A stretch of DNA of 64,000 bases. It comes from Planotetraspora silvatica. Lineage in GTDB: Bacteria > Actinomycetota > Actinomycetes > Streptosporangiales > Streptosporangiaceae. Positions 1-64,000 of this stretch are shown piece after piece. The notes below the pieces were generated by a model, which was given only the letters and a program-made list of their open reading frames with translations, was not told the DNA's origin and made no database searches. A program made the translations under genes and the position numbers. The first letter of the stretch is position 1; every line of letters starts with the position of its first letter. The stretch is from positions 124,001 through 188,000 of the forward strand of contig NZ_BOOQ01000030.1 of NCBI RefSeq assembly GCF_016863315.1, given 5' to 3'.

Positions 1-1
1 C

Positions 2-376
2 GAGGCCGACTACTTCCTCTCCGTGGTGAACCAGCAGCCCGCCAAGCCCGGAGACCTGCTGGTGCTGGACCTGGAGACCACCGACGGGGAGTCGGTCGCC
101 GACGTCAACACGTGGGCGAAGAGGTGGCTGGAGTACGTGAAGGCCAAGACCGGCGTCACCCCCATGTTCTACAGCGGCTGGGACTTCGCCGACACCTACG
201 GCCACGGCCTGGGCGGCTATCCCTTGTGGGTGGCCTACTACGGCCGGGCCAAGGGCGACGTGACTCCGCCGGCCGACTGGAAGACCTGGACCATCCACCA
301 GTACACCGACACCCCCATCGACCAGAACGTCTCCTCCCTGAGCCCCCAGCAGTTGCGCGCACTCGGCCGCCGCTGA
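2..376 (+). CDS. Glycoside hydrolase family 25 lysozyme, C-terminal part (5' end outside window)
   Basis: The reading frame is open from the first full codon and ends at a TGA at 374-376, so only the last 124 residues are present. The visible part reads EADYFLSVV, then GDLLVLDLE, the acidic beta-strand of GH25 muramidases that carries a catalytic carboxylate. Downstream are FYSGWDF and PLWVAYYG and the closing strand WTIHQYTD, all typical of the GH25 TIM barrel. GH25 enzymes cleave the beta-1,4 MurNAc-GlcNAc bond of peptidoglycan. Whether the protein is exported cannot be judged because the N-terminus is missing. It converges with the patatin gene, and the two stop codons are only 3 bp apart, leaving no room for a separate terminator. 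Confidence 0.85.
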   Translation, partial: EADYFLSVVNQQPAKPGDLLVLDLETTDGESVADVNTWAKRWLEYVKAKTGVTPMFYSGWDFADTYGHGLGGYPLWVAYYGRAKGDVTPPADWKTWTIHQYTDTPIDQNVSSLSPQQLRALGRR

Positions 377-379
377 TCG

Positions 380-1807
380 TCAGTCGACGCGCGTGGCGAA
401 GAATTCTTCGACCGTCTTGCGGGACTGGGTGTTGACGCCGGCGTAGACGGTGGGATCCACCGTGAAGTCGAGCAGCCCCATGCTTTCGCCGGTGGCCGGG
501 TCCGTGGTGCCGATGACGATGATCCGGTCGACGTCCGAGGTCGTCGCGGACACCTGGCTTCCGCCGGTGCCCATGAGAAAGCCCATCGGATACGCGGAGA
601 AATAGCCGAGAATGCTGTTGATCTCCGTCCGGCCCTCGGCGCCCACCATGAGGCCCAGCGTGTGCTCCTGGCCTCCGGCGAGCTCGTCGAAGGCCCCGAC
701 GGGGATGTTGTTGAGGAGACCCCCGTCCACCCACACCCCCTTGAGGGGATGCTCGGGGGTCGTCTCGCCGGGGTTGATCACCGTCTTGAGGTCGGCGTCG
801 TCCTTGATGACCATCGGCTTGAAGATCATGGGAAGGCTCATCGAGATCCGTACGGCATCCACGACGCGGAAGTTCGGCGTCGTGTCAGCGGAGAAGATGT
901 GGCTCTTCTGGGTCTCCAGGTTCGTTCCGGTCACGGCGAGCCGGGTGCCGAAGATCTGCAGGTGCTGCCGGAAGGTGATCTCGCTCGTCTGCACCATGGT
1001 TCCGGTCGGCGCGTCGTAGAACGACTGCCCGGTGCCGGAGACGACTGCGCCACCTGGGCCGTACCGGCCCGCCGCCGTGTTCGTGAGCCGGTAGCGGGGA
1101 TCCGCCCGCATCATCCGTTCGGCGGCGAGAGAGATGTAGCGTGCGAAGAACCTGCGGATCTCGAGGCCGGGGAAGATGCCGTAGTCGGCCACCACGGACG
1201 CGGCGAGCTTACCTGTGGGCACATTGGCGAAGACCTTCTCGGCCGCCTTTTCGGGGAAGTCCACCAGAAGACTGAGGTAGAACGTCCACATCGTCGCCAG
1301 GAACGATCCCTGGACATTCGTCGCCCACTCCGCGAACCGGGCATACCTGAGGGGAGCGGTCCCCGTCAGCGCGTTGAGGACCTTTCCCGCCGTCGTCGCG
1401 CTGACCTCCTCGACGAAGCCGGCCATGTCGTACGTCGTGTAGTCGACCCGGAATCCGCCGACATGCGGGTTCAGGCCGGGCGTGACGTCGTCGAAGAACG
1501 CGTCGAAGTCGTTGGCCTTGAGGATGTGCTCCACTTCGGCCGGGGTGTAGCCGAGAGACAGGAAGAGCGCGTTGATCGCGCCCGCCGAGGCGCCCGAGAT
1601 GCCTTTGATCTGTCCCCGGATCCGCCAGTCGATGCCGGTGAAGTACCCGGTCAGGCTCGACTGCGGGGCCAGGCTCGCCCGCCGCGGGTCGTACTGGAGC
1701 ACACCGAGGGACTCGAGGGCGGTGAGGGCGCCGGGGTAGGCGTTGCCCGCACCGCCCCCGCCTTCGAACGACAGGTAGTTGATCTGGCTCTTGACCAGCC
1801 GCCTCAT
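380..1807 (-). CDS. Patatin-like phospholipase
   Basis: 475 residues. The patatin fold signatures are complete: a glycine-rich oxyanion loop GGGGAG at residues 16-21, the nucleophile elbow GASAG at 72-76 (Ser74), and a DGG motif with Asp361, which together give the Ser-Asp dyad. Such proteins are lipid acyl hydrolases (phospholipase A type); several are membrane-damaging effectors. I see no signal peptide or membrane segment, so it is probably cytoplasmic or delivered by another route. At 475 aa it is longer than a minimal patatin (about 300 aa); the extra sequence lies between the two catalytic parts, roughly residues 90-340. It starts 27 bp after the stop of the 976-aa gene and is very likely co-transcribed with it. 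The ATG has only a weak upstream GAGA as ribosome site, which fits translation from a polycistronic message. Confidence 0.88.
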   Translation of the reverse strand: MRRLVKSQINYLSFEGGGGAGNAYPGALTALESLGVLQYDPRRASLAPQSSLTGYFTGIDWRIRGQIKGISGASAGAINALFLSLGYTPAEVEHILKANDFDAFFDDVTPGLNPHVGGFRVDYTTYDMAGFVEEVSATTAGKVLNALTGTAPLRYARFAEWATNVQGSFLATMWTFYLSLLVDFPEKAAEKVFANVPTGKLAASVVADYGIFPGLEIRRFFARYISLAAERMMRADPRYRLTNTAAGRYGPGGAVVSGTGQSFYDAPTGTMVQTSEITFRQHLQIFGTRLAVTGTNLETQKSHIFSADTTPNFRVVDAVRISMSLPMIFKPMVIKDDADLKTVINPGETTPEHPLKGVWVDGGLLNNIPVGAFDELAGGQEHTLGLMVGAEGRTEINSILGYFSAYPMGFLMGTGGSQVSATTSDVDRIIVIGTTDPATGESMGLLDFTVDPTVYAGVNTQSRKTVEEFFATRVD

Positions 1808-1834
1808 CGGCGTCGCGATTCTCGGCCGGCCGTC

Positions 1835-4765
1835 TCAGGGGGCACCGGTCGTCCAGTCCGGGAGCGTGCTGTCGGACTTCAGGTAGACCAGCGTGGTCGG
1901 GATGGTCACATCCCACGGCTCCCCGTACGCCGTCCGGCCCTCCGTCGCGTCGGCGAGTTCCGCGGCGATCGAGACGTAGAGGGGGTCGTCGATGGTCGGC
2001 GGCTCACCGCCGTTCCAGATCCGGCCGCCGGAGCTGAGGAAGAAGAGCACCGCGTCGTCGTACGCCGGAGTCACCGGCACCACGACTCTCGCGTAGCCGG
2101 CGCGCAGGAACTCCCCGAAGAGCGCGTCCCCGCTCACGAGGGCCGAACGCTCCAGCCATCCGGTCTTGTTCATCCAGAAATACGGATAGTAGAGATACGT
2201 CATCTGGCCCCACTCGAAGGCCTGCTCGAAGAACTGGGCGTAGCCGCCCTCGCTCGCCGCCTCGTCGACGTCGAACTCCGGCAACCCCGACGCGGTGCCC
2301 GTCAGGCTCATGGCGTCGAAGTCCTCGAAGTACTGCCGCGCCAGCATGGTGAGGCTGCCCTTCTTCAGCTCATCGAGCTGGATGCGGCGGTTCTCGATCT
2401 CGCTGCCGCCGTACGTCGCGGAGCCGGCCGTGAACCCGGCGCCGCTCACCTGCGCGTCGTAGGCCGACTTCTGCGCCTGGTAGGCGGCGACGACGGCGTC
2501 GTAGGTCTCCTGCTGCCACTGTCCGAACGCGGTATCGGTGAGCTCGCACTCCACTTCGATCGTGACGAGGTAGCCCCAGACGAGGGCGAACACCCCGACG
2601 GGGACCACCGTGTCCTCCCCGTCCAGCGCGACGTCGGCGTTCTCGCCGTTCGCGGAGTCCAGCTGCTGAGTTCCGATCAGGACGATGAGGTAGTGGCCGC
2701 CGCCGCCCTTCCACGCGTGGTAGTCGACGAAGCGGCCGGAGACGGCGCGATAGCCGGCCGGGACCTGGAGGGCGGCGTTCGACTTGGAGACGAGCGTGGT
2801 CGCGTTCAGACCGGTCTGCTCGAAGACGGTGGACAGGACGGTCGTCTCGGGCGGCGGCGGGCTCACGCCGGCCACGGCGTACCTGGCCACATAGTCCTGG
2901 TAGTTGGTCTCGTTCAGATCCGCGGGCCGGAGGTCTCCCAGCGGTTCCGGCTCGCTCAGGGTCACCCCCGCCCTGGGCTGGTTGGCCAGGGCGTGGAGGT
3001 AGTAGGAGGCCGGCGCCGGGATGAGGAACTCGAACATGAGGCGCTGTCCGTAGTCGTAGATCTGCGCCCGGTACTTCTTGTCGAGCCACTGGTAGACGCC
3101 GGCGACGTTGGCCGTGCCGCGGGTGTTGTCGAACCCGTGCTCGCTGCGCTCCTCGAACTCCTGCAGGATCCTCGTCGTCTGCTCCTCGCGGACCTGCGTG
3201 GTGATCGTCGAGACGGACCGCTCGGTCACGTCCTGGGCGAAGGTCGTGGCGGAGCTCGTGGACTCGGTGGTGGAGGTGCTCGTGGCGAAGTCGCCGTACG
3301 CGCCGACCTTCACCGGGCCGTACGAGGCGCTCACGGTCACGCCGGCCTGGATGCTCTGGTCCTGCGCGATGGTCTTCTGTGCCTGGGTGGACAGCTCGAA
3401 GCGGTCCGTCGCCTGAAGATCGTGCTCGCTCTGTTCCGTCGTCGAGGTCGCGGTGAAGACCGTCTGCTCCGTGCGGTTCAGGCTGCGGAAGCTCCGGCTC
3501 AGGTGCTCGGTCTGCAGGACGTTCTCGACGTAGGAGATCTCTCCGGCCTCGTACCTCTGGAGGGTCTGCTCCACGACGAGCAGCTCTCCGATCCCGAGTG
3601 GCCGTACGGGCCCGACACCCTCCTGCGGCGTCGTCCCCACCGAGCCCGGGGAGGCCGTCGTGCCGAACAGTCCCGAGGGGAGCCCCTGCACGCCGGTTCC
3701 CGGGCCACCCGGGTCGGCGAGCCGATCGACGGTCACCATCACCGGTGTCGGAATGCCCTCGAAGAACCGTGTGCGCGACGCGCGGATCCGGGAATCGACG
3801 GCCCGCAGCCCCTCGTCGACGTTCAGGCGATCGGTGGGAACACCCTCGCCCGTGAGAAAGCCCAACGTCCGTGCCGAGATCGTCTTGGCGACCGCGGGCA
3901 GCAGGACACGAGGGGACGGGGCCGTCGACGACGACGCCACGCCGTCCTCGGCCGACTGCTCGGCCGATCCGGCCGATCCGGCCGATCCGCTCGAGGGGCG
4001 TGCGGGCGGGCCGCGGCGGACCGTGCGCTCCTGACGGTTCCGCCGTCTCGCCGCCCGCAACTCGCGCCGGACGGCGTAGAGGTCACGAAGTTGTTCGAAC
4101 CCGGCCTCGTGGAACCCGGGCGTGCCGCGCAGCGGCGGGGGAGGGGCCGGTGCGGACGCGGACCGAGCCTGCGGTGCCTCCCCGCGTCCGATCGACTTCT
4201 TCTGCAGGAACGCACCCGGGAGGATCACCCGCGCCCGCGACACCCGTCCGAGCCGGCGGCGATCGCCGAGAATGGCCGCGTCGCGATCGAGAGCCTGGAG
4301 AAGGTGCAGCGTGCGCAGTGAGAGGAGGGCCTTCTCCCGCTGCTCGGGCAGGTTCCCGGGCAACAGGCTGTGGGCGGCGTAGACGTCGAGGATCTTCGCC
4401 TTGGCCAACGGGTACGGCTTCTGCCCGACCGCGGCGCCGAGCGACCCGCCGAGAAGGCGCTCGACGTCGGCGGTGGTCATGTTCGCCGGCAGGCCCCTGC
4501 CGAGTGCGGCGCGGACGGCGGCGAATCCGGAGCTGTGCGCCAGATCCTGGAAATCGAGCACCGCGGGCGCTTCGAGGACGGCCTGTTCCGCCAGTGCCTT
4601 CGCGGACTCCCAGTCGGTGCGCTGGATCACCCGCTCGATCAGGGATCCGTCGTAGAAGGGCCCGTCATACGGAATGAGCACGTCAGGGAGAGAGGTCTCG
4701 GCCACCGGTTGCGGCGGGCGCACTGAAACGAACTTGAACACCGACTCCATCGGGGTGCCCGGCAT
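1835..4765 (-). CDS. Large protein of unknown function, co-transcribed with a patatin
   Basis: 976 residues, not recognised as a characterised family. Residues 1-190 look globular and helical. Residues 195-290 are low complexity (APAPPPP, then GSAGSAGSAEQ repeats), probably a linker. Residues 390-590 are the most distinctive: GELLVVEQTLQRYEAGEI, then SYVENVLQTE, then a Thr/Ser/Glu-rich stretch (DFATSTSTTESTSSATTF) and a long helical run through residue 545, ending LMFEFLIPAPASYYL. The C-terminal third is globular and aromatic-rich. No signal peptide or transmembrane helix is evident. My recollection is that the RYEAGEI-xxx-ENVL block occurs in large uncharacterised bacterial proteins, but I cannot check this. 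An in-frame ATG 15 bp further in (MESVF) could be the true start. It lies directly upstream of the patatin gene, which suggests the two act together. Confidence 0.8.
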   Translation of the reverse strand: MPGTPMESVFKFVSVRPPQPVAETSLPDVLIPYDGPFYDGSLIERVIQRTDWESAKALAEQAVLEAPAVLDFQDLAHSSGFAAVRAALGRGLPANMTTADVERLLGGSLGAAVGQKPYPLAKAKILDVYAAHSLLPGNLPEQREKALLSLRTLHLLQALDRDAAILGDRRRLGRVSRARVILPGAFLQKKSIGRGEAPQARSASAPAPPPPLRGTPGFHEAGFEQLRDLYAVRRELRAARRRNRQERTVRRGPPARPSSGSAGSAGSAEQSAEDGVASSSTAPSPRVLLPAVAKTISARTLGFLTGEGVPTDRLNVDEGLRAVDSRIRASRTRFFEGIPTPVMVTVDRLADPGGPGTGVQGLPSGLFGTTASPGSVGTTPQEGVGPVRPLGIGELLVVEQTLQRYEAGEISYVENVLQTEHLSRSFRSLNRTEQTVFTATSTTEQSEHDLQATDRFELSTQAQKTIAQDQSIQAGVTVSASYGPVKVGAYGDFATSTSTTESTSSATTFAQDVTERSVSTITTQVREEQTTRILQEFEERSEHGFDNTRGTANVAGVYQWLDKKYRAQIYDYGQRLMFEFLIPAPASYYLHALANQPRAGVTLSEPEPLGDLRPADLNETNYQDYVARYAVAGVSPPPPETTVLSTVFEQTGLNATTLVSKSNAALQVPAGYRAVSGRFVDYHAWKGGGGHYLIVLIGTQQLDSANGENADVALDGEDTVVPVGVFALVWGYLVTIEVECELTDTAFGQWQQETYDAVVAAYQAQKSAYDAQVSGAGFTAGSATYGGSEIENRRIQLDELKKGSLTMLARQYFEDFDAMSLTGTASGLPEFDVDEAASEGGYAQFFEQAFEWGQMTYLYYPYFWMNKTGWLERSALVSGDALFGEFLRAGYARVVVPVTPAYDDAVLFFLSSGGRIWNGGEPPTIDDPLYVSIAAELADATEGRTAYGEPWDVTIPTTLVYLKSDSTLPDWTTGAP

Positions 4766-4824
4766 GCCCTGAGCATGGGGGCCGCCTCATGACCCGTCAA
4801 GGCTCGTTGTCAGTGGTGCCCGCG

Positions 4825-5490
4825 TCAGCGATCCTCGCCCGGGTCGTCGAACAGCATCGTCTCCACCCGCCGCCGGTAGTCGTGATAGATCTGCCGGTAA
4901 CGCTCGACGGCCCCGGTACGGTCGCCCTGTTCGAGCAGTTCAAGGGTCTGCCGGTAACCGTCCAGCCAGACGGTCCACACGTCGCTCTCGGTGGTGAGGG
5001 CGAGCACCCGCAGGGTGCGGGCGACCACGAGGTCGACGTGGGTCTGCAGTTCCCTGTTGCCGCTCGCCATGATGACGACCGTGCTGAAGTCCGCCCCCGC
5101 GGCCGTGGCGGCCGTCAGATTGCCCCGGCGCAGGTTGTCGGCGAACTCGTCGAGCTTCACGTGCAGGGTGGCGAGGTGCTTGTCGGTGATGTTGTCCACG
5201 CCCCACTCGAAACCGGCGCAGGCCAGCACCATCATCACGTCGATCAGCTCGAGCGCGCTCTTCTGGGTCACCTGGGTGACCTGCCGGGTCCGGTTGGGCG
5301 AGATGTCGATCAGGCCTTCGGCGGCGAGCTGGGTGATCGCCTCCCGCACCGGGGTGATGCTGACGCCCAGCCGCGCCGCGATCTCCGCGTCCTTGATCGG
5401 CGCGCCCGGTTTCAGCAGGCCGGTGATGATCTCCTCGCGCAGTCGGCGAAGGACGGCTTCTTTCCGCGTCAGCGGTACCGCGAAGGACAT
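4825..5490 (-). CDS. GntR-family transcriptional regulator, FCD-type
   Basis: 221 residues. The N-terminal winged helix is clear: LREEIITGLLKPGAPI, then IAARLGVSITPVREAITQLAAEGLI at about residues 35-63, the classical GntR recognition region. The C-terminal 140 residues follow the FCD helical effector domain. The metal-binding residues usual in FCD domains are not where expected: the common D-x-x-F-H pattern reads GADFST here, and the later histidine position reads GYRQT. The effector may therefore be bound without a metal. It lies downstream of the esterase and monooxygenase genes on the same strand and probably regulates them. It could also affect the 976-aa/patatin pair, which starts 59 bp beyond its stop. 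Confidence 0.9.
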   Translation of the reverse strand: MSFAVPLTRKEAVLRRLREEIITGLLKPGAPIKDAEIAARLGVSITPVREAITQLAAEGLIDISPNRTRQVTQVTQKSALELIDVMMVLACAGFEWGVDNITDKHLATLHVKLDEFADNLRRGNLTAATAAGADFSTVVIMASGNRELQTHVDLVVARTLRVLALTTESDVWTVWLDGYRQTLELLEQGDRTGAVERYRQIYHDYRRRVETMLFDDPGEDR

Positions 5491-5732
5491 GGCGTTGCTC
5501 TCGGTCAGGGGGAGCTGACGCGGCCATACTACGATCTCCCGCTCGAGTTCCCGGTGGTTCCCGGATGGGCCGCCCGCCGCTCACCGCCGCTCACCGCTGC
5601 GCGCCGCCTGGCCGCCTGGCCGCCTGCCGGCCACCGGCCATCGGCTATCGGCCCATCCGGGTCCGTCGCAGCGCCCACGCCGACGCCGAGGGCGGAACCA
5701 TCTGCCCGCCCACGGCGCCGATGTGTGCTCGC

Positions 5733-6683
5733 TCAGGCGAGGGCCCGCTTGAGACGGTCGATCCGAGCCGCCCAGATCCGCCTGGACAGCGCCGCCTCGG
5801 GCGCGAACGTCTCCGCGGCGTGGTAGCTGCCCGGGTTGACGTGGAGGTCGGTCGGGACGCCCGTCTGCATGAGCCGCTGCGCGAACGCGATGTCCTCATC
5901 CCTGAACAGGTCGACGGTGCCGACGTCGATGAAGGCCGGGGGAAGGCCGGACAGGTCCACGGCGCGCGCGGGGGCCGCGTACTGGTCGGCCTGCTTGCCG
6001 CCGAGGTACCAGGCCCAGGCTTCGACGTTGCCCGCGCGGTCCCAGATCCCGATGTCGGTGATCTCGTGACTGGACGGCGTCTCGTTGCGATCGTCGATCA
6101 TCGGATAGATCGGCATCATGAACGAAAGCGCCGGGCCGCCGCGGTCCCGCGCCAGGAGCGCCGTGCCGATGGTCAGTCCGCCGCCCGCGCTCGCCCCGTA
6201 GATCGCCAGGCGATGGGGGTCGACGCCCAGTTCGGCGGCGTTCTTCGCCATCCACACCAGACCGGCGTAGCAGTCCTCGACCGGGGCGGGATGGGGGTGC
6301 TCGGGGGCGAGACGGTATTCGACGGAGACCACGACGGCGCCGACCTGGTCGCAGATCATCGTCGCATTGGGATCCTCGCCCTCGACACTGCCGAGGATCA
6401 TGCCTCCGCCGTGGATGTAGTAGACGCCGGGCAGGGTCCCGGACGCGCCGACCGGCCGGTAGATCCGTACGGTGATGTCGGGCTCCCCGGCGGGGCCGGG
6501 GACGGTCCGATCCTCCTTGGCGACGTTGGGGTTGTCGGGCACCTCGATGGCGCCCAGCATGCCCTCGACGGCGGTGCGGCGCTGGACGATGTCGGGGATG
6601 GCGTTGAAGCCGCCGGGCATCACTTCGAGCAGCGCGTCCAGGGGGACGCGGCATTCGGGGTCGATCAGATCACGACGGGACAT
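5733..6683 (-). CDS. Alpha/beta-hydrolase esterase of the hormone-sensitive-lipase family
   Basis: 316 residues, the usual length for this family. The HGGG oxyanion motif is at residues 91-94, the nucleophile elbow GASAG at 163-167 (Ser165), Asp257 sits in VDLFRDED and His287 in SYHAAE, completing the Ser-Asp-His triad. No signal peptide is seen, so it is cytoplasmic. A GGAGGG ribosome site sits just upstream of the ATG. The gene follows the Baeyer-Villiger monooxygenase by 61 bp. This is the expected partnership: the monooxygenase inserts oxygen to make an ester or lactone, which the esterase then opens. Substrate size and type cannot be read from the sequence. Confidence 0.92.
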   Translation of the reverse strand: MSRRDLIDPECRVPLDALLEVMPGGFNAIPDIVQRRTAVEGMLGAIEVPDNPNVAKEDRTVPGPAGEPDITVRIYRPVGASGTLPGVYYIHGGGMILGSVEGEDPNATMICDQVGAVVVSVEYRLAPEHPHPAPVEDCYAGLVWMAKNAAELGVDPHRLAIYGASAGGGLTIGTALLARDRGGPALSFMMPIYPMIDDRNETPSSHEITDIGIWDRAGNVEAWAWYLGGKQADQYAAPARAVDLSGLPPAFIDVGTVDLFRDEDIAFAQRLMQTGVPTDLHVNPGSYHAAETFAPEAALSRRIWAARIDRLKRALA

Positions 6684-6744
6684 GAGCCCTCCATTGGGTC
6701 ACTAATCCGGTGGGACGCGGCGTAGAGCGGTCGCGATGCGGGTG

Positions 6745-8436
6745 TCACCCGGCGGGCGGGCGATGGGATCCCGCGGGAGCGGCCGGCGACGCCGGCGATT
6801 TCGGAGAGAGGGAGAAGCCCTCGTAGCCGTGGGCGGCGACCTCGTCGCACTTCTTGCGGTATTCCCCGACACCGCCGGCATAGGGCATGAACACCTGCGG
6901 CTTACCGGGCACGTTGGCGCCCATGTACCAGGAGTTCGCCTTCGGGTAGAGGGTGAAGCCGCTGATGAGGTTGACGTGGTCCACCCAGGCGTCCTGAGCC
7001 TGCTGGACGGGTTCGATCGTCGTGATGCCGTGGCGGTCGAGGTACTCGATGGCGTCGGCCACCCAGTCGACGTGCTGCTCGATCGAGACGACCATGTTCG
7101 ACAACACCGAGGGGCTGCCCGGTCCGGTGATCATGAACATGTTCGGGAATCCCGCGGAGCTGATCCCGAGGTAGGTGCGGGGGCCGGCGCGCCACGTCTC
7201 CTTGAGGGAGACCCCGCCTCGGCCGCAGATGTCGACGTTCGTCAGCGCCCCCGTCATCGCGTCGAATCCGGTCGCGTAGACGATCGCGTCGAACGCGTAC
7301 TCCTTGTCGGAGGTGCGGACGCCCTTTTCCGTGACCTCCACCAAGGGCGTGCGCCGCAGGTTGACCAGGTGCACGTTCTCCCGGTTGTACGTTTCGTAGT
7401 AGTCGGTGTCCAGGCAGGGGCGCTTGGTCCCGACGGGGTACTCGGGGCAGAGGTCCGCGGCGGTCCGCGGGTCCTCGACGATCTGGTGGATCTTGCGGTG
7501 GATGAATCGCTTCGCCGTGTCGTTGGCCTCCTGGTCGACGGCGAGATCGGTGAACGCGGTCAGGAGGTTGACGAGGCTGCCGCTTTCCCAGGCCACCTCG
7601 AAGGCGGCATCGCGCTCCTCGTCGGAGACCTCGAGCGCGGACTTCGTCGCGGGCGCCGTGGGGACGCCGAATCCCGACTCCCTCTGGGCCTTGCGGAAGG
7701 CCCGGTAGTTCGCCTTCATGTCGGCGATCTCGTCCGGGCGCAACCGCCGGTTACGGGCCGGGAGGCTGTAGGCCGGGGTGCGCTGGAAGACGGTGACACC
7801 GGCGGCCTGCGCGGCGATGACGGGGATCGACTGCACACCCGAGGACCCGGTGCCGATGATCCCGACCCGCATGCCGGTGAAGTCCACGTCGTCGTGCGGC
7901 CAGTGCGCGGTGTGATAGGTGGCGCCCGTGAAGCGGTCGAGGCCGGGAATCTCCGGCAGCTTCGAATGCGACAGACAGCCGGTCGCCATGACGAGGAAGC
8001 GGGCGGTGACGGCATCGCCGTGGTCCGTGCGCACGAGCCAGGTCTCATCGCGGTCGTCGTACGCGGCGGCCGTCACGCGCGTCCTGAAGAAGATGTCCCT
8101 GCGCAGGTCGAACCGGTCGGCGACGTGCTGCGCGTATCGGAGGATCTCCGGCTGGGTCGGATAGCGCTCCTGCCACTCGTACTCCTGCTCGAGCTCCTCC
8201 GAGAACGAGTACGAGTACGCGAGGCTCTCCACGTCCACCCGGGCGCCGGGGTAACGGTTCCAGTACCAGGTGCCGCCGACGTCGGTGCCGGCCTCGAACA
8301 CGACGGCGGACAGGTTCATCTCGCGGAGTCTGTGCAGCAGGTACATGCCCGAGAAGCCGGCTCCGACGACGACGACGTCCACGGAGGCGGGCACGGTGCG
8401 TGAGTCGGACGGGATGTCGTTGCTGGTGGCGGACAT
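6745..8436 (-). CDS. Flavin-dependent Baeyer-Villiger monooxygenase
   Basis: 563 residues from the ATG at 8436, chosen because AGGAGG lies 4 bp upstream of it; the frame stays open 96 bp further 5' but that extension is Arg/Pro-rich and looks non-coding. The FAD-binding GAGFSG is at residues 25-30, the NADPH-binding GTGSSG at 195-200, and the family fingerprint FxGxxxHxxxWP is present exactly as FTGATYHTAHWP at 169-180. Type I enzymes of this kind convert ketones to esters or lactones using NADPH and O2. With the adjacent esterase and GntR regulator this forms a likely ketone or terpenoid-ketone breakdown unit. The nearest well-known homologues are cyclohexanone, phenylacetone and steroid monooxygenases; I cannot choose among them. 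Confidence 0.95.
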   Translation of the reverse strand: MSATSNDIPSDSRTVPASVDVVVVGAGFSGMYLLHRLREMNLSAVVFEAGTDVGGTWYWNRYPGARVDVESLAYSYSFSEELEQEYEWQERYPTQPEILRYAQHVADRFDLRRDIFFRTRVTAAAYDDRDETWLVRTDHGDAVTARFLVMATGCLSHSKLPEIPGLDRFTGATYHTAHWPHDDVDFTGMRVGIIGTGSSGVQSIPVIAAQAAGVTVFQRTPAYSLPARNRRLRPDEIADMKANYRAFRKAQRESGFGVPTAPATKSALEVSDEERDAAFEVAWESGSLVNLLTAFTDLAVDQEANDTAKRFIHRKIHQIVEDPRTAADLCPEYPVGTKRPCLDTDYYETYNRENVHLVNLRRTPLVEVTEKGVRTSDKEYAFDAIVYATGFDAMTGALTNVDICGRGGVSLKETWRAGPRTYLGISSAGFPNMFMITGPGSPSVLSNMVVSIEQHVDWVADAIEYLDRHGITTIEPVQQAQDAWVDHVNLISGFTLYPKANSWYMGANVPGKPQVFMPYAGGVGEYRKKCDEVAAHGYEGFSLSPKSPASPAAPAGSHRPPAG

Positions 8437-8881
8437 TGGTCCTCCTGGGGGCGGTGGACACGACGTACGGGTGTGCGCGGCGCGGACGTCGCCGGCCTCA
8501 CGGCGTCGCCCGGCCATGAGGGCGTGCGCCATCGCCGGGCGGCAGGCGATCTCCTTCGCCGCCCGCTCATCGGGACAGCGGGGTGTGTACGGGTCTTGCC
8601 CGTGGGCTCAGAACGGTCCGGTGCCGGCGTCGCCGACCGGTTCGGTGCGTGGCAGGGGAGCGTCCGAGTTACAGGGGTACGGCGGCTTCGCCGAGCCGCG
8701 GGGCGTGGGCCCCGACCGCGGCTCGCGGCATGTCGTGGCGGAAGGCGCCGAGGTTCTCATGCGTGGCGGCCGGTCCGTGCGCCCGGCCGGAGGTCGTCTC
8801 GTGCGGCGGCTTCCCGCTACTGGCTGCGGTTCGTCTCAGGAATGCGGTCCCTGCCTTGTGCAGCGCCATTCGCGTCACCTC

Positions 8882-8945
8882 GCGTGATCAGGGGGACATC
8901 ACGCACGTCCATGTGGAAGTGACACAAAAGTAAAATGCATCACGC
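8882..8945. promoter_or_regulatory. Candidate operator: three GCGTGAT/ATCACGC elements
   Basis: GCGTGAT at 8882-8888 and ATCACGC at 8898-8904 form a perfect 7-bp inverted repeat with a 9-bp spacer. A second ATCACGC lies at 8939-8945, 41 bp (about four helical turns) further on, next to the AT-rich ACAAAAGTAAAATGCAT. The arrangement suggests a regulator-binding region for the minus-strand monooxygenase/esterase/GntR operon, with the GntR protein as a natural candidate. This is inference from repeat geometry only. Confidence 0.4.
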
Positions 8946-9003
8946 AGCGAGTCAACGGCCTGGGATTCCCGGTGGTGATACCAAACTGGCAGAAATGACA
9001 TGA

Positions 9004-9047
9004 GCCGGGTCCCTCGGATGCTCCTTGCGGAGCGCGAGGGACCCGGC
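9004..9047 (-). terminator. Strong hairpin terminator after the hexosaminidase gene
   Basis: Arms GCCGGGTCCCTCG (9004-9016) and CGAGGGACCCGGC (9035-9047) are perfectly complementary over 13 bp, and the interior adds GCTCC/GGAGC pairing. No U-tract follows on either strand, as is common in actinomycetes. It lies about 70 bp beyond the stop of the GH20 gene. Confidence 0.75.
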
Positions 9048-9117
9048 CGTGTCTCACGATCGGCGTGCCGCCGCCCTCACCTGCCGGGCCGCACGTCCCG
9101 CCGATCGTGTCGTCCGC

Positions 9118-11718
9118 CTACAGGGTGGCGCACTGTCCCGCCTTCGGGCCGGACACGGTGTTGGGCGTGCCGCCGTTGCTCGGTGCCGGGGAGTTCCCGG
9201 TACACGACAGCGGCCCGCCGACGTGGTTGCCGGCGACGATCGGCGCCGCCTGCACATTGTTGTTCTGCAGGACGAGCGGGCCGCTCACCGTCGCGCCGTC
9301 GATCGTCACCTGACCCGTGGTGCCGGTGACCGTCACCGGGCCCTTGACCGTGGCCGGTGCGCAGTCCCCGTTCCCGTTGCCGATCCAGACCCGAACCCCG
9401 CCGGTCAGGGCGGCGGGTCCGGACACCGTGGTGTCGCACAGCAGGACGTCGACCGCACCGGACGCTGACAGCGGTCCGCGCACCTGGGAACCGGACGCGT
9501 ACAGCCCGGCGCCGGTCCGCACGGTCACGGGTCCGTTGACCGTCGCGCCGTCCAGGCACGTGACACCGGAGGAGACGGTCAGCGGACCGGAGTGGGTCCC
9601 GGTGACCGTGGTCGTGCACGCGGGGACGCCGGTCGCCCTGACGGTGAAGCCGGCGACCACGCTGGCGGTGGCGCCGGACACGGTCACCTTCGCCTCGTAG
9701 AGACCGGATCCGGCGTACGTGTGATCGCCGCTGATCGTGTAGAGGCCGTTGACGATCTGGTTGGTGGCCTCTCTGCCGCTCAGCGTGCCCGCCGAGGTGG
9801 TGCCGTCGCCCCATTCGATCGTGGCGGACAGGGCGCCGAGCGTCTTGCCGGGAGCGGCCAGGGTCGCCAGCGGCCCGGTGATCGCGTTCCGGTCGCTCAG
9901 CGACTGTTCGCCGGCGACCAGATCGAGACCCCAGGGCACGTTGGGCGAGGCGTAGAAGTTCTGGTTCCGCGCCTGCCAGCGTCCGCCCTGCGCGGCGTCA
10001 CGGACCTTGAAGGAGGCCAGGGTGCGGTCGGGGTGATCCGGCCCCGCCTTCGGCGACCACCCGATCTCCGCGATGGCGGTGAGCCGGGGGAAGGCCATGA
10101 ACTCGATCTGGGCGAGGTTCTTGACCGTCTCCGTCCACAGTGGCGCCTCGACGCCGATGATGTCGGCGTCGGTGACCGCGGGCAACGTGTTGCCGGACAC
10201 CGTGCGCGCCGGGATGAGCGTGCTCGGCTCCCAGTTGTAGAAGACGTCGTTGTCGCAGGTGCAGGCCCAGGTGGTCCCGATCGGCGTGCTCGAGTTGTAC
10301 TTCATGTCGAGGTAGGTCTTGTTGGCGGGGGACATGACGATCTTCATGCCCTTCTGCACCGCGACCCGCCCCGAGTCGCCGCCCGACCCGTTGGGAGAGG
10401 TGCCCCAGTACTGCACGACACCCTGCGGCATCTCCGGGTCGGACCCGAAGGGCGCCTCGCCGATCTCGTTCCAGCCCATCGCGATCTTGCCCTGGGCCTT
10501 CACGATCTTGGACTCGCGGGTGATGAAGGACTGGTACGCGCTGGCGGGCAGGAGTGCCGTCGAGACCTCGTCACCACCCATGTGGAAGTACGGCCCTGGA
10601 GTCAGAGCGGACAACTGCTCGATGATGTCCGTGGTGATCTGCCAGGTCAACGGGCTGTCCGGGCAGAGCGCGCTGTAGTTCACCGCGTTGCTGAGGTTCC
10701 ACACCGGCGGCTTCTTGTTGCTGCAGTTGATGCTCGGGTCGTAGATCGAGCCGCCCTTGTACGCCTGCGCCTCGGCGGAGGCGTACGACATGATGATCGA
10801 GTTGTTGTGCCCTGGGCTGTCGATCTCCGGCACCACCGTGACGAAACGCGACGCGGCGTAGTTGACGACGTCGACGTAGTCCGCCTGGGTCCAGAAGCCG
10901 CCCGGGTCAGCGTTGGTGGTTCCGTCGGACGCCCTGCTCGTGCCGCCGGAGTACTGGCTGCCGATGTCGGTGAGCTCGGGACGGCCGTTGATGGCGATCC
11001 GGAAGCCCTGGTCATCGCTGAGATGCAGGTGCAGCGTATTCACCTTGTACGCCGTGATCTCGTCGATGTAGCTCTTGACCACGGAGACCGGCTCGAAGTG
11101 CCGGCCGATGTCGAGCATCGCGCCGCGGTAGTCGTAGCGGGGATAGTCGGAGATCTGAACCCCGGGGACGGCCCACGTGGCCGGCTGCGGCGTCTTGCTC
11201 TCGACCCAGACGGGGAACAACTGCCGGAGCGTCTGCACACCGTTGAACAGGCCGTGCCCATTGGCTGCGGTGATCTTGATTCCGCTGTGCGTGACGTCCA
11301 GCTTGTAGCCCTCGGCGGCGGGGACGCCCGGGTCGCCCAAGGCCAGGGAGATGTCGCCGGTCGCGGCGGAGCCCTGCGAGACCGGCAGCGCGTAGCCCGT
11401 GGAGGGGCGCAGGACGGCTGCCAGTTGGTCGGCGATCCCGACGGCGGAGGGGTCGTCCACCACGATGCGGGCACCGGAGCCGAGAGTGAAGTCGTCCCCG
11501 GCCGTGGTGCTCATCGAAACCGGGAGAGGAACGATCTGGGGTGATGCCGGCGCCGTCGACGCCGTGCCGGCCTGTGCGGCGTTCGCCGTGACACCGGTGA
11601 AGGTTGTGGCGAGGAGCGCACCGATTGTCAAAGCAGAGAGCGCGCGGGCCCGAGGCCGCCGACTTCCGCCACGGCCCCTTCTCTGCTCGCGCTTCGCCGA
11701 TAGGAACGAGATCTTCAC
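9118..11718 (-). CDS. Secreted beta-N-acetylhexosaminidase, family GH20
   Basis: 866 residues from a GTG at 11718, chosen for AAGGAG just upstream and because the peptide then starts with an Arg-rich n-region and a hydrophobic core (TIGALLATTF) ending near ANAAQA, a Sec signal peptide. About residues 60-190 are the GH20b accessory domain; the catalytic barrel begins at YDYRGAMLDIGR and carries the Asp-Glu pair in HMGGDEV (Asp383-Glu384) used for substrate-assisted catalysis. After the barrel comes a PKD-like segment (EWGDGTTSAG) and a tail of roughly 140 residues with repeating xVxGPLxVxG units, probably a beta-helix or wall/chitin-contact region. It releases GlcNAc from chitin oligomers or peptidoglycan fragments outside the cell. 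Three dre-like sites upstream suggest control by a DasR-type repressor. Confidence 0.93.
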   Translation of the reverse strand: MKISFLSAKREQRRGRGGSRRPRARALSALTIGALLATTFTGVTANAAQAGTASTAPASPQIVPLPVSMSTTAGDDFTLGSGARIVVDDPSAVGIADQLAAVLRPSTGYALPVSQGSAATGDISLALGDPGVPAAEGYKLDVTHSGIKITAANGHGLFNGVQTLRQLFPVWVESKTPQPATWAVPGVQISDYPRYDYRGAMLDIGRHFEPVSVVKSYIDEITAYKVNTLHLHLSDDQGFRIAINGRPELTDIGSQYSGGTSRASDGTTNADPGGFWTQADYVDVVNYAASRFVTVVPEIDSPGHNNSIIMSYASAEAQAYKGGSIYDPSINCSNKKPPVWNLSNAVNYSALCPDSPLTWQITTDIIEQLSALTPGPYFHMGGDEVSTALLPASAYQSFITRESKIVKAQGKIAMGWNEIGEAPFGSDPEMPQGVVQYWGTSPNGSGGDSGRVAVQKGMKIVMSPANKTYLDMKYNSSTPIGTTWACTCDNDVFYNWEPSTLIPARTVSGNTLPAVTDADIIGVEAPLWTETVKNLAQIEFMAFPRLTAIAEIGWSPKAGPDHPDRTLASFKVRDAAQGGRWQARNQNFYASPNVPWGLDLVAGEQSLSDRNAITGPLATLAAPGKTLGALSATIEWGDGTTSAGTLSGREATNQIVNGLYTISGDHTYAGSGLYEAKVTVSGATASVVAGFTVRATGVPACTTTVTGTHSGPLTVSSGVTCLDGATVNGPVTVRTGAGLYASGSQVRGPLSASGAVDVLLCDTTVSGPAALTGGVRVWIGNGNGDCAPATVKGPVTVTGTTGQVTIDGATVSGPLVLQNNNVQAAPIVAGNHVGGPLSCTGNSPAPSNGGTPNTVSGPKAGQCATL

Positions 11719-11921
11719 GTCACTCCTTAAATCGGGGTACCGCATACCTCCAGCACGGGCCGCGTCCGGGCATTGGTTGGACATGTCCGGCGACCCGTTC
11801 GGCGCTGCAGCGTCCGTGCAGCTTCCTGATGTGGTGGTGGGGAGTTCACGCGGCCAGGAGACCGACCATCCCGGCGATCTTCTTGCTCATCTCGATTACC
11901 GCCTTGCTCTTGGGGGGTGGC

Positions 11922-11933
11922 TGGTCTATACCG
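11922..11933. promoter_or_regulatory. dre-like site 1 (DasR-type operator)
   Basis: TGGTCTATACCG. The core GGTCTATACC closely resembles the palindromic dre element (TGGTCTAGACCA) bound by the GlcNAc-responsive GntR regulator DasR in streptomycetes. It lies about 200 bp upstream of the hexosaminidase GTG, in the 432-bp gap between that gene and mdcH. Confidence 0.65.
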
Positions 11934-12009
11934 GTTGGCGGCCTTGGGCGGCGGATAGATCCCTTATGTAGGGGTCTAAGGCTGTCAGGGTAAACAGAAG
12001 GCAAAGTTT

Positions 12010-12021
12010 TGGTCTATACCG
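12010..12021. promoter_or_regulatory. dre-like site 2 (DasR-type operator)
   Basis: An identical 12-mer, TGGTCTATACCG, 88 bp from site 1. It is preceded by the AT-rich GCAAAGTTT, a plausible part of the hexosaminidase promoter. Exact repetition of the 12-mer in a 70% GC sequence is very unlikely by chance. Confidence 0.65.
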
Positions 12022-12063
12022 CCATGTATCGGATTCGCAACAACGATGGCCGTTGCGGCAGCC

Positions 12064-12073
12064 GGTCTATACC
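12064..12073. promoter_or_regulatory. dre-like site 3 (DasR-type operator)
   Basis: A third GGTCTATACC, 54 bp from site 2 and 78 bp before the mdcH stop codon. With the other two it forms a three-site array upstream of the GH20 gene. The rest of the 11719-12150 gap shows no gene; a looser GGGGTCTAAGG at about 11974 may be a degenerate half site. Confidence 0.6.
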
Positions 12074-12150
12074 GGGAAGGCGAATCGCTCTCGGAGCGTC
12101 ATGAGCGGATCAGGGACGAGGGCGTTCCCTACCCGGGCCTGCCCCGGGGA

Positions 12151-13116
12151 TCACGTACCCGCGTCCAGCGCTCCTGCCGCCGGGCTCGGCGGGCGTGTCC
12201 GCACTCGGCGGGTGATTTCCGCGGTGTCGGCGATGCCGGTCTCGGCCAGGGCGATGACGCGGGCGTGCGGGTGAGCGGCACCGGCCATCCGGGCGAGTAC
12301 GTGTCCCGGGGGTGTCTGGATGAACAGGGCCGTGCCGAGCTCGCCGAGGATGGCGGTGGCGTCGCGCCATTTCACCGTCGTGGCGATGCCGAGGGCGAGG
12401 TCGTCGAGGACGGCGCCGGCGTCGTCGAGGAGGCGGCCGGTGGAGTCGCTGACATAGGGGACGGTCAGGCGACGGCGGGGGACCGCGCCGAGGTGGTCCG
12501 CCATGGCGCCGGCGACGCCGTCGAGCAACGGGCAGTGTGAGGGGACGCCGATGTCCAGGCGCTGCACACGCCGGGCGCCGGCGTGCGCGGCCGTCGTGGT
12601 CAGGCGCTCCAGGGCCAGGGTGCTGCCCGCGACCACGATCTGCTCGTCGGTGTCGACGACCGCCACGTAGGCCGGGTCGTCCCCGGTGCTGATCGATTCG
12701 ACCATGCGCCGGACGTGGGACACGCTCAGCCCGAGGACGGCGGCCATGCCGTAACCGGAAGGGTAGGCGTCACGCATCAGTTCGCCGCGGTGGCGCACGG
12801 CCACGAGGGCTTCCGCGAAGGTGAGGACCCCGGCGGCGACGGCGGCGGGGAACGCTCCGATGGAGTGCCCGGCCACGGCGTCGGGAGTCACGCCCTCGTC
12901 GGCGAGGGCCCTGGTCGCGGCGACTCCGGCGACGCAGAGCGCGACTTGCGTGGTGACGGTCGATTCCAGCGCCTGAGCCGTGTCCTGCCGGGACGAGCCG
13001 GGCAGGATCCGCTCGGCCTCGGTGAGGGTCGCGGCGACGGCCGCGTGATCGGGGAGGTCGTGGAGCATCCCGGGTCGCTGGGTGCCCTGGCCGGGATAGA
13101 GGAAGGCGACTCTCAC
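12151..13116 (-). CDS. mdcH: Malonate decarboxylase subunit MdcH: malonyl-CoA:ACP transacylase
   Basis: 321 residues from a GTG at 13116 that overlaps the mdcG stop as GTGA. It shows the FabD/MdcH signatures: PGQGTQRPGM at the N-terminus and the acyl-serine elbow GHSIGA. MdcH transfers malonyl from CoA onto the malonate decarboxylase acyl carrier protein, priming the enzyme, which then cycles acetyl/malonyl thioesters. It is the last gene of the operon, as in Klebsiella. A longer in-frame extension 5' of the GTG is Arg/Pro-rich and overlaps mdcG, so I reject it. Confidence 0.9.
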   Translation of the reverse strand: MRVAFLYPGQGTQRPGMLHDLPDHAAVAATLTEAERILPGSSRQDTAQALESTVTTQVALCVAGVAATRALADEGVTPDAVAGHSIGAFPAAVAAGVLTFAEALVAVRHRGELMRDAYPSGYGMAAVLGLSVSHVRRMVESISTGDDPAYVAVVDTDEQIVVAGSTLALERLTTTAAHAGARRVQRLDIGVPSHCPLLDGVAGAMADHLGAVPRRRLTVPYVSDSTGRLLDDAGAVLDDLALGIATTVKWRDATAILGELGTALFIQTPPGHVLARMAGAAHPHARVIALAETGIADTAEITRRVRTRPPSPAAGALDAGT

Positions 13117-13727
13117 GCGAGGACCCACGGGTCGTCCACCAGCTCGGGGCCGTGGCCGGTGCGGGCCAGGACGGGACCGCCGGTACGGGCCCATTCGATG
13201 AGGCTTACCCCGCCACACGGGGTCTCCAGCTGGCAGTCGACCGTACCGGCGAGAGCGGCGAAGGCGTCCACCAACCGGGCGGCCACGCTCGGCTCCAGCC
13301 TGCGCGGTGTCCGGATCAGCAGGTCCAGATCGCTTCCAGGGTGAGTGGCGGCCTGGCCGGTGGCGAGTTCGAAGCCGACGCTGCCGACCGGACCCCAGAC
13401 GGTGTCACCGCCCAGCTCGGCGGTCAGCCGCAGGGCGACGGAGGACAGGGTGACGGCCAGCCTGGGGAGGCGGGGGCGCAGCCGGTTCAGTTCCTCTGGC
13501 GGCACGCGGCGGGTCACCGCGCCGGCGGGGACGAGGACGGCATGGCGTTGCCATCGCTGAGATCCGCGCAGGCCGACGGGGATCAGGCCGGGCGGGTGTG
13601 GAGCCCGCCGTACGACGCCCCAGGGGCAGGCGGCGAGCGATGCGGAGGCCCAGCCGGGGAGCGCGACGGCGAGTGCCGCGCTCCCGGTGAGTCGCAGCAG
13701 GTCGTGTGGGCGCGGGGTCAGTGCCAT
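13113..13727 (-). CDS. mdcG: Holo-ACP synthase MdcG (phosphoribosyl-dephospho-CoA transferase)
   Basis: 204 residues from the ATG at 13727, which overlaps the end of mdcE by 10 bp. The nucleotidyltransferase-like motif GSDLDLLI is visible, followed by acidic and aromatic residues typical of MdcG/CitX-type proteins. It attaches 2'-(5''-triphosphoribosyl)-3'-dephospho-CoA to the serine of the MdcC carrier protein. Its position between mdcE and mdcH matches the Klebsiella order except that mdcF is missing. The family is divergent in sequence, so context carries much of the call. Confidence 0.85.
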   Translation of the reverse strand: MALTPRPHDLLRLTGSAALAVALPGWASASLAACPWGVVRRAPHPPGLIPVGLRGSQRWQRHAVLVPAGAVTRRVPPEELNRLRPRLPRLAVTLSSVALRLTAELGGDTVWGPVGSVGFELATGQAATHPGSDLDLLIRTPRRLEPSVAARLVDAFAALAGTVDCQLETPCGGVSLIEWARTGGPVLARTGHGPELVDDPWVLA

Positions 13728-14524
13728 TGGGCGGCGAGCGCCTCGCGGATGCGACGGGAGGCCGCCCGGGTCACCCGGGCGCCGGGTGAGGTGAGACGGT
13801 TGCTCAGGTCGCGGGGGCCGCGGCGGGCCCGTTCGACGGCGGCGGTGAGCGCGTCCTTCGCCGTCCGCACGTCTGTCTCGGTCGGGTCGTCGGCGTCCTC
13901 CACGTCCAGGAGTTCGTCGCACAGGCCGAGCTTCGCCCAGTCGGCGACCTCATAGGACAGCGGGGGGATGCGGGCGGCCAGCTCGTCGAGCTCGTCGGAG
14001 GTCCGGCGGGTCACCCTCGCCGCGGCCTCCTTGTGCATGGCGTGGATCACGACGCCGGGGTCGTCGAGCGCCAGGATCTGGTTCGCCTGATAACCGTGGG
14101 CGAGCAGGCCACCGGACAGCGCCGTCCCGACGATGAGTGTGATCACGGGGTGTCCGGCCGCACGGGCGGATGCGTAGGCGTCCACGGCGGCGGCGAGCGC
14201 ATGGTGGATGCCGAGCAGCTCTTCGACGCGTCCGTAGGCCTGGCTCGGGAGGTCGACGACGGCGACGATCGGGCGGCGGCGGTCCTCGGCCCGATGCGCG
14301 TCCTCGGTGACCGCGCCGGTCACCGTCTCGGCGAGGGCGAGCCCTTCGCGGAGGCCGACCTCGCCCTTCCGGGCTCGGCGGTAGGGGCTTCGCGGGTCCG
14401 GCACGACGGCGATAAGGCGGGCGGTGTCGGCGCCCAGCGCGGCGTCCGCTGTGATCACGGAGGGGACCACATGGGTCACGTCGCCGTCGGCGAGTGCCCG
14501 AGTCCAGCTCTGACCGCGGCTCAT
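13718..14524 (-). CDS. mdcE: Malonate decarboxylase gamma subunit MdcE
   Basis: 268 residues. The start overlaps the mdcD stop as ATGA. It belongs to the carboxyltransferase-like crotonase superfamily; visible stretches include VDLPSQAYGR, GHPVITLIVGTALSGG and the dinucleotide-like glycine-rich turn. With MdcD it forms the malonyl-S-ACP decarboxylase that releases CO2 and leaves acetyl-S-ACP. The subunit is cytoplasmic; unlike the sodium-pumping malonate decarboxylases, this set has no membrane or biotin subunit. Confidence 0.92.
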   Translation of the reverse strand: MSRGQSWTRALADGDVTHVVPSVITADAALGADTARLIAVVPDPRSPYRRARKGEVGLREGLALAETVTGAVTEDAHRAEDRRRPIVAVVDLPSQAYGRVEELLGIHHALAAAVDAYASARAAGHPVITLIVGTALSGGLLAHGYQANQILALDDPGVVIHAMHKEAAARVTRRTSDELDELAARIPPLSYEVADWAKLGLCDELLDVEDADDPTETDVRTAKDALTAAVERARRGPRDLSNRLTSPGARVTRAASRRIREALAAQWH

Positions 14525-15420
14525 GGCCGGTCTCCCTCCCGGGGTACGGCGTGCGCCCACACGGCCGCGAGGTCCGCCGGCGCCGGCGGGTCGGTCGGGT
14601 CGACGGCTTCGAGGCGCGCTCGCAGCTCGCCGATCCGCCGGGAGCGGTGTTCGCCCGGGACCCCGCGTTCCATGGCCTCGATCACGGCGGATCGCATGGC
14701 GGTGACGTCGTCGAGGACCAGCACGTCCGCCAGGCCGGTCCTGGTGCGTTGCGCGCCGCCGTCGATCGACCAGATCAGTGTGTGGTCGGAGGCGTCGAAC
14801 TCGGCGACGCCGGCCTCGGACTCGATCACCTGGGGACCGTCCAGCCCGAGACGGCCCTCCGCTGTGATGATCAACGTGCTGCACAGTCCGGCGGCGATGC
14901 TCATGCCGCCGAAACAGCCCAGCGTCCCGGCGATGACGCCGATGACGGGCTGAAGGGCGCGCAGTTCCAGCAACGCGGAGCACACCTCCGCGACCGTGGC
15001 CAAGCCCAGGTTGGCCTCCTGAAGGCGTACGCCTCCGGTCTCCAGGAGCAGGACCGCGACGGTCGGGGTGCCGTCGCGGCTGTCCCGGGCGGCCAGAGAA
15101 AGCGCGGCGGCGATCTTCACACCGGAGACCTCACCGATGCCGCCGCCCTGAAACGCCTGTTCGATGGCGATCACGACCGCGGGCCGTCCGTCGAGCCTTC
15201 CCTTGACGACGATGACGCCGTCGTCGGACTGCGGGACCACGCCCTGGGGTTCCAGCCAGGGCGACTCGATGCGGTCGAAGGGGCCGCACAGCTCGCGGGC
15301 GGTGCCGTCGTCGAGCAGCGCCGTGGCGCGCGCCCGGGCGTCCAGTTCGATGAAGCCGGTGCGGGCGAGTATCGCGGTCCAGTCCGTGGGCCCGTCCGCC
15401 GCCGGTGGAGGGGACGTCAT
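14521..15420 (-). CDS. mdcD: Malonate decarboxylase beta subunit MdcD
   Basis: 299 residues from the ATG at 15420 that overlaps the mdcC stop (ATGA). The acyl-CoA carboxyltransferase-type core is clear: GVKIAAALSLAARDS, VLLLETGGVRLQEANLG, GVIAGTLGCFGGMS and LGLDGPQVIE. These build the oxyanion loops that hold the malonyl thioester. It acts with MdcE as the decarboxylase. The frame is open upstream for another 500 bp, but that extension is the shadow of mdcC and mdcB. Confidence 0.93.
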   Translation of the reverse strand: MTSPPPAADGPTDWTAILARTGFIELDARARATALLDDGTARELCGPFDRIESPWLEPQGVVPQSDDGVIVVKGRLDGRPAVVIAIEQAFQGGGIGEVSGVKIAAALSLAARDSRDGTPTVAVLLLETGGVRLQEANLGLATVAEVCSALLELRALQPVIGVIAGTLGCFGGMSIAAGLCSTLIITAEGRLGLDGPQVIESEAGVAEFDASDHTLIWSIDGGAQRTRTGLADVLVLDDVTAMRSAVIEAMERGVPGEHRSRRIGELRARLEAVDPTDPPAPADLAAVWAHAVPREGDRP

Positions 15421-15710
15421 CGTCTGCTCTCCTCGACGGCCTGCCGCAGGCGCAGGGTGACCACGCCGGGAGTGGCACCGAAGTCGTTGAGCTCGAAGGC
15501 GGCGGCGACACGGTGCCGGGCGAAGAACCGCTCCAGCACGGTTCGCCACACCGTGTCGAACCCGTCGACGCTGGTGCGTACACGTACTCGCGCGGTGCCG
15601 GGCGGCTCCGGCGTCATCAGGATCTCCAGGTCTCCTGAGCCGACCACCCCGACGTGCGCCCGTCGGGGAGGCGGCCGGTCGGCCGGGAACTCGAAGTTCA
15701 GCGTCTGCAC
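15417..15710 (-). CDS. mdcC: Malonate decarboxylase acyl carrier protein MdcC (delta subunit)
   Basis: 97 residues from a GTG at 15710, a gene easily missed because the open frame runs far upstream. The prosthetic-group site is visible in VGVVGSGDLEI, with Ser25, the same number as the modified serine I recall for Klebsiella MdcC. The tail contains ELNDFGATPGVVTLR, which carries the typical carrier-protein DFGATP segment. It holds the acyl group as a thioester on the phosphoribosyl-dephospho-CoA arm. It overlaps mdcB by 13 bp and mdcD by 4 bp, so translation is almost certainly coupled. Confidence 0.92.
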   Translation of the reverse strand: MQTLNFEFPADRPPPRRAHVGVVGSGDLEILMTPEPPGTARVRVRTSVDGFDTVWRTVLERFFARHRVAAAFELNDFGATPGVVTLRLRQAVEESRR

Positions 15711-16618
15711 GCGACCATCCCCCGTTCGGCCTCGGTGAGATGCTCCGGCCACGGCACCATGTCGAGGAAGAGCGCGGCGGCCAGCAGGTCGCCGCTCCCA
15801 CCCGGCGAGAGCCGGTGTGCCCGGAGCCGCTCGTCCAACTCCATGAGAGCGGCCCGGCCGGATTCCGTTCCCGCGCCTCCCTCGCCCAGGACGCGCGCGG
15901 CGCCGCGCTGGACGACGCGCAGCCCCCCGAGACCGCCACGATGCAGGACGCAGGTGTCGTCCAGGAGGCTCATCACCTCCAGCAGCGCGTCCAAGCGGGC
16001 CAGGTCCTCGGCGAGCCCGGCCGCTCTGGCCCGGCGCAGCCGCGGCAAGGCGACCCCGATGACGTGGGGGAAGGCGGCCTCGGCCTCGCCCCGAGCGCCG
16101 CACCCCCCGTATCGCCGCCGCACCCGCTCGCCATGGGAGACGGTCCGCGCCGGGCCGTGCCGATCGGGGAGGGCGGCCAGGCGGGCCGCGCGACAGGCCG
16201 CCTCCCGCTCGTCGCGGGAGCCGCCGGCGGCGGCGACCAGCAGTCCGAGCGCCCACAGCGCCCCGCGGTGCGTGTTCACCCCCCGAGTGACCCGCAGCAT
16301 GACCTGGTCGCCCGTACGGCCGAGCCGGCCCAGCTCTTCGCGGAGCCCGACCCCGATGGCCGTTCGACTCGCCGCGTCCGCGGCGGATCTGAAGACGGGG
16401 CGCAGCGCCTCGGCGGAGGCGAGCAGGAGCGGCAGATCCATGTCGTCGTGCGCGCCGCCGCCGCGGTGGTCGACCAGGCCGGGCTTGGGACCCAGCCGGG
16501 CCTCCTCATGGAGCGCCCTGACCGCGAGATCGGCGAGCAGAGTCGCGGACGGCGCCCGCGCGTCACCGCCGGCGATCACCGGCGGATCACCAGGTCCGGA
16601 ACTGGGCGGGTGGGTCAT
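15698..16618 (-). CDS. mdcB: Triphosphoribosyl-dephospho-CoA synthase MdcB
   Basis: 306 residues of the CitG/MdcB family. Diagnostic stretches: LGPKPGLVDHRGGGAHDDMD near residues 42-61, GVNTHRGALWALG, DDTCVLHRGG and the C-terminal LSPGGSGDLLAA. It makes the prosthetic-group precursor from ATP and dephospho-CoA, which MdcG then attaches to MdcC. The gene starts inside the end of mdcA (32-bp overlap) and runs into mdcC. Confidence 0.93.
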   Translation of the reverse strand: MTHPPSSGPGDPPVIAGGDARAPSATLLADLAVRALHEEARLGPKPGLVDHRGGGAHDDMDLPLLLASAEALRPVFRSAADAASRTAIGVGLREELGRLGRTGDQVMLRVTRGVNTHRGALWALGLLVAAAGGSRDEREAACRAARLAALPDRHGPARTVSHGERVRRRYGGCGARGEAEAAFPHVIGVALPRLRRARAAGLAEDLARLDALLEVMSLLDDTCVLHRGGLGGLRVVQRGAARVLGEGGAGTESGRAALMELDERLRAHRLSPGGSGDLLAAALFLDMVPWPEHLTEAERGMVACRR

Positions 16619-18239
16619 ACAGGCCTCCAGACCAGGCGACGAGATCTTCGACGCTGCGGGCCGCCAGCAGGGAACGTCGCGCCCGGCGGACGTCGACCTT
16701 GAGGTCCTCGGGCAGCGCGACCAGACCGTCGCGGCGCAGTGCCTCGACGCGCCGCTCGTCCAGGCGCCGGCCGACCGGGGTGGCGCCCGCGATCGCGGCC
16801 AGCGCTTCCCGCCGGTCGGCCAGGCCGGCGGCCTTGTAGAGATAGGCCACGCCCTCTTCCGTGACCACGTGGCTGACGTCGTCGCCGTAGATCATGATCG
16901 GCGGGATCGGCATGCCGGAGTCCTTGCCCACCTGGACCGCGTCCAGCGACTCGACGAACACCGGAGTGCCGCCGGAGCGGAAGGTCTGGGTGATCTGCAC
17001 GACGAGTTTGCGTCCCCGCAGTGCGGGGGCCTCACCGGTGAGCAGGCTCAGCCATGCGGGGGAGGCGTGCCTGCGGCCGTGCGGATCGTGTCCCATGTTG
17101 GGGGCGCCGCCGAAACCGGTGAGACGGCCCTCGGTCACGGTGGAGGAGTTCGCGTCGGCGTCGATCTGCAGCGACGACCCGATGAACATGTCCACGGCGT
17201 ACTGACCGGCGAGCTGGCACAACACCCGGTTCGAGCGGAGCGATCCGTCGCCGCCGGTGAAGAACACGTCGGGGCGGGCGGCGACGTAGCGCTCCGTGCC
17301 GGGTTCGCCGCCGAAACAGTGCACCGACTCGACCCAGCCGCTCTCGATGGCGGGGATGAGCGTCGGATGCGGGTTGAGCGTCCAGTGCCTGCAGATCTTC
17401 CCCCGCAGGCCCAGTTCCTCGCCGTAGGTGGGCAGGATGAGTTCGATCGCGGCGGTGTCGAAGCCGATGCCGTGATTCAGCGTCGTCACCTCGTGCCGTT
17501 CGTAGACGCCGCGCAGAGCCAGCATGGCCATCAGGATGCTCACCTGGCCGATTTCCCGGGGGTCCCGGGTGAACAGCGGTTCCAGCACGTACGGCCGGGG
17601 GCTCTCCACGATGAGGTCCACCCAGTCGCCGGGGATGTCCACTCGGGGAACCCGCTCCACCAGTTCGTTGACCTGGACCAGCACCACCCCGCCGCGGAAC
17701 GCCGCCGCCTCCGCGATGGTCGGGGTGTCTTCCGTGCCGGGGCCGGTGTACAGGTTTCCCTCGCGGTCCGCCTGCTCGGCGCAGAGCAGCGCGACATCCG
17801 GAGTGAGGTCGACGAACATCCGCGCGTACAACTCGACGTAGGTGTGGACCGCCCCGACCTCGACCTTGCCGTCGGCGAGCAACTGCGCCATGCGCACGCT
17901 CTGCGGGCCGGCGTACGCGAAGTCGAGACGGCGGGCCACGCCGCGCTCGAAGACGTCCAGATGCTCACGCAGGCTGATCGAGGAGATCAGCAGATGCAGG
18001 TCGTGGAGCACGCCCGGATCGCAATCGGCCAGCGCCTCGGCGAGGAAGTCCGCCTGTTTCTGGTTGTCGCCCTCCAGCGCGACCCGATCACCCGGACGCA
18101 GCAGCGACTGCAGGGCGTCGCGCATCCGCCCGGCGTCCAGCACCCGGCCCGAGGTGAAGGAGCGCACCGCCTCCAACCGCTCCCGCTTCGCCGTCCGCCG
18201 CTGGGTCCAGTCCCGGGGTGCCGCCCTCGCGGGCGTCAC
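16587..18239 (-). CDS. mdcA: Malonate decarboxylase alpha subunit MdcA (acetyl-S-ACP:malonate ACP transferase)
   Basis: 550 residues from a GTG at 18239, a length that agrees with characterised MdcA proteins. The open frame reaches an ATG at 18365, but that would put an inverted-repeat operator (18290-18308) inside the coding sequence and add a non-conserved N-terminus, so I prefer the GTG; its ribosome site (GGGCAGG) is weak. Recognisable stretches are RDWTQRRTAKRERL at the start, GDNQKQADFLAEAL, and TLNHGIGFDTAAIELILP. It exchanges acetyl for malonyl on the carrier protein. It is the first gene of mdcABCDEGH; no mdcF transporter gene or mdc regulator lies nearby. Confidence 0.92.
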   Translation of the reverse strand: MTPARAAPRDWTQRRTAKRERLEAVRSFTSGRVLDAGRMRDALQSLLRPGDRVALEGDNQKQADFLAEALADCDPGVLHDLHLLISSISLREHLDVFERGVARRLDFAYAGPQSVRMAQLLADGKVEVGAVHTYVELYARMFVDLTPDVALLCAEQADREGNLYTGPGTEDTPTIAEAAAFRGGVVLVQVNELVERVPRVDIPGDWVDLIVESPRPYVLEPLFTRDPREIGQVSILMAMLALRGVYERHEVTTLNHGIGFDTAAIELILPTYGEELGLRGKICRHWTLNPHPTLIPAIESGWVESVHCFGGEPGTERYVAARPDVFFTGGDGSLRSNRVLCQLAGQYAVDMFIGSSLQIDADANSSTVTEGRLTGFGGAPNMGHDPHGRRHASPAWLSLLTGEAPALRGRKLVVQITQTFRSGGTPVFVESLDAVQVGKDSGMPIPPIMIYGDDVSHVVTEEGVAYLYKAAGLADRREALAAIAGATPVGRRLDERRVEALRRDGLVALPEDLKVDVRRARRSLLAARSVEDLVAWSGGLYDPPAQFRTW

Positions 18240-18289
18240 GGCCTGCCCAATGCCGTCATCCGTCCGTGATGCCTCGAACGGCGGCGCAA

Positions 18290-18308
18290 TTAACTCAAAG
18301 GCAGTTAA
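18290..18308. promoter_or_regulatory. Candidate operator of the mdc operon
   Basis: TTAACT, a 7-bp spacer, then AGTTAA: a perfect inverted repeat in an AT-rich patch about 50-70 bp upstream of the preferred mdcA start. It lies between the divergent mdc operon and kinase gene. A GntR- or LysR-type regulator is plausible; no such gene is adjacent. Confidence 0.5.
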
Positions 18309-18331
18309 AACGTCACAGGCTCGATCGGGCT

Positions 18332-18343
18332 GGAAGCGCTTCC
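18332..18343. promoter_or_regulatory. Perfect 12-bp palindrome GGAAGCGCTTCC
   Basis: The AGCGCT centre and symmetric flanks are typical of LacI-family operators. It lies 24 bp beyond the TTAACT repeat, in the same 191-bp divergent region, so it may serve either the mdc operon or the kinase gene. Confidence 0.45.
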
Positions 18344-18430
18344 CGGGCCGCGTGTTTCCTGACAAGATCCAACATGGGCGGTCATCAGTGATGTCGCCGA
18401 GGATTTCTTGTCGAAGATGGGCGAGCGCGG

Positions 18431-20449
18431 ATGGATCCTCTCCAACCGGGCGATCCGGCGCAGGTCGGCACGTATCGGCTACTGGGGCGTCTCGGCGCGG
18501 GCGGCATGGGGCAGGTGTTCTTCGGACGCTCGCCCGGAGGACGCCCGGTCGCGGTCAAACTCATCCGTCCCGAGCACGCCGGCAGCGAGCAGTTCCGCGC
18601 CAGGTTCGCCAGGGAGGTCGAGGCCGCCCGGAGCGTGGGCGGTTTCCACACCGCGCCGGTCGTCGACGCCGACCCGTCCGCCGACCCGCCCTGGATGGTG
18701 ACGGCGTACATCCCGGGGCCGTCCCTGCAGGAGGCCGTCGTCCAATACGGTCCGCTGCCTCCGGAGGCGATCCGGTCCCTGGGCGCGGGTCTGGCCGAAG
18801 GCCTCGCCGCCATCCACAGGTCCGGGCTCGTGCACCGGGATCTGAAACCCGCCAACGTGATCCTGGCCACCGACGGGCCACGCGTGATCGACTTCGGCAT
18901 CGCCCGTGCCCTGGACGGCGCGGGCGGTGTGACCCTCACCGGCGCCGTCGTCGGCACCTTCGCGTACATGTCCCCCGAGCAGGTCCGGGCGGAGCAGGTC
19001 GGGCCGGCCGGCGACGCCTTCTCCCTGGGCTGCGTCCTCGCCTACGCCGCCACGGGCCACAGCCCCTTCGACGCGGGATCCATCGCCGCCGTCGTGCACC
19101 GCGTCATCAGTGAGCCTCCCGACCTCGTCGGTGTGCCCCTGGGGAACGGGCTGCGTGACCTGATCACCGCCTGCCTGGCCAAGGACCCGGCGGCCAGGCC
19201 GTCCATGAGTGACATCCTGGCCCGGCTGAGCGCACCCGGCGCCGGTGACCTGCCGCCCACCGTCGTCGACATGATCACATCGAGGGAGTCGCAGTCGCGC
19301 GCCGCCCTCGAGAATCACGGCGGTCACACGGCGACGGAGCACCTGGAGGCGCCGCCGCCCCCGCCCGCACCCCGGTTGATCAGGCGCCGCTCGGTGCTCA
19401 TCGGCGGGCTCGCCGCCGCGGCCGCGATCTCCGTGCCCGCGATCGTCATCGTCGCGGCCTCCGACGATCCCCCAGGCGACACCGGCCCGGCGCCCAGCCG
19501 CTCCGCGGAACCCGAAGTCACCGCTCGCCCCGAGTTCGCCGTCCAGCCCGAGATCGCCGCGAGCCCTCCCGCCGAGATCCTCACCTACGAAGGTTCTCCC
19601 GGCGATCCCTCCGTCACCCAGATGGACTTCAGCCCGGACGGCTCGATCCTCGCCTGCGGGAACGGCTCGGGAGACATCCGCATGTGGAACGTGGCCTCCA
19701 AGCGTTCCATCGCCGACTTCGAGGGCCACGACGACTCCGTCAGATCTGTTGCCTTCAGCCCGGACGGCAAGACGCTCGCGAGCGGGAGCATGGACCTGAC
19801 CGTCCGGCTGTGGGACGTCGCGACCGGGCGCACCACCGCCGTCCTCACCGATCACACCGACTATGTCTGGACGGTGGCGTTCAGCCCCGACGGCAGGACC
19901 CTGGCGAGTGCCGGCTGGGACGGCACCGTCCGCCTGTGGGACGTCGCGACCGGGCGCACCGTCGACGTCCTCACCACCGACGACAGCGTCTTCGGAGTCG
20001 CCTACAGCCCTGACGGCGAGCTCCTCGCGACCAGTGACGGCGGAACGGTCCGGCTGTGGGGCACCTCGTCGGGACGTTCCGTGGCCGTGTTCCCCGAGGA
20101 GCCGGAGCCGGTCGACGCGGTGGTCTTCAGCCCCGACGGCAGGACTCTCGCCGGCGCCTGCGGCGACGACGTCCTGTTATGGGATGTGGACAGCCGGCGC
20201 CTCATCGGCACCCTCGCCGGCCACACGGACAGTGTCGCGGGCCTGGCGTTCAGCCCGGACGGCGGAACGCTCGCCAGCAGCGGCTTCGACGGCGCCGTCC
20301 GGCTGTGGGACATGACATTCAGCAGGCCCACCAAGGTCCTGACCGGTCACACCGACATCGTGCTGTCGGTGGCGTTCAGCCCGGACGGAGGAATCCTGGC
20401 CAGCGGGAGCGGCGATCTCACCGTCCGGCTGTGGAACCTGAAGGGGTGA
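18431..20449 (+). CDS. Ser/Thr protein kinase with C-terminal WD40 beta-propeller
   Basis: 672 residues. The kinase domain spans about 13-265: glycine loop GAGGMG (22-27), Lys43 in AVKLI, catalytic HRDLKPAN (135-142, Asp137), DFG at 154-156, and SPEQ in the APE position. A Pro-rich linker follows, then one transmembrane helix at about 321-343 after three Arg, then a Pro/Glu-rich stalk and seven WD40 repeats from residue 390 on, each with FSPDG...VRLWD. The kinase is inside the membrane and the propeller outside, by the positive-inside rule. A TTA leucine codon sits at 20177-20179, rare in such genomes and, if the organism has a bldA-like system, a possible developmental brake. Its partners are unknown. 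Confidence 0.95.
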   Translation: MDPLQPGDPAQVGTYRLLGRLGAGGMGQVFFGRSPGGRPVAVKLIRPEHAGSEQFRARFAREVEAARSVGGFHTAPVVDADPSADPPWMVTAYIPGPSLQEAVVQYGPLPPEAIRSLGAGLAEGLAAIHRSGLVHRDLKPANVILATDGPRVIDFGIARALDGAGGVTLTGAVVGTFAYMSPEQVRAEQVGPAGDAFSLGCVLAYAATGHSPFDAGSIAAVVHRVISEPPDLVGVPLGNGLRDLITACLAKDPAARPSMSDILARLSAPGAGDLPPTVVDMITSRESQSRAALENHGGHTATEHLEAPPPPPAPRLIRRRSVLIGGLAAAAAISVPAIVIVAASDDPPGDTGPAPSRSAEPEVTARPEFAVQPEIAASPPAEILTYEGSPGDPSVTQMDFSPDGSILACGNGSGDIRMWNVASKRSIADFEGHDDSVRSVAFSPDGKTLASGSMDLTVRLWDVATGRTTAVLTDHTDYVWTVAFSPDGRTLASAGWDGTVRLWDVATGRTVDVLTTDDSVFGVAYSPDGELLATSDGGTVRLWGTSSGRSVAVFPEEPEPVDAVVFSPDGRTLAGACGDDVLLWDVDSRRLIGTLAGHTDSVAGLAFSPDGGTLASSGFDGAVRLWDMTFSRPTKVLTGHTDIVLSVAFSPDGGILASGSGDLTVRLWNLKG

Positions 20450-20478
20450 CCACAGCCGGACCGCTCAGGCGTGATCGC

Positions 20479-21522
20479 TCACTTGAGCATGACCTTGATG
20501 GACTCCCGGGAGGCCATCGCGGCATACCCCTGGGCCACGTCCTCCAGCGGGAGCGTGGTGTCGAAGACCGGGCCGGGATCGAGGGTGCCCTCCACGATCC
20601 GCGAGATCAGGTCGGGGAGGTACCTGCGGACGGGAGCGACCCCGAGATTCAGGCTCAGATGGTGGATGAGGGGCTGGAACAGCGGCAACTCCGGCATCGT
20701 GTGCGGCATGCCGACCGCGCCGATCGCTCCTCCCTCGCGGGCCATGCCGACGGCCATCGCCCAGGACTCGGGCGTGCCGACCGCTTCCACCACATGGCGG
20801 ACGCCCAGGCCGCCGGTCCTTTCGCGGACGGCCGCGATGCCCTCGTCGCCCCGCTCGGCGATGACGTCCGTCGCTCCGAACGCCTTGCCGATCGCGGCGC
20901 GGTCTGCGTGCCGGCTCATCAGGAAGATCCGGTCGGCCCCGAGGACGGCCTTCGCCCCGAGCACCGCGCACAGTCCGACCGCCCCGTCGCCGATGACGGC
21001 CACCGCCGAACCTTCGGTGACCCCGGCCATGACTGCTCCGTGCAGCCCCGTGGCCATCACGTCGGAGGTGGACAGGAGCGCGGCGTACAGCGACTCGTCG
21101 ACTCCGCTCACGCCGCCCGGCACGGCCACGAGGGTTCCGTCCGCCTGGGGAACCCGCACGGCCTCGCCCTGGCCGCCGTCGGTGCCCGGCGCGCCGAAGG
21201 TGCCGCCGTTGGCGCACGAGCTCTGGATCCCGTCCACGCAGGCCGGGCAGGTGTTGTCGGACCATTTGAAGGGCGCGACGACGAGGTCGCCGGGGTGGAG
21301 AGTCCGGACCTCGTCGCCGACCTCCTCGACGATGCCCATGAATTCGTGGCCCAGCCGGGATCGCTCGGCGCGGTTGATGACGCCGCGGTAGGACCACAGG
21401 TCCGAACCGCAGACGCAGGAACGGAGAACCCTGACCACGGCGTCGGTGGGCTGGGACAACGACGCGTCGGGCACGTCGTCGACGACGACGTTCCCAGCGG
21501 ACAGGTAGAGAGCGGCACGCAC
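20479..21522 (-). CDS. Zinc-dependent alcohol dehydrogenase (MDR family)
   Basis: 347 residues. Catalytic zinc ligands are recognisable as Cys38 in VCGSD and His59-Glu60 in GHE. The nucleotide loop GDGAVG follows at about 178. The structural-zinc lobe has only three cysteines (92, 95, 103) instead of the usual four, so that site may be empty or use another ligand. It oxidises an alcohol or reduces a carbonyl with NAD(P); the substrate is unknown. It converges with the kinase gene and lies 49 bp beyond the start-distal end of the reductase/amidase fusion on the same strand, so it is probably its operon partner and may belong to the peptide or amide pathway. Confidence 0.88.
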   Translation of the reverse strand: MRAALYLSAGNVVVDDVPDASLSQPTDAVVRVLRSCVCGSDLWSYRGVINRAERSRLGHEFMGIVEEVGDEVRTLHPGDLVVAPFKWSDNTCPACVDGIQSSCANGGTFGAPGTDGGQGEAVRVPQADGTLVAVPGGVSGVDESLYAALLSTSDVMATGLHGAVMAGVTEGSAVAVIGDGAVGLCAVLGAKAVLGADRIFLMSRHADRAAIGKAFGATDVIAERGDEGIAAVRERTGGLGVRHVVEAVGTPESWAMAVGMAREGGAIGAVGMPHTMPELPLFQPLIHHLSLNLGVAPVRRYLPDLISRIVEGTLDPGPVFDTTLPLEDVAQGYAAMASRESIKVMLK

Positions 21523-21571
21523 GGAGAGTTCGCCTTCGTTCGGGGGTTGACGTAGGGGTCGGGGGAGCGGG

Positions 21572-23716
21572 TCAGTGCACGACGGGGGTGCGGGCCTCGA
21601 CGGCCAGCGCCGACTCCACGTAACCGGCGGCCGCGAGCAGTCCCATGTCGGTGCCGAGCGGGGACGACAGCTGAAGCCCGATCGGAAGGCCGTCCGCGCT
21701 CCAGCCGCAGGGCAGCACCAGCGCCGGTGCTCCGGTGAGGTTGTGGACGCCGGTGAACATCCCCTCGGCGGCGCCTTCGGGGGTGTCGACCGGAGGTGTG
21801 GTGACCGGCGCGACGAAGGGTGCGGCGGGAGTCAGCAGGACGTCGATTCCGGCATAGACCTCGGCCGCGGCGGGCAGCAGCCGCTCCCGCCTCGCCAGGG
21901 CTTCGCGGTAGTCGGCCTCGCTCACGCCGGAGCCGGAACGCAGCAGCCGCAGGGTCTCCGGGCCGTAGTGGCCGGGGTCGTCCGTCACCCGCGCGCCATG
22001 CAGCTGCCAGGCCTCGAACAGCAGGATGTCGGAGAACGTCTCCTCCAGCTCAGCGAACACCGATCCGTCGACCTCGGCGATCGGGCAGCCGGCGTCGCGC
22101 AGGACGCCGATCGCGTCGCGCACCGCGGCCGCCACATCCGGCTCAACCTCGGCGTGTTCGAGCTGACCTGGCAGGACGCCGATCCGCAGCGCCGTGCCGC
22201 TCAGGGTCTGCGGCCCGGCACCGGTCAGGGCCGAGAAGACCTCGGCCGTGGTCGCGACGTCGCGGGCGAGCAGTCCCACATGGTCCAGTGTCGGCGCGAG
22301 CGCCTCGACGCCGTCCACGGGCAGCGCGCCATAACTCGGCTTGAACCCGACGGTGGCGCAGTAGTGCGCCGGGATCCGGATCGAGCCGCCGGTGTCCGTG
22401 CCCAGCGCGACCGCGCAGGCGCCCACTCCGACCAGAGCGGCCGAGCCCCCGCTGGACCCGCCGGCGGTCCGTTTCGGGTTGTACGGATTCATCGCCTCGG
22501 GCACGTCCGGGTGGACCGCGCCGGCCGCGTACTCGAGCAGCGACGTGGCCGCGAAGACGTCCGCTCCGGCGGAGCGCAGCGTCGTGATGATCGGGGCGTC
22601 GGCCGTGGCCGGTTCTGAGCGCATCGACGCGGCGTTGCCGTTGCCGCGCGGGTGGCCCGCGATGTCGATCAGGTCCTTGACCGCGATCTGCACGCCGTGC
22701 AGCGGTCCTTCCGGTGCGCGCGAGGGCGCGTGGAACAACGTGACCACGGCGTTCAGCGGCCGGCCGAGTCGTTCCGACCGTTCGTAGGCGGCGAGCAGTT
22801 CCAGGTTGGCCACCTCGCAGGTGCGCTCGCCCCGCTCGATCGCCTTGATGAGCTCCCCGGTGTAGGTCGTCAGCGGCCCGGCGAGGTCGTGCAACAGGTC
22901 GTCGACCTCGGTCTTGCGCTTGCGGACCATCAGGTCGCGGTAGATGCCGCTGTGGGACTTCGCGCTGTTGCGGTTGAAGGTGACCAGCCGGGCGAGTGAG
23001 CCCTCGAGGTCGTCGGGCTCGAAACCGTCGAATCCCTCGGGCTTCACCGGCGCCTGCGCGAGCACCTCCCGGGCGATGGCGAGCATGAGCGGACGCCACC
23101 GCGGCGCCTCCAGGGAGTCGGCGATGGACAGGTCGGAGACCGCGCCGGCGTAGAGCATCGCGCCGTAGGCCTCCTTGCCCCAGAGGAATCCCATGATGTT
23201 GCCGGTGGCCTCGGCGTAGGGGAGCGCCGCGACGAGTTCGCGGACCCGCGGGGTGATCTCGCCGCCGGTCGACTCGCCGACGCGGAACGTGCCGATGTTG
23301 CCCTGCATGATCCGGCCGGGAGCGAGCACGTCCGCGCCGAAGTTCACGAAGCTCACGAGGAGCCGGTGGGCGCCGACCACGGCGGAGAGCGCGTCGGCGG
23401 TCAGGCCGTTCTGGAAGCTGACCAGGTAGCCGTCGGGGGCGAGCCGATCGCGGACGAGTTCCGCGGCCTGGGCGGTGTGATGGCTCTTGACGGCGATCGC
23501 GACGTGGTCCAGCCGGTCCGGCAGGTCTTCGGGGGTGACGGCCCGCGCCGCCACCGTGAAGTTCTCGACCGGTCCTTCGATGGACAGGCCGTCCCGGTTG
23601 ATCACCTCGACATGCGCCGGGTCGGCGTCGCAGAACAGCACGTCATGGCCGGCGCGGATCATGTGGGCGCCGATCGTTCCGCCGATCGCACCGGCGCCGA
23701 TGATGGTCAACTGCAT
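21572..23716 (-). CDS. Two-domain fusion: ketopantoate-reductase-like domain + amidase-signature amidase
   Basis: 714 residues in one uninterrupted frame. Residues 1 to about 310 are a PanE/ApbA-type reductase: dinucleotide motif G7-x-G9-x-x-G12, Lys77 in AVKSHHT and Lys181 in WGKEAYG. The asparagine that follows the catalytic Lys by four residues in E. coli PanE is glycine here, so pantoate synthesis is doubtful. Residues about 330-714 are an amidase-signature enzyme with the full Ser-cisSer-Lys triad: Lys347 (VQIAVKD), Ser421 (GGSSGGS) and Ser445 (GTDTGGS). The protein could reduce a 2-oxo acid or dehydro-residue and hydrolyse an amide of the same molecule. It is transcribed divergently from the oligopeptide transporter operon. 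Split genes are the rule elsewhere; a fusion is unusual. Confidence 0.88.
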   Translation of the reverse strand: MQLTIIGAGAIGGTIGAHMIRAGHDVLFCDADPAHVEVINRDGLSIEGPVENFTVAARAVTPEDLPDRLDHVAIAVKSHHTAQAAELVRDRLAPDGYLVSFQNGLTADALSAVVGAHRLLVSFVNFGADVLAPGRIMQGNIGTFRVGESTGGEITPRVRELVAALPYAEATGNIMGFLWGKEAYGAMLYAGAVSDLSIADSLEAPRWRPLMLAIAREVLAQAPVKPEGFDGFEPDDLEGSLARLVTFNRNSAKSHSGIYRDLMVRKRKTEVDDLLHDLAGPLTTYTGELIKAIERGERTCEVANLELLAAYERSERLGRPLNAVVTLFHAPSRAPEGPLHGVQIAVKDLIDIAGHPRGNGNAASMRSEPATADAPIITTLRSAGADVFAATSLLEYAAGAVHPDVPEAMNPYNPKRTAGGSSGGSAALVGVGACAVALGTDTGGSIRIPAHYCATVGFKPSYGALPVDGVEALAPTLDHVGLLARDVATTAEVFSALTGAGPQTLSGTALRIGVLPGQLEHAEVEPDVAAAVRDAIGVLRDAGCPIAEVDGSVFAELEETFSDILLFEAWQLHGARVTDDPGHYGPETLRLLRSGSGVSEADYREALARRERLLPAAAEVYAGIDVLLTPAAPFVAPVTTPPVDTPEGAAEGMFTGVHNLTGAPALVLPCGWSADGLPIGLQLSSPLGTDMGLLAAAGYVESALAVEARTPVVH

Positions 23717-23984
23717 GAGGGATCCGCCCTAGTTTGGTAGCTCTTGGGGGGCTTTGCCGTCGGACACTACCTGAACCGATTTGAATGCTCTAGTCTGCAT
23801 CTGCTGGTGAACTCGGGACGGCGACCTTACGTATGACAGCTGATTCGCTCGTAATCTTTGCGAAACGTAGAAGTGCTCGAATACCTCATGGCCGCGCCCG
23901 ATCAGCCTCCGATCGGATCCCCCCGGGCCTCTCCGAACCGTTCTGATCCACAGAGCACGACCGTGAAACCCATGAAGGATAGGC
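23717..23984. promoter_or_regulatory. Divergent promoter region between the fusion gene and the transporter operon
   Basis: 268 bp without a gene, AT-richer than the flanks around 23760-23880 (for example TTGAATGCTCTAGTCTGCAT). It must hold the promoters for both directions. I find no strong palindrome. GAAGGA lies 5 bp upstream of the ATG of the binding-protein gene. Confidence 0.5.
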
Positions 23985-25619
23985 ATGTCTGACCAGAGCC
24001 ATGACGCGTTGAACACCTCGCACTCGGAGATACCCCCGGGCCTCAGGGTCCCCGCGATCAGCAGGCGCCGGATGCTCCAACTGGGCGCCCTCGGCATAGG
24101 AGCCTTCTCCGCTGCGCCGCTGCTGGCCGCCTGCGGGTCCACCTCGACCACCTCGCAGGCCACCTCGGGCGGGACCAAGAAGGGAGGCAACCTCGTCATC
24201 GTCCGCGACCACGACGCGGTGAACATGGACAAGACGACGGTGTTCAGCAACGGCTCGATCTGGATCTACAACCAGATGTACGAGCCGCTGGTGGCCATGA
24301 CGGACGACGGCCAAGGGGTGAAGCCCTGGCTCGCGGAGAGCTACGAGATGTCGCCGGACAACCTGTCCTGCACGCTGAAGCTCAGGCAGGGCGTGAAGTT
24401 CCACAACGGCCAGCCGATGACCTCGGCCGACGTGAAGTTCTCCATCGACGAGTCGAGCAAGACCAAGGGCGGCTGGGAGTTCATCAACTCCGCGATCAAG
24501 GAGGTGACCACCCCGGACGACTACACCGTCGTGGTGACCACCAAGTACCCGTGGGCGCCGCTGCTGGCCGACCTGAGCTGCCCGAACAACGGCATCATCC
24601 CCAAGGACTACGCGGGCAAGACCAAGGACGAGTTCTACGCCGCCCCGATCGCGACCGGCCCGTTCATGTGGGACACCTGGCAGAAGGGCAGCTCTCTCAC
24701 ACTGAAGAAGCACCCGTCCTACTGGCAGCCGGGCAAGCCGTACCTGGACTCGGTCACCTGGAAGGTGGTCGCGGACAGCAACGCCCGCGCGCTCCAGCTG
24801 CAGGGCGGGCAGGCGCACATCAACGAGGCTCCGCCGTTCTCCAGCATCGCGCAGCTCAAGAACACGCCCAATGTGAAGGTCGATGTGTTCCCGTCCACCA
24901 GGACGGACTACATCATGATGAACTTCACCAAGAAGCCGTACGACGACGTGCACGTGCGCCGCGCCATCTCCTACGCCGTCGACCGGGAGGCGCTGGTCAA
25001 GAACATCCTGTTCGGCTACGGCACCCCGGCGAACTCGTTCATGATGCCGTCCACGCCGTACTACGACAAGAACACCCCCGGCATCCAGTACGACATGGCC
25101 AAGGCCAAGGAGGAGATGAGCCAGTCGAGCGTGCCGAACGGCTTCACCACCACCTGGCTGGCCATGTCCGGCGACGCGGTGGACGCGGCGATCGCGCAGG
25201 TCCTGCAGGCGTCGCTGAAGGAACTCGGCATCACCATGAACATCCAGAACGTGGACCCGAGCGCTCAGCACGACCTGACCGGCAAACTCCAGTACGAGAT
25301 CGCGCACTCGTACTGGACGATGGACCTCGCCGACCCCGACGAACTGGCGCAGTTCGCGCTCGACCCGACGACCGGCGGGCACTCCTTCGACACCGGCTTC
25401 AACGACCCGTCGATCATCGACCTGGTGCACCAGGCGCAGAAGGAGTTCGACAAGACCAAGCGCCAGGACCTGTACAGCCAGCTCCAGCTGAAGGCCGCCG
25501 AGTCCGCGTTCATGGCGTTCCTGTTCTACACGCCGTTCCCGTACTCGACCTCCAGCAAGGTCCAGGGCTTCAAGGTCCTGCCCACCGGCTCCTACCACAT
25601 GGAAGACGTCTCCTTCTGA
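23985..25619 (+). CDS. ABC transporter substrate-binding lipoprotein, oligopeptide/dipeptide family (SBP family 5)
   Basis: 544 residues. The N-terminus carries a twin-arginine signal SRRRMLQ (26-32) followed by a lipobox LLAAC with Cys50, so it is a Tat-exported lipoprotein on the outer face of the membrane. The mature part follows the DppA/OppA plan: YEPLVAM, LAESYEMSPD, KLRQGVKFHNGQPMTSADVKFS, and ARALQLQGGQAHI. It captures a peptide-like ligand and hands it to the permeases encoded downstream. It is the first gene of a tightly packed operon reaching at least to the MaoC gene. Ligand cannot be deduced directly; the downstream enzymes suggest an unusual peptide. Confidence 0.95.
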   Translation: MSDQSHDALNTSHSEIPPGLRVPAISRRRMLQLGALGIGAFSAAPLLAACGSTSTTSQATSGGTKKGGNLVIVRDHDAVNMDKTTVFSNGSIWIYNQMYEPLVAMTDDGQGVKPWLAESYEMSPDNLSCTLKLRQGVKFHNGQPMTSADVKFSIDESSKTKGGWEFINSAIKEVTTPDDYTVVVTTKYPWAPLLADLSCPNNGIIPKDYAGKTKDEFYAAPIATGPFMWDTWQKGSSLTLKKHPSYWQPGKPYLDSVTWKVVADSNARALQLQGGQAHINEAPPFSSIAQLKNTPNVKVDVFPSTRTDYIMMNFTKKPYDDVHVRRAISYAVDREALVKNILFGYGTPANSFMMPSTPYYDKNTPGIQYDMAKAKEEMSQSSVPNGFTTTWLAMSGDAVDAAIAQVLQASLKELGITMNIQNVDPSAQHDLTGKLQYEIAHSYWTMDLADPDELAQFALDPTTGGHSFDTGFNDPSIIDLVHQAQKEFDKTKRQDLYSQLQLKAAESAFMAFLFYTPFPYSTSSKVQGFKVLPTGSYHMEDVSF

Positions 25620-25659
25620 TCAGGAGTACGCCGACCGAACACATGGAGCGACAGAGTCG

Positions 25660-26601
25660 ATGAAGTATCTGGTCTACATTCTCAAACGGCTGGTGTCCCT
25701 GATCCCGGTGCTGCTGGGGATCTCGTTCATCGTGTTCTTCCTCATCCGCCTGATACCAGGGGATCCGGCGGCCACGTTGCTCGGGTCGCACGCCACTCCC
25801 GACGCGATCCGCGAACTGCGCATCCAGTTGGGGCTCACCGATCCGTTGTGGAAGCAGTACCTGACGTTTCTCGGTCACCTGTTGCAGGGCAACCTCGGTT
25901 ACTCGTACGTGTACAGCAGTTCGGTCCTGGACCTGGTCACGATCAGCCTGCCGGTGACGATCTGGCTGCTGGTCTCGGGCACCGTCTTCACGCTCCTGAT
26001 CGCTGTGCCGTTGGCCGTCCTGGCCGCGGCACGGCGAAACGGGATCGCCGACAACATCATCCGGGCGGTGCCGGTCGTGGGACTGGGACTGCCGGCGTTC
26101 TGGCTCGGCATCATGTTGATCCTGGTCTTCGGGTTGAAACTGGGCTGGTTCCCGGTCGCCGGGTACGGTGACACGCTGTCGGACCACCTGCGCGGCATGG
26201 TGCTGCCGGGCGTCACGATCGCCCTGACCCTCTCGCCGATCCTGATCCGCAGCCTGCGGGCCAGCATGATCGACGTGCTGAGCAGTGACTACATCGTGAC
26301 GGCGCACGCCAAGGGGATCAGCACCTCGCGAGTGGTGCTCGGTCACGCCCTGCGCAACGCCGCGGTCTCGTCGGTCACCGTCCTCGGCGTGAACATCGCC
26401 TATCTCACCGGATCGACGCTCGTGGTCGAACGGGTCTTCTCGCTGCCCGGCATCGGACAGCAGATGATCAATTCCATTCTCGGAAGGGACTTCCCCACCG
26501 TGCAGGGAATCACCTTGATGTTCGCGATCATGGTCGTGGTCGTGAACCTGTTGACCGACGTCACGCACGCCGCGCTCGATCCCCGGGTCAAGCTCGCATG
26601 A
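25660..26601 (+). CDS. Oligopeptide ABC transporter permease (DppB type)
   Basis: 313 residues with six hydrophobic segments. The start MKYLVYILKRLVSLIPVLL is the classical N-terminus of DppB/OppB, with FFLIRLIPGDPA shortly after. The EAA-loop region reads DYIVTAHAKGISTSRVVLGHALRNA, the contact site for the ATPases. It forms the membrane channel with the next gene product. It follows the binding protein by 40 bp and overlaps the next gene by ATGA. Confidence 0.95.
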   Translation: MKYLVYILKRLVSLIPVLLGISFIVFFLIRLIPGDPAATLLGSHATPDAIRELRIQLGLTDPLWKQYLTFLGHLLQGNLGYSYVYSSSVLDLVTISLPVTIWLLVSGTVFTLLIAVPLAVLAAARRNGIADNIIRAVPVVGLGLPAFWLGIMLILVFGLKLGWFPVAGYGDTLSDHLRGMVLPGVTIALTLSPILIRSLRASMIDVLSSDYIVTAHAKGISTSRVVLGHALRNAAVSSVTVLGVNIAYLTGSTLVVERVFSLPGIGQQMINSILGRDFPTVQGITLMFAIMVVVVNLLTDVTHAALDPRVKLA

Positions 26602-27464
26602 GCGCTTCGACGAGTGTCGGTCCCGTCCTGCCGGCGGTCACCGGCACGCCCCGGCGCAGGCGCGGGCGATGGAACGTCCCCCTTGTGGCGGGGCTGGTGC
26701 TGTTCGCCCTCATCGTCCTGTGCGCGCTCTGCGCGCCCCTGCTGACGAGCTACGACCCGATCCAGCAGAACCTGAACGACGCCTTCCTCGCGCCCGGTGC
26801 GAAGAATCACCTGCTCGGCACCGACTCGCTCGGACGCGACGTGCTCTCCAGGCTGCTCTACGGCGCGCGCGTCGACCTCCGGGTCGGCGTGCTGGCGGTC
26901 ATCTCGCCATTCGTGATCGGCAGCCTGCTCGGCCTGATCTCGGGATGGTTCGGCGGGTGGATCGACGCCGTCATCGGCCGCATCGTCGACATGGTGATCG
27001 CCTTCCCGTTCCTGGTGCTGGTCATCGCGCTGGTGTTCGCGATGGGCCCCGGCACGACGAGCATCTACACGGCCATCACGCTGGTCGGCTGGGTGGCGTA
27101 CTGCCGCATCGTGCGCGGCCAGGTGCTGATCGCCAAGGAGCAGGAGTACGCGATGGCGGCCAGGGCCAGCGGCCTGCCGACGTGGCGGATCCTGCTGCGG
27201 CACCTGCTGCCCAACGTCGTCCTGCAGGCGATCGTCTTCTCGATGAGCGACATCGTGCTGACCCTGCTGGCGATCGTGACCCTGGGCTTCCTCGGTCTCG
27301 GGGTGCCGCCACCCACCCCCGACTGGGGAACCATGATCCAGGAAGGCCAGCAGTTCATCTTGGACAAGTGGTACATGTCCACGATCCCCGGCCTGGCGGT
27401 CGTCCTGACCGGCCTGGCACTGGCGTTGATCGCGGACGGCATCGTGGAGAAGGCGAACAAATGA
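26598..27464 (+). CDS. Oligopeptide ABC transporter permease (DppC type)
   Basis: 288 residues. It has the DppC/OppC layout: a basic N-terminus, a first membrane helix at about 27-48, then LLGTDSLGRDVLSRLLYGAR, a signature of this subfamily, and the coupling loop EYAMAARASGLPTWRILLRHLLPN. It pairs with the preceding permease. Start and stop overlap both neighbours by 4 bp. Confidence 0.95.
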   Translation: MSASTSVGPVLPAVTGTPRRRRGRWNVPLVAGLVLFALIVLCALCAPLLTSYDPIQQNLNDAFLAPGAKNHLLGTDSLGRDVLSRLLYGARVDLRVGVLAVISPFVIGSLLGLISGWFGGWIDAVIGRIVDMVIAFPFLVLVIALVFAMGPGTTSIYTAITLVGWVAYCRIVRGQVLIAKEQEYAMAARASGLPTWRILLRHLLPNVVLQAIVFSMSDIVLTLLAIVTLGFLGLGVPPPTPDWGTMIQEGQQFILDKWYMSTIPGLAVVLTGLALALIADGIVEKANK

Positions 27465-28492
27465 CCGCGCCACTGCTAGAGGTCCGCGACCTGCACGTGG
27501 ACATCCCGATGTCGCACGGACGGCTGCACGCGGTCCGCGGGGTGTCCCTTTCGGTCGGCGTCGCCGAGTCGGTCGGGCTGGTCGGCGAGTCCGGCTCGGG
27601 CAAGAGCCTGACGCTGCGCGCGCTGCTCGGACTGCTGCCACGTCCGGCCAGGATCGCCTCCGGAACCGTGCTGATCGACGGTGAGGACGTGACCGGGCTG
27701 CCGGCCAAGCAGTTGCACCGCCGGCTGACCGACACGATGGGCATGGTGTTCCAGGACGCCCTGACCGCGTTGAATCCGGTCATGCGCGTCGGCGACCAGA
27801 TCGCCGAGGCGCCGCTGCGCAAGCTGGGCAAGTCGCGCAGCGAGGCGAAGGCGATCGCGATCGACCTCATGACGGAGGTCGGCATCCCCGACCCCGAGCG
27901 CCGCTACCGCCTGTATCCCCACGAACTGTCCGGCGGGATGCGCCAGCGCATCTGCATCGCGATCGCGTTGTCCACCAAGCCGCGGCTGATCCTGGCCGAC
28001 GAGCCGACCACCGCGCTCGACGTGACGATCCAGGCGCAGGTCCTCGGCGTGCTGCGCCGGCTCAAGCAGGAGGAGAACGTCGGGCTCCTGCTGGTCAGCC
28101 ATGATCTCGCCGTGGTCAGCCAGACCTGTTCGCGGCTCTATGTGATGTACGCCGGCAAGGTCGTGGAGTCCGGCACCCTGCTCGACCTGGTCACCGCGCC
28201 CAAGCATCCGTACACGTTCTCGTTGCTGCGTTCGGTGCCCGATCCGGATCATCGCGTCGCCCGGCTGCTGACGATCCACGGGCAACCGCCCGACCTCAGC
28301 GAGGCCATCAGCGGATGTTCCTTCGCAGCCCGGTGCCCGTTCGCCGAAGAAGCCTGCCACCAGCGGGAACCGGTGCTGGCGCCGGTCGGATCGGCACCGG
28401 GCGCCGTGATCCGTGAGAGCGCCTGCCTGCGCGTCGGCACCGCGGAGCGCTGGACCGAGATGGTCTCTGAAGAAACGGTGAGTCAGCAGTAA
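27461..28492 (+). CDS. Oligopeptide ABC transporter ATPase (DppD type)
   Basis: 343 residues from the ATG at 27461 overlapping the dppC-type stop. Walker A GESGSGKS is at 42-49, the signature is LSGGMRQR, and Walker B is LILADEP followed by the D-loop region TTALDVT. The C-terminal cysteine-containing extension GCSFAARCPFAEEAC is the oligopeptide-specific domain that binds an iron-sulfur cluster in some homologues. It works as a heterodimer with the next gene product. Confidence 0.95.
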   Translation: MTAPLLEVRDLHVDIPMSHGRLHAVRGVSLSVGVAESVGLVGESGSGKSLTLRALLGLLPRPARIASGTVLIDGEDVTGLPAKQLHRRLTDTMGMVFQDALTALNPVMRVGDQIAEAPLRKLGKSRSEAKAIAIDLMTEVGIPDPERRYRLYPHELSGGMRQRICIAIALSTKPRLILADEPTTALDVTIQAQVLGVLRRLKQEENVGLLLVSHDLAVVSQTCSRLYVMYAGKVVESGTLLDLVTAPKHPYTFSLLRSVPDPDHRVARLLTIHGQPPDLSEAISGCSFAARCPFAEEACHQREPVLAPVGSAPGAVIRESACLRVGTAERWTEMVSEETVSQQ

Positions 28493-29544
28493 TGGCGGGA
28501 AACGAGATCCTCTCAGTCGAAGGCCTGGCCAGGCACTTCACCCCTCCGGTGGCGGTCACCGACCGGATCTTCGGCAAGAAGCCGGTGGTGAACCGCGCCG
28601 TCGACGGCGTGGACCTGGTCCTGCACAAGGGGGAGACGCTCGGCCTGGTCGGCGAGTCCGGCTGCGGCAAGTCCACTCTCGCGCGCTCCATCGTCGGCCT
28701 CTACCGGCCCACCGCGGGTGAGATCCGCTATGACGGCGAACCCCTCCAGGCGAAGCGGACCCGTGCCCAGCACCGCGCCATACAGATGGTGTTCCAGGAC
28801 CCGTACAGCTCGCTGAACCCCCGGATGACCGTCGAGCAAACGCTGTCGGAGTTGCTCCGGTTCCACAAACTGGTCCCGCGTAACAAGGTGGGGGAGCGCA
28901 ACCGGGAACTGATGCACCTGGTCGGCCTGCCCGAGCGGGCCCTGACGCAGCGGCCGCGCCAGTTCTCCGGCGGGCAACGGCAGCGCGTGGGCATCGCCCG
29001 CGCGCTGGCGCTCGAGCCGACGGTGCTGATCGCCGACGAACCGGTGTCGGCACTCGACGTGTCGGTGCAGGCCAACATCATCAACCTGCTCACCGATCTC
29101 AAGGAGACGCTCGACCTGTCGGTCATCTTCGTCTCGCACAACATGGCGGTCGTGCGGCAGATCAGCGATCGGACCGCGGTCATGTACCGGGGCCGCATCG
29201 TCGAGACCGGTGACACCGACACCCTGTTCGACGACCCGGTTCACCCCTACACCAAGCTGCTCATCGGCTCGGTGCCGAGGCTCGCCGGCGAAGGCGACCG
29301 GGGCGAGCCGGACGCGGCGGTGGCCGAGGCCGTCGTCGCGGAGAGCGGACAGAGCCCCGTCCTCGACGAGGTCGTCCGGTCGGCGGCACGCGAAGGAACC
29401 AGTCCGTGCCGTTACGCCGACCGTTGCCCGGCCGTCGTCGCCGCGTGCGCCGACGAGCCCTCCCTGATCATCGATCCACGTGACGGCAGCCGGTCGGCCG
29501 CCTGCGTCCACGTACCAGAACGAGCTGAAGGAGTAATCGCGTGA
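28492..29544 (+). CDS. Oligopeptide ABC transporter ATPase (DppF type)
   Basis: 350 residues. Walker A GESGCGKS at 54-61, signature FSGGQRQRVGIARAL, Walker B VLIADEP. DppF-like features include FQDPYSSLNPRMTV and the C-terminal PCRYADRCPAVVAAC segment. It shares a TAATG stop-start with the preceding gene and a GTGA overlap with the next, so peptidase and transporter genes are translationally linked. Confidence 0.95.
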   Translation: MAGNEILSVEGLARHFTPPVAVTDRIFGKKPVVNRAVDGVDLVLHKGETLGLVGESGCGKSTLARSIVGLYRPTAGEIRYDGEPLQAKRTRAQHRAIQMVFQDPYSSLNPRMTVEQTLSELLRFHKLVPRNKVGERNRELMHLVGLPERALTQRPRQFSGGQRQRVGIARALALEPTVLIADEPVSALDVSVQANIINLLTDLKETLDLSVIFVSHNMAVVRQISDRTAVMYRGRIVETGDTDTLFDDPVHPYTKLLIGSVPRLAGEGDRGEPDAAVAEAVVAESGQSPVLDEVVRSAAREGTSPCRYADRCPAVVAACADEPSLIIDPRDGSRSAACVHVPERAEGVIA

Positions 29545-30488
29545 GTGGCCCCATCGTCATCGGCAGTGAGCGGAGTGAGGCGGGACTCCCCGCGGCGATG
29601 GAGATCCTCGCCCGCGGGGGTTCCGCACTGGACGCCGTCGAGGCAGGGTTACGGCGGTGCGAGGACAACCTGGACGACCACTATGTCGGGACCGGCGGGC
29701 TGCCGAACGCCCAGGGCGTGGTCGAACTCGACGCGTCGCTGATGGTCGGTTCGAGCAGGGCCTTCGGCGCGGTGGGCGCGGTGAAGGGGTTCCCCAATCC
29801 CATCTCGATCGCGCGGGCCGTACTGGAACGGCTGCCGCAGCACAGCCTGCTCGTCGGCCCGGGCGCCGAGTTGTTCGCCGAGGAGAACGGTTTCGAGCGG
29901 GCGGAACTGCTGACGGAGGAGTCCAGGAAGCTGTTCCTGGCGGCTCTGGAGCCGTCGGCCGAGTCGGTCGAAGGGGAGCGCACCGCCGCGCAGGCCGGTG
30001 ACGAGCTGTACCGGAAGACCGCACTGGACCTGGTCAACCACTTCGCCCCGCACGACGGGCCCTGGGGCACCATCAACATCCTGGCCCTGGACTCCTCGGG
30101 TGAACTCGTCGTCGGCGTGTCCACCAGCGGCTATCCCTGGAAGTACCCGGGAAGGGTGGGGGACTCGGCCGTCCCGGGCGCGGGCAACTACGCCGACCTG
30201 CGCTACGGAGGCGCCGCCTGCACCGGACGCGGCGAGCTGAGCATGCGCGCCCTCGGAGCGCGCGGCATCGTCGCGGACCTGGCGCGCGGGCTCGATCCCT
30301 CCGCGGCCTGTCTGGCGATGTTGGCCGACGCGGCGACCCTGCCGGACGAATACCGCGCCGAGTTGCGCTGTCTCGCGCTCACTCCGGACGGGCGGCACGG
30401 CGCGGCGGCGGGCCAGACCGGTTCGGTGTACGCGGTGATGACCGAGACCTCGACCGAACCCGAGTTCCACCCGAGGAGCGTGCTGTGA
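29541..30488 (+). CDS. Ntn-hydrolase of the isoaspartyl peptidase / glycosylasparaginase family
   Basis: 315 residues. The family autoprocesses to expose an N-terminal threonine nucleophile; here Thr177 in WGTINILALD is the clear candidate, placing the cleavage after Gly176. Other family stretches are GGSALDAVEAGLRRCEDN, VGTGGLPNAQGVVELDA and the C-terminal TSGYPWKYPGRVGDSA with the GDS turn. Members hydrolyse beta-aspartyl (iso-linked) peptides, asparagine, or GlcNAc-Asn. No signal peptide is seen, so it acts on imported material. Its GTGA overlaps with the transporter ATPase gene and the M55 gene suggest that an iso-linked aspartyl or asparagine bond is in the imported compound. Confidence 0.9.
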   Translation: MSGPIVIGSERSEAGLPAAMEILARGGSALDAVEAGLRRCEDNLDDHYVGTGGLPNAQGVVELDASLMVGSSRAFGAVGAVKGFPNPISIARAVLERLPQHSLLVGPGAELFAEENGFERAELLTEESRKLFLAALEPSAESVEGERTAAQAGDELYRKTALDLVNHFAPHDGPWGTINILALDSSGELVVGVSTSGYPWKYPGRVGDSAVPGAGNYADLRYGGAACTGRGELSMRALGARGIVADLARGLDPSAACLAMLADAATLPDEYRAELRCLALTPDGRHGAAAGQTGSVYAVMTETSTEPEFHPRSVL

Positions 30489-31309
30489 AGGTCTACATCT
30501 CCTCCGACATGGAGGGCACCGCGGGCGTCGTCGACTGGGACCAGTGCGTCATCGGGGGGTCGCAGTACCCGTATTACACCGAGTTGCTGACCGGTGAGAT
30601 CAACGCCGCCATCGAAGGCGCGATGCAGGCCGGCGCCACCGAGTTCCTCGTCAACGACGCGCATTCGAAGATGGCCAACCTGAAGCCGGACGCGCTCGCC
30701 GGGCGGGCCGGTTATCTGTCCGGCCGGTACAAGCCGATGTACATGATGCAGGGGCTCGACGCGACCTTTGACGCGATCTTCCTGGTGTCCTATCACGGTT
30801 CGATGGGCAGCCGGGGCTCGGTCCTGTCGCACACCTATTTCCCCACGGCGTTCGCCGAGGTCACCGTCAACGGCGTCGTCGCGGGCGAGGCCGGGATCAA
30901 CGCGCTGGTGGCCGCCGCGTACCAGGTGCCGATCGTGCTGGTCACCGGCGACGCGACGACCGCCGAGGAGACCGAGCGGTTCTGCCCGGGCATCAAGGCC
31001 GCGGTCGTCAAGACGTCCGTGTCCCGGTTCTCCGCCGAATCGTTGCACCCGGCGGCGGCCAGGGACCTGATCCGCGAGCAGGCCCGGTCGGCCATCGAGG
31101 ACCTGCCCACCGCGTGGCAGACGGCCGTCAGCCTTCCCGCCACCTTGGGCATCTCCTTCCGCAGCAGTGATTACTGCGAGCTGGCGGCCAGGATCGCCGG
31201 GGTCGAGCGGACCGGCGACCTTTCGGCGACGATCACCGGCGAGGACCCGCTGTGGATCTACCAGACGTTCATCACCGTCGTTCTGCTGTGCCGGGGCCTC
31301 GTCGAATGA
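30485..31309 (+). CDS. D-aminopeptidase, M55 (DppA) family
   Basis: 274 residues. The binuclear zinc ligands of Bacillus DppA are visible at nearly the same numbers: Asp8 and Glu10 in SSDMEGTAG, His60 in NDAHS, His104 in SYHGSMG, and a glutamate (Glu135) in AGEAG. By simple counting, the position of the proposed Bacillus Cys115 nucleophile is Ser here. M55 enzymes form decameric self-compartmentalising peptidases that remove D-residues such as D-Ala from the N-terminus. A dipeptide transporter with dppA is a known pairing in Bacillus. Here it supports an import route for peptides containing D-amino acids. Confidence 0.92.
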   Translation: MKVYISSDMEGTAGVVDWDQCVIGGSQYPYYTELLTGEINAAIEGAMQAGATEFLVNDAHSKMANLKPDALAGRAGYLSGRYKPMYMMQGLDATFDAIFLVSYHGSMGSRGSVLSHTYFPTAFAEVTVNGVVAGEAGINALVAAAYQVPIVLVTGDATTAEETERFCPGIKAAVVKTSVSRFSAESLHPAAARDLIREQARSAIEDLPTAWQTAVSLPATLGISFRSSDYCELAARIAGVERTGDLSATITGEDPLWIYQTFITVVLLCRGLVE

Positions 31310-32568
31310 AGATCGTCGAAGTTCTCACCGAACCGGTCCGCACCGGATTCTTCGCGGACGACCAGGCGGCGATCAGAGCCGGCGCCGAGCATGACGGGTT
31401 CTCCTACGCGGGCAGTCCCGTCACTCCGGGCTTCTCAGCCATCCGGCAGGCCGGCGAGGCGCTGTCGGTCATGCTGCTGCTCGAGGACGGCTCGGTCGCC
31501 CATGGGGACTGCGCCGCGGTGCAGTACAGCGGCGCCGGGGGCCGGGATCCGGTCTTCAGCGCGGCGGCGGCCCGGCGGGACGTCGAGGAACACCTCACAC
31601 CACTGCTGGCCGGTGCGGAACTCGGCTCGTTCCGTGAACTGGCCACGCGGGTGGACGCCTGCCGATCGGCCACCGGCCCGCTGCACACGGCCGTGCGGTA
31701 CGGGGTGACCCAGGCGGTGCTCGACGCGGTCGCGCAGAGCAGACGGCTCACCATCGCCGAGGTCGTGCGCGACGAATACGCGACCGGCGTGGACCTCCGG
31801 CCGGTGCCGATGTTCGCGCAGACCGGCGACGACCGGTACGGCAACGCGGAGAAGATGATCCTCAAGCAGGTGGACGTCCTCCCGCACGGCCTGATCAACA
31901 ACGTCGACACCAAACTGGGACGCCAGGGCGAACTGCTGGAGGAGTACCTGCGGTGGCTGGTCGAAAGGATCAGCCGGCTGCGACCCGTCAGCGGATATCT
32001 GCCGCGGCTGCATTTCGACACCTACGGGACCGTGGGCCTGGCGTTCGGCGGTGACGTCGACGCCGTCGCCCGCTATCTCGCCCGCCTCGGGGACATCGCC
32101 GCGCCGCACGAACTGGTCATCGAGCATCCGATCGACGCCGGCGACCGGCAGTCCCAGATCGAGACGTACGTGCGCCTCCGGGCGGCACTGAACCGGATCG
32201 GCTCACCGGTCAAGATCGTCGTCGACGAGTGGTGCAACACCCTTGAGGACATCGAGATGTTCGTCGATCAGGGCGCGGCGGACGTGATCCACGTCAAGAC
32301 GCCGGATCTCGGCGGTATCAACAACACCATCGAGGCGCTGCTCCTGGTCCGTGAACGGGGTCTCGTGGCGTACTGCGGCGGGACCTGCAACGAGACCGAC
32401 CGTTCGGCGCAGATCAGTGCCCAGGTCGCGATGGCCTGCGGCGCGGGCCAGGTGCTGGCCAAACCAGGTATGGGCGTAGATGAGGGATTGATGATCGTGG
32501 GGAATGAGATGGCTCGGGTCACGGCGATCGCGGCGGCCCGTCGCGCCAGGCAGCCGGTGCTGCCATGA
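31306..32568 (+). CDS. mal: Methylaspartate ammonia-lyase
   Basis: 420 residues from the ATG at 31306 (ATGA overlap with the M55 gene). Every active-site residue I recall for the Clostridium tetanomorphum enzyme is present at the identical number: His194 (PHGLINN), Mg ligands Asp238, Glu273 and Asp307, the catalytic Lys331 (HVKTPDLGG) and Cys361 (GGTCNETD). It belongs to the enolase superfamily and converts L-threo-3-methylaspartate to mesaconate and ammonia. The usual supplier, coenzyme-B12 glutamate mutase, is not encoded in this window. Within the operon it follows peptidases and precedes a CoA-transferase and a hydratase that could process mesaconate. Confidence 0.95.
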   Translation: MKIVEVLTEPVRTGFFADDQAAIRAGAEHDGFSYAGSPVTPGFSAIRQAGEALSVMLLLEDGSVAHGDCAAVQYSGAGGRDPVFSAAAARRDVEEHLTPLLAGAELGSFRELATRVDACRSATGPLHTAVRYGVTQAVLDAVAQSRRLTIAEVVRDEYATGVDLRPVPMFAQTGDDRYGNAEKMILKQVDVLPHGLINNVDTKLGRQGELLEEYLRWLVERISRLRPVSGYLPRLHFDTYGTVGLAFGGDVDAVARYLARLGDIAAPHELVIEHPIDAGDRQSQIETYVRLRAALNRIGSPVKIVVDEWCNTLEDIEMFVDQGAADVIHVKTPDLGGINNTIEALLLVRERGLVAYCGGTCNETDRSAQISAQVAMACGAGQVLAKPGMGVDEGLMIVGNEMARVTAIAAARRARQPVLP

Positions 32569-33764
32569 TGCCGCTGTCCGACGTCCGGATCATCGCGATA
32601 GAGCAGTACGGCGCCGGGCCGTTCGGCAGCGTGCACCTGGCGGATCTCGGCGCCGAAGTCATCAAGATCGAGGATCCGTCGTCCGGCGGCGACGTCGGCC
32701 GGTACGTGGTGCCGGAACAGCACGGCGAGGACAGCCTGTTCTTCGAGACGTTCAACCGCAACAAGCGAAGCCTCGGCCTCGACATCTCCACCCCGGAGGG
32801 CCGTGCCGTGTTCGAGGACCTGGTCAAGGTCAGCGACGTGGTGCACTCGAACCTGCGCGGGGACGTCCCGGCCAAGCTGAGGATCCGCTACGACGACCTC
32901 AAGCATCTCAACCCCGCGATCGTGTGCAGCTCGCTCAGCGGATTCGGGATGACCGGCCCCCGCAGCGCGGAACCCGGCTACGACTACGTGCTGCAGGGGA
33001 TGGCCGGTTGGATGGACCTCACCGGTGAACCCGACGGACCGCCCACGAAGTCCGGGCTGTCGCTGGTCGACTACGCCGGCGGTCTGGTGGCGGCAGGCTC
33101 GATCCTGGCCGCGCTGCATGCCGCGCGACGCGACGGGATCGGCGCGGACTGCGACATCAGCCTGTTCGACACGGCCATCTCGATGCTGACGTATCCGGCC
33201 GCCTGGCAGCTCAACGGTGATTTCGAGCCCAAGCGGACCCATCATTCGGCCCACCCGTCGCTCGTCCCGTTCCAGGCGTTCCCCACCGGAGACGGCTGGC
33301 TGGTCATCGCCTGCCCGAAGGAGAAGTTCTTCCGCAGACTCGCGCGGGCCGTCGAGCGTCCGGAGTGGCTGAGCGACCCGCGGTATGCGAACTTCGCCGC
33401 CCGCAGGGAGAACGCCGAGGCGCTGCTGGCCGAGCTGGAAGAGGTGTTCGCGACCGGGACCAGCGAGCACTGGCTGGGCCTCCTCCGGGAGGCCGGTGTG
33501 CCGTGCGGCCCGGTGAACTCCGTGGCCGAGGCTCTGCGAGATCCGCACACCGTCGCCCGGGGCATGGTGGTCGAGACCGAGCACCCCTATTTCGGGACCG
33601 TGCGGCAGGTGGCGAGCCCGCTGAGGGTGGGTTCGGGGGAGCGCCGGTACAGACGTGGTCCCCGGCGCGACGAGGACGCCGACTACGTCCTCACCGAGTT
33701 GCTCGGTTACGACGCGGACCGTGTCGAGCGGCTCCGCGCGGTGCCGTCAGACGGGGAGCGTTGA
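32565..33764 (+). CDS. Class III (CaiB/BaiF) CoA-transferase, candidate mesaconate CoA-transferase
   Basis: 399 residues. Family III motifs: LGAEVIKIEDPSSGGDVGR, FFETFNRNKRSLGLDI, and the catalytic aspartate Asp169 in GLSLVDYAGG, which forms the acyl-aspartyl anhydride. The gene overlaps mal by ATGA. Class III enzymes move CoA between carboxylic acids; succinyl-CoA:mesaconate CoA-transferase belongs to this class. Mesaconate as acceptor is inferred from position, not from sequence. The enzyme could equally activate another acid from the same pathway. Confidence 0.9.
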   Translation: MMPLSDVRIIAIEQYGAGPFGSVHLADLGAEVIKIEDPSSGGDVGRYVVPEQHGEDSLFFETFNRNKRSLGLDISTPEGRAVFEDLVKVSDVVHSNLRGDVPAKLRIRYDDLKHLNPAIVCSSLSGFGMTGPRSAEPGYDYVLQGMAGWMDLTGEPDGPPTKSGLSLVDYAGGLVAAGSILAALHAARRDGIGADCDISLFDTAISMLTYPAAWQLNGDFEPKRTHHSAHPSLVPFQAFPTGDGWLVIACPKEKFFRRLARAVERPEWLSDPRYANFAARRENAEALLAELEEVFATGTSEHWLGLLREAGVPCGPVNSVAEALRDPHTVARGMVVETEHPYFGTVRQVASPLRVGSGERRYRRGPRRDEDADYVLTELLGYDADRVERLRAVPSDGER

Positions 33765-33765
33765 C

Positions 33766-34263
33766 ATGACCGTACGCACCGGATGGCAGGGCCGCTACTT
33801 CGAGGACTTCGAGGTCGGCGACGTGTATCAGCATGGCCTGGGGCGCACGGTCACCCAGGCGGACAACGTCTGGTTCACCCTGCTCACCCAGAACACCGCT
33901 CGAGTGCACTTCGACGCGCATTACGCCGCGCAGACCGAGTTCGGCCGGCCACTCGTGAACTCGGCCTTCACCATCGCGCTCGTGACCGGGCAGTCCGTCA
34001 ACGACGTCTCCTACAACGTGATGGCGAACCTGGGGTGGGACGAGGTGCGGCTGCCGAACCCCCTGTTCGAGGGCGACACGGTCTACTCGTCCTCCGAGGT
34101 GCTCGCGCTCCGGGAGTCGCGTTCCAGACCGGAGGTCGGAATCGTCACCGTGCGGACCACGGGCACCAACCAGGAGGGGACGGTCGTCATCACCTTCAAC
34201 CGGACGGTGATGGTCTACCGGCGAGGCTTCGGACCCGCGCATGGACCGATGACCGGCGGATGA
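33766..34263 (+). CDS. MaoC-like single hot-dog hydratase, candidate mesaconyl-CoA hydratase
   Basis: 165 residues from the ATG one base after the CoA-transferase stop. The start GRYFEDFEVGDVYQHGLGRTVTQAD and the VHFDAHYA segment are typical of MaoC-type dehydratases. In the hydratase-2 motif the usual aspartate is Asn43, five residues before His48; several relatives have this Asn. Characterised mesaconyl-CoA hydratases are about twice as long (double hot-dog), so a homodimer is expected. It would turn mesaconyl-CoA into beta-methylmalyl- or citramalyl-CoA. The CitE-type lyase needed to split that product is not in the window. Confidence 0.85.
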   Translation: MTVRTGWQGRYFEDFEVGDVYQHGLGRTVTQADNVWFTLLTQNTARVHFDAHYAAQTEFGRPLVNSAFTIALVTGQSVNDVSYNVMANLGWDEVRLPNPLFEGDTVYSSSEVLALRESRSRPEVGIVTVRTTGTNQEGTVVITFNRTVMVYRRGFGPAHGPMTGG

Positions 34264-34266
34264 CCG

Positions 34267-34307
34267 CCGGCCGCGACGGCGCGGCCCGACCGTCCGGCCG
34301 CGACGGC
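34267..34307. repeat. 14-bp direct repeat in a GC-rich intergenic tail
   Basis: CCGGCCGCGACGGC occurs at 34267-34280 and again at 34294-34307, immediately after the MaoC stop codon. The surrounding 90 bp are an extremely GC-rich mixture of CCGG-type repeats; no coding potential. Confidence 0.6.
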
Positions 34308-34328
34308 CCGTTCCGGCCTTCTGGCTGC

Positions 34329-34351
34329 CCCGGCCGGGCCTTCCGGCCGGG
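34329..34351. terminator. Bidirectional terminator between convergent MaoC and Lrp genes
   Basis: CCCGGCCGG (34329-34337) and CCGGCCGGG (34343-34351) form a perfect 9-bp stem with a 5-nt loop, directly abutting the regulator's stop codon. Its place between convergent genes supports a terminator role. Confidence 0.65.
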
Positions 34352-34912
34352 TCAGCCGGGCGGGCCCGACAACAACTCGGCCACCAGGTTCTTCGGCGCG
34401 ATCTCCACGAGGCTCAGCATCGTCTCGGTCCGCTGCACGCCTTCGATCTGCCAGATGTGATTCATGAGCAGTTGCCGCAGATGCAGGTGATCACGTACCC
34501 GGAGCCGGGCGAGCATGTCGATGGCGCCCGTGACGATGTCGAGCCCCTCCAGTTCCGGGATGAGGGCGAGTTTCTCGACGAGTTCCCTCTGCTGGTAGCC
34601 CTGGACGGCCGTGATCGTCAGGTACACCGTCATCGGGAAGCCCGCTGCGGACCAGTCCAGGGCTATGCCGTAACCGCGGATCACGCCGAGGCGCTCCAGG
34701 CGCGCGATGCGTTCGCCGACCGCGGGGGCGGACATCCCGAGCTCACGGGCCAGCGCCCGCTGGGAGCGCCGGGAGTCCTTGCTGAGCAGCACGAGTATCT
34801 GCCGATCCACGTCGTCGAGGGGGACCGGCGGCGACTGCGCGGGAACGTCGGTCAGATCGCGCAGCGGAGCTGTCGAGGCGTTGGGTGCGGCGGCTCGGCG
34901 TCGAGGGGGCAT
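34352..34912 (-). CDS. Lrp/AsnC-family transcriptional regulator
   Basis: 186 residues from the ATG at 34912. A basic 30-residue N-terminal tail precedes the helix-turn-helix: LDDVDRQILVLLSKDSRRSQ, then RALARELGMSAPAVGERIARLERLGVI. The C-terminal RAM (ligand-binding, oligomerising) domain runs from about residue 95. No good ribosome site precedes the ATG, so the start is uncertain. Lrp/AsnC proteins sense amino acids. The gene lies between the two peptide-catabolism gene runs and diverges from the second, so it is the natural local regulator of the island. Confidence 0.92.
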   Translation of the reverse strand: MPPRRRAAAPNASTAPLRDLTDVPAQSPPVPLDDVDRQILVLLSKDSRRSQRALARELGMSAPAVGERIARLERLGVIRGYGIALDWSAAGFPMTVYLTITAVQGYQQRELVEKLALIPELEGLDIVTGAIDMLARLRVRDHLHLRQLLMNHIWQIEGVQRTETMLSLVEIAPKNLVAELLSGPPG

Positions 34913-35210
34913 GGCGGGAAGGCTACCTGGCCGCAAGTGCCCAAAGCGTACTTCCCACCGAAGTCGCCCGTATGGGGAACGCCACAACGCGCAACGCTCT
35001 CTTGCCGCCGCCGTGGAGAGGGCCGTCCGCATGGTGATGGTGGAGGGAGCAGATGCACCCAAGGGGTACGGACTGGTAATTAAGTGACGAATGGTTAGTA
35101 TTAGCTCGGATCTCCTTACAGATGACCATCCTGAAGGTCGACTTGGGTTTCACTTCGCGAACCGTTCATCCGGACGGTGCGCGAACCGGCAGAACGGAGC
35201 GTGAAGACCA
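34913..35210. promoter_or_regulatory. Divergent promoter region, Lrp-type regulator / creatininase operon
   Basis: 298 bp with no gene and clearly AT-richer than its neighbours, especially 35075-35130 (GGTAATTAAGTGACGAATGG, then TTAGTATTAG). An 8-bp palindrome TTCGCGAA lies at 35154-35161, flanked loosely by GGTT/AACC. It is a plausible Lrp/AsnC operator region; the binding site itself is not certain. Confidence 0.5.
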
Positions 35211-35924
35211 GTGCGGGTCTTCGACAGCAACTGGATGCAGATCGCCGCCTACCTCCAGCACGACGATCGCGTCGTGCTTCCCGTCGGCTCGACCGAGCAG
35301 CACGGGTACCTCTCGCTCGGGACGGACGCGCTCCTGGCCGAGCGGGTGTCGGTGGAGGCGGCGGAGCCGCTCGGCGTGCCGGTCCTGCCGGTCCTGCCGT
35401 TCGGCATGGCGCCGTACTTCACCGAGTACCCGGGCAGCATGAGCCTGCGGATCAGCACCTACATCGAGGTGATGCGCGACCTGCTGGACTGCCTGGCCTC
35501 CCAGGGGTTCCGGCGGATCGCGGTGGTCAACGGCCACGGGGGCAACGCGCCCGTCGCCGGCCTCATCCGCGAATGGATCAACCGGCCGCGGGAGCACCGC
35601 GTGCAGGTCGTGTTCCACAGCTGGTACAACGCGCCGAAGACGGCGGAGGCCGCCGCCCGGTTCGACGAGGACCAGTACCACGGTTCCTGGCTGGAGAACT
35701 TCGCCTGGACGAGGGTCGCCGGAGCCGAGATCCCCACCGGCAGCGCGCCGGTGCTGCCGAGGTCGGTGGCGAACAACGCGACCGCGCAGGAGATGAGGGC
35801 GCTCTCGCCCGACGGAAGCCTGGGCGGGGCTTATCAGCGCAGTGACGAGGACATGCAGATCGTCTGGGACGCCGGTGTGGCCGAGGTCCGCGAACTGCTC
35901 GAGAAGGGATGGCTCGACCAGTGA
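35211..35924 (+). CDS. Creatininase-family amidohydrolase
   Basis: 237 residues from a GTG; GGAG lies 11 bp before it. The binuclear metal motifs of the family are present: PVGSTEQHG with Glu29 and His31, Asp39 in GTDA, and NGHGGN with His109. The family includes creatinine amidohydrolase, the mycofactocin peptidase MftE and formamide hydrolases, so the family name does not fix the substrate. The product opens a cyclic or simple amide. It is the first gene of a run continuing with an SDR and five hydrolases, so I expect it to act on a fragment of the same compound. Confidence 0.88.
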   Translation: MRVFDSNWMQIAAYLQHDDRVVLPVGSTEQHGYLSLGTDALLAERVSVEAAEPLGVPVLPVLPFGMAPYFTEYPGSMSLRISTYIEVMRDLLDCLASQGFRRIAVVNGHGGNAPVAGLIREWINRPREHRVQVVFHSWYNAPKTAEAAARFDEDQYHGSWLENFAWTRVAGAEIPTGSAPVLPRSVANNATAQEMRALSPDGSLGGAYQRSDEDMQIVWDAGVAEVRELLEKGWLDQ

Positions 35925-36619
35925 CAACAGGCAACGGCAGGATCGCCGTCGTCACCGGCACGGCGCACGGGATCGGGTCGGCCATCGCGGCCGCGCTCGA
36001 AGCGGACGGGGCCCGGGTGCACGGCATCGACAAGGACACGGTGGACGTGACCGATTCGTCCGCGGTCCGCGACTACTTCGCCGAGATCGGTGACGTCGAC
36101 ATCCTGGTCAACAACGCGGGCGGGGTCGTCGGCCAGGTTCACCACCCGATCGAGGAGATCACCGACGAGGACTGGTCCGCCGTGGTCGCGGCCAACCTGA
36201 CCAGCACCTTTCTGTGCACCAGGGCGGTGGCGCCGGGAATGAAGCGGCGGGGTTTCGGCCGGATCGTCAACATCTCGTCCGGCGCGGGCCGCAGCGTCAG
36301 CCTGACCGGCATCCAGGCCTACGCCAGCTCGAAGGCCGGCCAGATCGGCTTCACCCGCCAGATGGCGCACGAACTGGGCCCGTTCGGCATCACGGTCAAC
36401 TGCATCGCGCCGGGATTCGTCCTGTCCAACCCCACCACCATCAAGCAGTGGGAGAGCTACGGCGAGCAGGGACAGGCCGCGCTCGTCGAAGGCATCGCGG
36501 TGCGCAAGCTCGGGGCGCCGGAGGACATCGCGCACGGTGTCCGGTTCTTCGTCTCCGAGTCCTCGTCCTGGATCACCGGCCAGACCCTCTCGATTGATGG
36601 CGGACATGCTCTCTTTTAA
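35921..36619 (+). CDS. Short-chain dehydrogenase/reductase
   Basis: 232 residues from the GTG at 35921 that overlaps the preceding stop (GTGA); an ATG four codons earlier at 35909 is possible. Motifs: TGTAHGIG at 12-19, NNAGG, the catalytic serine in NISSGAG and YASSK for Tyr and Lys. The classical SDR order is intact and the C-terminus ends SIDGGHALF. It oxidises or reduces a hydroxyl/keto group with NAD(P). It is translationally coupled to the creatininase-family gene, so both probably handle consecutive steps. Confidence 0.92.
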   Translation: MTTGNGRIAVVTGTAHGIGSAIAAALEADGARVHGIDKDTVDVTDSSAVRDYFAEIGDVDILVNNAGGVVGQVHHPIEEITDEDWSAVVAANLTSTFLCTRAVAPGMKRRGFGRIVNISSGAGRSVSLTGIQAYASSKAGQIGFTRQMAHELGPFGITVNCIAPGFVLSNPTTIKQWESYGEQGQAALVEGIAVRKLGAPEDIAHGVRFFVSESSSWITGQTLSIDGGHALF

Positions 36620-37985
36620 CTCGACCGACGCCGAATACCTCGAAGAACTCGCCGGCTACGTCGCGGTGCCCAGCGTGAGCCGGGACGCGACCGAGGAGAC
36701 CATGCGGTCCGCCGCGGAATGGCTCGCGGCCCAGTTGTCCTTCGCGGACGGCCGCGTCGTCGCGACGGCGGGTCACCCGGTGGTGCGGGGCGACTGGCTC
36801 GGAGCTCCGGGCGCTCCCACGATCCTGGTCTACGGCCACTACGACGTGCAGCCGACCGGCGACCTCGCCGAGTGGCGCACCCCTCCGTTCGAGCTCACCG
36901 TCGACGGCGACGTGATCCGCGGACGCGGAGTCACCGACGACAAGGGCCCGGTTTTCATCGTGCTCAAGGTGGCGCAGGCGTTCCTCGAGCAGGAGGGCGC
37001 GCTGCCGCTGAACATCAAGTTCCTCTTCGAGGGAGAGGAGGAGATCGGCAGCCCCCACCTTCCCGCCTATCTGCGGGAGCACGCGGACGAACTCGCGGCC
37101 GACCTGGTGATCTCCGCCGACGGAGCCATGTGGCGCCCGAGCGAGCCGTCCCTGTCGATCGCCTCCAAGGGCCTGGTCACCCTGGACATCGAGGTCACCG
37201 GCGCGGAGGGCGACCTGCACTCCGGGCGGTTCGGCGGCACGGTCGCCAACCCCGTGCACGCCCTGAGCGAGATCCTGGCGGGACTCCACACACCCGAAGG
37301 ACGGGTCGCGGTCGACGGCTTCTACGACGGGATACCCGAGCTGAGCGACGAGCGCCGTGCCGCCATCGCGGCGGTGCCGTTCGACGAGGACCGCTACCGC
37401 GACGACCTCGGCCTGGACAACGTCTTCGGTGAAGCCGGCTACAGCACGCTGGAACGGCTGTGGGAGCGTCCCACCCTCGAGATCAACGGGATCAGAGCCG
37501 GCGGCAAGTACACCGTCATCCCGCACATCGCGACCGGCCACATCTCCTGCCGGCTGGTACCGGGACAACGCCCGGAGCGGGTGCTCCAGGCGATCACCGA
37601 CCACGTGCTCGCGCACAAGCTCACCGGCGTCCGCGTCGCGGTCCACGCCGACGAGGGCGGGGTGCCCGCGTACACGATCCCGGCCGACCACCCGGCGATC
37701 CGGGCCGCCGGCGCGGCGCTCGAGCACGTCTACCCCGGCCAGGACGTCCTGCTGGCGGTCATCGCCGGGACCCTGCCCGCCACGGCGCTGTTCGAGGAGG
37801 TGCTGGGCGCCAAGACGCTCTTCTTCTCCTTCTCCACGGCGGACGAGAACCTGCACGCGCCGAACGAGTTCATGCGCGTCTCCCGGCTGCGCGAGGGCAT
37901 GCGCGCCTGGGAACACCTGTGGCGGCTGCTCGCCGACGGACCCCACCGGCTGGCTCCGGTCCGGCACGACGGGCCCGCGCGATGA
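36597..37985 (+). CDS. M20-family metallopeptidase (dipeptidase/carboxypeptidase)
   Basis: 462 residues from the ATG at 36597, 23 bp inside the SDR end; an ATG at 36606 is an alternative. Di-zinc residues: His81 and Asp83 in GHYDVQP, Asp114 in GVTDDKGP, Glu147/148 in FEGEEEIGS, and a histidine in ENLHAPNE. The lid domain lies between about residues 195 and 330. M20 enzymes of this subgroup cleave dipeptides and N-acyl or beta-alanyl amino acids. The gene is inside the operon with ATGA coupling to the M19 gene. Confidence 0.92.
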   Translation: MADMLSFNSTDAEYLEELAGYVAVPSVSRDATEETMRSAAEWLAAQLSFADGRVVATAGHPVVRGDWLGAPGAPTILVYGHYDVQPTGDLAEWRTPPFELTVDGDVIRGRGVTDDKGPVFIVLKVAQAFLEQEGALPLNIKFLFEGEEEIGSPHLPAYLREHADELAADLVISADGAMWRPSEPSLSIASKGLVTLDIEVTGAEGDLHSGRFGGTVANPVHALSEILAGLHTPEGRVAVDGFYDGIPELSDERRAAIAAVPFDEDRYRDDLGLDNVFGEAGYSTLERLWERPTLEINGIRAGGKYTVIPHIATGHISCRLVPGQRPERVLQAITDHVLAHKLTGVRVAVHADEGGVPAYTIPADHPAIRAAGAALEHVYPGQDVLLAVIAGTLPATALFEEVLGAKTLFFSFSTADENLHAPNEFMRVSRLREGMRAWEHLWRLLADGPHRLAPVRHDGPAR

Positions 37986-39175
37986 CCGGTGAGCCGTACC
38001 GGTCCTACGGTTATCTCACCCCGGGCGTCGACCTTCCCGTCTTCGACCTGGCCCCGGAGTTCGGCCGCGTTCCGCCGTACACCGACGGGCTCGGCGCGGA
38101 GGACCGGTCGCGGGCGGAGCGGCTGCTGCGCGACACCATCGTGATCAGCCTGCACGACCATCCGGTGCGGTTCCCCGCCGACATGCGTCAGACCCCGGAG
38201 TACAACCGCACCGGACGCCAGCACACGGCGTTCGCCGGGCTCGCCGCCTCCGGCATGACCGTGGTGTTCGACAACATGATGGACGGCACCGCCTGCGTCA
38301 CCGGCAACGCGCCGTGGCGGTGGCTGGACATCATCACCGATCTGGGCATGCGGCAGGCCGACATCGCCCACCAGGACGACGTCATCGTGGTCCGGACCCT
38401 GGCCGACATCGACCACGCCCACCGGACAGGCAAGGTGGGACTGGTGTTCGGCCTGGAGGCGGCGACACCGATCGAGAACGAGATCGACCGGCTCGACGTC
38501 CTCTACGGACTCGGTCTCCGCCAGATCGGCATCGCGTACTCCGACGCGAACGCGCTCGGCAGCGGCCTGAACGAGACCACCGACGGCGGGCTGACCGACT
38601 TCGGCAGGCGTGCGATCGCCCGGATGAACCGACTGGGCCTCGCGATCGACATCTCTCACTCCTCCGACCGCACCGGCCTCGACACGTGCGCCGTCAGCGA
38701 GCGGCCCGTCTTCATGACGCACGCGGGAGCCCGCGCGGTCTGGGACACGCCGCGGATGAAGCCGGACGACGTCCTGCGCGCCGTGGCCGAGACCGGCGGA
38801 GTGATCGGGATGTCCGCGGCGCCGCACACGACGCTGTCCCACGCCCATCCGCGGCACAGCATCCTGTCGGTGATGGACCACTTCCGGTACTGCCTGGATC
38901 TGGTCGGCATCGACCATGTCGCGTTCGGGCCCGACACCCTTTACGGCGATCACGTCGGTCTCCACACCGTCTTCGGGCACCTGCTCAAGGTGGGGGCCGC
39001 GGCCCCCGGGGGTCCCCCGTTCGAAAAGGTGGAGTACGTGGACGGCCTGGAGAACCCGACCGAGAACTTCGCCAACATCTGCGGCCTGCTGGTGCGTGAA
39101 GGCTTCTCCGACAGCGAGATCACCGCGGTGCTCGGCGGCAACATCCTCAGAGCGCTCAAGCAGATCTGGGTCTAA
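37982..39175 (+). CDS. M19-family membrane-dipeptidase-like peptidase
   Basis: 397 residues. Motifs of renal dipeptidase relatives: SLHDHP at residues 57-61 (the usual H-x-D reads H-D-H here), FGLEAATPIEN for the bridging glutamate, DISHSS and MTHAGAR for the second-metal histidines, and GPDTL near the C-terminus. M19 enzymes often accept D-residues at the C-terminal position of dipeptides, which would suit the D-aminopeptidase encoded upstream. No signal peptide is visible. ATGA overlap with the M20 gene. Confidence 0.9.
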   Translation: MTGEPYRSYGYLTPGVDLPVFDLAPEFGRVPPYTDGLGAEDRSRAERLLRDTIVISLHDHPVRFPADMRQTPEYNRTGRQHTAFAGLAASGMTVVFDNMMDGTACVTGNAPWRWLDIITDLGMRQADIAHQDDVIVVRTLADIDHAHRTGKVGLVFGLEAATPIENEIDRLDVLYGLGLRQIGIAYSDANALGSGLNETTDGGLTDFGRRAIARMNRLGLAIDISHSSDRTGLDTCAVSERPVFMTHAGARAVWDTPRMKPDDVLRAVAETGGVIGMSAAPHTTLSHAHPRHSILSVMDHFRYCLDLVGIDHVAFGPDTLYGDHVGLHTVFGHLLKVGAAAPGGPPFEKVEYVDGLENPTENFANICGLLVREGFSDSEITAVLGGNILRALKQIWV

Positions 39176-39187
39176 CCCGGATCTGCT

Positions 39188-39208
39188 CCGCGGGCGACTC
39201 GCCCGCGG
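39188..39208 (+). other. GC-rich hairpin between M19 and DUF885 genes
   Basis: CCGCGGGCGA and TCGCCCGCGG, separated by one base, form a 10-bp perfect inverted repeat (a 3-5 nt loop in RNA). It lies 12 bp after the M19 stop. It could attenuate transcription or protect the upstream message from 3' decay. Confidence 0.5.
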
Positions 39209-39269
39209 CATCCCCCAGGCGTACGCGCCGCCTCCCGTCCCGGCCGCGCGACGCCAGATCAGCCATCCC

Positions 39270-39305
39270 GTCGACAGGGAAGCCGACAGGGAAATCGACA
39301 GGAAA
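39270..39305 (+). repeat. Three tandem 12-bp repeats upstream of the DUF885 gene
   Basis: Units GTCGACAGGGAA, GCCGACAGGGAA and ATCGACAGGAAA follow each other directly and end 11 bp before the GTG start. The last unit runs into the ribosome site AAAGAGGA, so the repeats lie in the translation initiation region. Confidence 0.7.
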
Positions 39306-39316
39306 GAGGACCAGCG

Positions 39317-41032
39317 GTGGCCGACAAAGAGGTCGCAGCCGAGCCGAACGCCCAGCTCTCTCAGCTGAGTGCGGAGTTCTTCCAGATCAAGCACACGGCC
39401 GACCCGTTCAGTGCGACGCTGCTCGGCGTCTCCGGCTTCGACGGCCTGGTGCCCGACGTCAGCCGCGCCGGATCGAGCGCCGACGCCGCGAAGTTCGCCG
39501 ACCTCGAACGGCGGTTGGAGGACATCGATCCCGAGACCCTCAACCCCGCCGACCAGGTCAACCACGCGGTGCTCGGCCGCCTCTCCTGGGCCGCGCGGTC
39601 GGATCTCGAGCACGCCCTGTGGGAGACGGGGGCGTCGGCGGACGGGTACTCCGCGCCGCAAGGGATGATGTTCATGGCGGTCCCCGAGGCGCCGCTGAAG
39701 GACGCCGAGGCCACCGAGCAGTACATCCGGCGGCTGTCCGCCCTGCCGCCGTTCCTCGACGCGATACTCGACCGCTACCGGGAGGCCAAGGCGGACGGCC
39801 GGATCCCGACCCGTGTCGGCGTCGGCCAGGCCATCGACCAGCTCACCGGCCACATCGCGCTCAGCCTGTCCGACGACACCCTGCTCAGCCCCCGGCTGCC
39901 GGCCGGCGTGGACGAGGACCGGATCAGGGCCCGCGCGGCCGAGATCGTCGAGGAGTCCGTCCGTCCCGCGCTGCGCCGGCTGCTCGACGGCCTGCGGGAC
40001 GAACTGCTGCCGGTCGCCCGGCCCGACGACAAGGTCGGCATCCGGTTCGTCCCCGGCGGCGAGGAGGGCTACGCCGCCGCGGTGCGGCGGCACACCACCA
40101 CCGACCTGACCCCGGAGGAGATCCACCAGATCGGCCTGGACTGCCTCGCGGAACTGCGCCCGGAATGGTCCGAGCTGGGCGGCCGGGTGCTCGGCACCGG
40201 TGACGTGCGGGAGGTCATGACCCGGTTGCGGGAGGACCGGTCGCTGCGGTTCGGCGACGCCGGTCAGATCGTCGAGACGGTCACCGACGCGCTGCGGCGC
40301 GCGGAGGACGCCCGCGACGACTGGTTCCCCGCCTACGACATCGCCGACTGCGTCATCGAGGAGATCAACCCGATCGAGGCGGGCAACGCGGCGCTGGCGT
40401 ACTACCGGCCGCCCGCCGGTGACGGGTCCCGGCCCGGAGCACACTGTGTGCTCACGGCCGACCCGCAGGAGCGCTTCGTCTACGAGTACGAGGCGCTGGC
40501 CTTCCACGAGAGCACACCCGGGCACCACCTGCAGATCGCCTCGGCGCAGACGCTCACCGAGCTTCCGGAGTACCGGCGCTTCCTGGACGCCGAGGTGTGC
40601 GGCTACGTCGAAGGCTGGGGCCTGTACAGCGAGCGGCTGGCCGATGAGATGGGGCTGTACACCTCGGACGTCTCCCGGCTGGGGATGCTCTCGTTCGACG
40701 CGCTGCGGGCCTGCCGGTTGGTCGTCGACACCGGCATGCATCATCTGGGCTGGTCACGGCAGCAGGCCATGCAGTTCATGTGGGACAACACCGCGACCAC
40801 CCAGGCCAACGTGCGCAACGAGATCGACCGCTACATCGCGTGGCCCGGCCAGGCGCTCGCCTACATGATCGGCCGGCGCGAGATCCGCCGTCTGCGCGGC
40901 GTGGCGCAGGATCGGCTCGGATCCCGGTTCGACGTCCGCGCCTTCCACGGGACGGTGCTCGGCAACGGCGCGGTCCCGCTCGGGGTGCTCGAGCAGATCG
41001 TCACCGGCTGGATCGACACCGTGCCCGCCTGA
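39317..41032 (+). CDS. DUF885-family metallopeptidase-like protein
   Basis: 571 residues from a GTG with GAGGA 7 bp upstream. The family's metal signature HESTPGHHLQ (His397, Glu398, His403-404) and EGWGLYSERL further on are intact; these resemble the gluzincin arrangement of M3/M32 peptidases. The protein is otherwise all-alpha and lacks a signal peptide, so it is cytoplasmic. DUF885 proteins are predicted carboxypeptidase-like enzymes, few of them characterised. It continues the run of peptide-cleaving enzymes after a 141-bp gap, with its own repeats in the leader. Confidence 0.9.
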   Translation: MADKEVAAEPNAQLSQLSAEFFQIKHTADPFSATLLGVSGFDGLVPDVSRAGSSADAAKFADLERRLEDIDPETLNPADQVNHAVLGRLSWAARSDLEHALWETGASADGYSAPQGMMFMAVPEAPLKDAEATEQYIRRLSALPPFLDAILDRYREAKADGRIPTRVGVGQAIDQLTGHIALSLSDDTLLSPRLPAGVDEDRIRARAAEIVEESVRPALRRLLDGLRDELLPVARPDDKVGIRFVPGGEEGYAAAVRRHTTTDLTPEEIHQIGLDCLAELRPEWSELGGRVLGTGDVREVMTRLREDRSLRFGDAGQIVETVTDALRRAEDARDDWFPAYDIADCVIEEINPIEAGNAALAYYRPPAGDGSRPGAHCVLTADPQERFVYEYEALAFHESTPGHHLQIASAQTLTELPEYRRFLDAEVCGYVEGWGLYSERLADEMGLYTSDVSRLGMLSFDALRACRLVVDTGMHHLGWSRQQAMQFMWDNTATTQANVRNEIDRYIAWPGQALAYMIGRREIRRLRGVAQDRLGSRFDVRAFHGTVLGNGAVPLGVLEQIVTGWIDTVPA

Positions 41033-41094
41033 CGCCTGCCCTTTCAGACTTCCGTCCCCCGCTTCTCCGGACTTGTTTTCAGCTAGGAGTGCAC

Positions 41095-41946
41095 GTGTTC
41101 GTAGAGATCAATGGAGCGCAGCTCAACGTCGAGGTCCTCGGCCGGGAGGGCGCGCCCGTGCTGATCGCCCACCACGGCGGTGGCGGCATCGGTTCGCTGG
41201 CCGAGCCGAAGTCGACGTTCGGCCCGCTCGCCGACATCTTCCGCGTGGTGGTGTTCGACGCCCGCGGCTGCGGCCTGAGCGAGGCCGTGCCGCCCTACTC
41301 CCACGCGCAGTGGGCCGCCGACGTCGACGCCCTGCGCGAGTGGGCCGGCGCCGAGAAGATCGTGATCGCGGGCGGCTCCTACGGCGGTTTCATCGCCATG
41401 GAGTACGCCATCGCCTACCCCGACCGGGTGAGCGCGATGATCCTCAGGGACACCTCGCCGGATCGCACCAACCTGGAGGTCGCCACGGAGAACGCCCGCA
41501 AGCAGACCCGGGTGGAACTCAACTGGGAGAACTACGAGCGGTACTGGAGCGGCAACATCCGCGATGACGAGGATCTGAAGGCCTGCTGGGCCGAACTGAT
41601 CCCGCTGTACGACTTCGAGTACGACCCGGTGGCCGCCGCGGCGCGGGTGGAGGCCGGCATCTACCGTCATGAGGCGCACAACTGGTGCTTCCAGCACAAC
41701 GCCCCGATCTATGACGTCAAGCCGCAGCTTCCGTCCGTCACCTGCCCCACCCTGGTCACGGTGGGCCGTACGGACTGGGTGACCCCGGTGTCGTCGGCGG
41801 AGACGATCGCCTCGCTCATCCCGAACTCGAAGCTGGTCGTCTTCGAGAAGTCCGGCCACTCACCGCAGATCGAGGAGGCCGAACTGTTCCAGCAGACGAT
41901 GCGCGACTTCCTCGCGGAGGCGTTGCCGGGGACGGCGGCCCGATGA
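41095..41946 (+). CDS. Alpha/beta hydrolase, proline-iminopeptidase-like
   Basis: 283 residues from the GTG at 41095, with AGGAG 5 bp upstream; a GTG six bases earlier is less well placed. The oxyanion region is AHHGGGGIG, the nucleophile elbow GGSYGG at 93-98 (Ser95), then VGRTDWVTP for the acid and SGHSPQ for the histidine. The VFDARGCGLSE stretch is typical of proline iminopeptidases and close relatives. It may remove an N-terminal residue or cut an ester or amide of the imported compound. It overlaps the next gene by ATGA. Confidence 0.88.
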   Translation: MFVEINGAQLNVEVLGREGAPVLIAHHGGGGIGSLAEPKSTFGPLADIFRVVVFDARGCGLSEAVPPYSHAQWAADVDALREWAGAEKIVIAGGSYGGFIAMEYAIAYPDRVSAMILRDTSPDRTNLEVATENARKQTRVELNWENYERYWSGNIRDDEDLKACWAELIPLYDFEYDPVAAAARVEAGIYRHEAHNWCFQHNAPIYDVKPQLPSVTCPTLVTVGRTDWVTPVSSAETIASLIPNSKLVVFEKSGHSPQIEEAELFQQTMRDFLAEALPGTAAR

Positions 41947-42869
41947 TCACGCGGCGGACGCTGAGCATCCCCGAACTCGGTCCGGACGGTCTCGACATCC
42001 CGTACTTCGACATCCGAGGTCGCGGGGACGGGCCCCTGCTCACGGTGCTCTCGGGCGTGCACGGGGCCGAGTACGCCTCGATCGCGGCTGTCCGCGAATT
42101 CGTGCGGGATCTCGATGTGGAGACCGTCTCCGGCCGGATCATCGCCGTTCCGGTGGCCAACGTGCCGGCGTTCTGGGCCAGGACGCCGTTCGTCGTCCCG
42201 GCCGACGGCAAGAACCTGAACCGGCACTTCCCCGGTGACCCCGACGGCACGTTCACCGAGGTGCTCGCCCACCATCTGTTCACCTCGTTCATGGTCGGCG
42301 CCGACTACGTGGTCGACCTGCACGCCGGCGACGTGCCCGAGGCGCTCGAGCCGTTCGCGATCTTCGAGGAGTCCCCGGTCGAGGCGGCGTCGCGCGACCT
42401 CGCCGTGGCGTACGGCGCCGGGCACATCGTCCGGCAGGCCGCGGTGGCACGGACGGTGGCCGGCAGCAGTTGCGCCGCCGCCGCGGATGCCGGCATCCCG
42501 GCCATCATCGCCGAGTCCGGTCAGAACGGCCTGCTCGACCGGGCCGCGATCGACAGGCACGTGGCGGGGCTGAGTAACATCGCCAGGTCCATCGGCGTGC
42601 TCGACGGTGATCCGTGGCCGGCGCGCGAAGCTCAGTGGCATGAAGGCTGGCACTGGCTGCGCACCGACCGAGCCGGCTGGTGGCAGCCCGCTGTGACGAC
42701 GGGGGAGCCGGTGCCGGCCGGTGGGCTGCTCGGAACCATGAGCGACGTCTGGGGTGAGGTGTTCGCCGAGGTGCGGGCGCCCGAGGCCGGTACGCCCCTG
42801 TTCCTGACGACCAGCCCGGCGGTGTCCGCGGACGGCCTGCTGCTCGGTCTCGCGCGCTCGGGCACCTGA
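41943..42869 (+). CDS. Succinylglutamate desuccinylase / aspartoacylase-family zinc deacylase (M14-like)
   Basis: 308 residues. Zinc ligands His40 and Glu43 in SGVHGAEY and His127 in DLHAGD; NLNRHFPG at 91-98 is the substrate carboxylate-binding segment of the family. Members remove the acyl group from N-succinylglutamate or N-acetylaspartate, or act as carboxypeptidases. In this context an N-acyl-aspartate-type substrate is attractive but unproven. It is the last gene of the run; the next gene starts 82 bp on and is unrelated. Confidence 0.9.
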   Translation: MITRRTLSIPELGPDGLDIPYFDIRGRGDGPLLTVLSGVHGAEYASIAAVREFVRDLDVETVSGRIIAVPVANVPAFWARTPFVVPADGKNLNRHFPGDPDGTFTEVLAHHLFTSFMVGADYVVDLHAGDVPEALEPFAIFEESPVEAASRDLAVAYGAGHIVRQAAVARTVAGSSCAAAADAGIPAIIAESGQNGLLDRAAIDRHVAGLSNIARSIGVLDGDPWPAREAQWHEGWHWLRTDRAGWWQPAVTTGEPVPAGGLLGTMSDVWGEVFAEVRAPEAGTPLFLTTSPAVSADGLLLGLARSGT

Positions 42870-42951
42870 AACGTATGTTGTCCCACAAGTTCAGTGCATG
42901 TCTGGTTTCATGCTGTCCTGAGATCAACGGCAGCATCAGAAGGGCACAAAT

Positions 42952-43158
42952 ATGGCCGACGACGAGATCACCCGGACGTTCGCCGAGTTCGACGGCGACA
43001 ACGACGGATACATCACCGCGGCGGAGTTCAAGCTCGCCATGAACGCCCGCCGCGAGGAGGTCAGCGCCGACGACCTCGACTCCATCTTCGAGCACACCGA
43101 CGATGACGAGGACGGGCGCATCAACCTGGCGGAGTTCGCGGAGGCGTGGAACGCCTGA
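42952..43158 (+). CDS. Small EF-hand calcium-binding protein
   Basis: 68 residues with two EF-hand loops: DGDNDGYITAAE starting near residue 14 and DDDEDGRINLAE near 50, both with Asp at loop positions 1, 3 and 5 and Glu at 12. Such small calerythrin/calsensin-like proteins are common in actinomycetes and may buffer or sense calcium. GAAGGG precedes the ATG. It stands alone after the deacylase gene. Confidence 0.92.
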   Translation: MADDEITRTFAEFDGDNDGYITAAEFKLAMNARREEVSADDLDSIFEHTDDDEDGRINLAEFAEAWNA

Positions 43159-43196
43159 GGAACGCCCGACGGGACGGCCCCGCCCACCTGCACGGC

Positions 43197-44048
43197 TCAG
43201 CCGTCGGCGGGCAGGCGGGGCGTCCGCGTCGCAGGGCGGTCATCGACGAGCGTGGCCAGCGCGGCCAGCGCGCGCTCGGACGGGCTGCCGGGGGCGGCCT
43301 GGCCGACGATGAGTTTCTGACCGGGGTCGCCCGTGATGTCGAAGACCTGATAGTGAAGGGTCATCTCACCGACGACGCGATGACGGAAGCGGATAGACGG
43401 GTTGGTCTTGGCCTGGACGTCGTGGCGAGCCCAGATCCGGCGAAATTCCTCGCTCGCGCGTGAGAGTTCCTCGACCAACGTGACCAGGGACGGGTCGTCG
43501 TGCGCGCCCGCCACAGCGCGCAGATGGGCCACCTTGGCCCGGGCCTCCTGCTCCCAGTCGCGGTAGAACTCGCGTGCCGCGGGGTTGAGGAACGTCAGCC
43601 GCAACAGGTTGTCGTTGCCGTCCAGCCCCGCGTAGAAGGCGGACGCCAGCGGATTGGCGGCCAGCACGTCCCACCAGCGATTCACCACGAACGCGACCGC
43701 GTGGTCGCACCGGTCGATGAGCCGCCGCACGTCCGGGTCGACGCGATCCGCCTGCTCGGAGGGCGGGAGCTTGTTCCGGGGCCGTGCGAGCTCGAACAGG
43801 TGCGCGCTGGCTTCGAGATCGAGTCGCAGGACGCTCGCGAGGGCGTCGAGCACGTGCTCCGACGGGTGGCGGTCCCTGCCCTGCTCCAGCCGGACGTAAT
43901 AGTCGGTGCTGACGCCGGCCAGCATGGCCACCTCGTCGCGGCGGAGCCCCGGCGTCCTGCGGCGATCGCCGGCCTCCGCCAGCCCGACCTGATCAGGGGT
44001 CATGAGCTGCCGCCGGGCGCGGAGGAACTCACCAAGAGCGGTCCTCAT
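43197..44048 (-). CDS. XRE-type regulator with MmyB-like ligand-binding domain
   Basis: 283 residues from the ATG at 44048. The N-terminal helix-turn-helix reads GLRRDEVAMLAGVSTDYYVRLEQGRDRHPS, the hallmark of this very common actinomycete family. The C-terminal domain (about 105-270, with VVNRWWDVLAANPLA and LRLTFLNPAAREFYRDWE) is the PAS-like MmyB/MLTR domain that may bind a fatty acid or other small ligand. The target is often a neighbouring oxidoreductase; none is adjacent here. Confidence 0.93.
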   Translation of the reverse strand: MRTALGEFLRARRQLMTPDQVGLAEAGDRRRTPGLRRDEVAMLAGVSTDYYVRLEQGRDRHPSEHVLDALASVLRLDLEASAHLFELARPRNKLPPSEQADRVDPDVRRLIDRCDHAVAFVVNRWWDVLAANPLASAFYAGLDGNDNLLRLTFLNPAAREFYRDWEQEARAKVAHLRAVAGAHDDPSLVTLVEELSRASEEFRRIWARHDVQAKTNPSIRFRHRVVGEMTLHYQVFDITGDPGQKLIVGQAAPGSPSERALAALATLVDDRPATRTPRLPADG

Positions 44049-44169
44049 ACCGGACAGGCTAGAAACCTTCACATCAAATATGGGCAAAGGAGTAGTACAC
44101 GCTCGTTCAGACCCGTGGCCGAGGCGGAGAAGCCGGCCGTCCGACGGTCGACGGCCGTGGGCGCGACCG

Positions 44170-44982
44170 TCAGGCCATGTCCCAGAGCAGGCGGTAGTAG
44201 GCGATGCGGTCCCGGTCCGGGGTGATCCCGTACGCGTCGTAGACGATGCCGTCGTATCCCGGGCCGTAGTTCCACTCCGTGCTCCACGCCGCGACCGCGA
44301 GGTCGGCCCATCGGTCGGCCACTCCGAGCGAACCGAGGTCGACGTGCGCGGCGAACGTCCCCTCGTCGTGAAGCAGGGTGTTGGGGGCGCACGCGTCCCC
44401 GTGGCAGACGACGAGACGGTCGACGGCGGGCGGTTCGCCGATACGCGCCCGGGCCTCCGCGAGATCGAGGTGCCGGTGCTCGGAGAACCGGTCGGCGGGT
44501 CCCTCGCCGCCGGCGATGCGTTCGTCGGCGCGTGCGAGCCGTCGGGCGATGCTCCAGTCGAACGGGCACCGGTCCACGGGCAGGGCGTCGTGGAGCAGGC
44601 GCAGTCCTCGGCCGATCGCGGCCGCGGCGGTCGCCGGGTCGGCGGTCCAGTGCGGGTCCACCGCCGAGCGGCCGGGTACCGCCGCCGTGACCAGCCACGT
44701 CCCTTCGGTGTCCGCCCCCTGCCCGACGACTCGCGGGACGGTCGCCCATCGTCGTGCCCAAGCCAGGCGCTCGGCCTCGCCGGGGAGGTCGATCTCCGGG
44801 GTGCCGGCGGCGATCCACTTGACGTACCGGGTGCCATCATTCCCGCCGCCGAGGCGGAACGTCAGGCCGCCGAGTTCGTTGCGCCACACCGGAGTGACGG
44901 TGTCGCCTCCGGCGAGTGCCGAGACGGCGCCGGGGACGGGCACGGGGCCGGTCGGTATCTCGGAGGTGACGGGACGGCTCAT
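44170..44982 (-). CDS. APH(3')-like aminoglycoside phosphotransferase family kinase
   Basis: 270 residues from the ATG at 44982. The kinase motifs are VCHGDACAPNTL (Brenner motif with catalytic Asp and Asn) and HVDLGSLGVADRWADLA (metal-binding Asp). The closing YGITPDRDRIAYYRLLWD is also typical of APH(3') enzymes. It transfers phosphate from ATP to a hydroxyl, possibly of an aminoglycoside. Many such chromosomal genes have no proven resistance role, so phenotype should not be assumed. Confidence 0.88.
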   Translation of the reverse strand: MSRPVTSEIPTGPVPVPGAVSALAGGDTVTPVWRNELGGLTFRLGGGNDGTRYVKWIAAGTPEIDLPGEAERLAWARRWATVPRVVGQGADTEGTWLVTAAVPGRSAVDPHWTADPATAAAAIGRGLRLLHDALPVDRCPFDWSIARRLARADERIAGGEGPADRFSEHRHLDLAEARARIGEPPAVDRLVVCHGDACAPNTLLHDEGTFAAHVDLGSLGVADRWADLAVAAWSTEWNYGPGYDGIVYDAYGITPDRDRIAYYRLLWDMA

Positions 44983-45000
44983 GACGTGACGGTAACCCGG

Positions 45001-45010
45001 TACCCGGGTA
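45001..45010. promoter_or_regulatory. Palindrome TACCCGGGTA in the APH / YchJ-like divergent region
   Basis: A perfect 10-bp palindrome 18 bp upstream of the APH start, preceded by a related TAACCCGG half. It may be an operator or simply a GC-rich palindrome. Confidence 0.3.
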
Positions 45011-45107
45011 CAGGATGCACCCCGGATCATGCCGCCGGGCAGGCACGGCCACTCCATCGAAGATCGGCCTCGGGGTTGAGCGGCCGGGAACCGGATAGCC
45101 TCGCAGG

Positions 45108-45527
45108 GTGAACGGCACATCCCGCCCCCGTCGTCCATCGCCGCGCGCCGCCGGGCCCTGCCCCTGCGGCCTGCCCGCCGCGTATGGTGAATGCTGCGGC
45201 CGGTTCCACGCCGGGCAGCCCGCGCCGTCGGCGGAGGCGCTCATGCGCTCGCGCTACGCCGCGTTCGCGGTCGAGGACGAGGCCTACCTCCTGCGGACCT
45301 GGCACCCCACCACCCGGCCGGCCCGCGTCGAGTTCGAGCGGGGCATGCGGTGGACCGGGCTCGAGATCGAGGAGGTCTCCGGGGGGAGCCCCTTCCACAC
45401 CACCGGCACCGTCACCTTCCGCGCCGGTTACGCCCACCGCGGGGAGCCCGGTGAGCTGCGTGAGCGGAGCCGGTTCACGCGGCATGAGGGTGCCTGGGTC
45501 TACGTCGACGGCGTCGTCACGACCTGA
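45108..45527 (+). CDS. YchJ-like UPF0225 protein with zinc-binding SEC-C type motif
   Basis: 139 residues from a GTG. The cysteine cluster CPCG...ECCGRFH near residues 18-34 is the SEC-C-like zinc site, followed by AEALMRSRYAAFAVEDEAYLL, the family's conserved helix. The remainder is an NTF2-like fold ending RHEGAWVYVDG. Function of the family is unknown. It stands alone, divergent from the APH gene. Confidence 0.92.
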   Translation: MNGTSRPRRPSPRAAGPCPCGLPAAYGECCGRFHAGQPAPSAEALMRSRYAAFAVEDEAYLLRTWHPTTRPARVEFERGMRWTGLEIEEVSGGSPFHTTGTVTFRAGYAHRGEPGELRERSRFTRHEGAWVYVDGVVTT

Positions 45528-45627
45528 CCGGGCACGCGTCGCCCGTCGTGAGGTCGGGAGCCGGGTTCCGGGCTCATATGATCAGGAGCCGTACGCAGCT
45601 CAACCTGAGCACGAGGAGAAGTGAGTG

Positions 45628-46266
45628 ATGGCCGCCCGTATCGAGCACCTGGTCACCTCGGGCGTGTTTTCGCTCGACGGAGGCAACTGGGACGTCGAGA
45701 ACAACGTCTGGATCGTCGGCGACGACACCGAGGCGATCGTCATCGACGCCGCCCACGACGCGGACGCCATCGCTGAGGCGCTCGGCGGGCGTACCCTCCG
45801 CGCGATCGTGTGCACGCACGCGCACAACGACCACATCGACGCCGCTCCCGCCCTGGCCGGCCGTACGGGTGCTCCCATACTCCTGCACCCCGGCGACCTG
45901 CCGTTGTGGAAGCAGACCCACGCGGAGCGGCTGCCCGACGGTGACCTCGCCGACGGCCAGGTGTTGTCGGTGGCCGGCACCCGGCTCACCGTGCTGCACA
46001 CGCCCGGCCACGCCCCCGGTGCCGTGTGCCTGCACGCGCCCGACCTCGACGAGCACGGCACCGTTTTCACCGGCGACACCCTGTTCCAGGGGGGACCCGG
46101 AGCCACCGGGAGGTCGTTCTCCGACTTCCCCACCATCATCGACTCCATCCGCGACCGCCTCCTGGCCCTGCCGGCGGAGACGCGCGTCCGTACCGGCCAC
46201 GGCGAGTCGACCACCATCGGCGCCGAGGCTCCCCATCTGGAGGAGTGGATCGCGCGCGGCCACTGA
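45628..46266 (+). CDS. Metallo-beta-lactamase-fold hydrolase (glyoxalase II-like)
   Basis: 212 residues from the ATG at 45628, with GAGGAG about 9 bp upstream; a GTG one codon earlier is possible. The metal motif is THAHNDH (His64, His66, Asp68, His69), then TPGHAPGAVC and FTGDTLFQGGPGATGR, and GHGEST near the end. The pattern is that of hydroxyacylglutathione-hydrolase-like enzymes, in actinomycetes often acting on mycothiol conjugates. It forms no evident operon. Confidence 0.92.
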   Translation: MAARIEHLVTSGVFSLDGGNWDVENNVWIVGDDTEAIVIDAAHDADAIAEALGGRTLRAIVCTHAHNDHIDAAPALAGRTGAPILLHPGDLPLWKQTHAERLPDGDLADGQVLSVAGTRLTVLHTPGHAPGAVCLHAPDLDEHGTVFTGDTLFQGGPGATGRSFSDFPTIIDSIRDRLLALPAETRVRTGHGESTTIGAEAPHLEEWIARGH

Positions 46267-46337
46267 GGTGCGGCCGCCCGGTCCGAAGAACGAGTCGATA
46301 GCCGGAGCGGGCTGAAATTTCCTGACATAGTGGGCGC

Positions 46338-46967
46338 ATGCGCTTGATCAAGTATGGGCACGCCTGCGTGCGCCTGGAGGTCGGCGGCAGGGTGCTCGTC
46401 ATCGACCCGGGCACCTTCTCCGAGGCCGAAGCCCTCGACGGGGTCGATGAGGTGCTGGTGACCCATGAGCACCCCGACCATCTCGACGTGGAAAAGCTTC
46501 TGGCGGCGAGCGAACGCAACTCCGCGTTCCGGGTCCACATGCCGCCGTCGGCCGTGGAGGAGGCGCCCGAGCTCGGCGGCGCGGCGATCGCCGTCGAGGT
46601 GGGGCGGCGTTTCACCGCGGCGGGGTTCACCGTCGACGTCGTGGGCGGGGCGCATGCCGAGATCTATGACGGCCTGCCCGGCTGCGCCAACGTCGGGTTC
46701 ATCGTCGACGGCGACGTCTACCACCCCGGCGATTCGCTGTTCGTCCCACGATCGCCGGTGGGGACGCTGCTCGTGCCGGCCGCGGCCCCCTGGCTCAAGC
46801 TCGCGGAGGCGCTGGACTTCGTGCGAGCGGTGAAGCCGATGCGGGCGTTCCCGATCCACGACGCCACCCTCAACGACCTGGGCCAGGATTACTTCGACTC
46901 CTGGATGGAGTTCAAGGGCGGGACCGACTACGCGCGAATTCCGGCCGGGGGATCCGCGGAGATCTGA
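46338..46967 (+). CDS. Metallo-beta-lactamase-fold protein (UlaG/UPF0173-like)
   Basis: 209 residues. MRLIKYGHACVRLE is the typical start of this small family; the metal motif is THEHPDH (His43, His45, Asp47, His48), with VYHPGDSLF and FPIHDA later. Members are metal-dependent hydrolases of uncertain substrate. It follows the previous metallo-hydrolase by 71 bp on the same strand but is not clearly co-transcribed. Confidence 0.9.
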   Translation: MRLIKYGHACVRLEVGGRVLVIDPGTFSEAEALDGVDEVLVTHEHPDHLDVEKLLAASERNSAFRVHMPPSAVEEAPELGGAAIAVEVGRRFTAAGFTVDVVGGAHAEIYDGLPGCANVGFIVDGDVYHPGDSLFVPRSPVGTLLVPAAAPWLKLAEALDFVRAVKPMRAFPIHDATLNDLGQDYFDSWMEFKGGTDYARIPAGGSAEI

Positions 46968-47080
46968 ATCTCCTGCCCCAGGACCGATGTGTCCAGCGGC
47001 CGAAGGGATCGCCCACCTGGCGGACGCCGTTTCCTGGGGCCGCTGCTCCTCGATGTGCTCGACCGGGCCTCGCGGCGCTC

Positions 47081-47764
47081 CTACGGCCAGAGCCGGTGGC
47101 GGGTCCAGCCTCCGCCGGCGCGCTCATAACGCAGACGGGTGTGACGACGCCGCTCGTCGGCCTGCCAGAATTCGACTTCCGCCGCGGCCAGGGCGTAGAG
47201 CGTCCAGTCGGTGGAGACCAGGTCCGGGTCGGCCGCGATCCTGGTCAGGGCTTCCTGCAGGGCCGCCTCCGCCTCGGCGGGGTCGTCGAGGACCTGCGAC
47301 TGACGACTGCTGAGCGCCTCGGCCCGGGCACCGGGTGAGCGTGCGAGGAAATCGGCCGCGCTCGCTTCGGCGCCGGTCGGTGTGACGGCTCCGCGGACGC
47401 GGATCTGGCGGCCCTGTCGCGGCCAGTGGAACGTCAGCGCCGCATGCGGGTTGGCCTCCAGTTCGCGTCCTTTGCGGCTGGACGCGCTTGAGGCGAAGTA
47501 CCAGTTTCCGGACGTGTCGACGTCCTTGCAGATCAGCACGCGTGCCGACGGCCGCCCGTCCTCGTCGGCCGTGGAGAGCGTCATCGCGTGGGGTTCGGGC
47601 ACCCCGCCATCGATCGCCGAGGTCAGCCATTCGACGAACAACGTGACCGGATCGCCGGGCGCGGTCTCGGGAAGGAACAGCGGCAGTTCGAACGCGAAGA
47701 CCGGCAACGAACGCAACAGACGCCTGACGTCGCTCTGCTCAGCCGACGGGCTCTTCTGAGACAT
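47081..47764 (-). CDS. Pyridoxamine-5'-phosphate-oxidase-family flavoprotein (PdxH/PhzG-like)
   Basis: 227 residues. FMN-binding split-barrel segments are visible: PSARVLICKDVDTSGNWYFA, SSRKGRELEANPHAALTFHWP, and the C-terminal dimerisation segment ending WTRHRLWP, which is typical of PdxH. The stretch RQIRVRGAV is the FMN/PLP contact. It may be a PdxH paralogue, a PhzG-type oxidase or an F420-related enzyme. It diverges from the cyanase gene across an 81-bp region holding a strict palindrome. Confidence 0.88.
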   Translation of the reverse strand: MSQKSPSAEQSDVRRLLRSLPVFAFELPLFLPETAPGDPVTLFVEWLTSAIDGGVPEPHAMTLSTADEDGRPSARVLICKDVDTSGNWYFASSASSRKGRELEANPHAALTFHWPRQGRQIRVRGAVTPTGAEASAADFLARSPGARAEALSSRQSQVLDDPAEAEAALQEALTRIAADPDLVSTDWTLYALAAAEVEFWQADERRRHTRLRYERAGGGWTRHRLWP

Positions 47765-47800
47765 GGGGTCGTTCTATCACCGCTATCGCTCGAAAGAGGA

Positions 47801-47812
47801 ACTGTATACAGT
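47801..47812. promoter_or_regulatory. Palindromic operator ACTGTATACAGT upstream of cyanase
   Basis: A perfect 12-bp palindrome with the TGTATACA core common to GntR-family (FCD) operators. It lies 34 bp before the cynS start and 37 bp before the divergent PdxH-like gene. No GntR gene is adjacent. Confidence 0.5.
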
Positions 47813-47845
47813 ATGGAACACGCTCGATCATGAGAAAGAGGGATC

Positions 47846-48289
47846 ATGCTCACCAAGCGCGAAGCAGTCGAAGCCGTCCGCCAAGCCAAGGTGGTGACGG
47901 GCGTGACCTGGGCACAGCTCGCCGAGGCCGTCGGGCGGCCGCCGGTGTGGACGACTGCCGCACTGCTCGGCCAGCACCCCATGAGCAAGGACGAGGCGGC
48001 CACGGCCGCTGCTCTGCTCGAACTCGGGGAGGACGCGGCCCTCGCCTTCCAACTGCAGCCCACTCGCGGGGCGCTCGACGCCGCCGTCCCCGTCGATCCG
48101 ACCATCTACCGGCTCCACGAGGTCGTCCAGGTGTACGGGCCGACCATCAAGGAACTGATCCACGAGCAGTGCGGCGACGGCATCATGAGCGCCATCAATT
48201 TCCGCCTCGACGTGCGGCGCGTCCCCGACCCGGCCGGCGACCGGGTCGTCATCACCCTCGACGGGAAGTACCTCCCCTATCAGTGGTGA
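47846..48289 (+). CDS. cynS: Cyanate hydratase (cyanase)
   Basis: 147 residues, near the usual 150-156. The catalytic triad of cyanase is intact: Arg89, Glu92 (YRLHEVVQVYG) and Ser115 (GIMSAINF), all seven residues earlier than in the E. coli enzyme (96, 99, 122). The C-terminus DGKYLPYQW is characteristic. It converts cyanate and bicarbonate to carbamate and CO2, detoxifying cyanate or supplying nitrogen. The start has AGAGGGATC upstream. No carbonic anhydrase or cyanate transporter gene adjoins it. Confidence 0.96.
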   Translation: MLTKREAVEAVRQAKVVTGVTWAQLAEAVGRPPVWTTAALLGQHPMSKDEAATAAALLELGEDAALAFQLQPTRGALDAAVPVDPTIYRLHEVVQVYGPTIKELIHEQCGDGIMSAINFRLDVRRVPDPAGDRVVITLDGKYLPYQW

Positions 48290-48430
48290 CAGCCGGGCGC
48301 GGCTCGCCCCGACGCCCACGTGGGCTCACCCCTGATCTCTCCTCGGCCCGGGGCGACCGGTTCCCGCACACGCGGCTTGGGTATCGTCGCCGACTGTCGG
48401 AGACGCTTCGCGCCGGTGGAGGGTTGGCCA

Positions 48431-49690
48431 ATGGCTGGGACGCCGATCCACTCCGCGCTGGAGCGTCGCCTGGGTCTGACCGATGCCGTGGTGATCGGCC
48501 TCGGGGCGATGATCGGAGCCGGGATCTTCGCCGCTCTCGCGCCGGCGGTGCGGGCCGCCGGGTCGGGGCTGCTGCTCGGCCTGGCCCTCGCCGCCGTGGT
48601 CGCCTACTGCAACGCCACCTCCTCCGCCCGGCTGGCCGCCCGGTACCCGGCTTCCGGCGGCACCTATCTCTACGGCCGCGAGCGGCTCGGGGACTTCTGG
48701 GGCTATCTGGCCGGGTGGGCGTTCGTGGTCGGGAAGACCGCCTCCTGCGCCGCCATGGCGCTCACCGTCGGCTCCTACGTCTGGCCCGGCCAGGCGCACG
48801 CGGTCGCGATGGTCGCGGTGGTGGCGCTGACCGCGGTCGACTACGCCGGGATGCGGAAGTCCGCCGGCCTCACCCGGGTGATCGTCGCGGTGGTCCTGGC
48901 CGTGCTCGCCGCGGTGGTGGCCGGCGGTCTCGGCTCCGGCGAGGCGGACGCCGCGCGCCTGGCCATCGGAGGGGACGTCACCTTCGGCGGGGTGCTGCGG
49001 GCGGCAGGCCTGTTGTTCTTCGCCTTCGCCGGATATGCCCGCATCGCCACCCTCGGTGAGGAGGTTCGCGACCCGGCCCGCATCATCCCCCGCGCGATCC
49101 CGCTCGCCCTGGGCATCACGCTGGCCGTCTACGCGGCGGTCGCGATCGCGGCGCTGGCCGTACTGGGCGGGACCGGGCTGAGCGAGGCGACCGCGCCGCT
49201 CGCCGACGTGGTCCGCGCCGCCGGGCTGCCCGGCCTGGTGCCGGTGGTGCGTGCCGGCGCGGCGGTGGCCGCGCTCGGCTCACTGCTGGCGCTCATCCTC
49301 GGGGTGTCACGCACGACCTTGGCCATGGCCCGCGACCGGCATCTGCCGCATGTCCTGGCCGCCGTCCATCCGCGGTTCAAGGTGCCGCACCGCGCCGAGC
49401 TCGCGGTCGGCGTCGTCGTCGCCGTGCTCGCGGCGACGGTGGATGTGCGCGGCGCGATCGGTTTCTCCTCCTTCGGGGTGCTGGTGTACTACGCCGTCGC
49501 CAACGCCAGCGCATGGACCCTCACCCCGGACGAGGGCCGGCCGCCCCGAATCGTGCCCGCGCTCGGTCTGGCCGGCTGCCTGGCGCTGGCCTTCGCTCTG
49601 CCGGTCTCCTCGGTCATCTCCGGGGCCGCGGTGCTGGCCGTGGGAGCCGCCGTCTACGGAGTACGCCGGACGGTCGTGGCACGCCCGTGA
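48431..49690 (+). CDS. APC-superfamily amino-acid permease
   Basis: 419 residues from the ATG at 48431 with GGAGG about 8 bp upstream. About twelve hydrophobic segments are visible. The start LTDAVVIGLGAMIGAGIFAAL contains the family's unwound GxG substrate helix (GAMIGAGIF), then ARYPASGGTYLYGRERLG and the conserved GEEVRDPARIIPRAIP. It imports or exchanges an amino acid or amine at the cytoplasmic membrane. The substrate is not evident. Confidence 0.92.
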   Translation: MAGTPIHSALERRLGLTDAVVIGLGAMIGAGIFAALAPAVRAAGSGLLLGLALAAVVAYCNATSSARLAARYPASGGTYLYGRERLGDFWGYLAGWAFVVGKTASCAAMALTVGSYVWPGQAHAVAMVAVVALTAVDYAGMRKSAGLTRVIVAVVLAVLAAVVAGGLGSGEADAARLAIGGDVTFGGVLRAAGLLFFAFAGYARIATLGEEVRDPARIIPRAIPLALGITLAVYAAVAIAALAVLGGTGLSEATAPLADVVRAAGLPGLVPVVRAGAAVAALGSLLALILGVSRTTLAMARDRHLPHVLAAVHPRFKVPHRAELAVGVVVAVLAATVDVRGAIGFSSFGVLVYYAVANASAWTLTPDEGRPPRIVPALGLAGCLALAFALPVSSVISGAAVLAVGAAVYGVRRTVVARP

Positions 49691-49727
49691 CGGATGCCCG
49701 CGGGGTAGCAGCGGGCGCGGGCATCCG
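49691..49727. terminator. Hairpin terminator between permease and phospholipase genes
   Basis: CGGATGCCCGCG (49691-49702) pairs perfectly with CGCGGGCATCCG (49716-49727), 12 bp with a 13-nt loop, starting at the permease stop. It can serve both convergent genes. Confidence 0.75.
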
Positions 49728-49741
49728 CGGGGGAGGGGCGC

Positions 49742-51820
49742 TCAGACGGTGACGGTCTTGGGGTCGCTCATGCTGGGCCTGCCGGTCTCCACGTGCCCGG
49801 CGACGCGGCGAACGAAGGTGGAGTCGGCGTCGGATGTGACCTTCAGGTCGTACCAGCCGTAGCTGCCGCCCAGGACCGCGGAGTGCACCACGGTGGCGTT
49901 GGGCGCCAACGGGTACGTCGCCGGAGTGGCGCCGCCGTACGCGTCGGCGACGGTGACCCGGCAGGAGGCGCCCCCGCGGTTGGTGAGGGTCAGCGTGACG
50001 TCACCGGAAGCGGCGTCGTAGCCGACGGCGACTTCGGGGGCCGCCGGGTTCGTGCCCTTCGCCGGAATGCGCCCGGTGAAGGTGCGCAGGAAGCCGTTGG
50101 GCCCGTATACCGCCAGGTCGTAGGCGCCCTGGTTCTTCTTGGGCGGAGTCCAGGTGCCGGTCAGGGTCTTGCCCGCCTCCACCGTGTAGGTCCACGGGCC
50201 GCCGAGCCCGTTGGCGGAGGTCGCGTAGAACGTCGCGCCCGCCGCGCCCCGGCTGGCGAAGTCGACCGCGAACGTCCCGCCGGCGGCGTCGGTCCTGCCG
50301 TCGGCCTTCAGGTCGTACGGCAGGGGCCGCGTGTGGCGCAGCCCGGCCTCCTGCTTGGGCAGGACGGGAGTGGCCGGCGGTGTGGGGACGTAGTCGGCGT
50401 GCCGCTTGCGGTCCGGCGGAGCGTAGCCGGAGGTGTCGGGCAGCGGCGTCTGGGAGGTGTCGGTCTGCGCGAAGTCGAAGGCGCTCGTGAGGTCGCCGCA
50501 GACGGCCCGCCGCCAGGGCGAGATGTTCGGCTCGTGCACGCCGAACCGCTTCTCGACGAACTGGATGATCGAGGTGTGGTCGAAGGTCTGGGAGCAGGCC
50601 CATCCGCCCTTGCTCCACGGTGACACGACGAACATCGGGACGCGCTGGCCGAGGCCGTACGGCCCGGCCACATAACTGCCGGCCTTCGTGTAGAGCTCCC
50701 TGCTGACGTCCGCGGTCGATGTGCCCTGGGCGGCGGAGCCCGGAGCGTAGGGCGGCACGACGTGGTCGAAGAAGCCGTCGTTCTCGTCGTAGGTGATGAA
50801 CAGGGCGGTCTTGCTCCATACGTCGGGGTCGGCCGTCAGCGCGGCCAGCACGCCGGCGATGTACCAGGCGCCGTAGTTCACCGGCCAGTTCGGATGCTCG
50901 GTGTAGGCCTCGGGCGCGGCGATCCAGGACACCTGCGGGAGCGTGCCGTTGAGGACGTCGGACCTGAGGATGTCGAAGAGCCCGCCGCCGGCCTTGACCT
51001 GGGTTCCCGTCCGCGCCCTGTCGTAGAGCGGGTCGCCCGGCCGGGCGTTGCGGTACTTGGTGAAGTACAGCAGCGAGTTGTCGCCGTAGTTGCCGATGTA
51101 GGGGTCGCTGGTCCAGCCCCAGGATCCGGCGGCGTTCAGGCCGTCGCCGACGTCCTGGTAGATCTTCCAGGAGACGCCGGCCTGCTGAAGCCGTTCGGGG
51201 TAGGTCGTCCAGCCGTAGCCGGCCTCGTCGTTGCCGAGCACCGGGCCGCCGCCGACGCCGTCGTTGCCGGTGTACCCCGTCCACATGTAATAGCGGTTGG
51301 GATCCGTGGCACCGATGAAGGAGCAGTGGTAGGCGTCGCAGATGGTGAAGGCGTCGGCCAGGGCGTAGTGGAACGGGATGTCGGCCCGCGTCAGGTAGGC
51401 CATGGTCGTAGCCGTCTTGGCGGGAACCCACTGGTCGTACTTGCCCTGGTTCCAGGCCTTGTGGCCGCCGTTCCAGTCGTGGTTGAGGTCCTGCAGGAAC
51501 TGCATGCCCATGTTGGAGGCGGTCGGATGGAACGGCAGCACGTCCTTCGTGCCGTTGGACTGGTACCAGACCGGCTTGCCGCTGGGCAGCACGACCGGGC
51601 GGGGGTCGCCGAAGCCCCGCACGCCGCGGAGTGTGCCGAAGTAGTGGTCGAAGGATCGGTTCTCCTGCATCAGGACGACGATGTGCTCGACGTCCTGCAG
51701 GGTTCCGGTTCGTACGGCGGGCGCGATGGCGGCGGCACGGGCGATGGTCTGGGGCAGCAGCGAGAAGGCGGCGGTGCCGCCCGCGAGCTGGAGGAAACGT
51801 CGACGACCAATTCCGGTCAT
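49742..51820 (-). CDS. Tat-exported phosphocholine-type phospholipase C
   Basis: 692 residues from the ATG at 51820. The N-terminus has a twin-arginine signal GRRRFLQLAG and a hydrophobic stretch ending near ARAAA. The phosphoesterase domain follows with QENRSFDHYFG, in which Glu-Asn bind metal and catalyse, then TYDENDGFFDHVVPP. Two C-terminal immunoglobulin-like domains (from about residue 495) are typical of bacterial PlcC/PlcN. It hydrolyses phosphatidylcholine or sphingomyelin outside the cell, supplying phosphate or acting on membranes. A phosphate-control box is not evident upstream. Confidence 0.93.
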   Translation of the reverse strand: MTGIGRRRFLQLAGGTAAFSLLPQTIARAAAIAPAVRTGTLQDVEHIVVLMQENRSFDHYFGTLRGVRGFGDPRPVVLPSGKPVWYQSNGTKDVLPFHPTASNMGMQFLQDLNHDWNGGHKAWNQGKYDQWVPAKTATTMAYLTRADIPFHYALADAFTICDAYHCSFIGATDPNRYYMWTGYTGNDGVGGGPVLGNDEAGYGWTTYPERLQQAGVSWKIYQDVGDGLNAAGSWGWTSDPYIGNYGDNSLLYFTKYRNARPGDPLYDRARTGTQVKAGGGLFDILRSDVLNGTLPQVSWIAAPEAYTEHPNWPVNYGAWYIAGVLAALTADPDVWSKTALFITYDENDGFFDHVVPPYAPGSAAQGTSTADVSRELYTKAGSYVAGPYGLGQRVPMFVVSPWSKGGWACSQTFDHTSIIQFVEKRFGVHEPNISPWRRAVCGDLTSAFDFAQTDTSQTPLPDTSGYAPPDRKRHADYVPTPPATPVLPKQEAGLRHTRPLPYDLKADGRTDAAGGTFAVDFASRGAAGATFYATSANGLGGPWTYTVEAGKTLTGTWTPPKKNQGAYDLAVYGPNGFLRTFTGRIPAKGTNPAAPEVAVGYDAASGDVTLTLTNRGGASCRVTVADAYGGATPATYPLAPNATVVHSAVLGGSYGWYDLKVTSDADSTFVRRVAGHVETGRPSMSDPKTVTV

Positions 51821-51987
51821 GGCGGGCCTGTCTCCTATGAGGGGTGCAGCGCTGACAGCTGGCTGCACCAATGGTCATCAGGCGATGACGAACGCCTCGG
51901 GACAGGAACGGAACATCATTCGGAAGGCCGTCTGAACGGCTTGGCCGCGGGTTCCGGCGTGTGCGGCGGCGCCGCATTCCCGTGGAC

Positions 51988-52563
51988 TCAGGGGACCTGC
52001 ACAAGTCGCCGGACGGCGTCGACCACGGTGGAGCGCCGGCGCGCGAGATCCGTGGGATCGGCGACGAGGTCGGTGACCTCGTCGGGGAGGAAGGTCCAGG
52101 CCAGGGCAATGCCCTGGACGAGGAAGACGAGCTGCTCGGCGTCGAAGCGCGTCGTCACCGTGCCGGTCGCCTGCGCGGCCCGGATGGCGTCGATCTTGTG
52201 CAGGCCCGCCTCGTCCGAGCTCGCGATCCGGTCGCCGGATCCACCGCGCTCGAGGCTGTGCCAGGCCACGATCCGCGCGATGTCCGGGTTCTTCGCGTGA
52301 CCGTCGAACAACCTGCCGGCGTACCCGGGGAGATCGTCAGGGGTGATCGGGATCTCGGTCACCGTCTCGGTGACGATGCGGTCGAAGACCGCGTCGAACA
52401 GGCCTTCCTTGCTGCCGAAGTAGGTGTAGATCAGGCCGGGGCTGCAGCCTGCGCGTGCGGCGATCGCGTCGGTGCGGGTGGCGGCGATGCCCCGCGCGGC
52501 GAACTCCGCCAAGGCGGCGTCGAGCAGGTTGCGCTTCTTCGTGTCGGGATCCCGGGTGACCAC
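51988..52563 (-). CDS. TetR-family transcriptional repressor
   Basis: 191 residues from the GTG at 52563. The TetR helix-turn-helix is plain: RNLLDAALAEFAARGIAATR, then IAARAGCSPGLIYTYFGSKEGLF. The C-terminal domain binds an unknown ligand. It diverges from an SDR gene, and two copies of a long palindromic element lie between them; autoregulation and control of the SDR are expected. Confidence 0.93.
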   Translation of the reverse strand: MVTRDPDTKKRNLLDAALAEFAARGIAATRTDAIAARAGCSPGLIYTYFGSKEGLFDAVFDRIVTETVTEIPITPDDLPGYAGRLFDGHAKNPDIARIVAWHSLERGGSGDRIASSDEAGLHKIDAIRAAQATGTVTTRFDAEQLVFLVQGIALAWTFLPDEVTDLVADPTDLARRRSTVVDAVRRLVQVP

Positions 52564-52576
52564 CCGCTCACAATAA

Positions 52577-52599
52577 TTTATTGAGCGCTCGTTTGACAA
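52577..52599. promoter_or_regulatory. TetR operator copy 1
   Basis: Core palindrome GAGCGCTC (52583-52590) flanked by TTTATT and GTTTGACAA. It sits 14 bp upstream of the TetR start. Copy 2 is the reverse complement of this 23-bp element with one mismatch. Confidence 0.85.
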
Positions 52600-52630
52600 C
52601 TTGTCGCATCGTGTGATCGGCTGAAGTCGG

Positions 52631-52653
52631 TTATCAAACGAGCGCTCAATAAA
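52631..52653. promoter_or_regulatory. TetR operator copy 2
   Basis: Inverted copy of copy 1, core GAGCGCTC at 52640-52647, centre to centre 57 bp. It lies 20 bp upstream of the SDR start and likely overlaps its promoter or leader. Confidence 0.85.
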
Positions 52654-52672
52654 GAGCGGGATGGAGCAGATC

Positions 52673-53533
52673 ATGGCGAACAAGGTGTGGTTCATCACCG
52701 GCACCTCACGCGGCTTCGGCCGGGCCCTCGCTGAAGCGGCGCTGGACCGGGGGGACTCGGTCGTGGCCACCGCACGCGACACAAGATTCCTCGACGACCT
52801 GGTCAGAGGGAGCGCCGGCCGCGCCGTCGCCGTGCCGCTGGACGTCACCGACGAGACCGCCGCCGAAACGGCGATCGCCGCCGGTGTCGAGGCCTTCGGC
52901 CGCATCGACGTCGTCGTCAACAACGCCGGCTACGCGGACTTCGGCTCCATCGAGGAGACGCCGCCCGCGCGGTTCCGGGCCCAGATCGAAACCAACCTGT
53001 TCGGCGTCGTCAACGTCAGCCGCGTCGCGATCCCGGTGTTCCGGCAGCAGGGACACGGCCGGTTCATCCAGTTCTCCACCATCGGCGGACGACGCGCCGG
53101 CGGCCCCGGCCTGGCCGCCTACACTGCGGCCAAGCACGGCGTCGAAGGCTTCTCCGAAGCCCTGGCATCCGAGACCGCGCCCTTCGGGGTCAAGGTCACG
53201 CTGATCGAGCCCGGCGGCTTCCGCACCGACTGGGCCGGCTCGTCCATGACGGTCATCGAGCCCGGCGACGCGTACCAGCAGACCCTTGGCGTCCTGCTCG
53301 GCATCTTCCGCAGCGGCATGCAGGCGGCGGGTGACCCGGCCAAGGCGGCCCAGGTGATCCTGCAGGTGGCGGACATGGACGAACCGCCGCTGCGGCTGCC
53401 GCTGGGCACCGACGCCGTCACCCTCATCAGGCAGGGCGACGAGGCCAAACTCGCCGAGATCGCCGCGTGGGAGACACTGTCCGTCTCCACCGACGCCGAC
53501 GACGCCGTCCACCCGGACCTGAGCCGCCTGTGA
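52673..53533 (+). CDS. Short-chain dehydrogenase/reductase
   Basis: 286 residues from the ATG at 52673; an ATG at 52661 is in frame, but GGAG lies 6 bp upstream of the later start. Motifs: TGTSRGFG near the N-terminus, NNAGY, a serine in FSTIGG, and YTAAK. The glycine pattern GTSRGFG is common in SDRs acting on small carbonyls. It is controlled, by position, by the divergent TetR and its two operators. The substrate is unknown. Confidence 0.93.
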   Translation: MANKVWFITGTSRGFGRALAEAALDRGDSVVATARDTRFLDDLVRGSAGRAVAVPLDVTDETAAETAIAAGVEAFGRIDVVVNNAGYADFGSIEETPPARFRAQIETNLFGVVNVSRVAIPVFRQQGHGRFIQFSTIGGRRAGGPGLAAYTAAKHGVEGFSEALASETAPFGVKVTLIEPGGFRTDWAGSSMTVIEPGDAYQQTLGVLLGIFRSGMQAAGDPAKAAQVILQVADMDEPPLRLPLGTDAVTLIRQGDEAKLAEIAAWETLSVSTDADDAVHPDLSRL

Positions 53534-53574
53534 GCCGGGCGTCGACGCGTGTGATCGGCGCGGGCTTTTCACCG

Positions 53575-53595
53575 GGCTGACGTGACGGGTCAGCC
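53575..53595 (+). terminator. Possible weak terminator after the SDR gene
   Basis: GGCTGAC (53575-53581) and GTCAGCC (53589-53595) form a 7-bp stem with a 7-nt loop, 41 bp after the SDR stop. Confidence 0.4.
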
Positions 53596-53729
53596 TGGTC
53601 TGCCGACGGGTCTGATCCGGTCCGGAAATAAATCGGTGTCCCGTCCACGCTTGGTTCGGTACATTCGCCACGAATCACGCGTTGCCCCGACATCGCAGCG
53701 CGCACCTTGATGACGGAGGGGAGCCGGTC

Positions 53730-53837
53730 ATGCGTCACCGCATCGCTGTCGTCATTCCCCAGTCCCAGTATGAGGTGATCCTGGTGTCTTCGTCGGTGAC
53801 CGATGCCGGCCGCGCGGCCGGCACCGGGCGTCCGTGA
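53730..53837 (+). CDS. Leader ORF of 35 codons upstream of the EF-G paralogue
   Basis: A short ORF, ATG at 53730 to TGA at 53837, preceded by GGAGGGGAG at an ideal distance, a better ribosome site than that of most full genes in the window. The product begins MRHRIAVVIPQSQYEVILVS and ends Gly/Arg/Pro-rich. The 154 bp between its stop and the EF-G start hold GC-rich inverted segments (for example around 53869-53890, CCGGCACTGAGCCGG). This layout, translated leader then structured RNA then a ribosome-related gene, is the one used in ribosome-mediated attenuation. Whether the peptide has any role itself is unknown. Confidence 0.5.
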   Translation: MRHRIAVVIPQSQYEVILVSSSVTDAGRAAGTGRP

Positions 53838-53991
53838 CGAACGCCTGACCCCTTGTCCGCCCGGCACTGAGCCGGTCGGGTACGTCCCGATGCGGTGACG
53901 CCGCGTCAGGGGTTTCCGCGTGGCCTTAGCTCAGGCCGTTCTGTCCGGAATCGCGCTGTCCTGTTCGGATTTCCCTGAAGGGCCACGGACC

Positions 53992-56097
53992 GTGCGCACC
54001 AACCTGCACCGTCATCTCACCGACCCGCTGACCGGCGTTCGCAATCTGGGCATCCTCGCTCACGTCGACGCGGGCAAGACCACCATCACCGAACGGATCC
54101 TGTACGTGACTGGCGCCACCTACAAACGTGGCGAGGTACACGACGGGACGACCGTCACCGACTTCGACTCCCAGGAGCGCGACCGTGGCATCACCATCTT
54201 CGCCGCGGCCGTGAGCTGCGTATGGGACGGCCACCGGATCAATCTGATCGACACCCCAGGCCACGTCGACTTCTCCGACGAGGTGGAACGCTCGCTGCGG
54301 GTGCTCGACGGCGCCATCGCGGTGTTCGACGGAGTCGCGGGAGTCGAACCGCAGAGTGAGTCGGTGTGGCGGCAGGCCGACCGGTACGGCGTGCCGAGGA
54401 TCGCCTTCGTCAACAAGCTGGACCGCGCGGGCGCCGACCTCGACACGGTGGTCGAGTCGATCCGCGAGCGACTGCGGGTGGCCACGCTGGTGGTCCAGAT
54501 GCCGATCGGGCGGGAGGACGGTTTCACCGGCGTGGTGGATCTCCTTCGCATGCGGTCGGTGATCTGGGCCGACGGCCGTGACACGTTCACGGAGGGCCCG
54601 GTGCCGGACGACCTGCGGGACGAGGCGCACCGGCGCCGCCGGCAACTCGAGGAGGCGGTGGCCGAACTGCATCCGATCGCGCTGGAGGAGTTCTGCGCGG
54701 AGTCGGCGATCTCCGCACGGACTCTCGCCGCCGCGCTGCGCGACCTGACCGGCACCGGTGAGGGACTGGTGGTGTTGTGCGGATCCGCCTACCGCAACCG
54801 CGGGATCGAACCGCTGCTCGACGCCGCCGTGTCCTACCTGCCCTCGCCACTGGATGTGCCTGCCGTACGAGGCGTCCAGGACGGCGCGGTGCAGGAGCGG
54901 GCCGCCGACCCGGCGGCGCCGTTCGCCGCGCTGGTCTTCAAGGTGAGTTCGACCGCCACGGGGCGGCTGACCTACCTGCGGGTGTACTCGGGGACGGTCC
55001 AGAGAGGAGAGACGGTGCTGGACGCCGGCGCACGCCGTACCGAGCGGATCGGCCGCATCCTGCGGGTCCAGGCCGAACGGCACACGGAGGTGGACCGGGC
55101 GGTGGCCGGGGACATCGTCGCGGTGGTCGGGCTGAAGGCGGCCCGTACCGGCGCCACTTTGTGCGTCCCCTCCGCGCCGTTGGTCTTCGAACCGCCGGCG
55201 GCGGCCGACCCGGTGGTGTCGGTGGCGGTCGAGGCCCGCAGGAGCACCGACGCCGACCGGTTCGCGTCGGCGCTGGCACGACTGGCGGAGGAGGATCCGT
55301 CGCTCGCGGTCCGGACCGACCCCGAGACCGGTCAGACGGTGTTGTCGGGGATGGGCGAGCTGCATCTGGAGGTCGCGGTGGAGAAGATCCGTCGTACCCA
55401 TGGGCTGGACGTCGACGTCGGCCGGCCGCAGGTGGCCCACCGGGAGACGGTCGTCCGCGGGGTGTCCGGACTGCTGTACCGGCACGTCAAGCAGGACGGA
55501 GGCGCCGGTCAGTTCGCCCACGTCGTCCTCGACGTGGCGCCGCTGGACGCGTCTCCGGACGCCGCCTGTGACGACGGCGGTGCGGCGGAGTTCGTGTTCC
55601 GCTCGGCCGTCGTCGGCGGGAGGGTGCCACGGGAGTACGTCCGGGCGGTGGAGGCCGGCTGCCGGGACGCCCTGGCGGACGGCCCGCTCGGCGGTCACCC
55701 GGTGACCGGTCTGCGGGTCACGCTGACCGACGGAGCCACCCATCCCAAGGACTCCTCGGAGATGGCGTTCCGCACGGCAGGCCGGCTCGCCCTGCGGGAG
55801 GCGCTGCGCGCGAGCACGATGGCGTTGCTCGAACCACTGGCCGAGGTCACGGTCACCGTGCCCGACGACGCCGTCGGCGGGGTCCTCGGCGATCTGTCGG
55901 CGCGACGCGGCCAGGTCTCGGGCTCGACCGTGCGGGCGGGCACGGTGGTGATCACCGCGACCGTGCCGCTGGCCGAGATGTTCGGCTACGCGTCCCGGTT
56001 GCGCAGCCGGACCCATGGCAGGGGGACCTTCACCACCCGGGCCGTCGGGTACGCCCCCGTGCCCGGCACGGCGCCGACAGGGACGCAGCCCCGGTAG
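53992..56097 (+). CDS. Elongation factor G paralogue
   Basis: 701 residues from the GTG at 53992 with GAAGG about 9 bp upstream; the open frame extends 24 codons further but without conserved sequence. GTPase motifs: G1 AHVDAGKT (23-30), G2 RDRGITI, G3 DTPGH, G4 NKLD. Domain IV has [12 protein letters not shown], the EF-G signature, rather than that of tetracycline-protection proteins. It is a translational GTPase, probably an accessory EF-G2-type factor or a ribosome-protection/recycling protein, not the main fusA, which would sit beside rpsL/rpsG and tuf. Those genes are absent here. Likely regulated through the leader ORF just upstream. Confidence 0.9.
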
Positions 56098-56106
56098 AAC
56101 CCGGCG

Positions 56107-56136
56107 GTGGCCCCGCCCGAACACGGGCGGGGCCAC
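56107..56136. terminator. Strong bidirectional terminator after the EF-G paralogue
   Basis: GTGGCCCCGCCCG (56107-56119) and CGGGCGGGGCCAC (56124-56136): 13 perfect pairs with loop AACA. It lies between convergent genes, 9 bp after the EF-G stop. Confidence 0.8.
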
Positions 56137-56161
56137 TACGGCCGTCGGCGACGACGTGCCG

Positions 56162-56593
56162 TCACGCGAGAACGGCGTCGCCTGCTGCCCGTGCCCGGCG
56201 TTCCCGCCACAACGCCGCACCGGTGATCAGCGCGCCCATGCCCTCCCAGAGCCCGACGCCGATGAAGGCGCCCGGTGCCACGCCGGTCAGCGCGAGCGTC
56301 GTGAAGAGGGTGAAGGTGACCACGCGGAAGGGGACGGTCCAGAAGAAGAAGGCCCGGAAGTCGACGGCTGCGGCGAGGACGTAGTAGACGCCCATGTTCA
56401 CCGACGCCATCGACGAGGCGGCCATGAAGACGCGCGTGTAGTCGCCCGACGCGCGCTGCTCGGGGCCGATGTGCACGAAACCGAGCATGGACAGCTGCAC
56501 GTCGGGCGCCACCAGCCCGATCAGGCCGAGGACCAGGGCCATGACCCCGAACACCGCCATGGTCCAACCCGACAGGGACCGCGGGAGTCGCAC
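56162..56593 (-). CDS. Small four-helix membrane protein of unknown function
   Basis: 143 residues from the GTG at 56593, chosen because GGAGG lies 6 bp upstream; the ATG two codons earlier would have the ribosome site immediately against it. Four hydrophobic segments are visible: AVFGVMALVLGLIGLVAP, ASVNMGVYYVLAAAV, FFWTVPFRVVTFTLFTTLALTG and AFIGVGLWEGMGALITGAALW. I do not recognise a characterised family. A large frame overlapping the beta-lactamase-like gene on the other strand is its non-coding upstream extension. Confidence 0.8.
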   Translation of the reverse strand: MRLPRSLSGWTMAVFGVMALVLGLIGLVAPDVQLSMLGFVHIGPEQRASGDYTRVFMAASSMASVNMGVYYVLAAAVDFRAFFFWTVPFRVVTFTLFTTLALTGVAPGAFIGVGLWEGMGALITGAALWRERRARAAGDAVLA

Positions 56594-56599
56594 TGACAT

Positions 56600-56959
56600 C
56601 CTCCAGTGATCAGACCGATGGATCTTCGGCTTGGGACCCCAGCATGATCTCCGGTCGTGCCGCTCATCGTCACGAGATCGAGGAATCCTCCACGCCGAAC
56701 GCCGGCCGTGCGGACGTGGGTGGAGTGGACGTGGGTGGAGCGGCGAAGACGGGTGCAGCCGACCTGCGTCCACTCGGCTGAGGCGGCACGGCATATCGGC
56801 GGAAACATCAGGCGGGGGACCGGGCGCCCCCGTAGTTTGAATCGAGCGCCCAGACGGAAGAGTTCGCAGCCGTCGCCGCCCGAGCGAGCCGACGGAGCCG
56901 ATCCGACGGTGATTCTTCCGTCGAGGCGGGCGCGGACCGCATAGGCGAAAGGTGGACCG
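56600..56959. other. Intergenic region of 360 bp with a tandem repeat
   Basis: Divergent region between the membrane protein and the serine hydrolase. No gene is supported. It contains two tandem 15-bp units GGACGTGGGTGGAG(T/C) at 56712-56741. The sequence CCCGTAGTTTGAATCGAGC (about 56829) is the most AT-rich part and could hold the hydrolase promoter. Confidence 0.5.
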
Positions 56960-58135
56960 ATGACCGGCCTGCACGACATCCTGCTGCGGCACGTCGGCGA
57001 AGGATCGGCGCCGGGAGCGGTGGGCCTGGTGGCCCGCGGTGACCGGGTCGAGGTGGAGGCCGTCGGTTCCACCGGCGTGGACGGCACCTGCCCGATGGCC
57101 AGAGATTCGATCTTCCGGATCGCTTCGATCACCAAGCCCATCACCGCGGCGGCGGTCATGATGCTGGTCGAGGACGGCCGGATCGTGCTGGACGACCCGG
57201 TCGAGCGGTGGCTGCCGGAACTGGCGTCGCCCGTCGTCGTCCGCACGCCGAAGAGCCCGGTCGACGACGTGGTCCCGGCCGCCCGGCCGATCACCGTGAG
57301 TGATCTGCTCACCTTCCGCGCCGGGTACGGCTTCCCCTCCGACTTCTCGCTCCCGGCGGTCGGGCTGTTGTTCAGCGAGCTGAGGCAGGGGCCGCCGCAG
57401 CCGCAGCACGTCGTGGCGCCGGACGAATGGATGGCGGCGCTGTCCCGCATCCCATTGCTGCACCAGCCGGGTGACGCCTGGCTGTACAACACCTGTTCCG
57501 ACATCCAGGGCGTGTTGATCGCCCGCGTCTCGGGCCTCCCGCTGACCGAGTTCCTGGCGGAGCGCCTGTTCGAGCCCCTGGGAATGGCCGACACCGGATT
57601 CGAGGTGCCGGCCGGCGAACTCGACCGGTTCACCGCCTACTACCGAACCGATCCGGCGGGCGGCCTCGAGCTGGTCGACGCCCCTGACGGCCAGTGGAGC
57701 AGCGCTCCCGCGTTCCCCTCCGGCGCGGGCGGGCTGGTCTCGACCGTCGACGACTGGCACTCCTTCGCCCGGATGTTGCTCGCGGAAGGCACCGTCGGCG
57801 GCCGCTCGCTGCTGTCCCCCGCCTCGGTGCGGCGGATGACGACCGACCACCTCACCCGGTCCCAGCGCGATGCCGGGGTGTTGTTCCTGGAAGGCCAGGG
57901 CTGGGGCTTCGGCGGGTCGGTCGACGTCGAGGACGTCGACCCCTGGAACGTGGTGGGACGCTACGGCTGGGTCGGGGGCACGGGAACGGCGGCGCACATC
58001 ACCGCGTCCACCGGCATGGTCACCATCCTGCTCACCCAGCTTGAGCTGGCCGGACCGACCCCGCCGGCCGTGATGCGGGACTTCTGGCGGTACGCCGCCG
58101 GCGGCTGGTCCGGGCCCTCTCACGACTGCGAGTGA
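56960..58135 (+). CDS. Serine hydrolase of the class C beta-lactamase / esterase family
   Basis: 391 residues, no signal peptide. The SxxK motif is SITK (Ser56, Lys59) and the second catalytic element is Tyr176 in WLYNTCSD; the closing GYGWVGGTGT is the KTG-like strand. The GVLIARVSGLPLTEFLAERLFEPLGM stretch is standard for these enzymes. Members act as esterases, D-aminopeptidases or peptidases; real beta-lactamase activity is rare among cytoplasmic forms. It stands alone. Confidence 0.92.
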   Translation: MTGLHDILLRHVGEGSAPGAVGLVARGDRVEVEAVGSTGVDGTCPMARDSIFRIASITKPITAAAVMMLVEDGRIVLDDPVERWLPELASPVVVRTPKSPVDDVVPAARPITVSDLLTFRAGYGFPSDFSLPAVGLLFSELRQGPPQPQHVVAPDEWMAALSRIPLLHQPGDAWLYNTCSDIQGVLIARVSGLPLTEFLAERLFEPLGMADTGFEVPAGELDRFTAYYRTDPAGGLELVDAPDGQWSSAPAFPSGAGGLVSTVDDWHSFARMLLAEGTVGGRSLLSPASVRRMTTDHLTRSQRDAGVLFLEGQGWGFGGSVDVEDVDPWNVVGRYGWVGGTGTAAHITASTGMVTILLTQLELAGPTPPAVMRDFWRYAAGGWSGPSHDCE

Positions 58136-58233
58136 GCGGTCACGGTGGGTGATGGAACGGGTCGCTTTCGCGACCGGCCCGATGCCTGGTAAGCTCTCCC
58201 GCAGTTGCAGTTGTGGTACCCATAGAACTCTAT

Positions 58234-58266
58234 GTGCACCTGACGGGATGTATCCGACGGGTGCAC
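58234..58266 (+). promoter_or_regulatory. Structured leader of the cold-shock gene
   Basis: GTGCACC (58234-58240) and GGTGCAC (58260-58266) can form a 7-bp stem about 100-130 bp upstream of the start, just after the small inverted repeat ATAGA-AC-TCTAT. The 230 bp between the hydrolase and csp genes hold no ORF of merit; a long structured 5' UTR is common for cold-shock mRNAs. Confidence 0.45.
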
Positions 58267-58365
58267 TGCTGTTTGGCCGGTCATCTCCGGATGGGCTCAT
58301 TGCGGCGACGCGGAATCCGTGCAGTGCGGATTCCGGCTCTGCCCCCTCATCGAAGGAGATTTGAT

Positions 58366-58569
58366 ATGGCTACCGGAACCGTGAAGTGGTTCAACGCGGA
58401 AAAGGGCTTCGGCTTCATCGAGCAGGACGGCGGCGGCGCCGACGTCTTCGCGCACTACTCGAACATCGCCGCCCAGGGCTACCGCGAGCTCCAGGAAGGC
58501 CAGAAGGTGTCGTTCGACGTCACGCAGGGCCAGAAGGGCCCGCAGGCGGAGAACATCGTTCCCGTCTGA
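58366..58569 (+). CDS. Cold-shock protein (CspA family)
   Basis: 67 residues, the standard length. RNP1 KGFGFIEQ (13-20) and RNP2 VFAHYS (27-32) are intact in a single cold-shock domain; the start [14 protein letters not shown] is nearly invariant in actinomycetes. It binds single-stranded RNA/DNA and melts structure. AAGGAGAT is an ideal ribosome site. A very strong terminator follows. Confidence 0.97.
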
Positions 58570-58581
58570 CAAGTCGTCACT

Positions 58582-58615
58582 GAAAGGCCCGCGCCTCTTG
58601 AGGCGCGGGCCTTTC
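58582..58615. terminator. Very strong terminator after the cold-shock gene
   Basis: GAAAGGCCCGCGCCTC (58582-58597) and GAGGCGCGGGCCTTTC (58600-58615) are perfectly complementary over 16 bp with only TT between; the last pairs open to give a small loop. The 3' arm ends in CTTTC and is followed by GGCTTT. Confidence 0.85.
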
Positions 58616-58649
58616 GGCTTTACCGGGGCCCTTTCGCTCGGTCGTTGTT

Positions 58650-58892
58650 TCACACCCACGAGACGATGAGCCGGTTGTGCGGCCGGTCGAAGACGAAGCG
58701 GCCATTGCGGCCATTGGCGGCCTCGAAACGCTCGTTTTCCTTGCGGGCACCGCCGGGCTGGATCTCGAAATGCGCGGCTCGGTGCCGATAGCCCTCTCGG
58801 CCATGTCGCCGGGGTGGTGGCCGTGCAGTGCGTACCAGTAGCAGTACAGGGTGATGAACGGTGCGTACCACCACGTGGATCTTCCCGGGCAC
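58650..58892 (-). pseudogene. Possible frameshifted gene remnant
   Basis: On the minus strand two frames together give protein-like sequence. The first encodes WWYAPFITLYCYWYALHGH and HPGDMAE (about 58800-58875). After a shift in the GAGAGGG stretch near 58796-58802, a second frame reads HFEIQPGGARKENERFEAA, NGRNGRFVFDRPHNRLIVSWV and stops at 58650. Neither frame alone looks complete, and no good start is seen upstream. It could be a decayed gene or a sequencing frameshift in a real small gene. I do not recognise the family. Confidence 0.35.
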
Positions 58893-58912
58893 GGCCTGGT
58901 TATGGTTGCCGG

Positions 58913-59434
58913 ATGCGATACGAGTGGGGCGAGTACGCCTTCGACGGAGCGGTCACCGTGGAGTGCCCTTCCGCGGACGTCCTGCGCTGGCTGGTGATGC
59001 CCGACCTCATGAGCAGGTGGATAGCCGGCCTGGAGGCAGTCACCCTCATCGATTCGCAGCCCGATGTCGTCGGCGCCCACACCAGACTGGATTACGGAGG
59101 TGGCGCACGCAGCCCGGGCACCTTTCATGGGGAAGTCGTGGAACTGAGTGACCAGATACTCATCCGGTGCTACCGGCCTGCGTTCGCTCAAGACAAGTAC
59201 GAACGGACCGTCCGCTACGACTTGCGCGCCATCGGTGCGGCAACCGCATTGCGCTGCTCGGTGCAGACCAGGCTCCTCGGTGTGCCCGCCGTACTCAGGC
59301 GGCTCCCGCAGCGGAACGAACAGGTGCATCTGAACCGCAGTCTGGAACGGCTGCGCTCCTTGGCTGGAGGGCGGCAACAGCTGCCACTCCTGCGTCGGAT
59401 CCGCGACTCCGGGCTGCAGGCACAGCCTCTCTAA
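58913..59434 (+). CDS. SRPBCC-superfamily protein (polyketide-cyclase/START-like)
   Basis: 173 residues from the ATG at 58913. The pattern MRYEWGEYAFDGAVTVECP...DVLRWLVMPDLMSRWIAGL is typical of SRPBCC ligand-binding proteins, as are the central beta-strands GTFHGEVVELSDQILIRCYR and the long C-terminal helix. They bind hydrophobic small molecules; some are cyclases, others ligand carriers or toxin-like proteins. No operon partner is evident; it converges with kdpC. Confidence 0.75.
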   Translation: MRYEWGEYAFDGAVTVECPSADVLRWLVMPDLMSRWIAGLEAVTLIDSQPDVVGAHTRLDYGGGARSPGTFHGEVVELSDQILIRCYRPAFAQDKYERTVRYDLRAIGAATALRCSVQTRLLGVPAVLRRLPQRNEQVHLNRSLERLRSLAGGRQQLPLLRRIRDSGLQAQPL

Positions 59435-59466
59435 CGGCTCGTCGAGGAAGCCGGGACCGGTGGACC

Positions 59467-60399
59467 TCACCCGCGGAAGGGATACCTCTTGTCGAGCTCG
59501 ATGTTGAGTCGCAGGACGTCGACCCGGGGTTCGCCGATGAAGCCGAGCACCCGACCGTCCTCATTGGCCGTGATCGCTTTGAGCACCGCGTCGTCCGGGA
59601 TGCCGCGTGCCCTGGCGACGCGCGGGGCCTGCAGTCGTGCGTACGCGGGGGAGATGTGTGGATCGAGGCCGCTGCCGCTCGCCGTCACCGCGTCGGCCGG
59701 CACGGCGGGCGTGGCGGGAGCGCGGCCCCGGATCGGCACGATCTCGCCCGGCTGGTAGTCGCCGCCGTACCGGGCGCATTCGACCGGCCGGCCGGCGTAG
59801 GTCGTGAGAAACGGCCTGGCCACGATGCCGCACTGCTCGTTCACGCTGACCACCCGGGTCGGTCTCGTCACGTGCCCGGTCCTGTCGCGGGGCCCGATGA
59901 CCGACAGGACCGCGCCCACGCCGCCCGGGGTGCAGAACGGCCGGGAGCCGTCCACGCCCTCCAGCGCGCCCACGGCCTTGCTGCGGGCGCAGACCTGCGT
60001 GAGCAGGCTGTCCCTGGCCTTGTGCGCGGCGATCTCCGCCGCCTTCCTGGCCGGATCCGCCGGCAGCGTGTCGACGACGTCCTCCGGGCCCAGGTTGCTC
60101 GCACCGGTCGAGGTGGGGTCGTAGCCGGTCCCGGCATTCGACGGACGGCTCTGGAAGTACTGCCTGAGCGGGTCGCCGCTCTTGTCGGTGAACAGCTGGC
60201 CGATGAGCCGGCTGCCGACCGTACGGCCGCCGATCGTGACCATCGAGCCTTCCGCCCGGTCGTGGAGGCCGGGGAGGAGGGCGACACCCCAGACGACGAT
60301 CGGATAGATCACCCCGGTGATCATCGTGATGACGACGAGAGCGCGGACCGCCGCCAGGTGCTGCACCACCCAGCCGGGCGCGCGCGTCATGAGCGACAT
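59467..60399 (-). CDS. kdpC: Potassium-transporting ATPase KdpC with an internal insertion
   Basis: 310 residues from the ATG at 60399 (GGAGG 8 bp upstream). The KdpC core is clear: one membrane helix near 18-40, YFQSRPSNAGTGYDP, GASNLGP, then ASGSGLDPHIS and YARLQAPRVARARG. Typical KdpC proteins have about 190-220 residues. The excess is a block at roughly 131-231 with cysteines at 137, 156, 190 and 208, placed between GASNLGP and VPADAVTASGSG. It would lie outside the membrane, where disulfides could form. KdpC assists assembly of the high-affinity K+ pump. Confidence 0.92.
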   Translation of the reverse strand: MSLMTRAPGWVVQHLAAVRALVVITMITGVIYPIVVWGVALLPGLHDRAEGSMVTIGGRTVGSRLIGQLFTDKSGDPLRQYFQSRPSNAGTGYDPTSTGASNLGPEDVVDTLPADPARKAAEIAAHKARDSLLTQVCARSKAVGALEGVDGSRPFCTPGGVGAVLSVIGPRDRTGHVTRPTRVVSVNEQCGIVARPFLTTYAGRPVECARYGGDYQPGEIVPIRGRAPATPAVPADAVTASGSGLDPHISPAYARLQAPRVARARGIPDDAVLKAITANEDGRVLGFIGEPRVDVLRLNIELDKRYPFRG

Positions 60400-60439
60400 C
60401 GGCACCACCTCCGGCGCGAGCTGAAGATCATCTGGGGTG

Positions 60440-62578
60440 TCATGACATCCCCGGAAGGAACTGAACCGGCAGGTCGATGAGCTTGATGCCGATGAACGGC
60501 GCGATGATGCCGCCCAGGCCGTAGATGTAGAGGTTGCGCGACAGCAGCTTGGACGCGCTCGAGGGCCGGTAGCGCACGCCGCGCAGGGCGAGCGGGATCA
60601 GCACCACGATGATGATCGCGTTGAAGATGACCGCGGACAGGATCGCCGACTGCGGGCTGTTGAGCCGCATGATGTTGAGGGTGTCCAGGCCGGGATAGAC
60701 CGCCGCGAACATCGCCGGGATGATGGCGAAGTACTTGGCGATGTCGTTGGCGATGGAGAAGGTCGTCAGCGCACCCCGGGTGATGAGGAGCTGCTTGCCG
60801 ATCTCGACGATCTCGATGAGCTTGGTCGGGTTGGAGTCGAGGTCGACCATGTTGCCGGCCTCCTTGGCGGCCGACGTTCCGGTGTTCATCGCCACGCCGA
60901 CGTCCGCCTGCGCGAGGGCGGGGGCGTCGTTGGTACCGTCACCGGTCATCGCGACCAGGCGGCCGCCCTCCTGCTCCTTCTTGATCAGCACCATCTTGTC
61001 CTCGGGCTTGGCCTCCGCGAGGAAGTCGTCGACCCCGGCCTCGTCGGCGATGGCCTTGGCCGTCAGCGGGTTGTCCCCGGTGATCATGACGGTGCGGATG
61101 CCCATTCTGCGCATCGCGTCGAACCGCTGGCGCATGCCCTGCTTGACGACGTCCTTGAGGTGGATGACGCCGAGTACGTGCGCGGTGGCCTGCCCGCCCT
61201 GTTTGACGACCTCGCCGACCACGAGTGGTGTGCCGCCGCTGGCGGAGATGCCGTCCACGATGTGGCCGACCTCGCCGGTCGGGTGACCGCCGTTGTCGCG
61301 GACCCATTTCATCACCGCGGTCGCCGCGCCCTTGCGGAGCAGCCGGACCTGGTTCCCACCGCCGTCGAAGTCGACGCCGGACATGCGGGTCTGAGCGGTG
61401 AACTCGATCCAGGTCGCGTGGGAGAGCTCGCCGGGGGTGCGTTCGCGCAGGCCGTACCGGGTCTTGGCGAACACCACGATCGAACGGCCTTCTGGCGTCT
61501 CGTCGGCGAGGCTGGACAACTGCGCTGCGTCGGCCAGTTCGAGCTCGGTGACGCCGTCGACGGGCTGGAACGCCGATGCCTGGCGGTCGCCGAGGGTGAT
61601 GGTGCCGGTCTTGTCCAGCAGAAGGGTGTCGACGTCTCCCGCCGCCTCCACCGCGCGTCCGCTCATGGCCAGGACGTTGCGCTGCACCAGCCGGTCCATC
61701 CCGGCGATGCCGATCGCGGACAGGAGGGCGCCGATCGTCGTCGGGATGAGGCAGACCAGCAGCGCGACCATGACGATGCCGCTGACGCCGTGGGCGTTCA
61801 GCGTCAGGGAGTCGGGCACGCCCGGCTGGATCGCCTTGGAGTAGATCGCGAGTGGTTGCAGCGTGGTGACCGCCATCACGAAGATGATCGTCAGTGAGGC
61901 GAGCAGGATGTTCAGGGCGATCTCGTTGGGCGTCTTCTGCCGTTTGGCGCCTTCGACGAGCGCGATCATCTTGTCGATGAAGCTCTCACCGGGCCGTTGC
62001 GTGATCTTCACGACGATCCGGTCGGACAACACCTTTGTACCGCCGGTGACCGCCGACCTGTCGCCGCCGGACTCCCGGATCACCGGGGCCGACTCGCCGG
62101 TTATCGTCGACTCGTCGACGCTGGCGATGCCCTCGACGACGTCGCCGTCGCCGGGGATGATCTCGCCCGCCTCGACGACGACGTGGTCGTGCTGCTGGAG
62201 CCGAGGTGCGGGAACCGCCTCTTCCCGGACCGGTCCGCCGGGCCTCCAATCGATCAGACGGCGGGCCGTGGTGTCCCGTTTGGCCCGTCGCAGGGCATCG
62301 GCCTGGGCCTTGCCGCGGCCTTCTGCCACGGCCTCGGCGAGGTTGGCGAAGATCGCGGTCAGCCAGAGCCAGACGACGATCAGCCAGGCGAACCAGCTGG
62401 GTTCGGCGATCGCCAGGACGGTGCTCCACACGGCGCCGATCTCGACGATGAACATGACCGGGTTGTGCCACATCGTGCGTGGGTCGAGCTTCTTGACGGC
62501 GTCGGGCAGTGCCCTGACGAGCTGCTTCGGATCGAGCAGCCCGGCCTGAACGCGCCCGCCGGACGCGACCTCGCCCAT
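60440..62578 (-). CDS. kdpB: Potassium-transporting ATPase KdpB, catalytic subunit
   Basis: 712 residues from the ATG at 62578, which shares a base with the kdpA stop (TGATG). P-type ATPase landmarks: TGES at 160-163, the phosphorylated aspartate Asp322 in [12 protein letters not shown] and [18 protein letters not shown] in the nucleotide/hinge regions. It hydrolyses ATP to drive K+ uptake together with KdpA and KdpC. The open frame continues far upstream across kdpA, but that extension is a shadow. Confidence 0.96.
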
Positions 62579-64000
62579 CAGCGGATCCCTTCGGCCAGCG
62601 GCCCGAGGGCGAGCGCGGGGAGGAAGGTGAGGGCGACCAGGATCACCGCGACACCGACGACCATCCCGACGAACTGCGGCCGGTACGTGGGCAGGGTGCC
62701 CTCCGACACCGGAATCCGGCCCTGCCGGGCGAGCGATCCGGCCAGCGCGAGAATGAGGATCATGGGGAGGAAACGCCCGATGGCCATGGCCAGCCCGAGG
62801 GCCGTGTCGTAGAACGGGGTGCTCGCGGTGAGGCCGCCGAACGCGGACCCGTTGTTGTTCGACGCCGAGGTGAACGCGTAGAGCACCTCGGAGAGTCCAT
62901 GAGGACCGGTGTTGAGCATTCCTCTCCGCCCCCAGTCGCCGGCCATCGCGACCGCCGTACCGACGAGCACGCAGATCGGCGTGATGAGGAAGTAGGCGGC
63001 CGCGAACTTGATCTCCCGGCTGCCGATCTTCTTGCCGAGATACTCGGGCGTGCGCCCGACCATCAGCCCGGCCACGAACACCGTGATCACCGCGAGGACG
63101 AGCATGCCGTACAGGCCGGAGCCGGTGCCGCCCGGGGCGACCTCGCCCAGCATCATGTTGAACATGCCGATCATGCCGCCGAGGCTCGTGTAGGAATCGT
63201 GGGCGGAGTCCACCGCCCCGGTCGAGCTCAGCGTGGTCGCGCCGGCGAACGTCGCGGAGTTCGGCACCCCGAAACGGGTCTCCACGCCTTCCGACGCGGC
63301 GCCGACCGCGGTCGGCACCGTGCCGTGATGGCTCATCTGAAACACGGTGATCAACGTCAGGCTGACGATCGCCAGCGTCGCCATCACCGCGACGATCGCG
63401 TAACCCTGCCTGTCGCTGCCGACCATCCGGCCGAACGTGCGGGGGAGACTGACGCTGATGACGAGCATCAGGAAGATCTGGAACCAGTTCGTCCAGGGCG
63501 TCGGGTTCTCGAACGGGTGGGCGGAGTTGGCGTTGTAGAAGCCGCCGCCGTTGGTGCCCAGTTGTTTGATGACCTCCTGGCTGGCCACCGGCCCGCCCGT
63601 CATGACCTGCCTGGCGCCGGCCAGGGTCTGGAGCGGGTACGGGTCGTGGAAGTTCTGCACCGCTCCGCCGGCGATGAGAACGAGCGCTCCGACGAAGGCG
63701 AAGGGCAGGAGGATCCGGAGCACGCCGCGGATCAGGTCCACCCAGAAGTTGCCGAGGTGGTCGGTCCTCCTCCGGGCGAATCCGCGTACGAGGGCGATCG
63801 CGACGGCCATTCCGACGGCGGCGGACGCGAAGTTCTGCACGGCCAGCCCCGCCATCTGCACCAGGTGGCCCATGGTGGACTCGCCGGAGTACGACTGCCA
63901 GTTCGTGTTCGTGACGAAGCTGGTCGCGGTGTTCCACGCCTGGTGCGGTACGACGGGCCCGAATCCGAGGCTCAGCGGCAGATGCTCCTGCAGTCGCTGG
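62578..64000 (-). CDS. kdpA: Potassium-transporting ATPase KdpA, channel-like subunit (N-terminus outside window)
   Basis: 474 codons are visible; about 80 N-terminal residues lie beyond the window edge. Pore-loop segments of the selectivity filter are evident: [41 protein letters not shown] and [12 protein letters not shown]. About nine membrane helices remain. KdpA forms the K+-selective pathway; gene order A-B-C on the minus strand is standard. The sensor genes kdpD/kdpE are not in the window and may lie upstream of kdpA. Confidence 0.96.

Follow-up and report, generated by a model that had tools for sequence, protein, structure and literature searches.

Where does a methylaspartate ammonia-lyase (MAL) obtain its substrate when its gene lies among those of an importer and about ten hydrolases? 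3-Methylaspartate is usually regarded as an intermediate formed from glutamate via a B12 enzyme, glutamate mutase. We address this question for a gene island in a window of 64,000 nt from Planotetraspora silvatica (GCF_016863315.1, NZ_BOOQ01000030.1, positions 124,001–188,000, forward strand).

Gene content and family assignment

The island (positions 20479–42869 of the window) holds 20 genes, all in families that the first-pass annotation had named from the sequence beforehand and all recovered in place with Pfam scores over the cut-off (Table 1). Many neighbours overlap by 4 bases: with start codons as chosen in our analysis, genes from DppB to MaoC overlap by 1–4 bases or are parted by a 1-base gap, those from the creatininase-family gene to M19 overlap by 4–16 bases, and MAL shares 4 bases with the gene on either side. 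For the Lrp gene, an ATG near 34912 is a possible start in place of 35062, where the open frame begins. A scan of 23600–43200 found no sigma-70-type promoter site (1.2 expected) and eight terminator-like sites (5.5 expected). In the 8.66 Mb genome MAL and Asparaginase_2 each have one match over the cut-off and M55 has two, so that the adjoining of these three genes goes beyond chance expectation.

Table 1. Genes of the island, in window coordinates
Feature	Position	Strand	Family match
Zinc-dependent alcohol dehydrogenase (ADH; set A edge)	20479..21522	-	PF00107/PF08240
Ketopantoate-reductase-like domain + amidase fusion, 714 aa	21572..23716	-	PF02558 (ApbA) 96 bits + PF01425 (Amidase) 239 bits, one frame
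Family-5 solute-binding protein	23985..25619	+	PF00496 (SBP_bac_5) 334 bits
Dpp-type permease B	25660..26601	+	PF00528
Dpp-type permease C	26598..27464	+	PF00528/PF12911
Dpp-type ATPase D	27461..28492	+	PF00005 + PF08352
Dpp-type ATPase F	28492..29544	+	PF00005 + PF08352
Asparaginase-2 (Ntn) hydrolase, glycosylasparaginase-like	29541..30488	+	PF01112 205 bits
M55 D-aminopeptidase-family protein	30485..31309	+	PF04951 298 bits
Methylaspartate ammonia-lyase (MAL)	31306..32568	+	TIGR01502 553 bits; MAAL_C 348, MAAL_N 221
Family III CoA-transferase, putative mesaconate CoA-transferase	32565..33764	+	PF02515 (CoA_transf_3) 411 bits
MaoC hydratase, RipB/Ich-like, putative mesaconyl-CoA hydratase	33766..34263	+	MaoC 66 bits, PF19315 (MC_hydratase) 83 bits, over cut-off
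Lrp/AsnC regulator, start uncertain	34352..34912	-	PF13404 + PF01037; open frame to 35062
Creatininase-family amidohydrolase	35211..35924	+	PF02633 151 bits
Short-chain dehydrogenase (SDR)	35909..36619	+	PF13561 (adh_short family)
M20 dipeptidase	36606..37985	+	Peptidase_M20 103 bits; NF006053 463 bits, over cut-off 441
M19 (membrane-dipeptidase family) peptidase	37982..39175	+	PF01244 222 bits
DUF885 protein with HESTPGHH stretch	39317..41032	+	PF05960 510 bits
Alpha/beta hydrolase, proline-iminopeptidase-like, start codon uncertain	41083..41946	+	PF00561 (Abhydrolase_1) 106 bits
AstE/AspA-family deacylase	41943..42869	+	PF24827 (AstE_AspA_cat) 98 bits

The hydrolase that had been read as isoaspartyl-peptidase-like does belong to the Asparaginase_2 family, but its best PDB matches (1p4k and 9gaf) are glycosylasparaginases, closer than the isoaspartyl peptidases, and at 99 bits it lies far from the cut-off of the IaaA isoaspartyl peptidase equivalog (NF007589, 567 bits). 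The M55 protein is below the DppA equivalog (NF058634, 191 versus 430 bits), the creatininase-family protein below those for creatininase (80 versus 235 bits), MftE (61 versus 172 bits) and IolN (56 versus 245 bits), and the alpha/beta hydrolase below TIGR01250 (97 versus 168 bits); the best NCBIfam models for the solute-binding protein, GsiB and NikA, are both far under cut-off. Homologues of the zinc ADH occur in similar clusters at L015, L030, L042, L056, L061 and L070.

The MAL enzyme and its supply

The MAL protein exceeds the TIGR01502 cut-off of 286 bits and aligns over its full length with the solved MAL 1kcz (residues 1–412, 516 bits). All ten catalytic or binding residues named in PMC7241714 (Q73, Q172, H194, D238, E273, D307, K331, T360, C361 and L384) are present in it, and Leu384, of the methyl pocket, is retained in 62 of the 63 rows of our MAL alignment and tree (the 53 loci defined below, the window, a congener, L004, the locus L078 and 7 rows from plasmids, after removal of duplicate copies from any one genome); a methyl-less substrate, which we also considered, is less likely because of this retention. 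Position 329, at which Gln aids enolate stabilization according to the same paper, is His in the window MAL and in 53 of the 63 aligned MALs; Gln329 is present in three mutase-linked rows and His329 in most actinobacterial MALs, and the substrate may therefore differ from the classical one.

Glutamate mutase E (PF06368) had no match in the P. silvatica genome, nor in 46 of the 50 other MAL-bearing genomes searched (L007, L009, L012, L013, L058, L062 and L063 left out). Two of the four remaining genomes gave matches over the cut-off, and a single match was strong (291 bits), on a different contig from MAL and beside VinK-type biosynthesis genes; the other three matches score 24.5–27.4 bits. A retained MAL active site together with an undetected mutase favours an outside source of 3-methylaspartate. 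Formally, the lyase, hydratase and CoA-transferase might instead run in reverse, with MAL aminating mesaconate to 3-methylaspartate for use in a product, given that the steps are reversible in principle and that MAL has served for in vitro synthesis; yet the family scan found no NRPS, PKS or RiPP enzyme among the 20 island genes, hydrolases and an importer predominate, and the sole strong MutE match sits in a separate, biosynthesis-like neighbourhood. We find this biosynthetic direction barely credible.

Neighbourhoods of MAL in other genomes

Neighbourhoods were counted for 53 (L008–L057 and L059–L061) of 57 loci, a near-identical congener (L007) and MAL fragments (L058, L062 and L063) having been dropped beforehand, and a neighbour gene was taken as present at an identity of at least 28%. 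The label set A denotes at least two of 12 named transporter/hydrolase genes, and set B one or more of five genes; flanks of up to 10 kb were examined, many contigs ending sooner, so that gene absences in these loci are weak evidence. Set A flanks MAL in 35 of the 53 loci from other genomes, in several rearranged orders (set A alone in 33, both sets in 2, set B alone in 14, neither in 4), and 22 loci carry both asparaginase-2 and M55. As a test, the first-pass annotation had proposed to look in actinomycetes for a conserved association of MAL with genes of the M55 and isoaspartyl-peptidase types, and such an association is what we observed, in several families and with shuffled orders; a scattering of the genes in all relatives did not occur. 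On the MAL tree the set A label changes at least nine times, four of the changes being forced by starred branches, which means that the link between MAL and set A survived or was rebuilt through rearrangement. The island is conserved, in reshuffled form, across several actinobacterial families.

Members of set B are an amino-acid permease, an isochorismatase-like hydrolase (the only member present in 6 of the 14 loci with set B alone) and a gamma-glutamyl ligase-like enzyme of the GS type (437 bits against GGputSyn, under the cut-off of 650); SDRs and a class II GATase also accompany MAL there. This company bears on a different kind of substrate, a valine-derived or gamma-hydroxyvaline-type amide whose freed side chain would be oxidized by the SDR, ADH and reductase to 3-methylaspartate (or a 2-oxo acid) before deamination by MAL. 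Formally, 3-methylaspartate corresponds to valine in which one methyl group is oxidized, and the three oxidoreductase types of set A, like the enzymes joined to MAL in set B, would suit such a route; the asparaginase-2 and AstE-type enzymes, however, indicate aspartyl-like moieties, and we hold the valine-type amide to be distinctly improbable.

Across 200 genomes of the order, the reductase–amidase fusion (E ≤ 1e-100) was found in 14, of which 13, including P. silvatica itself and three congeners, have MAL on the same contig; MAL alone occurs in two, the fusion alone in one and neither in 184, among them the congener G003, so that both are jointly present or absent in 197. Of 394 genomes of the class, 11 have MAL and two match the creatininase-family protein (P. 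silvatica being one), both of them with MAL; at E ≤ 1e-40 it is absent from 9 of the 11 MAL genomes. A plasmid search with the fusion gave 36 matching records, none of which reached 80% query coverage.

Related gene sets also exist without MAL. Genome G187 has set A genes and no MAL match, and two Deinococcus plasmids share a homologous core, Dpp–creatininase–ketopantoate reductase–SDR–M20 (in L086, identities to the island of 51% for the creatininase-family protein, 56% for the SDR, 52% for M20 and 46% for the ketopantoate reductase domain), in which the reductase, unlike that of the island, has no fused amidase. By tblastn the L086 stretch gave no match to MAL, CoA-transferase, asparaginase-2 or M55, none of the four is annotated in the L090 stretch, and the collection searched, made up of plasmids only, yielded no MAL-bearing Deinococcus record at E ≤ 1e-40. 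The Bacillus subtilis dpp operon, which serves murein peptide use, likewise combines a Dpp transporter, an M55 D-aminopeptidase and an enolase-superfamily enzyme; in the island MAL takes the place of the Ala-Glu epimerase, many extra hydrolases are present and the M55 protein is not a DppA equivalog.

Such MAL-free sets, and the frequent scavenging role of the Dpp, M20, M19 and M55 families, as in the dpp operon, would agree with general peptide scavenging for nitrogen, from ordinary or from D-residue/cell-wall peptides, beside a separate MAL–CoA-transferase–hydratase module. Scavenging of this kind is nevertheless rather unlikely in our judgement, considering the overlaps that join MAL to both of its neighbours, the persistence of set A near MAL despite reordering, the joint presence or absence of MAL and the fusion in the order genomes and, with n=2 including P. 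silvatica, the finding of the creatininase-family protein solely with MAL.

Putative steps downstream of MAL

None of the CoA-transferase, hydratase and lyase reaches the equivalog cut-off of any named family: the CoA-transferase scores 236 bits against the succinyl-CoA:mesaconate model NF041294 (cut-off 700), the MaoC enzyme 86 bits against 2-methylfumaryl-CoA hydratase (NF041625, cut-off 560) and 210 bits against RipB/Ich (NF038241, cut-off 340), and the lyase of L068 155 bits against the RipC/Ccl equivalog (cut-off 375). A CoA-transferase of at least 58% identity is present in 31 of the 50 other MAL-bearing genomes that were searched for the mutase. Twenty set A loci have none in the flank; 7 of these have a close one elsewhere in the genome and 13 do not, several of the genomes being merely 0.8–1.8 Mb. 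A citramalyl-CoA-lyase-like gene borders the island in four relatives (L068, L069, L070 and L079), and P. silvatica has a MaoC–lyase pair on another contig (C42). The lyase search gave a match in 19 of 20 genomes, but the family has many paralogues and only island-adjacent lyases were therefore counted.

Proposed mechanism and known systems

From gene content and its conservation, the MAL active-site residues and the undetected mutase we infer reactions, directions and substrate, and propose, at a probability of roughly 60%, that the island is one catabolic unit that imports a modified peptide or amide, frees 3-methylaspartate and runs a methylaspartate pathway without the mutase, supplied by hydrolysis. 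The Dpp-type ABC transporter would take up the modified peptide or peptide-like amide, and the asparaginase-2 Ntn hydrolase, M55, M19, M20 and DUF885 proteins, alpha/beta hydrolase, amidase, creatininase-family enzyme and AstE-type deacylase would dismantle it; several of these hydrolase families are known for acting on unusual bonds. The ketopantoate-reductase-like enzyme, SDR and ADH may assist, yielding 3-methylaspartate or a direct precursor. MAL would deaminate 3-methylaspartate to mesaconate, the family III CoA-transferase would form mesaconyl-CoA, the RipB-like MaoC enzyme would hydrate it, and the citramalyl-CoA-lyase-like enzyme (island-adjacent in some relatives, on the other contig in P. 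silvatica) would cleave the hydrated product, most likely to acetyl-CoA and pyruvate, otherwise to propionyl-CoA and glyoxylate. Uptake plus hydrolysis would replace the glutamate mutase entry step. Weighing against this proposal are the MAL-free sets of Deinococcus and G187, the 13 set A loci with no close CoA-transferase, the sub-cut-off scores of the CoA-transferase, hydratase and lyase, the 9 class genomes that have MAL and not the creatininase-family gene, His329, and rhizobial MAL operons near which no mutase is annotated.

The same series of MAL, family III CoA-transferase, MaoC hydratase and CoA-ester lyase makes up the methylaspartate pathway or cycle of Clostridium and haloarchaea (PMC5592240), from which the island differs in having no detected glutamate mutase and an importer with peptidases alongside. 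Its one-domain hydratase is closer to RipB than to haloarchaeal Mch. In three alphaproteobacterial plasmid operons (glmS-(glmL)-mutE-MAL-CoA-transferase-lyase) MAL is likewise followed by CoA-transferase and lyase; these operons, in contrast to the island, start with glutamate mutase, have no peptidase set annotated around them and have a fumarate-hydratase-type gene annotated nearby where the island has MaoC. Some rhizobial MAL operons, as a separate observation, have no annotated mutase nearby. Itaconate degradation (RipABC/Ict-Ich-Ccl; PMC12290011) is close in that the hydratase and lyase best resemble RipB and RipC and that the end products shared are probably acetyl-CoA and pyruvate; the scores are, however, far under the cut-offs, and in the island MAL with a family III CoA-transferase would form the entry.

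Substrate and significance

The first-pass annotation had the island import and dismantle an iso-aspartyl or beta-methylaspartyl peptide, a reading that is partly supported: such a candidate substrate fits the co-occurrence, the MAL active site and the undetected mutase. Less in keeping with it are the MAL-free sets in Deinococcus and G187 and the permease context of set B; the imported molecule may accordingly be something other than a classical peptide, and MAL may handle one part of it only. Residue 3 of microcystin is an iso-linked D-beta-methylaspartate; we considered it as a candidate, and nothing favours it over other methylaspartyl compounds. Lipopeptides of the amphomycin/friulimicin type, with methylaspartate, D-residues, proline and an acyl group, fit the enzyme mix as candidates, but are rare and so hardly account for the spread of the island. 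More tentatively, we suggest that a natural peptide or amide bearing or yielding 3-methylaspartate may reach actinobacteria of many families, with genomes down to ~1 Mb, and may be the reason for keeping a dedicated modular island in which interchangeable front ends, set A (peptide-type) and set B (gamma-glutamylation-type), feed one mutase-free methylaspartate–mesaconyl-CoA trunk.

In the open PMC literature (titles and abstract starts, among the matches listed, subscription journals being mostly outside it) we found neither MAL with these peptidases nor a mutase-free actinobacterial island, and we regard the island as a variant of known pathways not found described there. From a conserved MAL island with no mutase, set beside an importer and some ten hydrolases, we predict that 3-methylaspartate comes from outside. 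Although uncommon (MAL in 11 of 394 class genomes), the pathway recurs in several families; the identity of its substrate, once found, would assign functions to the creatininase-family enzyme, the reductase–amidase fusion and the DUF885 protein together, and might reveal a recycling of residues such as those in amphomycin-type lipopeptides or cyanobacterial peptides.

Composition and conservation of the island

The 20-gene island described here is genuine; it is conserved, and its functions form a coherent whole. All 20 open frames have profile matches to the families named in the first-pass annotation, which are thereby borne out. In the 8.66 Mb genome of Planotetraspora silvatica the plus-strand series DppB, DppC, DppD, DppF, asparaginase-2, M55, methylaspartate ammonia-lyase (MAL), CoA-transferase and MaoC is joined by overlaps of 1–4 bases or a 1-base gap, the creatininase, SDR, M20 and M19 genes overlap successively by 4–16 bases, and a 4-base overlap links the alpha/beta hydrolase gene to the AstE-type gene. 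The fusion (a ketopantoate-reductase-like domain, KPR, joined to amidase) and an alcohol dehydrogenase (ADH) are divergent from the plus-strand run. The middle of the island is occupied by an Lrp gene.

A serine/threonine kinase with C-terminal WD40 repeats immediately adjoins the island. Elsewhere in the window, a predicted tRNA-Pro(GGG) of 101 bases is unusually long and may be a false call or carry an insertion.

Locations of the features discussed
Feature	Sequence	Positions
Island	window	20479-42869
MAL	window	31306-32568
Kinase with WD40 repeats	window	18431-20449
Predicted tRNA-Pro(GGG)	window	50415-50515
Second MaoC and lyase	L071 (on C42, other contig of the window's genome)	4659-7577
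Set B locus	L027	2198-13894
Two MAL-like genes	Rhizobium sp. 007 plasmid (L067)	479-1747; 10001-11257
Deinococcus plasmid cluster	L086	2599-15488
Deinococcus plasmid cluster	L090	2795-15276
Mutase E, Nonomuraea jiangxiensis	L075	6369-12104

Of 57 MAL loci found in other genomes, 53 were counted (L007, L058, L062 and L063 were left out). Their flanks hold asparaginase-2 (25), M55 (24), KPR with or without amidase (30), M20 (29), M19 (27), creatininase (21), DUF885 (23) and CoA-transferase (28); asparaginase-2 and M55 are both present in 22, which agrees with the co-occurrence of MAL, M55 and isoaspartyl-peptidase-type genes that had been proposed as a check. Without the ten closest loci (L008–L017), set A (at least two of 12 transporter/hydrolase-type island genes near MAL) is still found in 25/43 and the asparaginase-2/M55 pair in 14/43. 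Gene order is variable: the window's order is kept in most Streptosporangiaceae loci, the order SDR–DUF885–alpha/beta hydrolase–KPR–(ADH)–MAL–(creatininase)–M20–(M19) occurs in several Microbacteriaceae, one Geodermatophilaceae and one Pseudonocardia locus, and two genomes of only 1.4–1.6 Mb (L026, L047) carry KPR, SDR, Dpp, asparaginase-2, M55, MAL, M20 and M19. On the MAL tree, which was built by a quick method and is weak in its deep forks, the set A label changes at least nine times, and four of these changes are forced by starred branches.

Searches of 200 genomes from the order, at E <= 1e-60 for MAL and E <= 1e-100 for the fusion, found MAL in 15 and the fusion in 14: both in 13, MAL only in two, whose MALs are divergent (46% identical), the fusion only in one (G187), and neither in 184 (Fisher p = 1.6e-17, computed ignoring shared descent). 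In all 13 genomes with both, which represent four genera and include the window's own and three congeners, the two genes lie on one contig within ~10 kb; a further congener (G003) has neither. In the class sample (394 genomes) MAL was found in 11 and creatininase in two, of which one is the window's own; each of these two also has MAL, and creatininase was absent at E <= 1e-40 from the other nine MAL genomes.

A second gene set around MAL

At 14/53 loci MAL is accompanied, without set A, by at least one gene of set B: an amino-acid permease, an isochorismatase-like hydrolase, a gamma-glutamylputrescine-synthetase-like GS, an amidohydrolase and a class II GATase. Two or more of these five genes occur at eight loci, and the isochorismatase-like gene alone at six; SDRs are present at some of the loci. 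Set B genes, SDRs and GntR, followed by MAL, are found at L027, L024, L033, L044, L048 and L054, though not every gene at each locus. A CoA-transferase is near MAL at 10/14 loci and MaoC plus lyase at 3/14, L027 and L024 having all three. Set B looks like a gamma-glutamylation route into the same trunk (MAL, CoA-transferase, MaoC, lyase). Since sets A and B are adjacent at L040, partly combined at L035, and split in one genome (G016) between a set B contig (L073) carrying CoA-transferase–MaoC–lyase, with no MAL in the stretch, and a set A contig carrying MAL (L022), we infer that both appear to be front ends of a single trunk.

MAL and the trunk

Judged from its sequence, the window MAL, which shares 99% identity with its Planotetraspora mira counterpart, looks like a genuine MAL: its TIGR01502 score is 553 bits (cut-off 286), and Clostridium MAL structures align along its length. 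The residues named in PMC7241714 are present, methyl-pocket Leu384 included, with the exception of 329, an enolate-stabilising Gln in the enzymes studied there. The window MAL has His329, as do 53 of 63 aligned MALs, among them most actinobacterial ones. By neighbourhood, His stands in 33/36 set A and 14/14 set B rows, Gln is kept in all three mutase-linked rows, and the eight rows with neither set are split four and four. His329 may be a lineage trait or reflect a specificity change.

In Rhizobium sp. 007, a Dpp-type transporter encoded on a plasmid has a MAL-like gene on each side (~42% identity); the one at 479 deviates at residues 73, 172, 361 and 384, and may have another function.

Downstream, the window CoA-transferase belongs to family III, with succinate-glutarate and mesaconate CoA-transferase as best models, and the MaoC protein is closest to RipB/Ich, all scores being under cut-offs. 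The island-side lyase of other loci belongs to the HpcH/CitE family (best model RipC/Ccl; 155 vs 375 bits for L068) and follows AstE (L068, L079) or AstE plus MaoC (L069), or precedes ADH (L070). Because of the RipB/RipC likeness, cleavage to acetyl-CoA and pyruvate is favoured over propionyl-CoA and glyoxylate. In the window's genome the lyase search gave no match inside the island; a second MaoC and a lyase are paired away from it on C42, beside an Nramp-family gene (76% and 36% identity to the MaoC and lyase queries). A CoA-transferase of at least 58% identity was found in 31/50 genomes with a MAL locus. At 20 set A loci the flank lacks this gene; for seven of them the genome encodes one at another site, whereas for 13 no close one was found. 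The G013 and G051 copies are on the island's contig, ~15 and ~12 kb from MAL.

Source of methylaspartate

A PF06368 (glutamate mutase E) profile search of the window's genome gave no matches, and thus found no intracellular methylaspartate source there; mutase E was likewise absent from the flanks of the 53 MAL loci. The profile matched in 4/50 other genomes with a MAL locus, three matches being weak or partial (24.5–27.4 bits, one barely above cut-off). The single strong match, in Nonomuraea jiangxiensis (G010), indicates that the search is able to detect the protein. It lies on a different contig from that genome's set A island (L016). Next to it are genes for an AMP-binding enzyme, a VinK-type acyltransferase and an alpha/beta hydrolase, surroundings reminiscent of macrolactam biosynthesis clusters, which we take to resemble vicenistatin-type methylaspartate use. 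Three alphaproteobacterial plasmid operons read mutase S–(L)–mutase E–MAL–CoA-transferase–lyase. Three other rhizobial operons (MAL–CoA-transferase–lyase) have no mutase annotated in the stretch, for which the gene table is incomplete, so absence of a nearby mutase is not peculiar to actinobacteria.

Two Deinococcus plasmids carry Dpp, GntR, creatininase, ketopantoate reductase, SDR and an M20-type dipeptidase in series; a carboxypeptidase gene, of family M32 in L086, is close by, and neither stretch has MAL. Compared with its window counterparts, L086 shows identities of 51% for creatininase, 46% for the reductase domain, 56% for SDR and 52% for M20. Since this core occurs without MAL, it may act on a compound or type of bond for which MAL is not required, which tells against a strictly methylaspartyl interpretation.

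The initial proposal that the island imports and dismantles a compound is correct in outline; the iso-aspartyl or beta-methylaspartyl residues and the natural-product character that it ascribes to this compound are putative. The best-supported reading of the island, to which we assign a probability of roughly 0.6, is that it would obtain 3-methylaspartate from imported material and feed it into the mesaconyl-CoA trunk.
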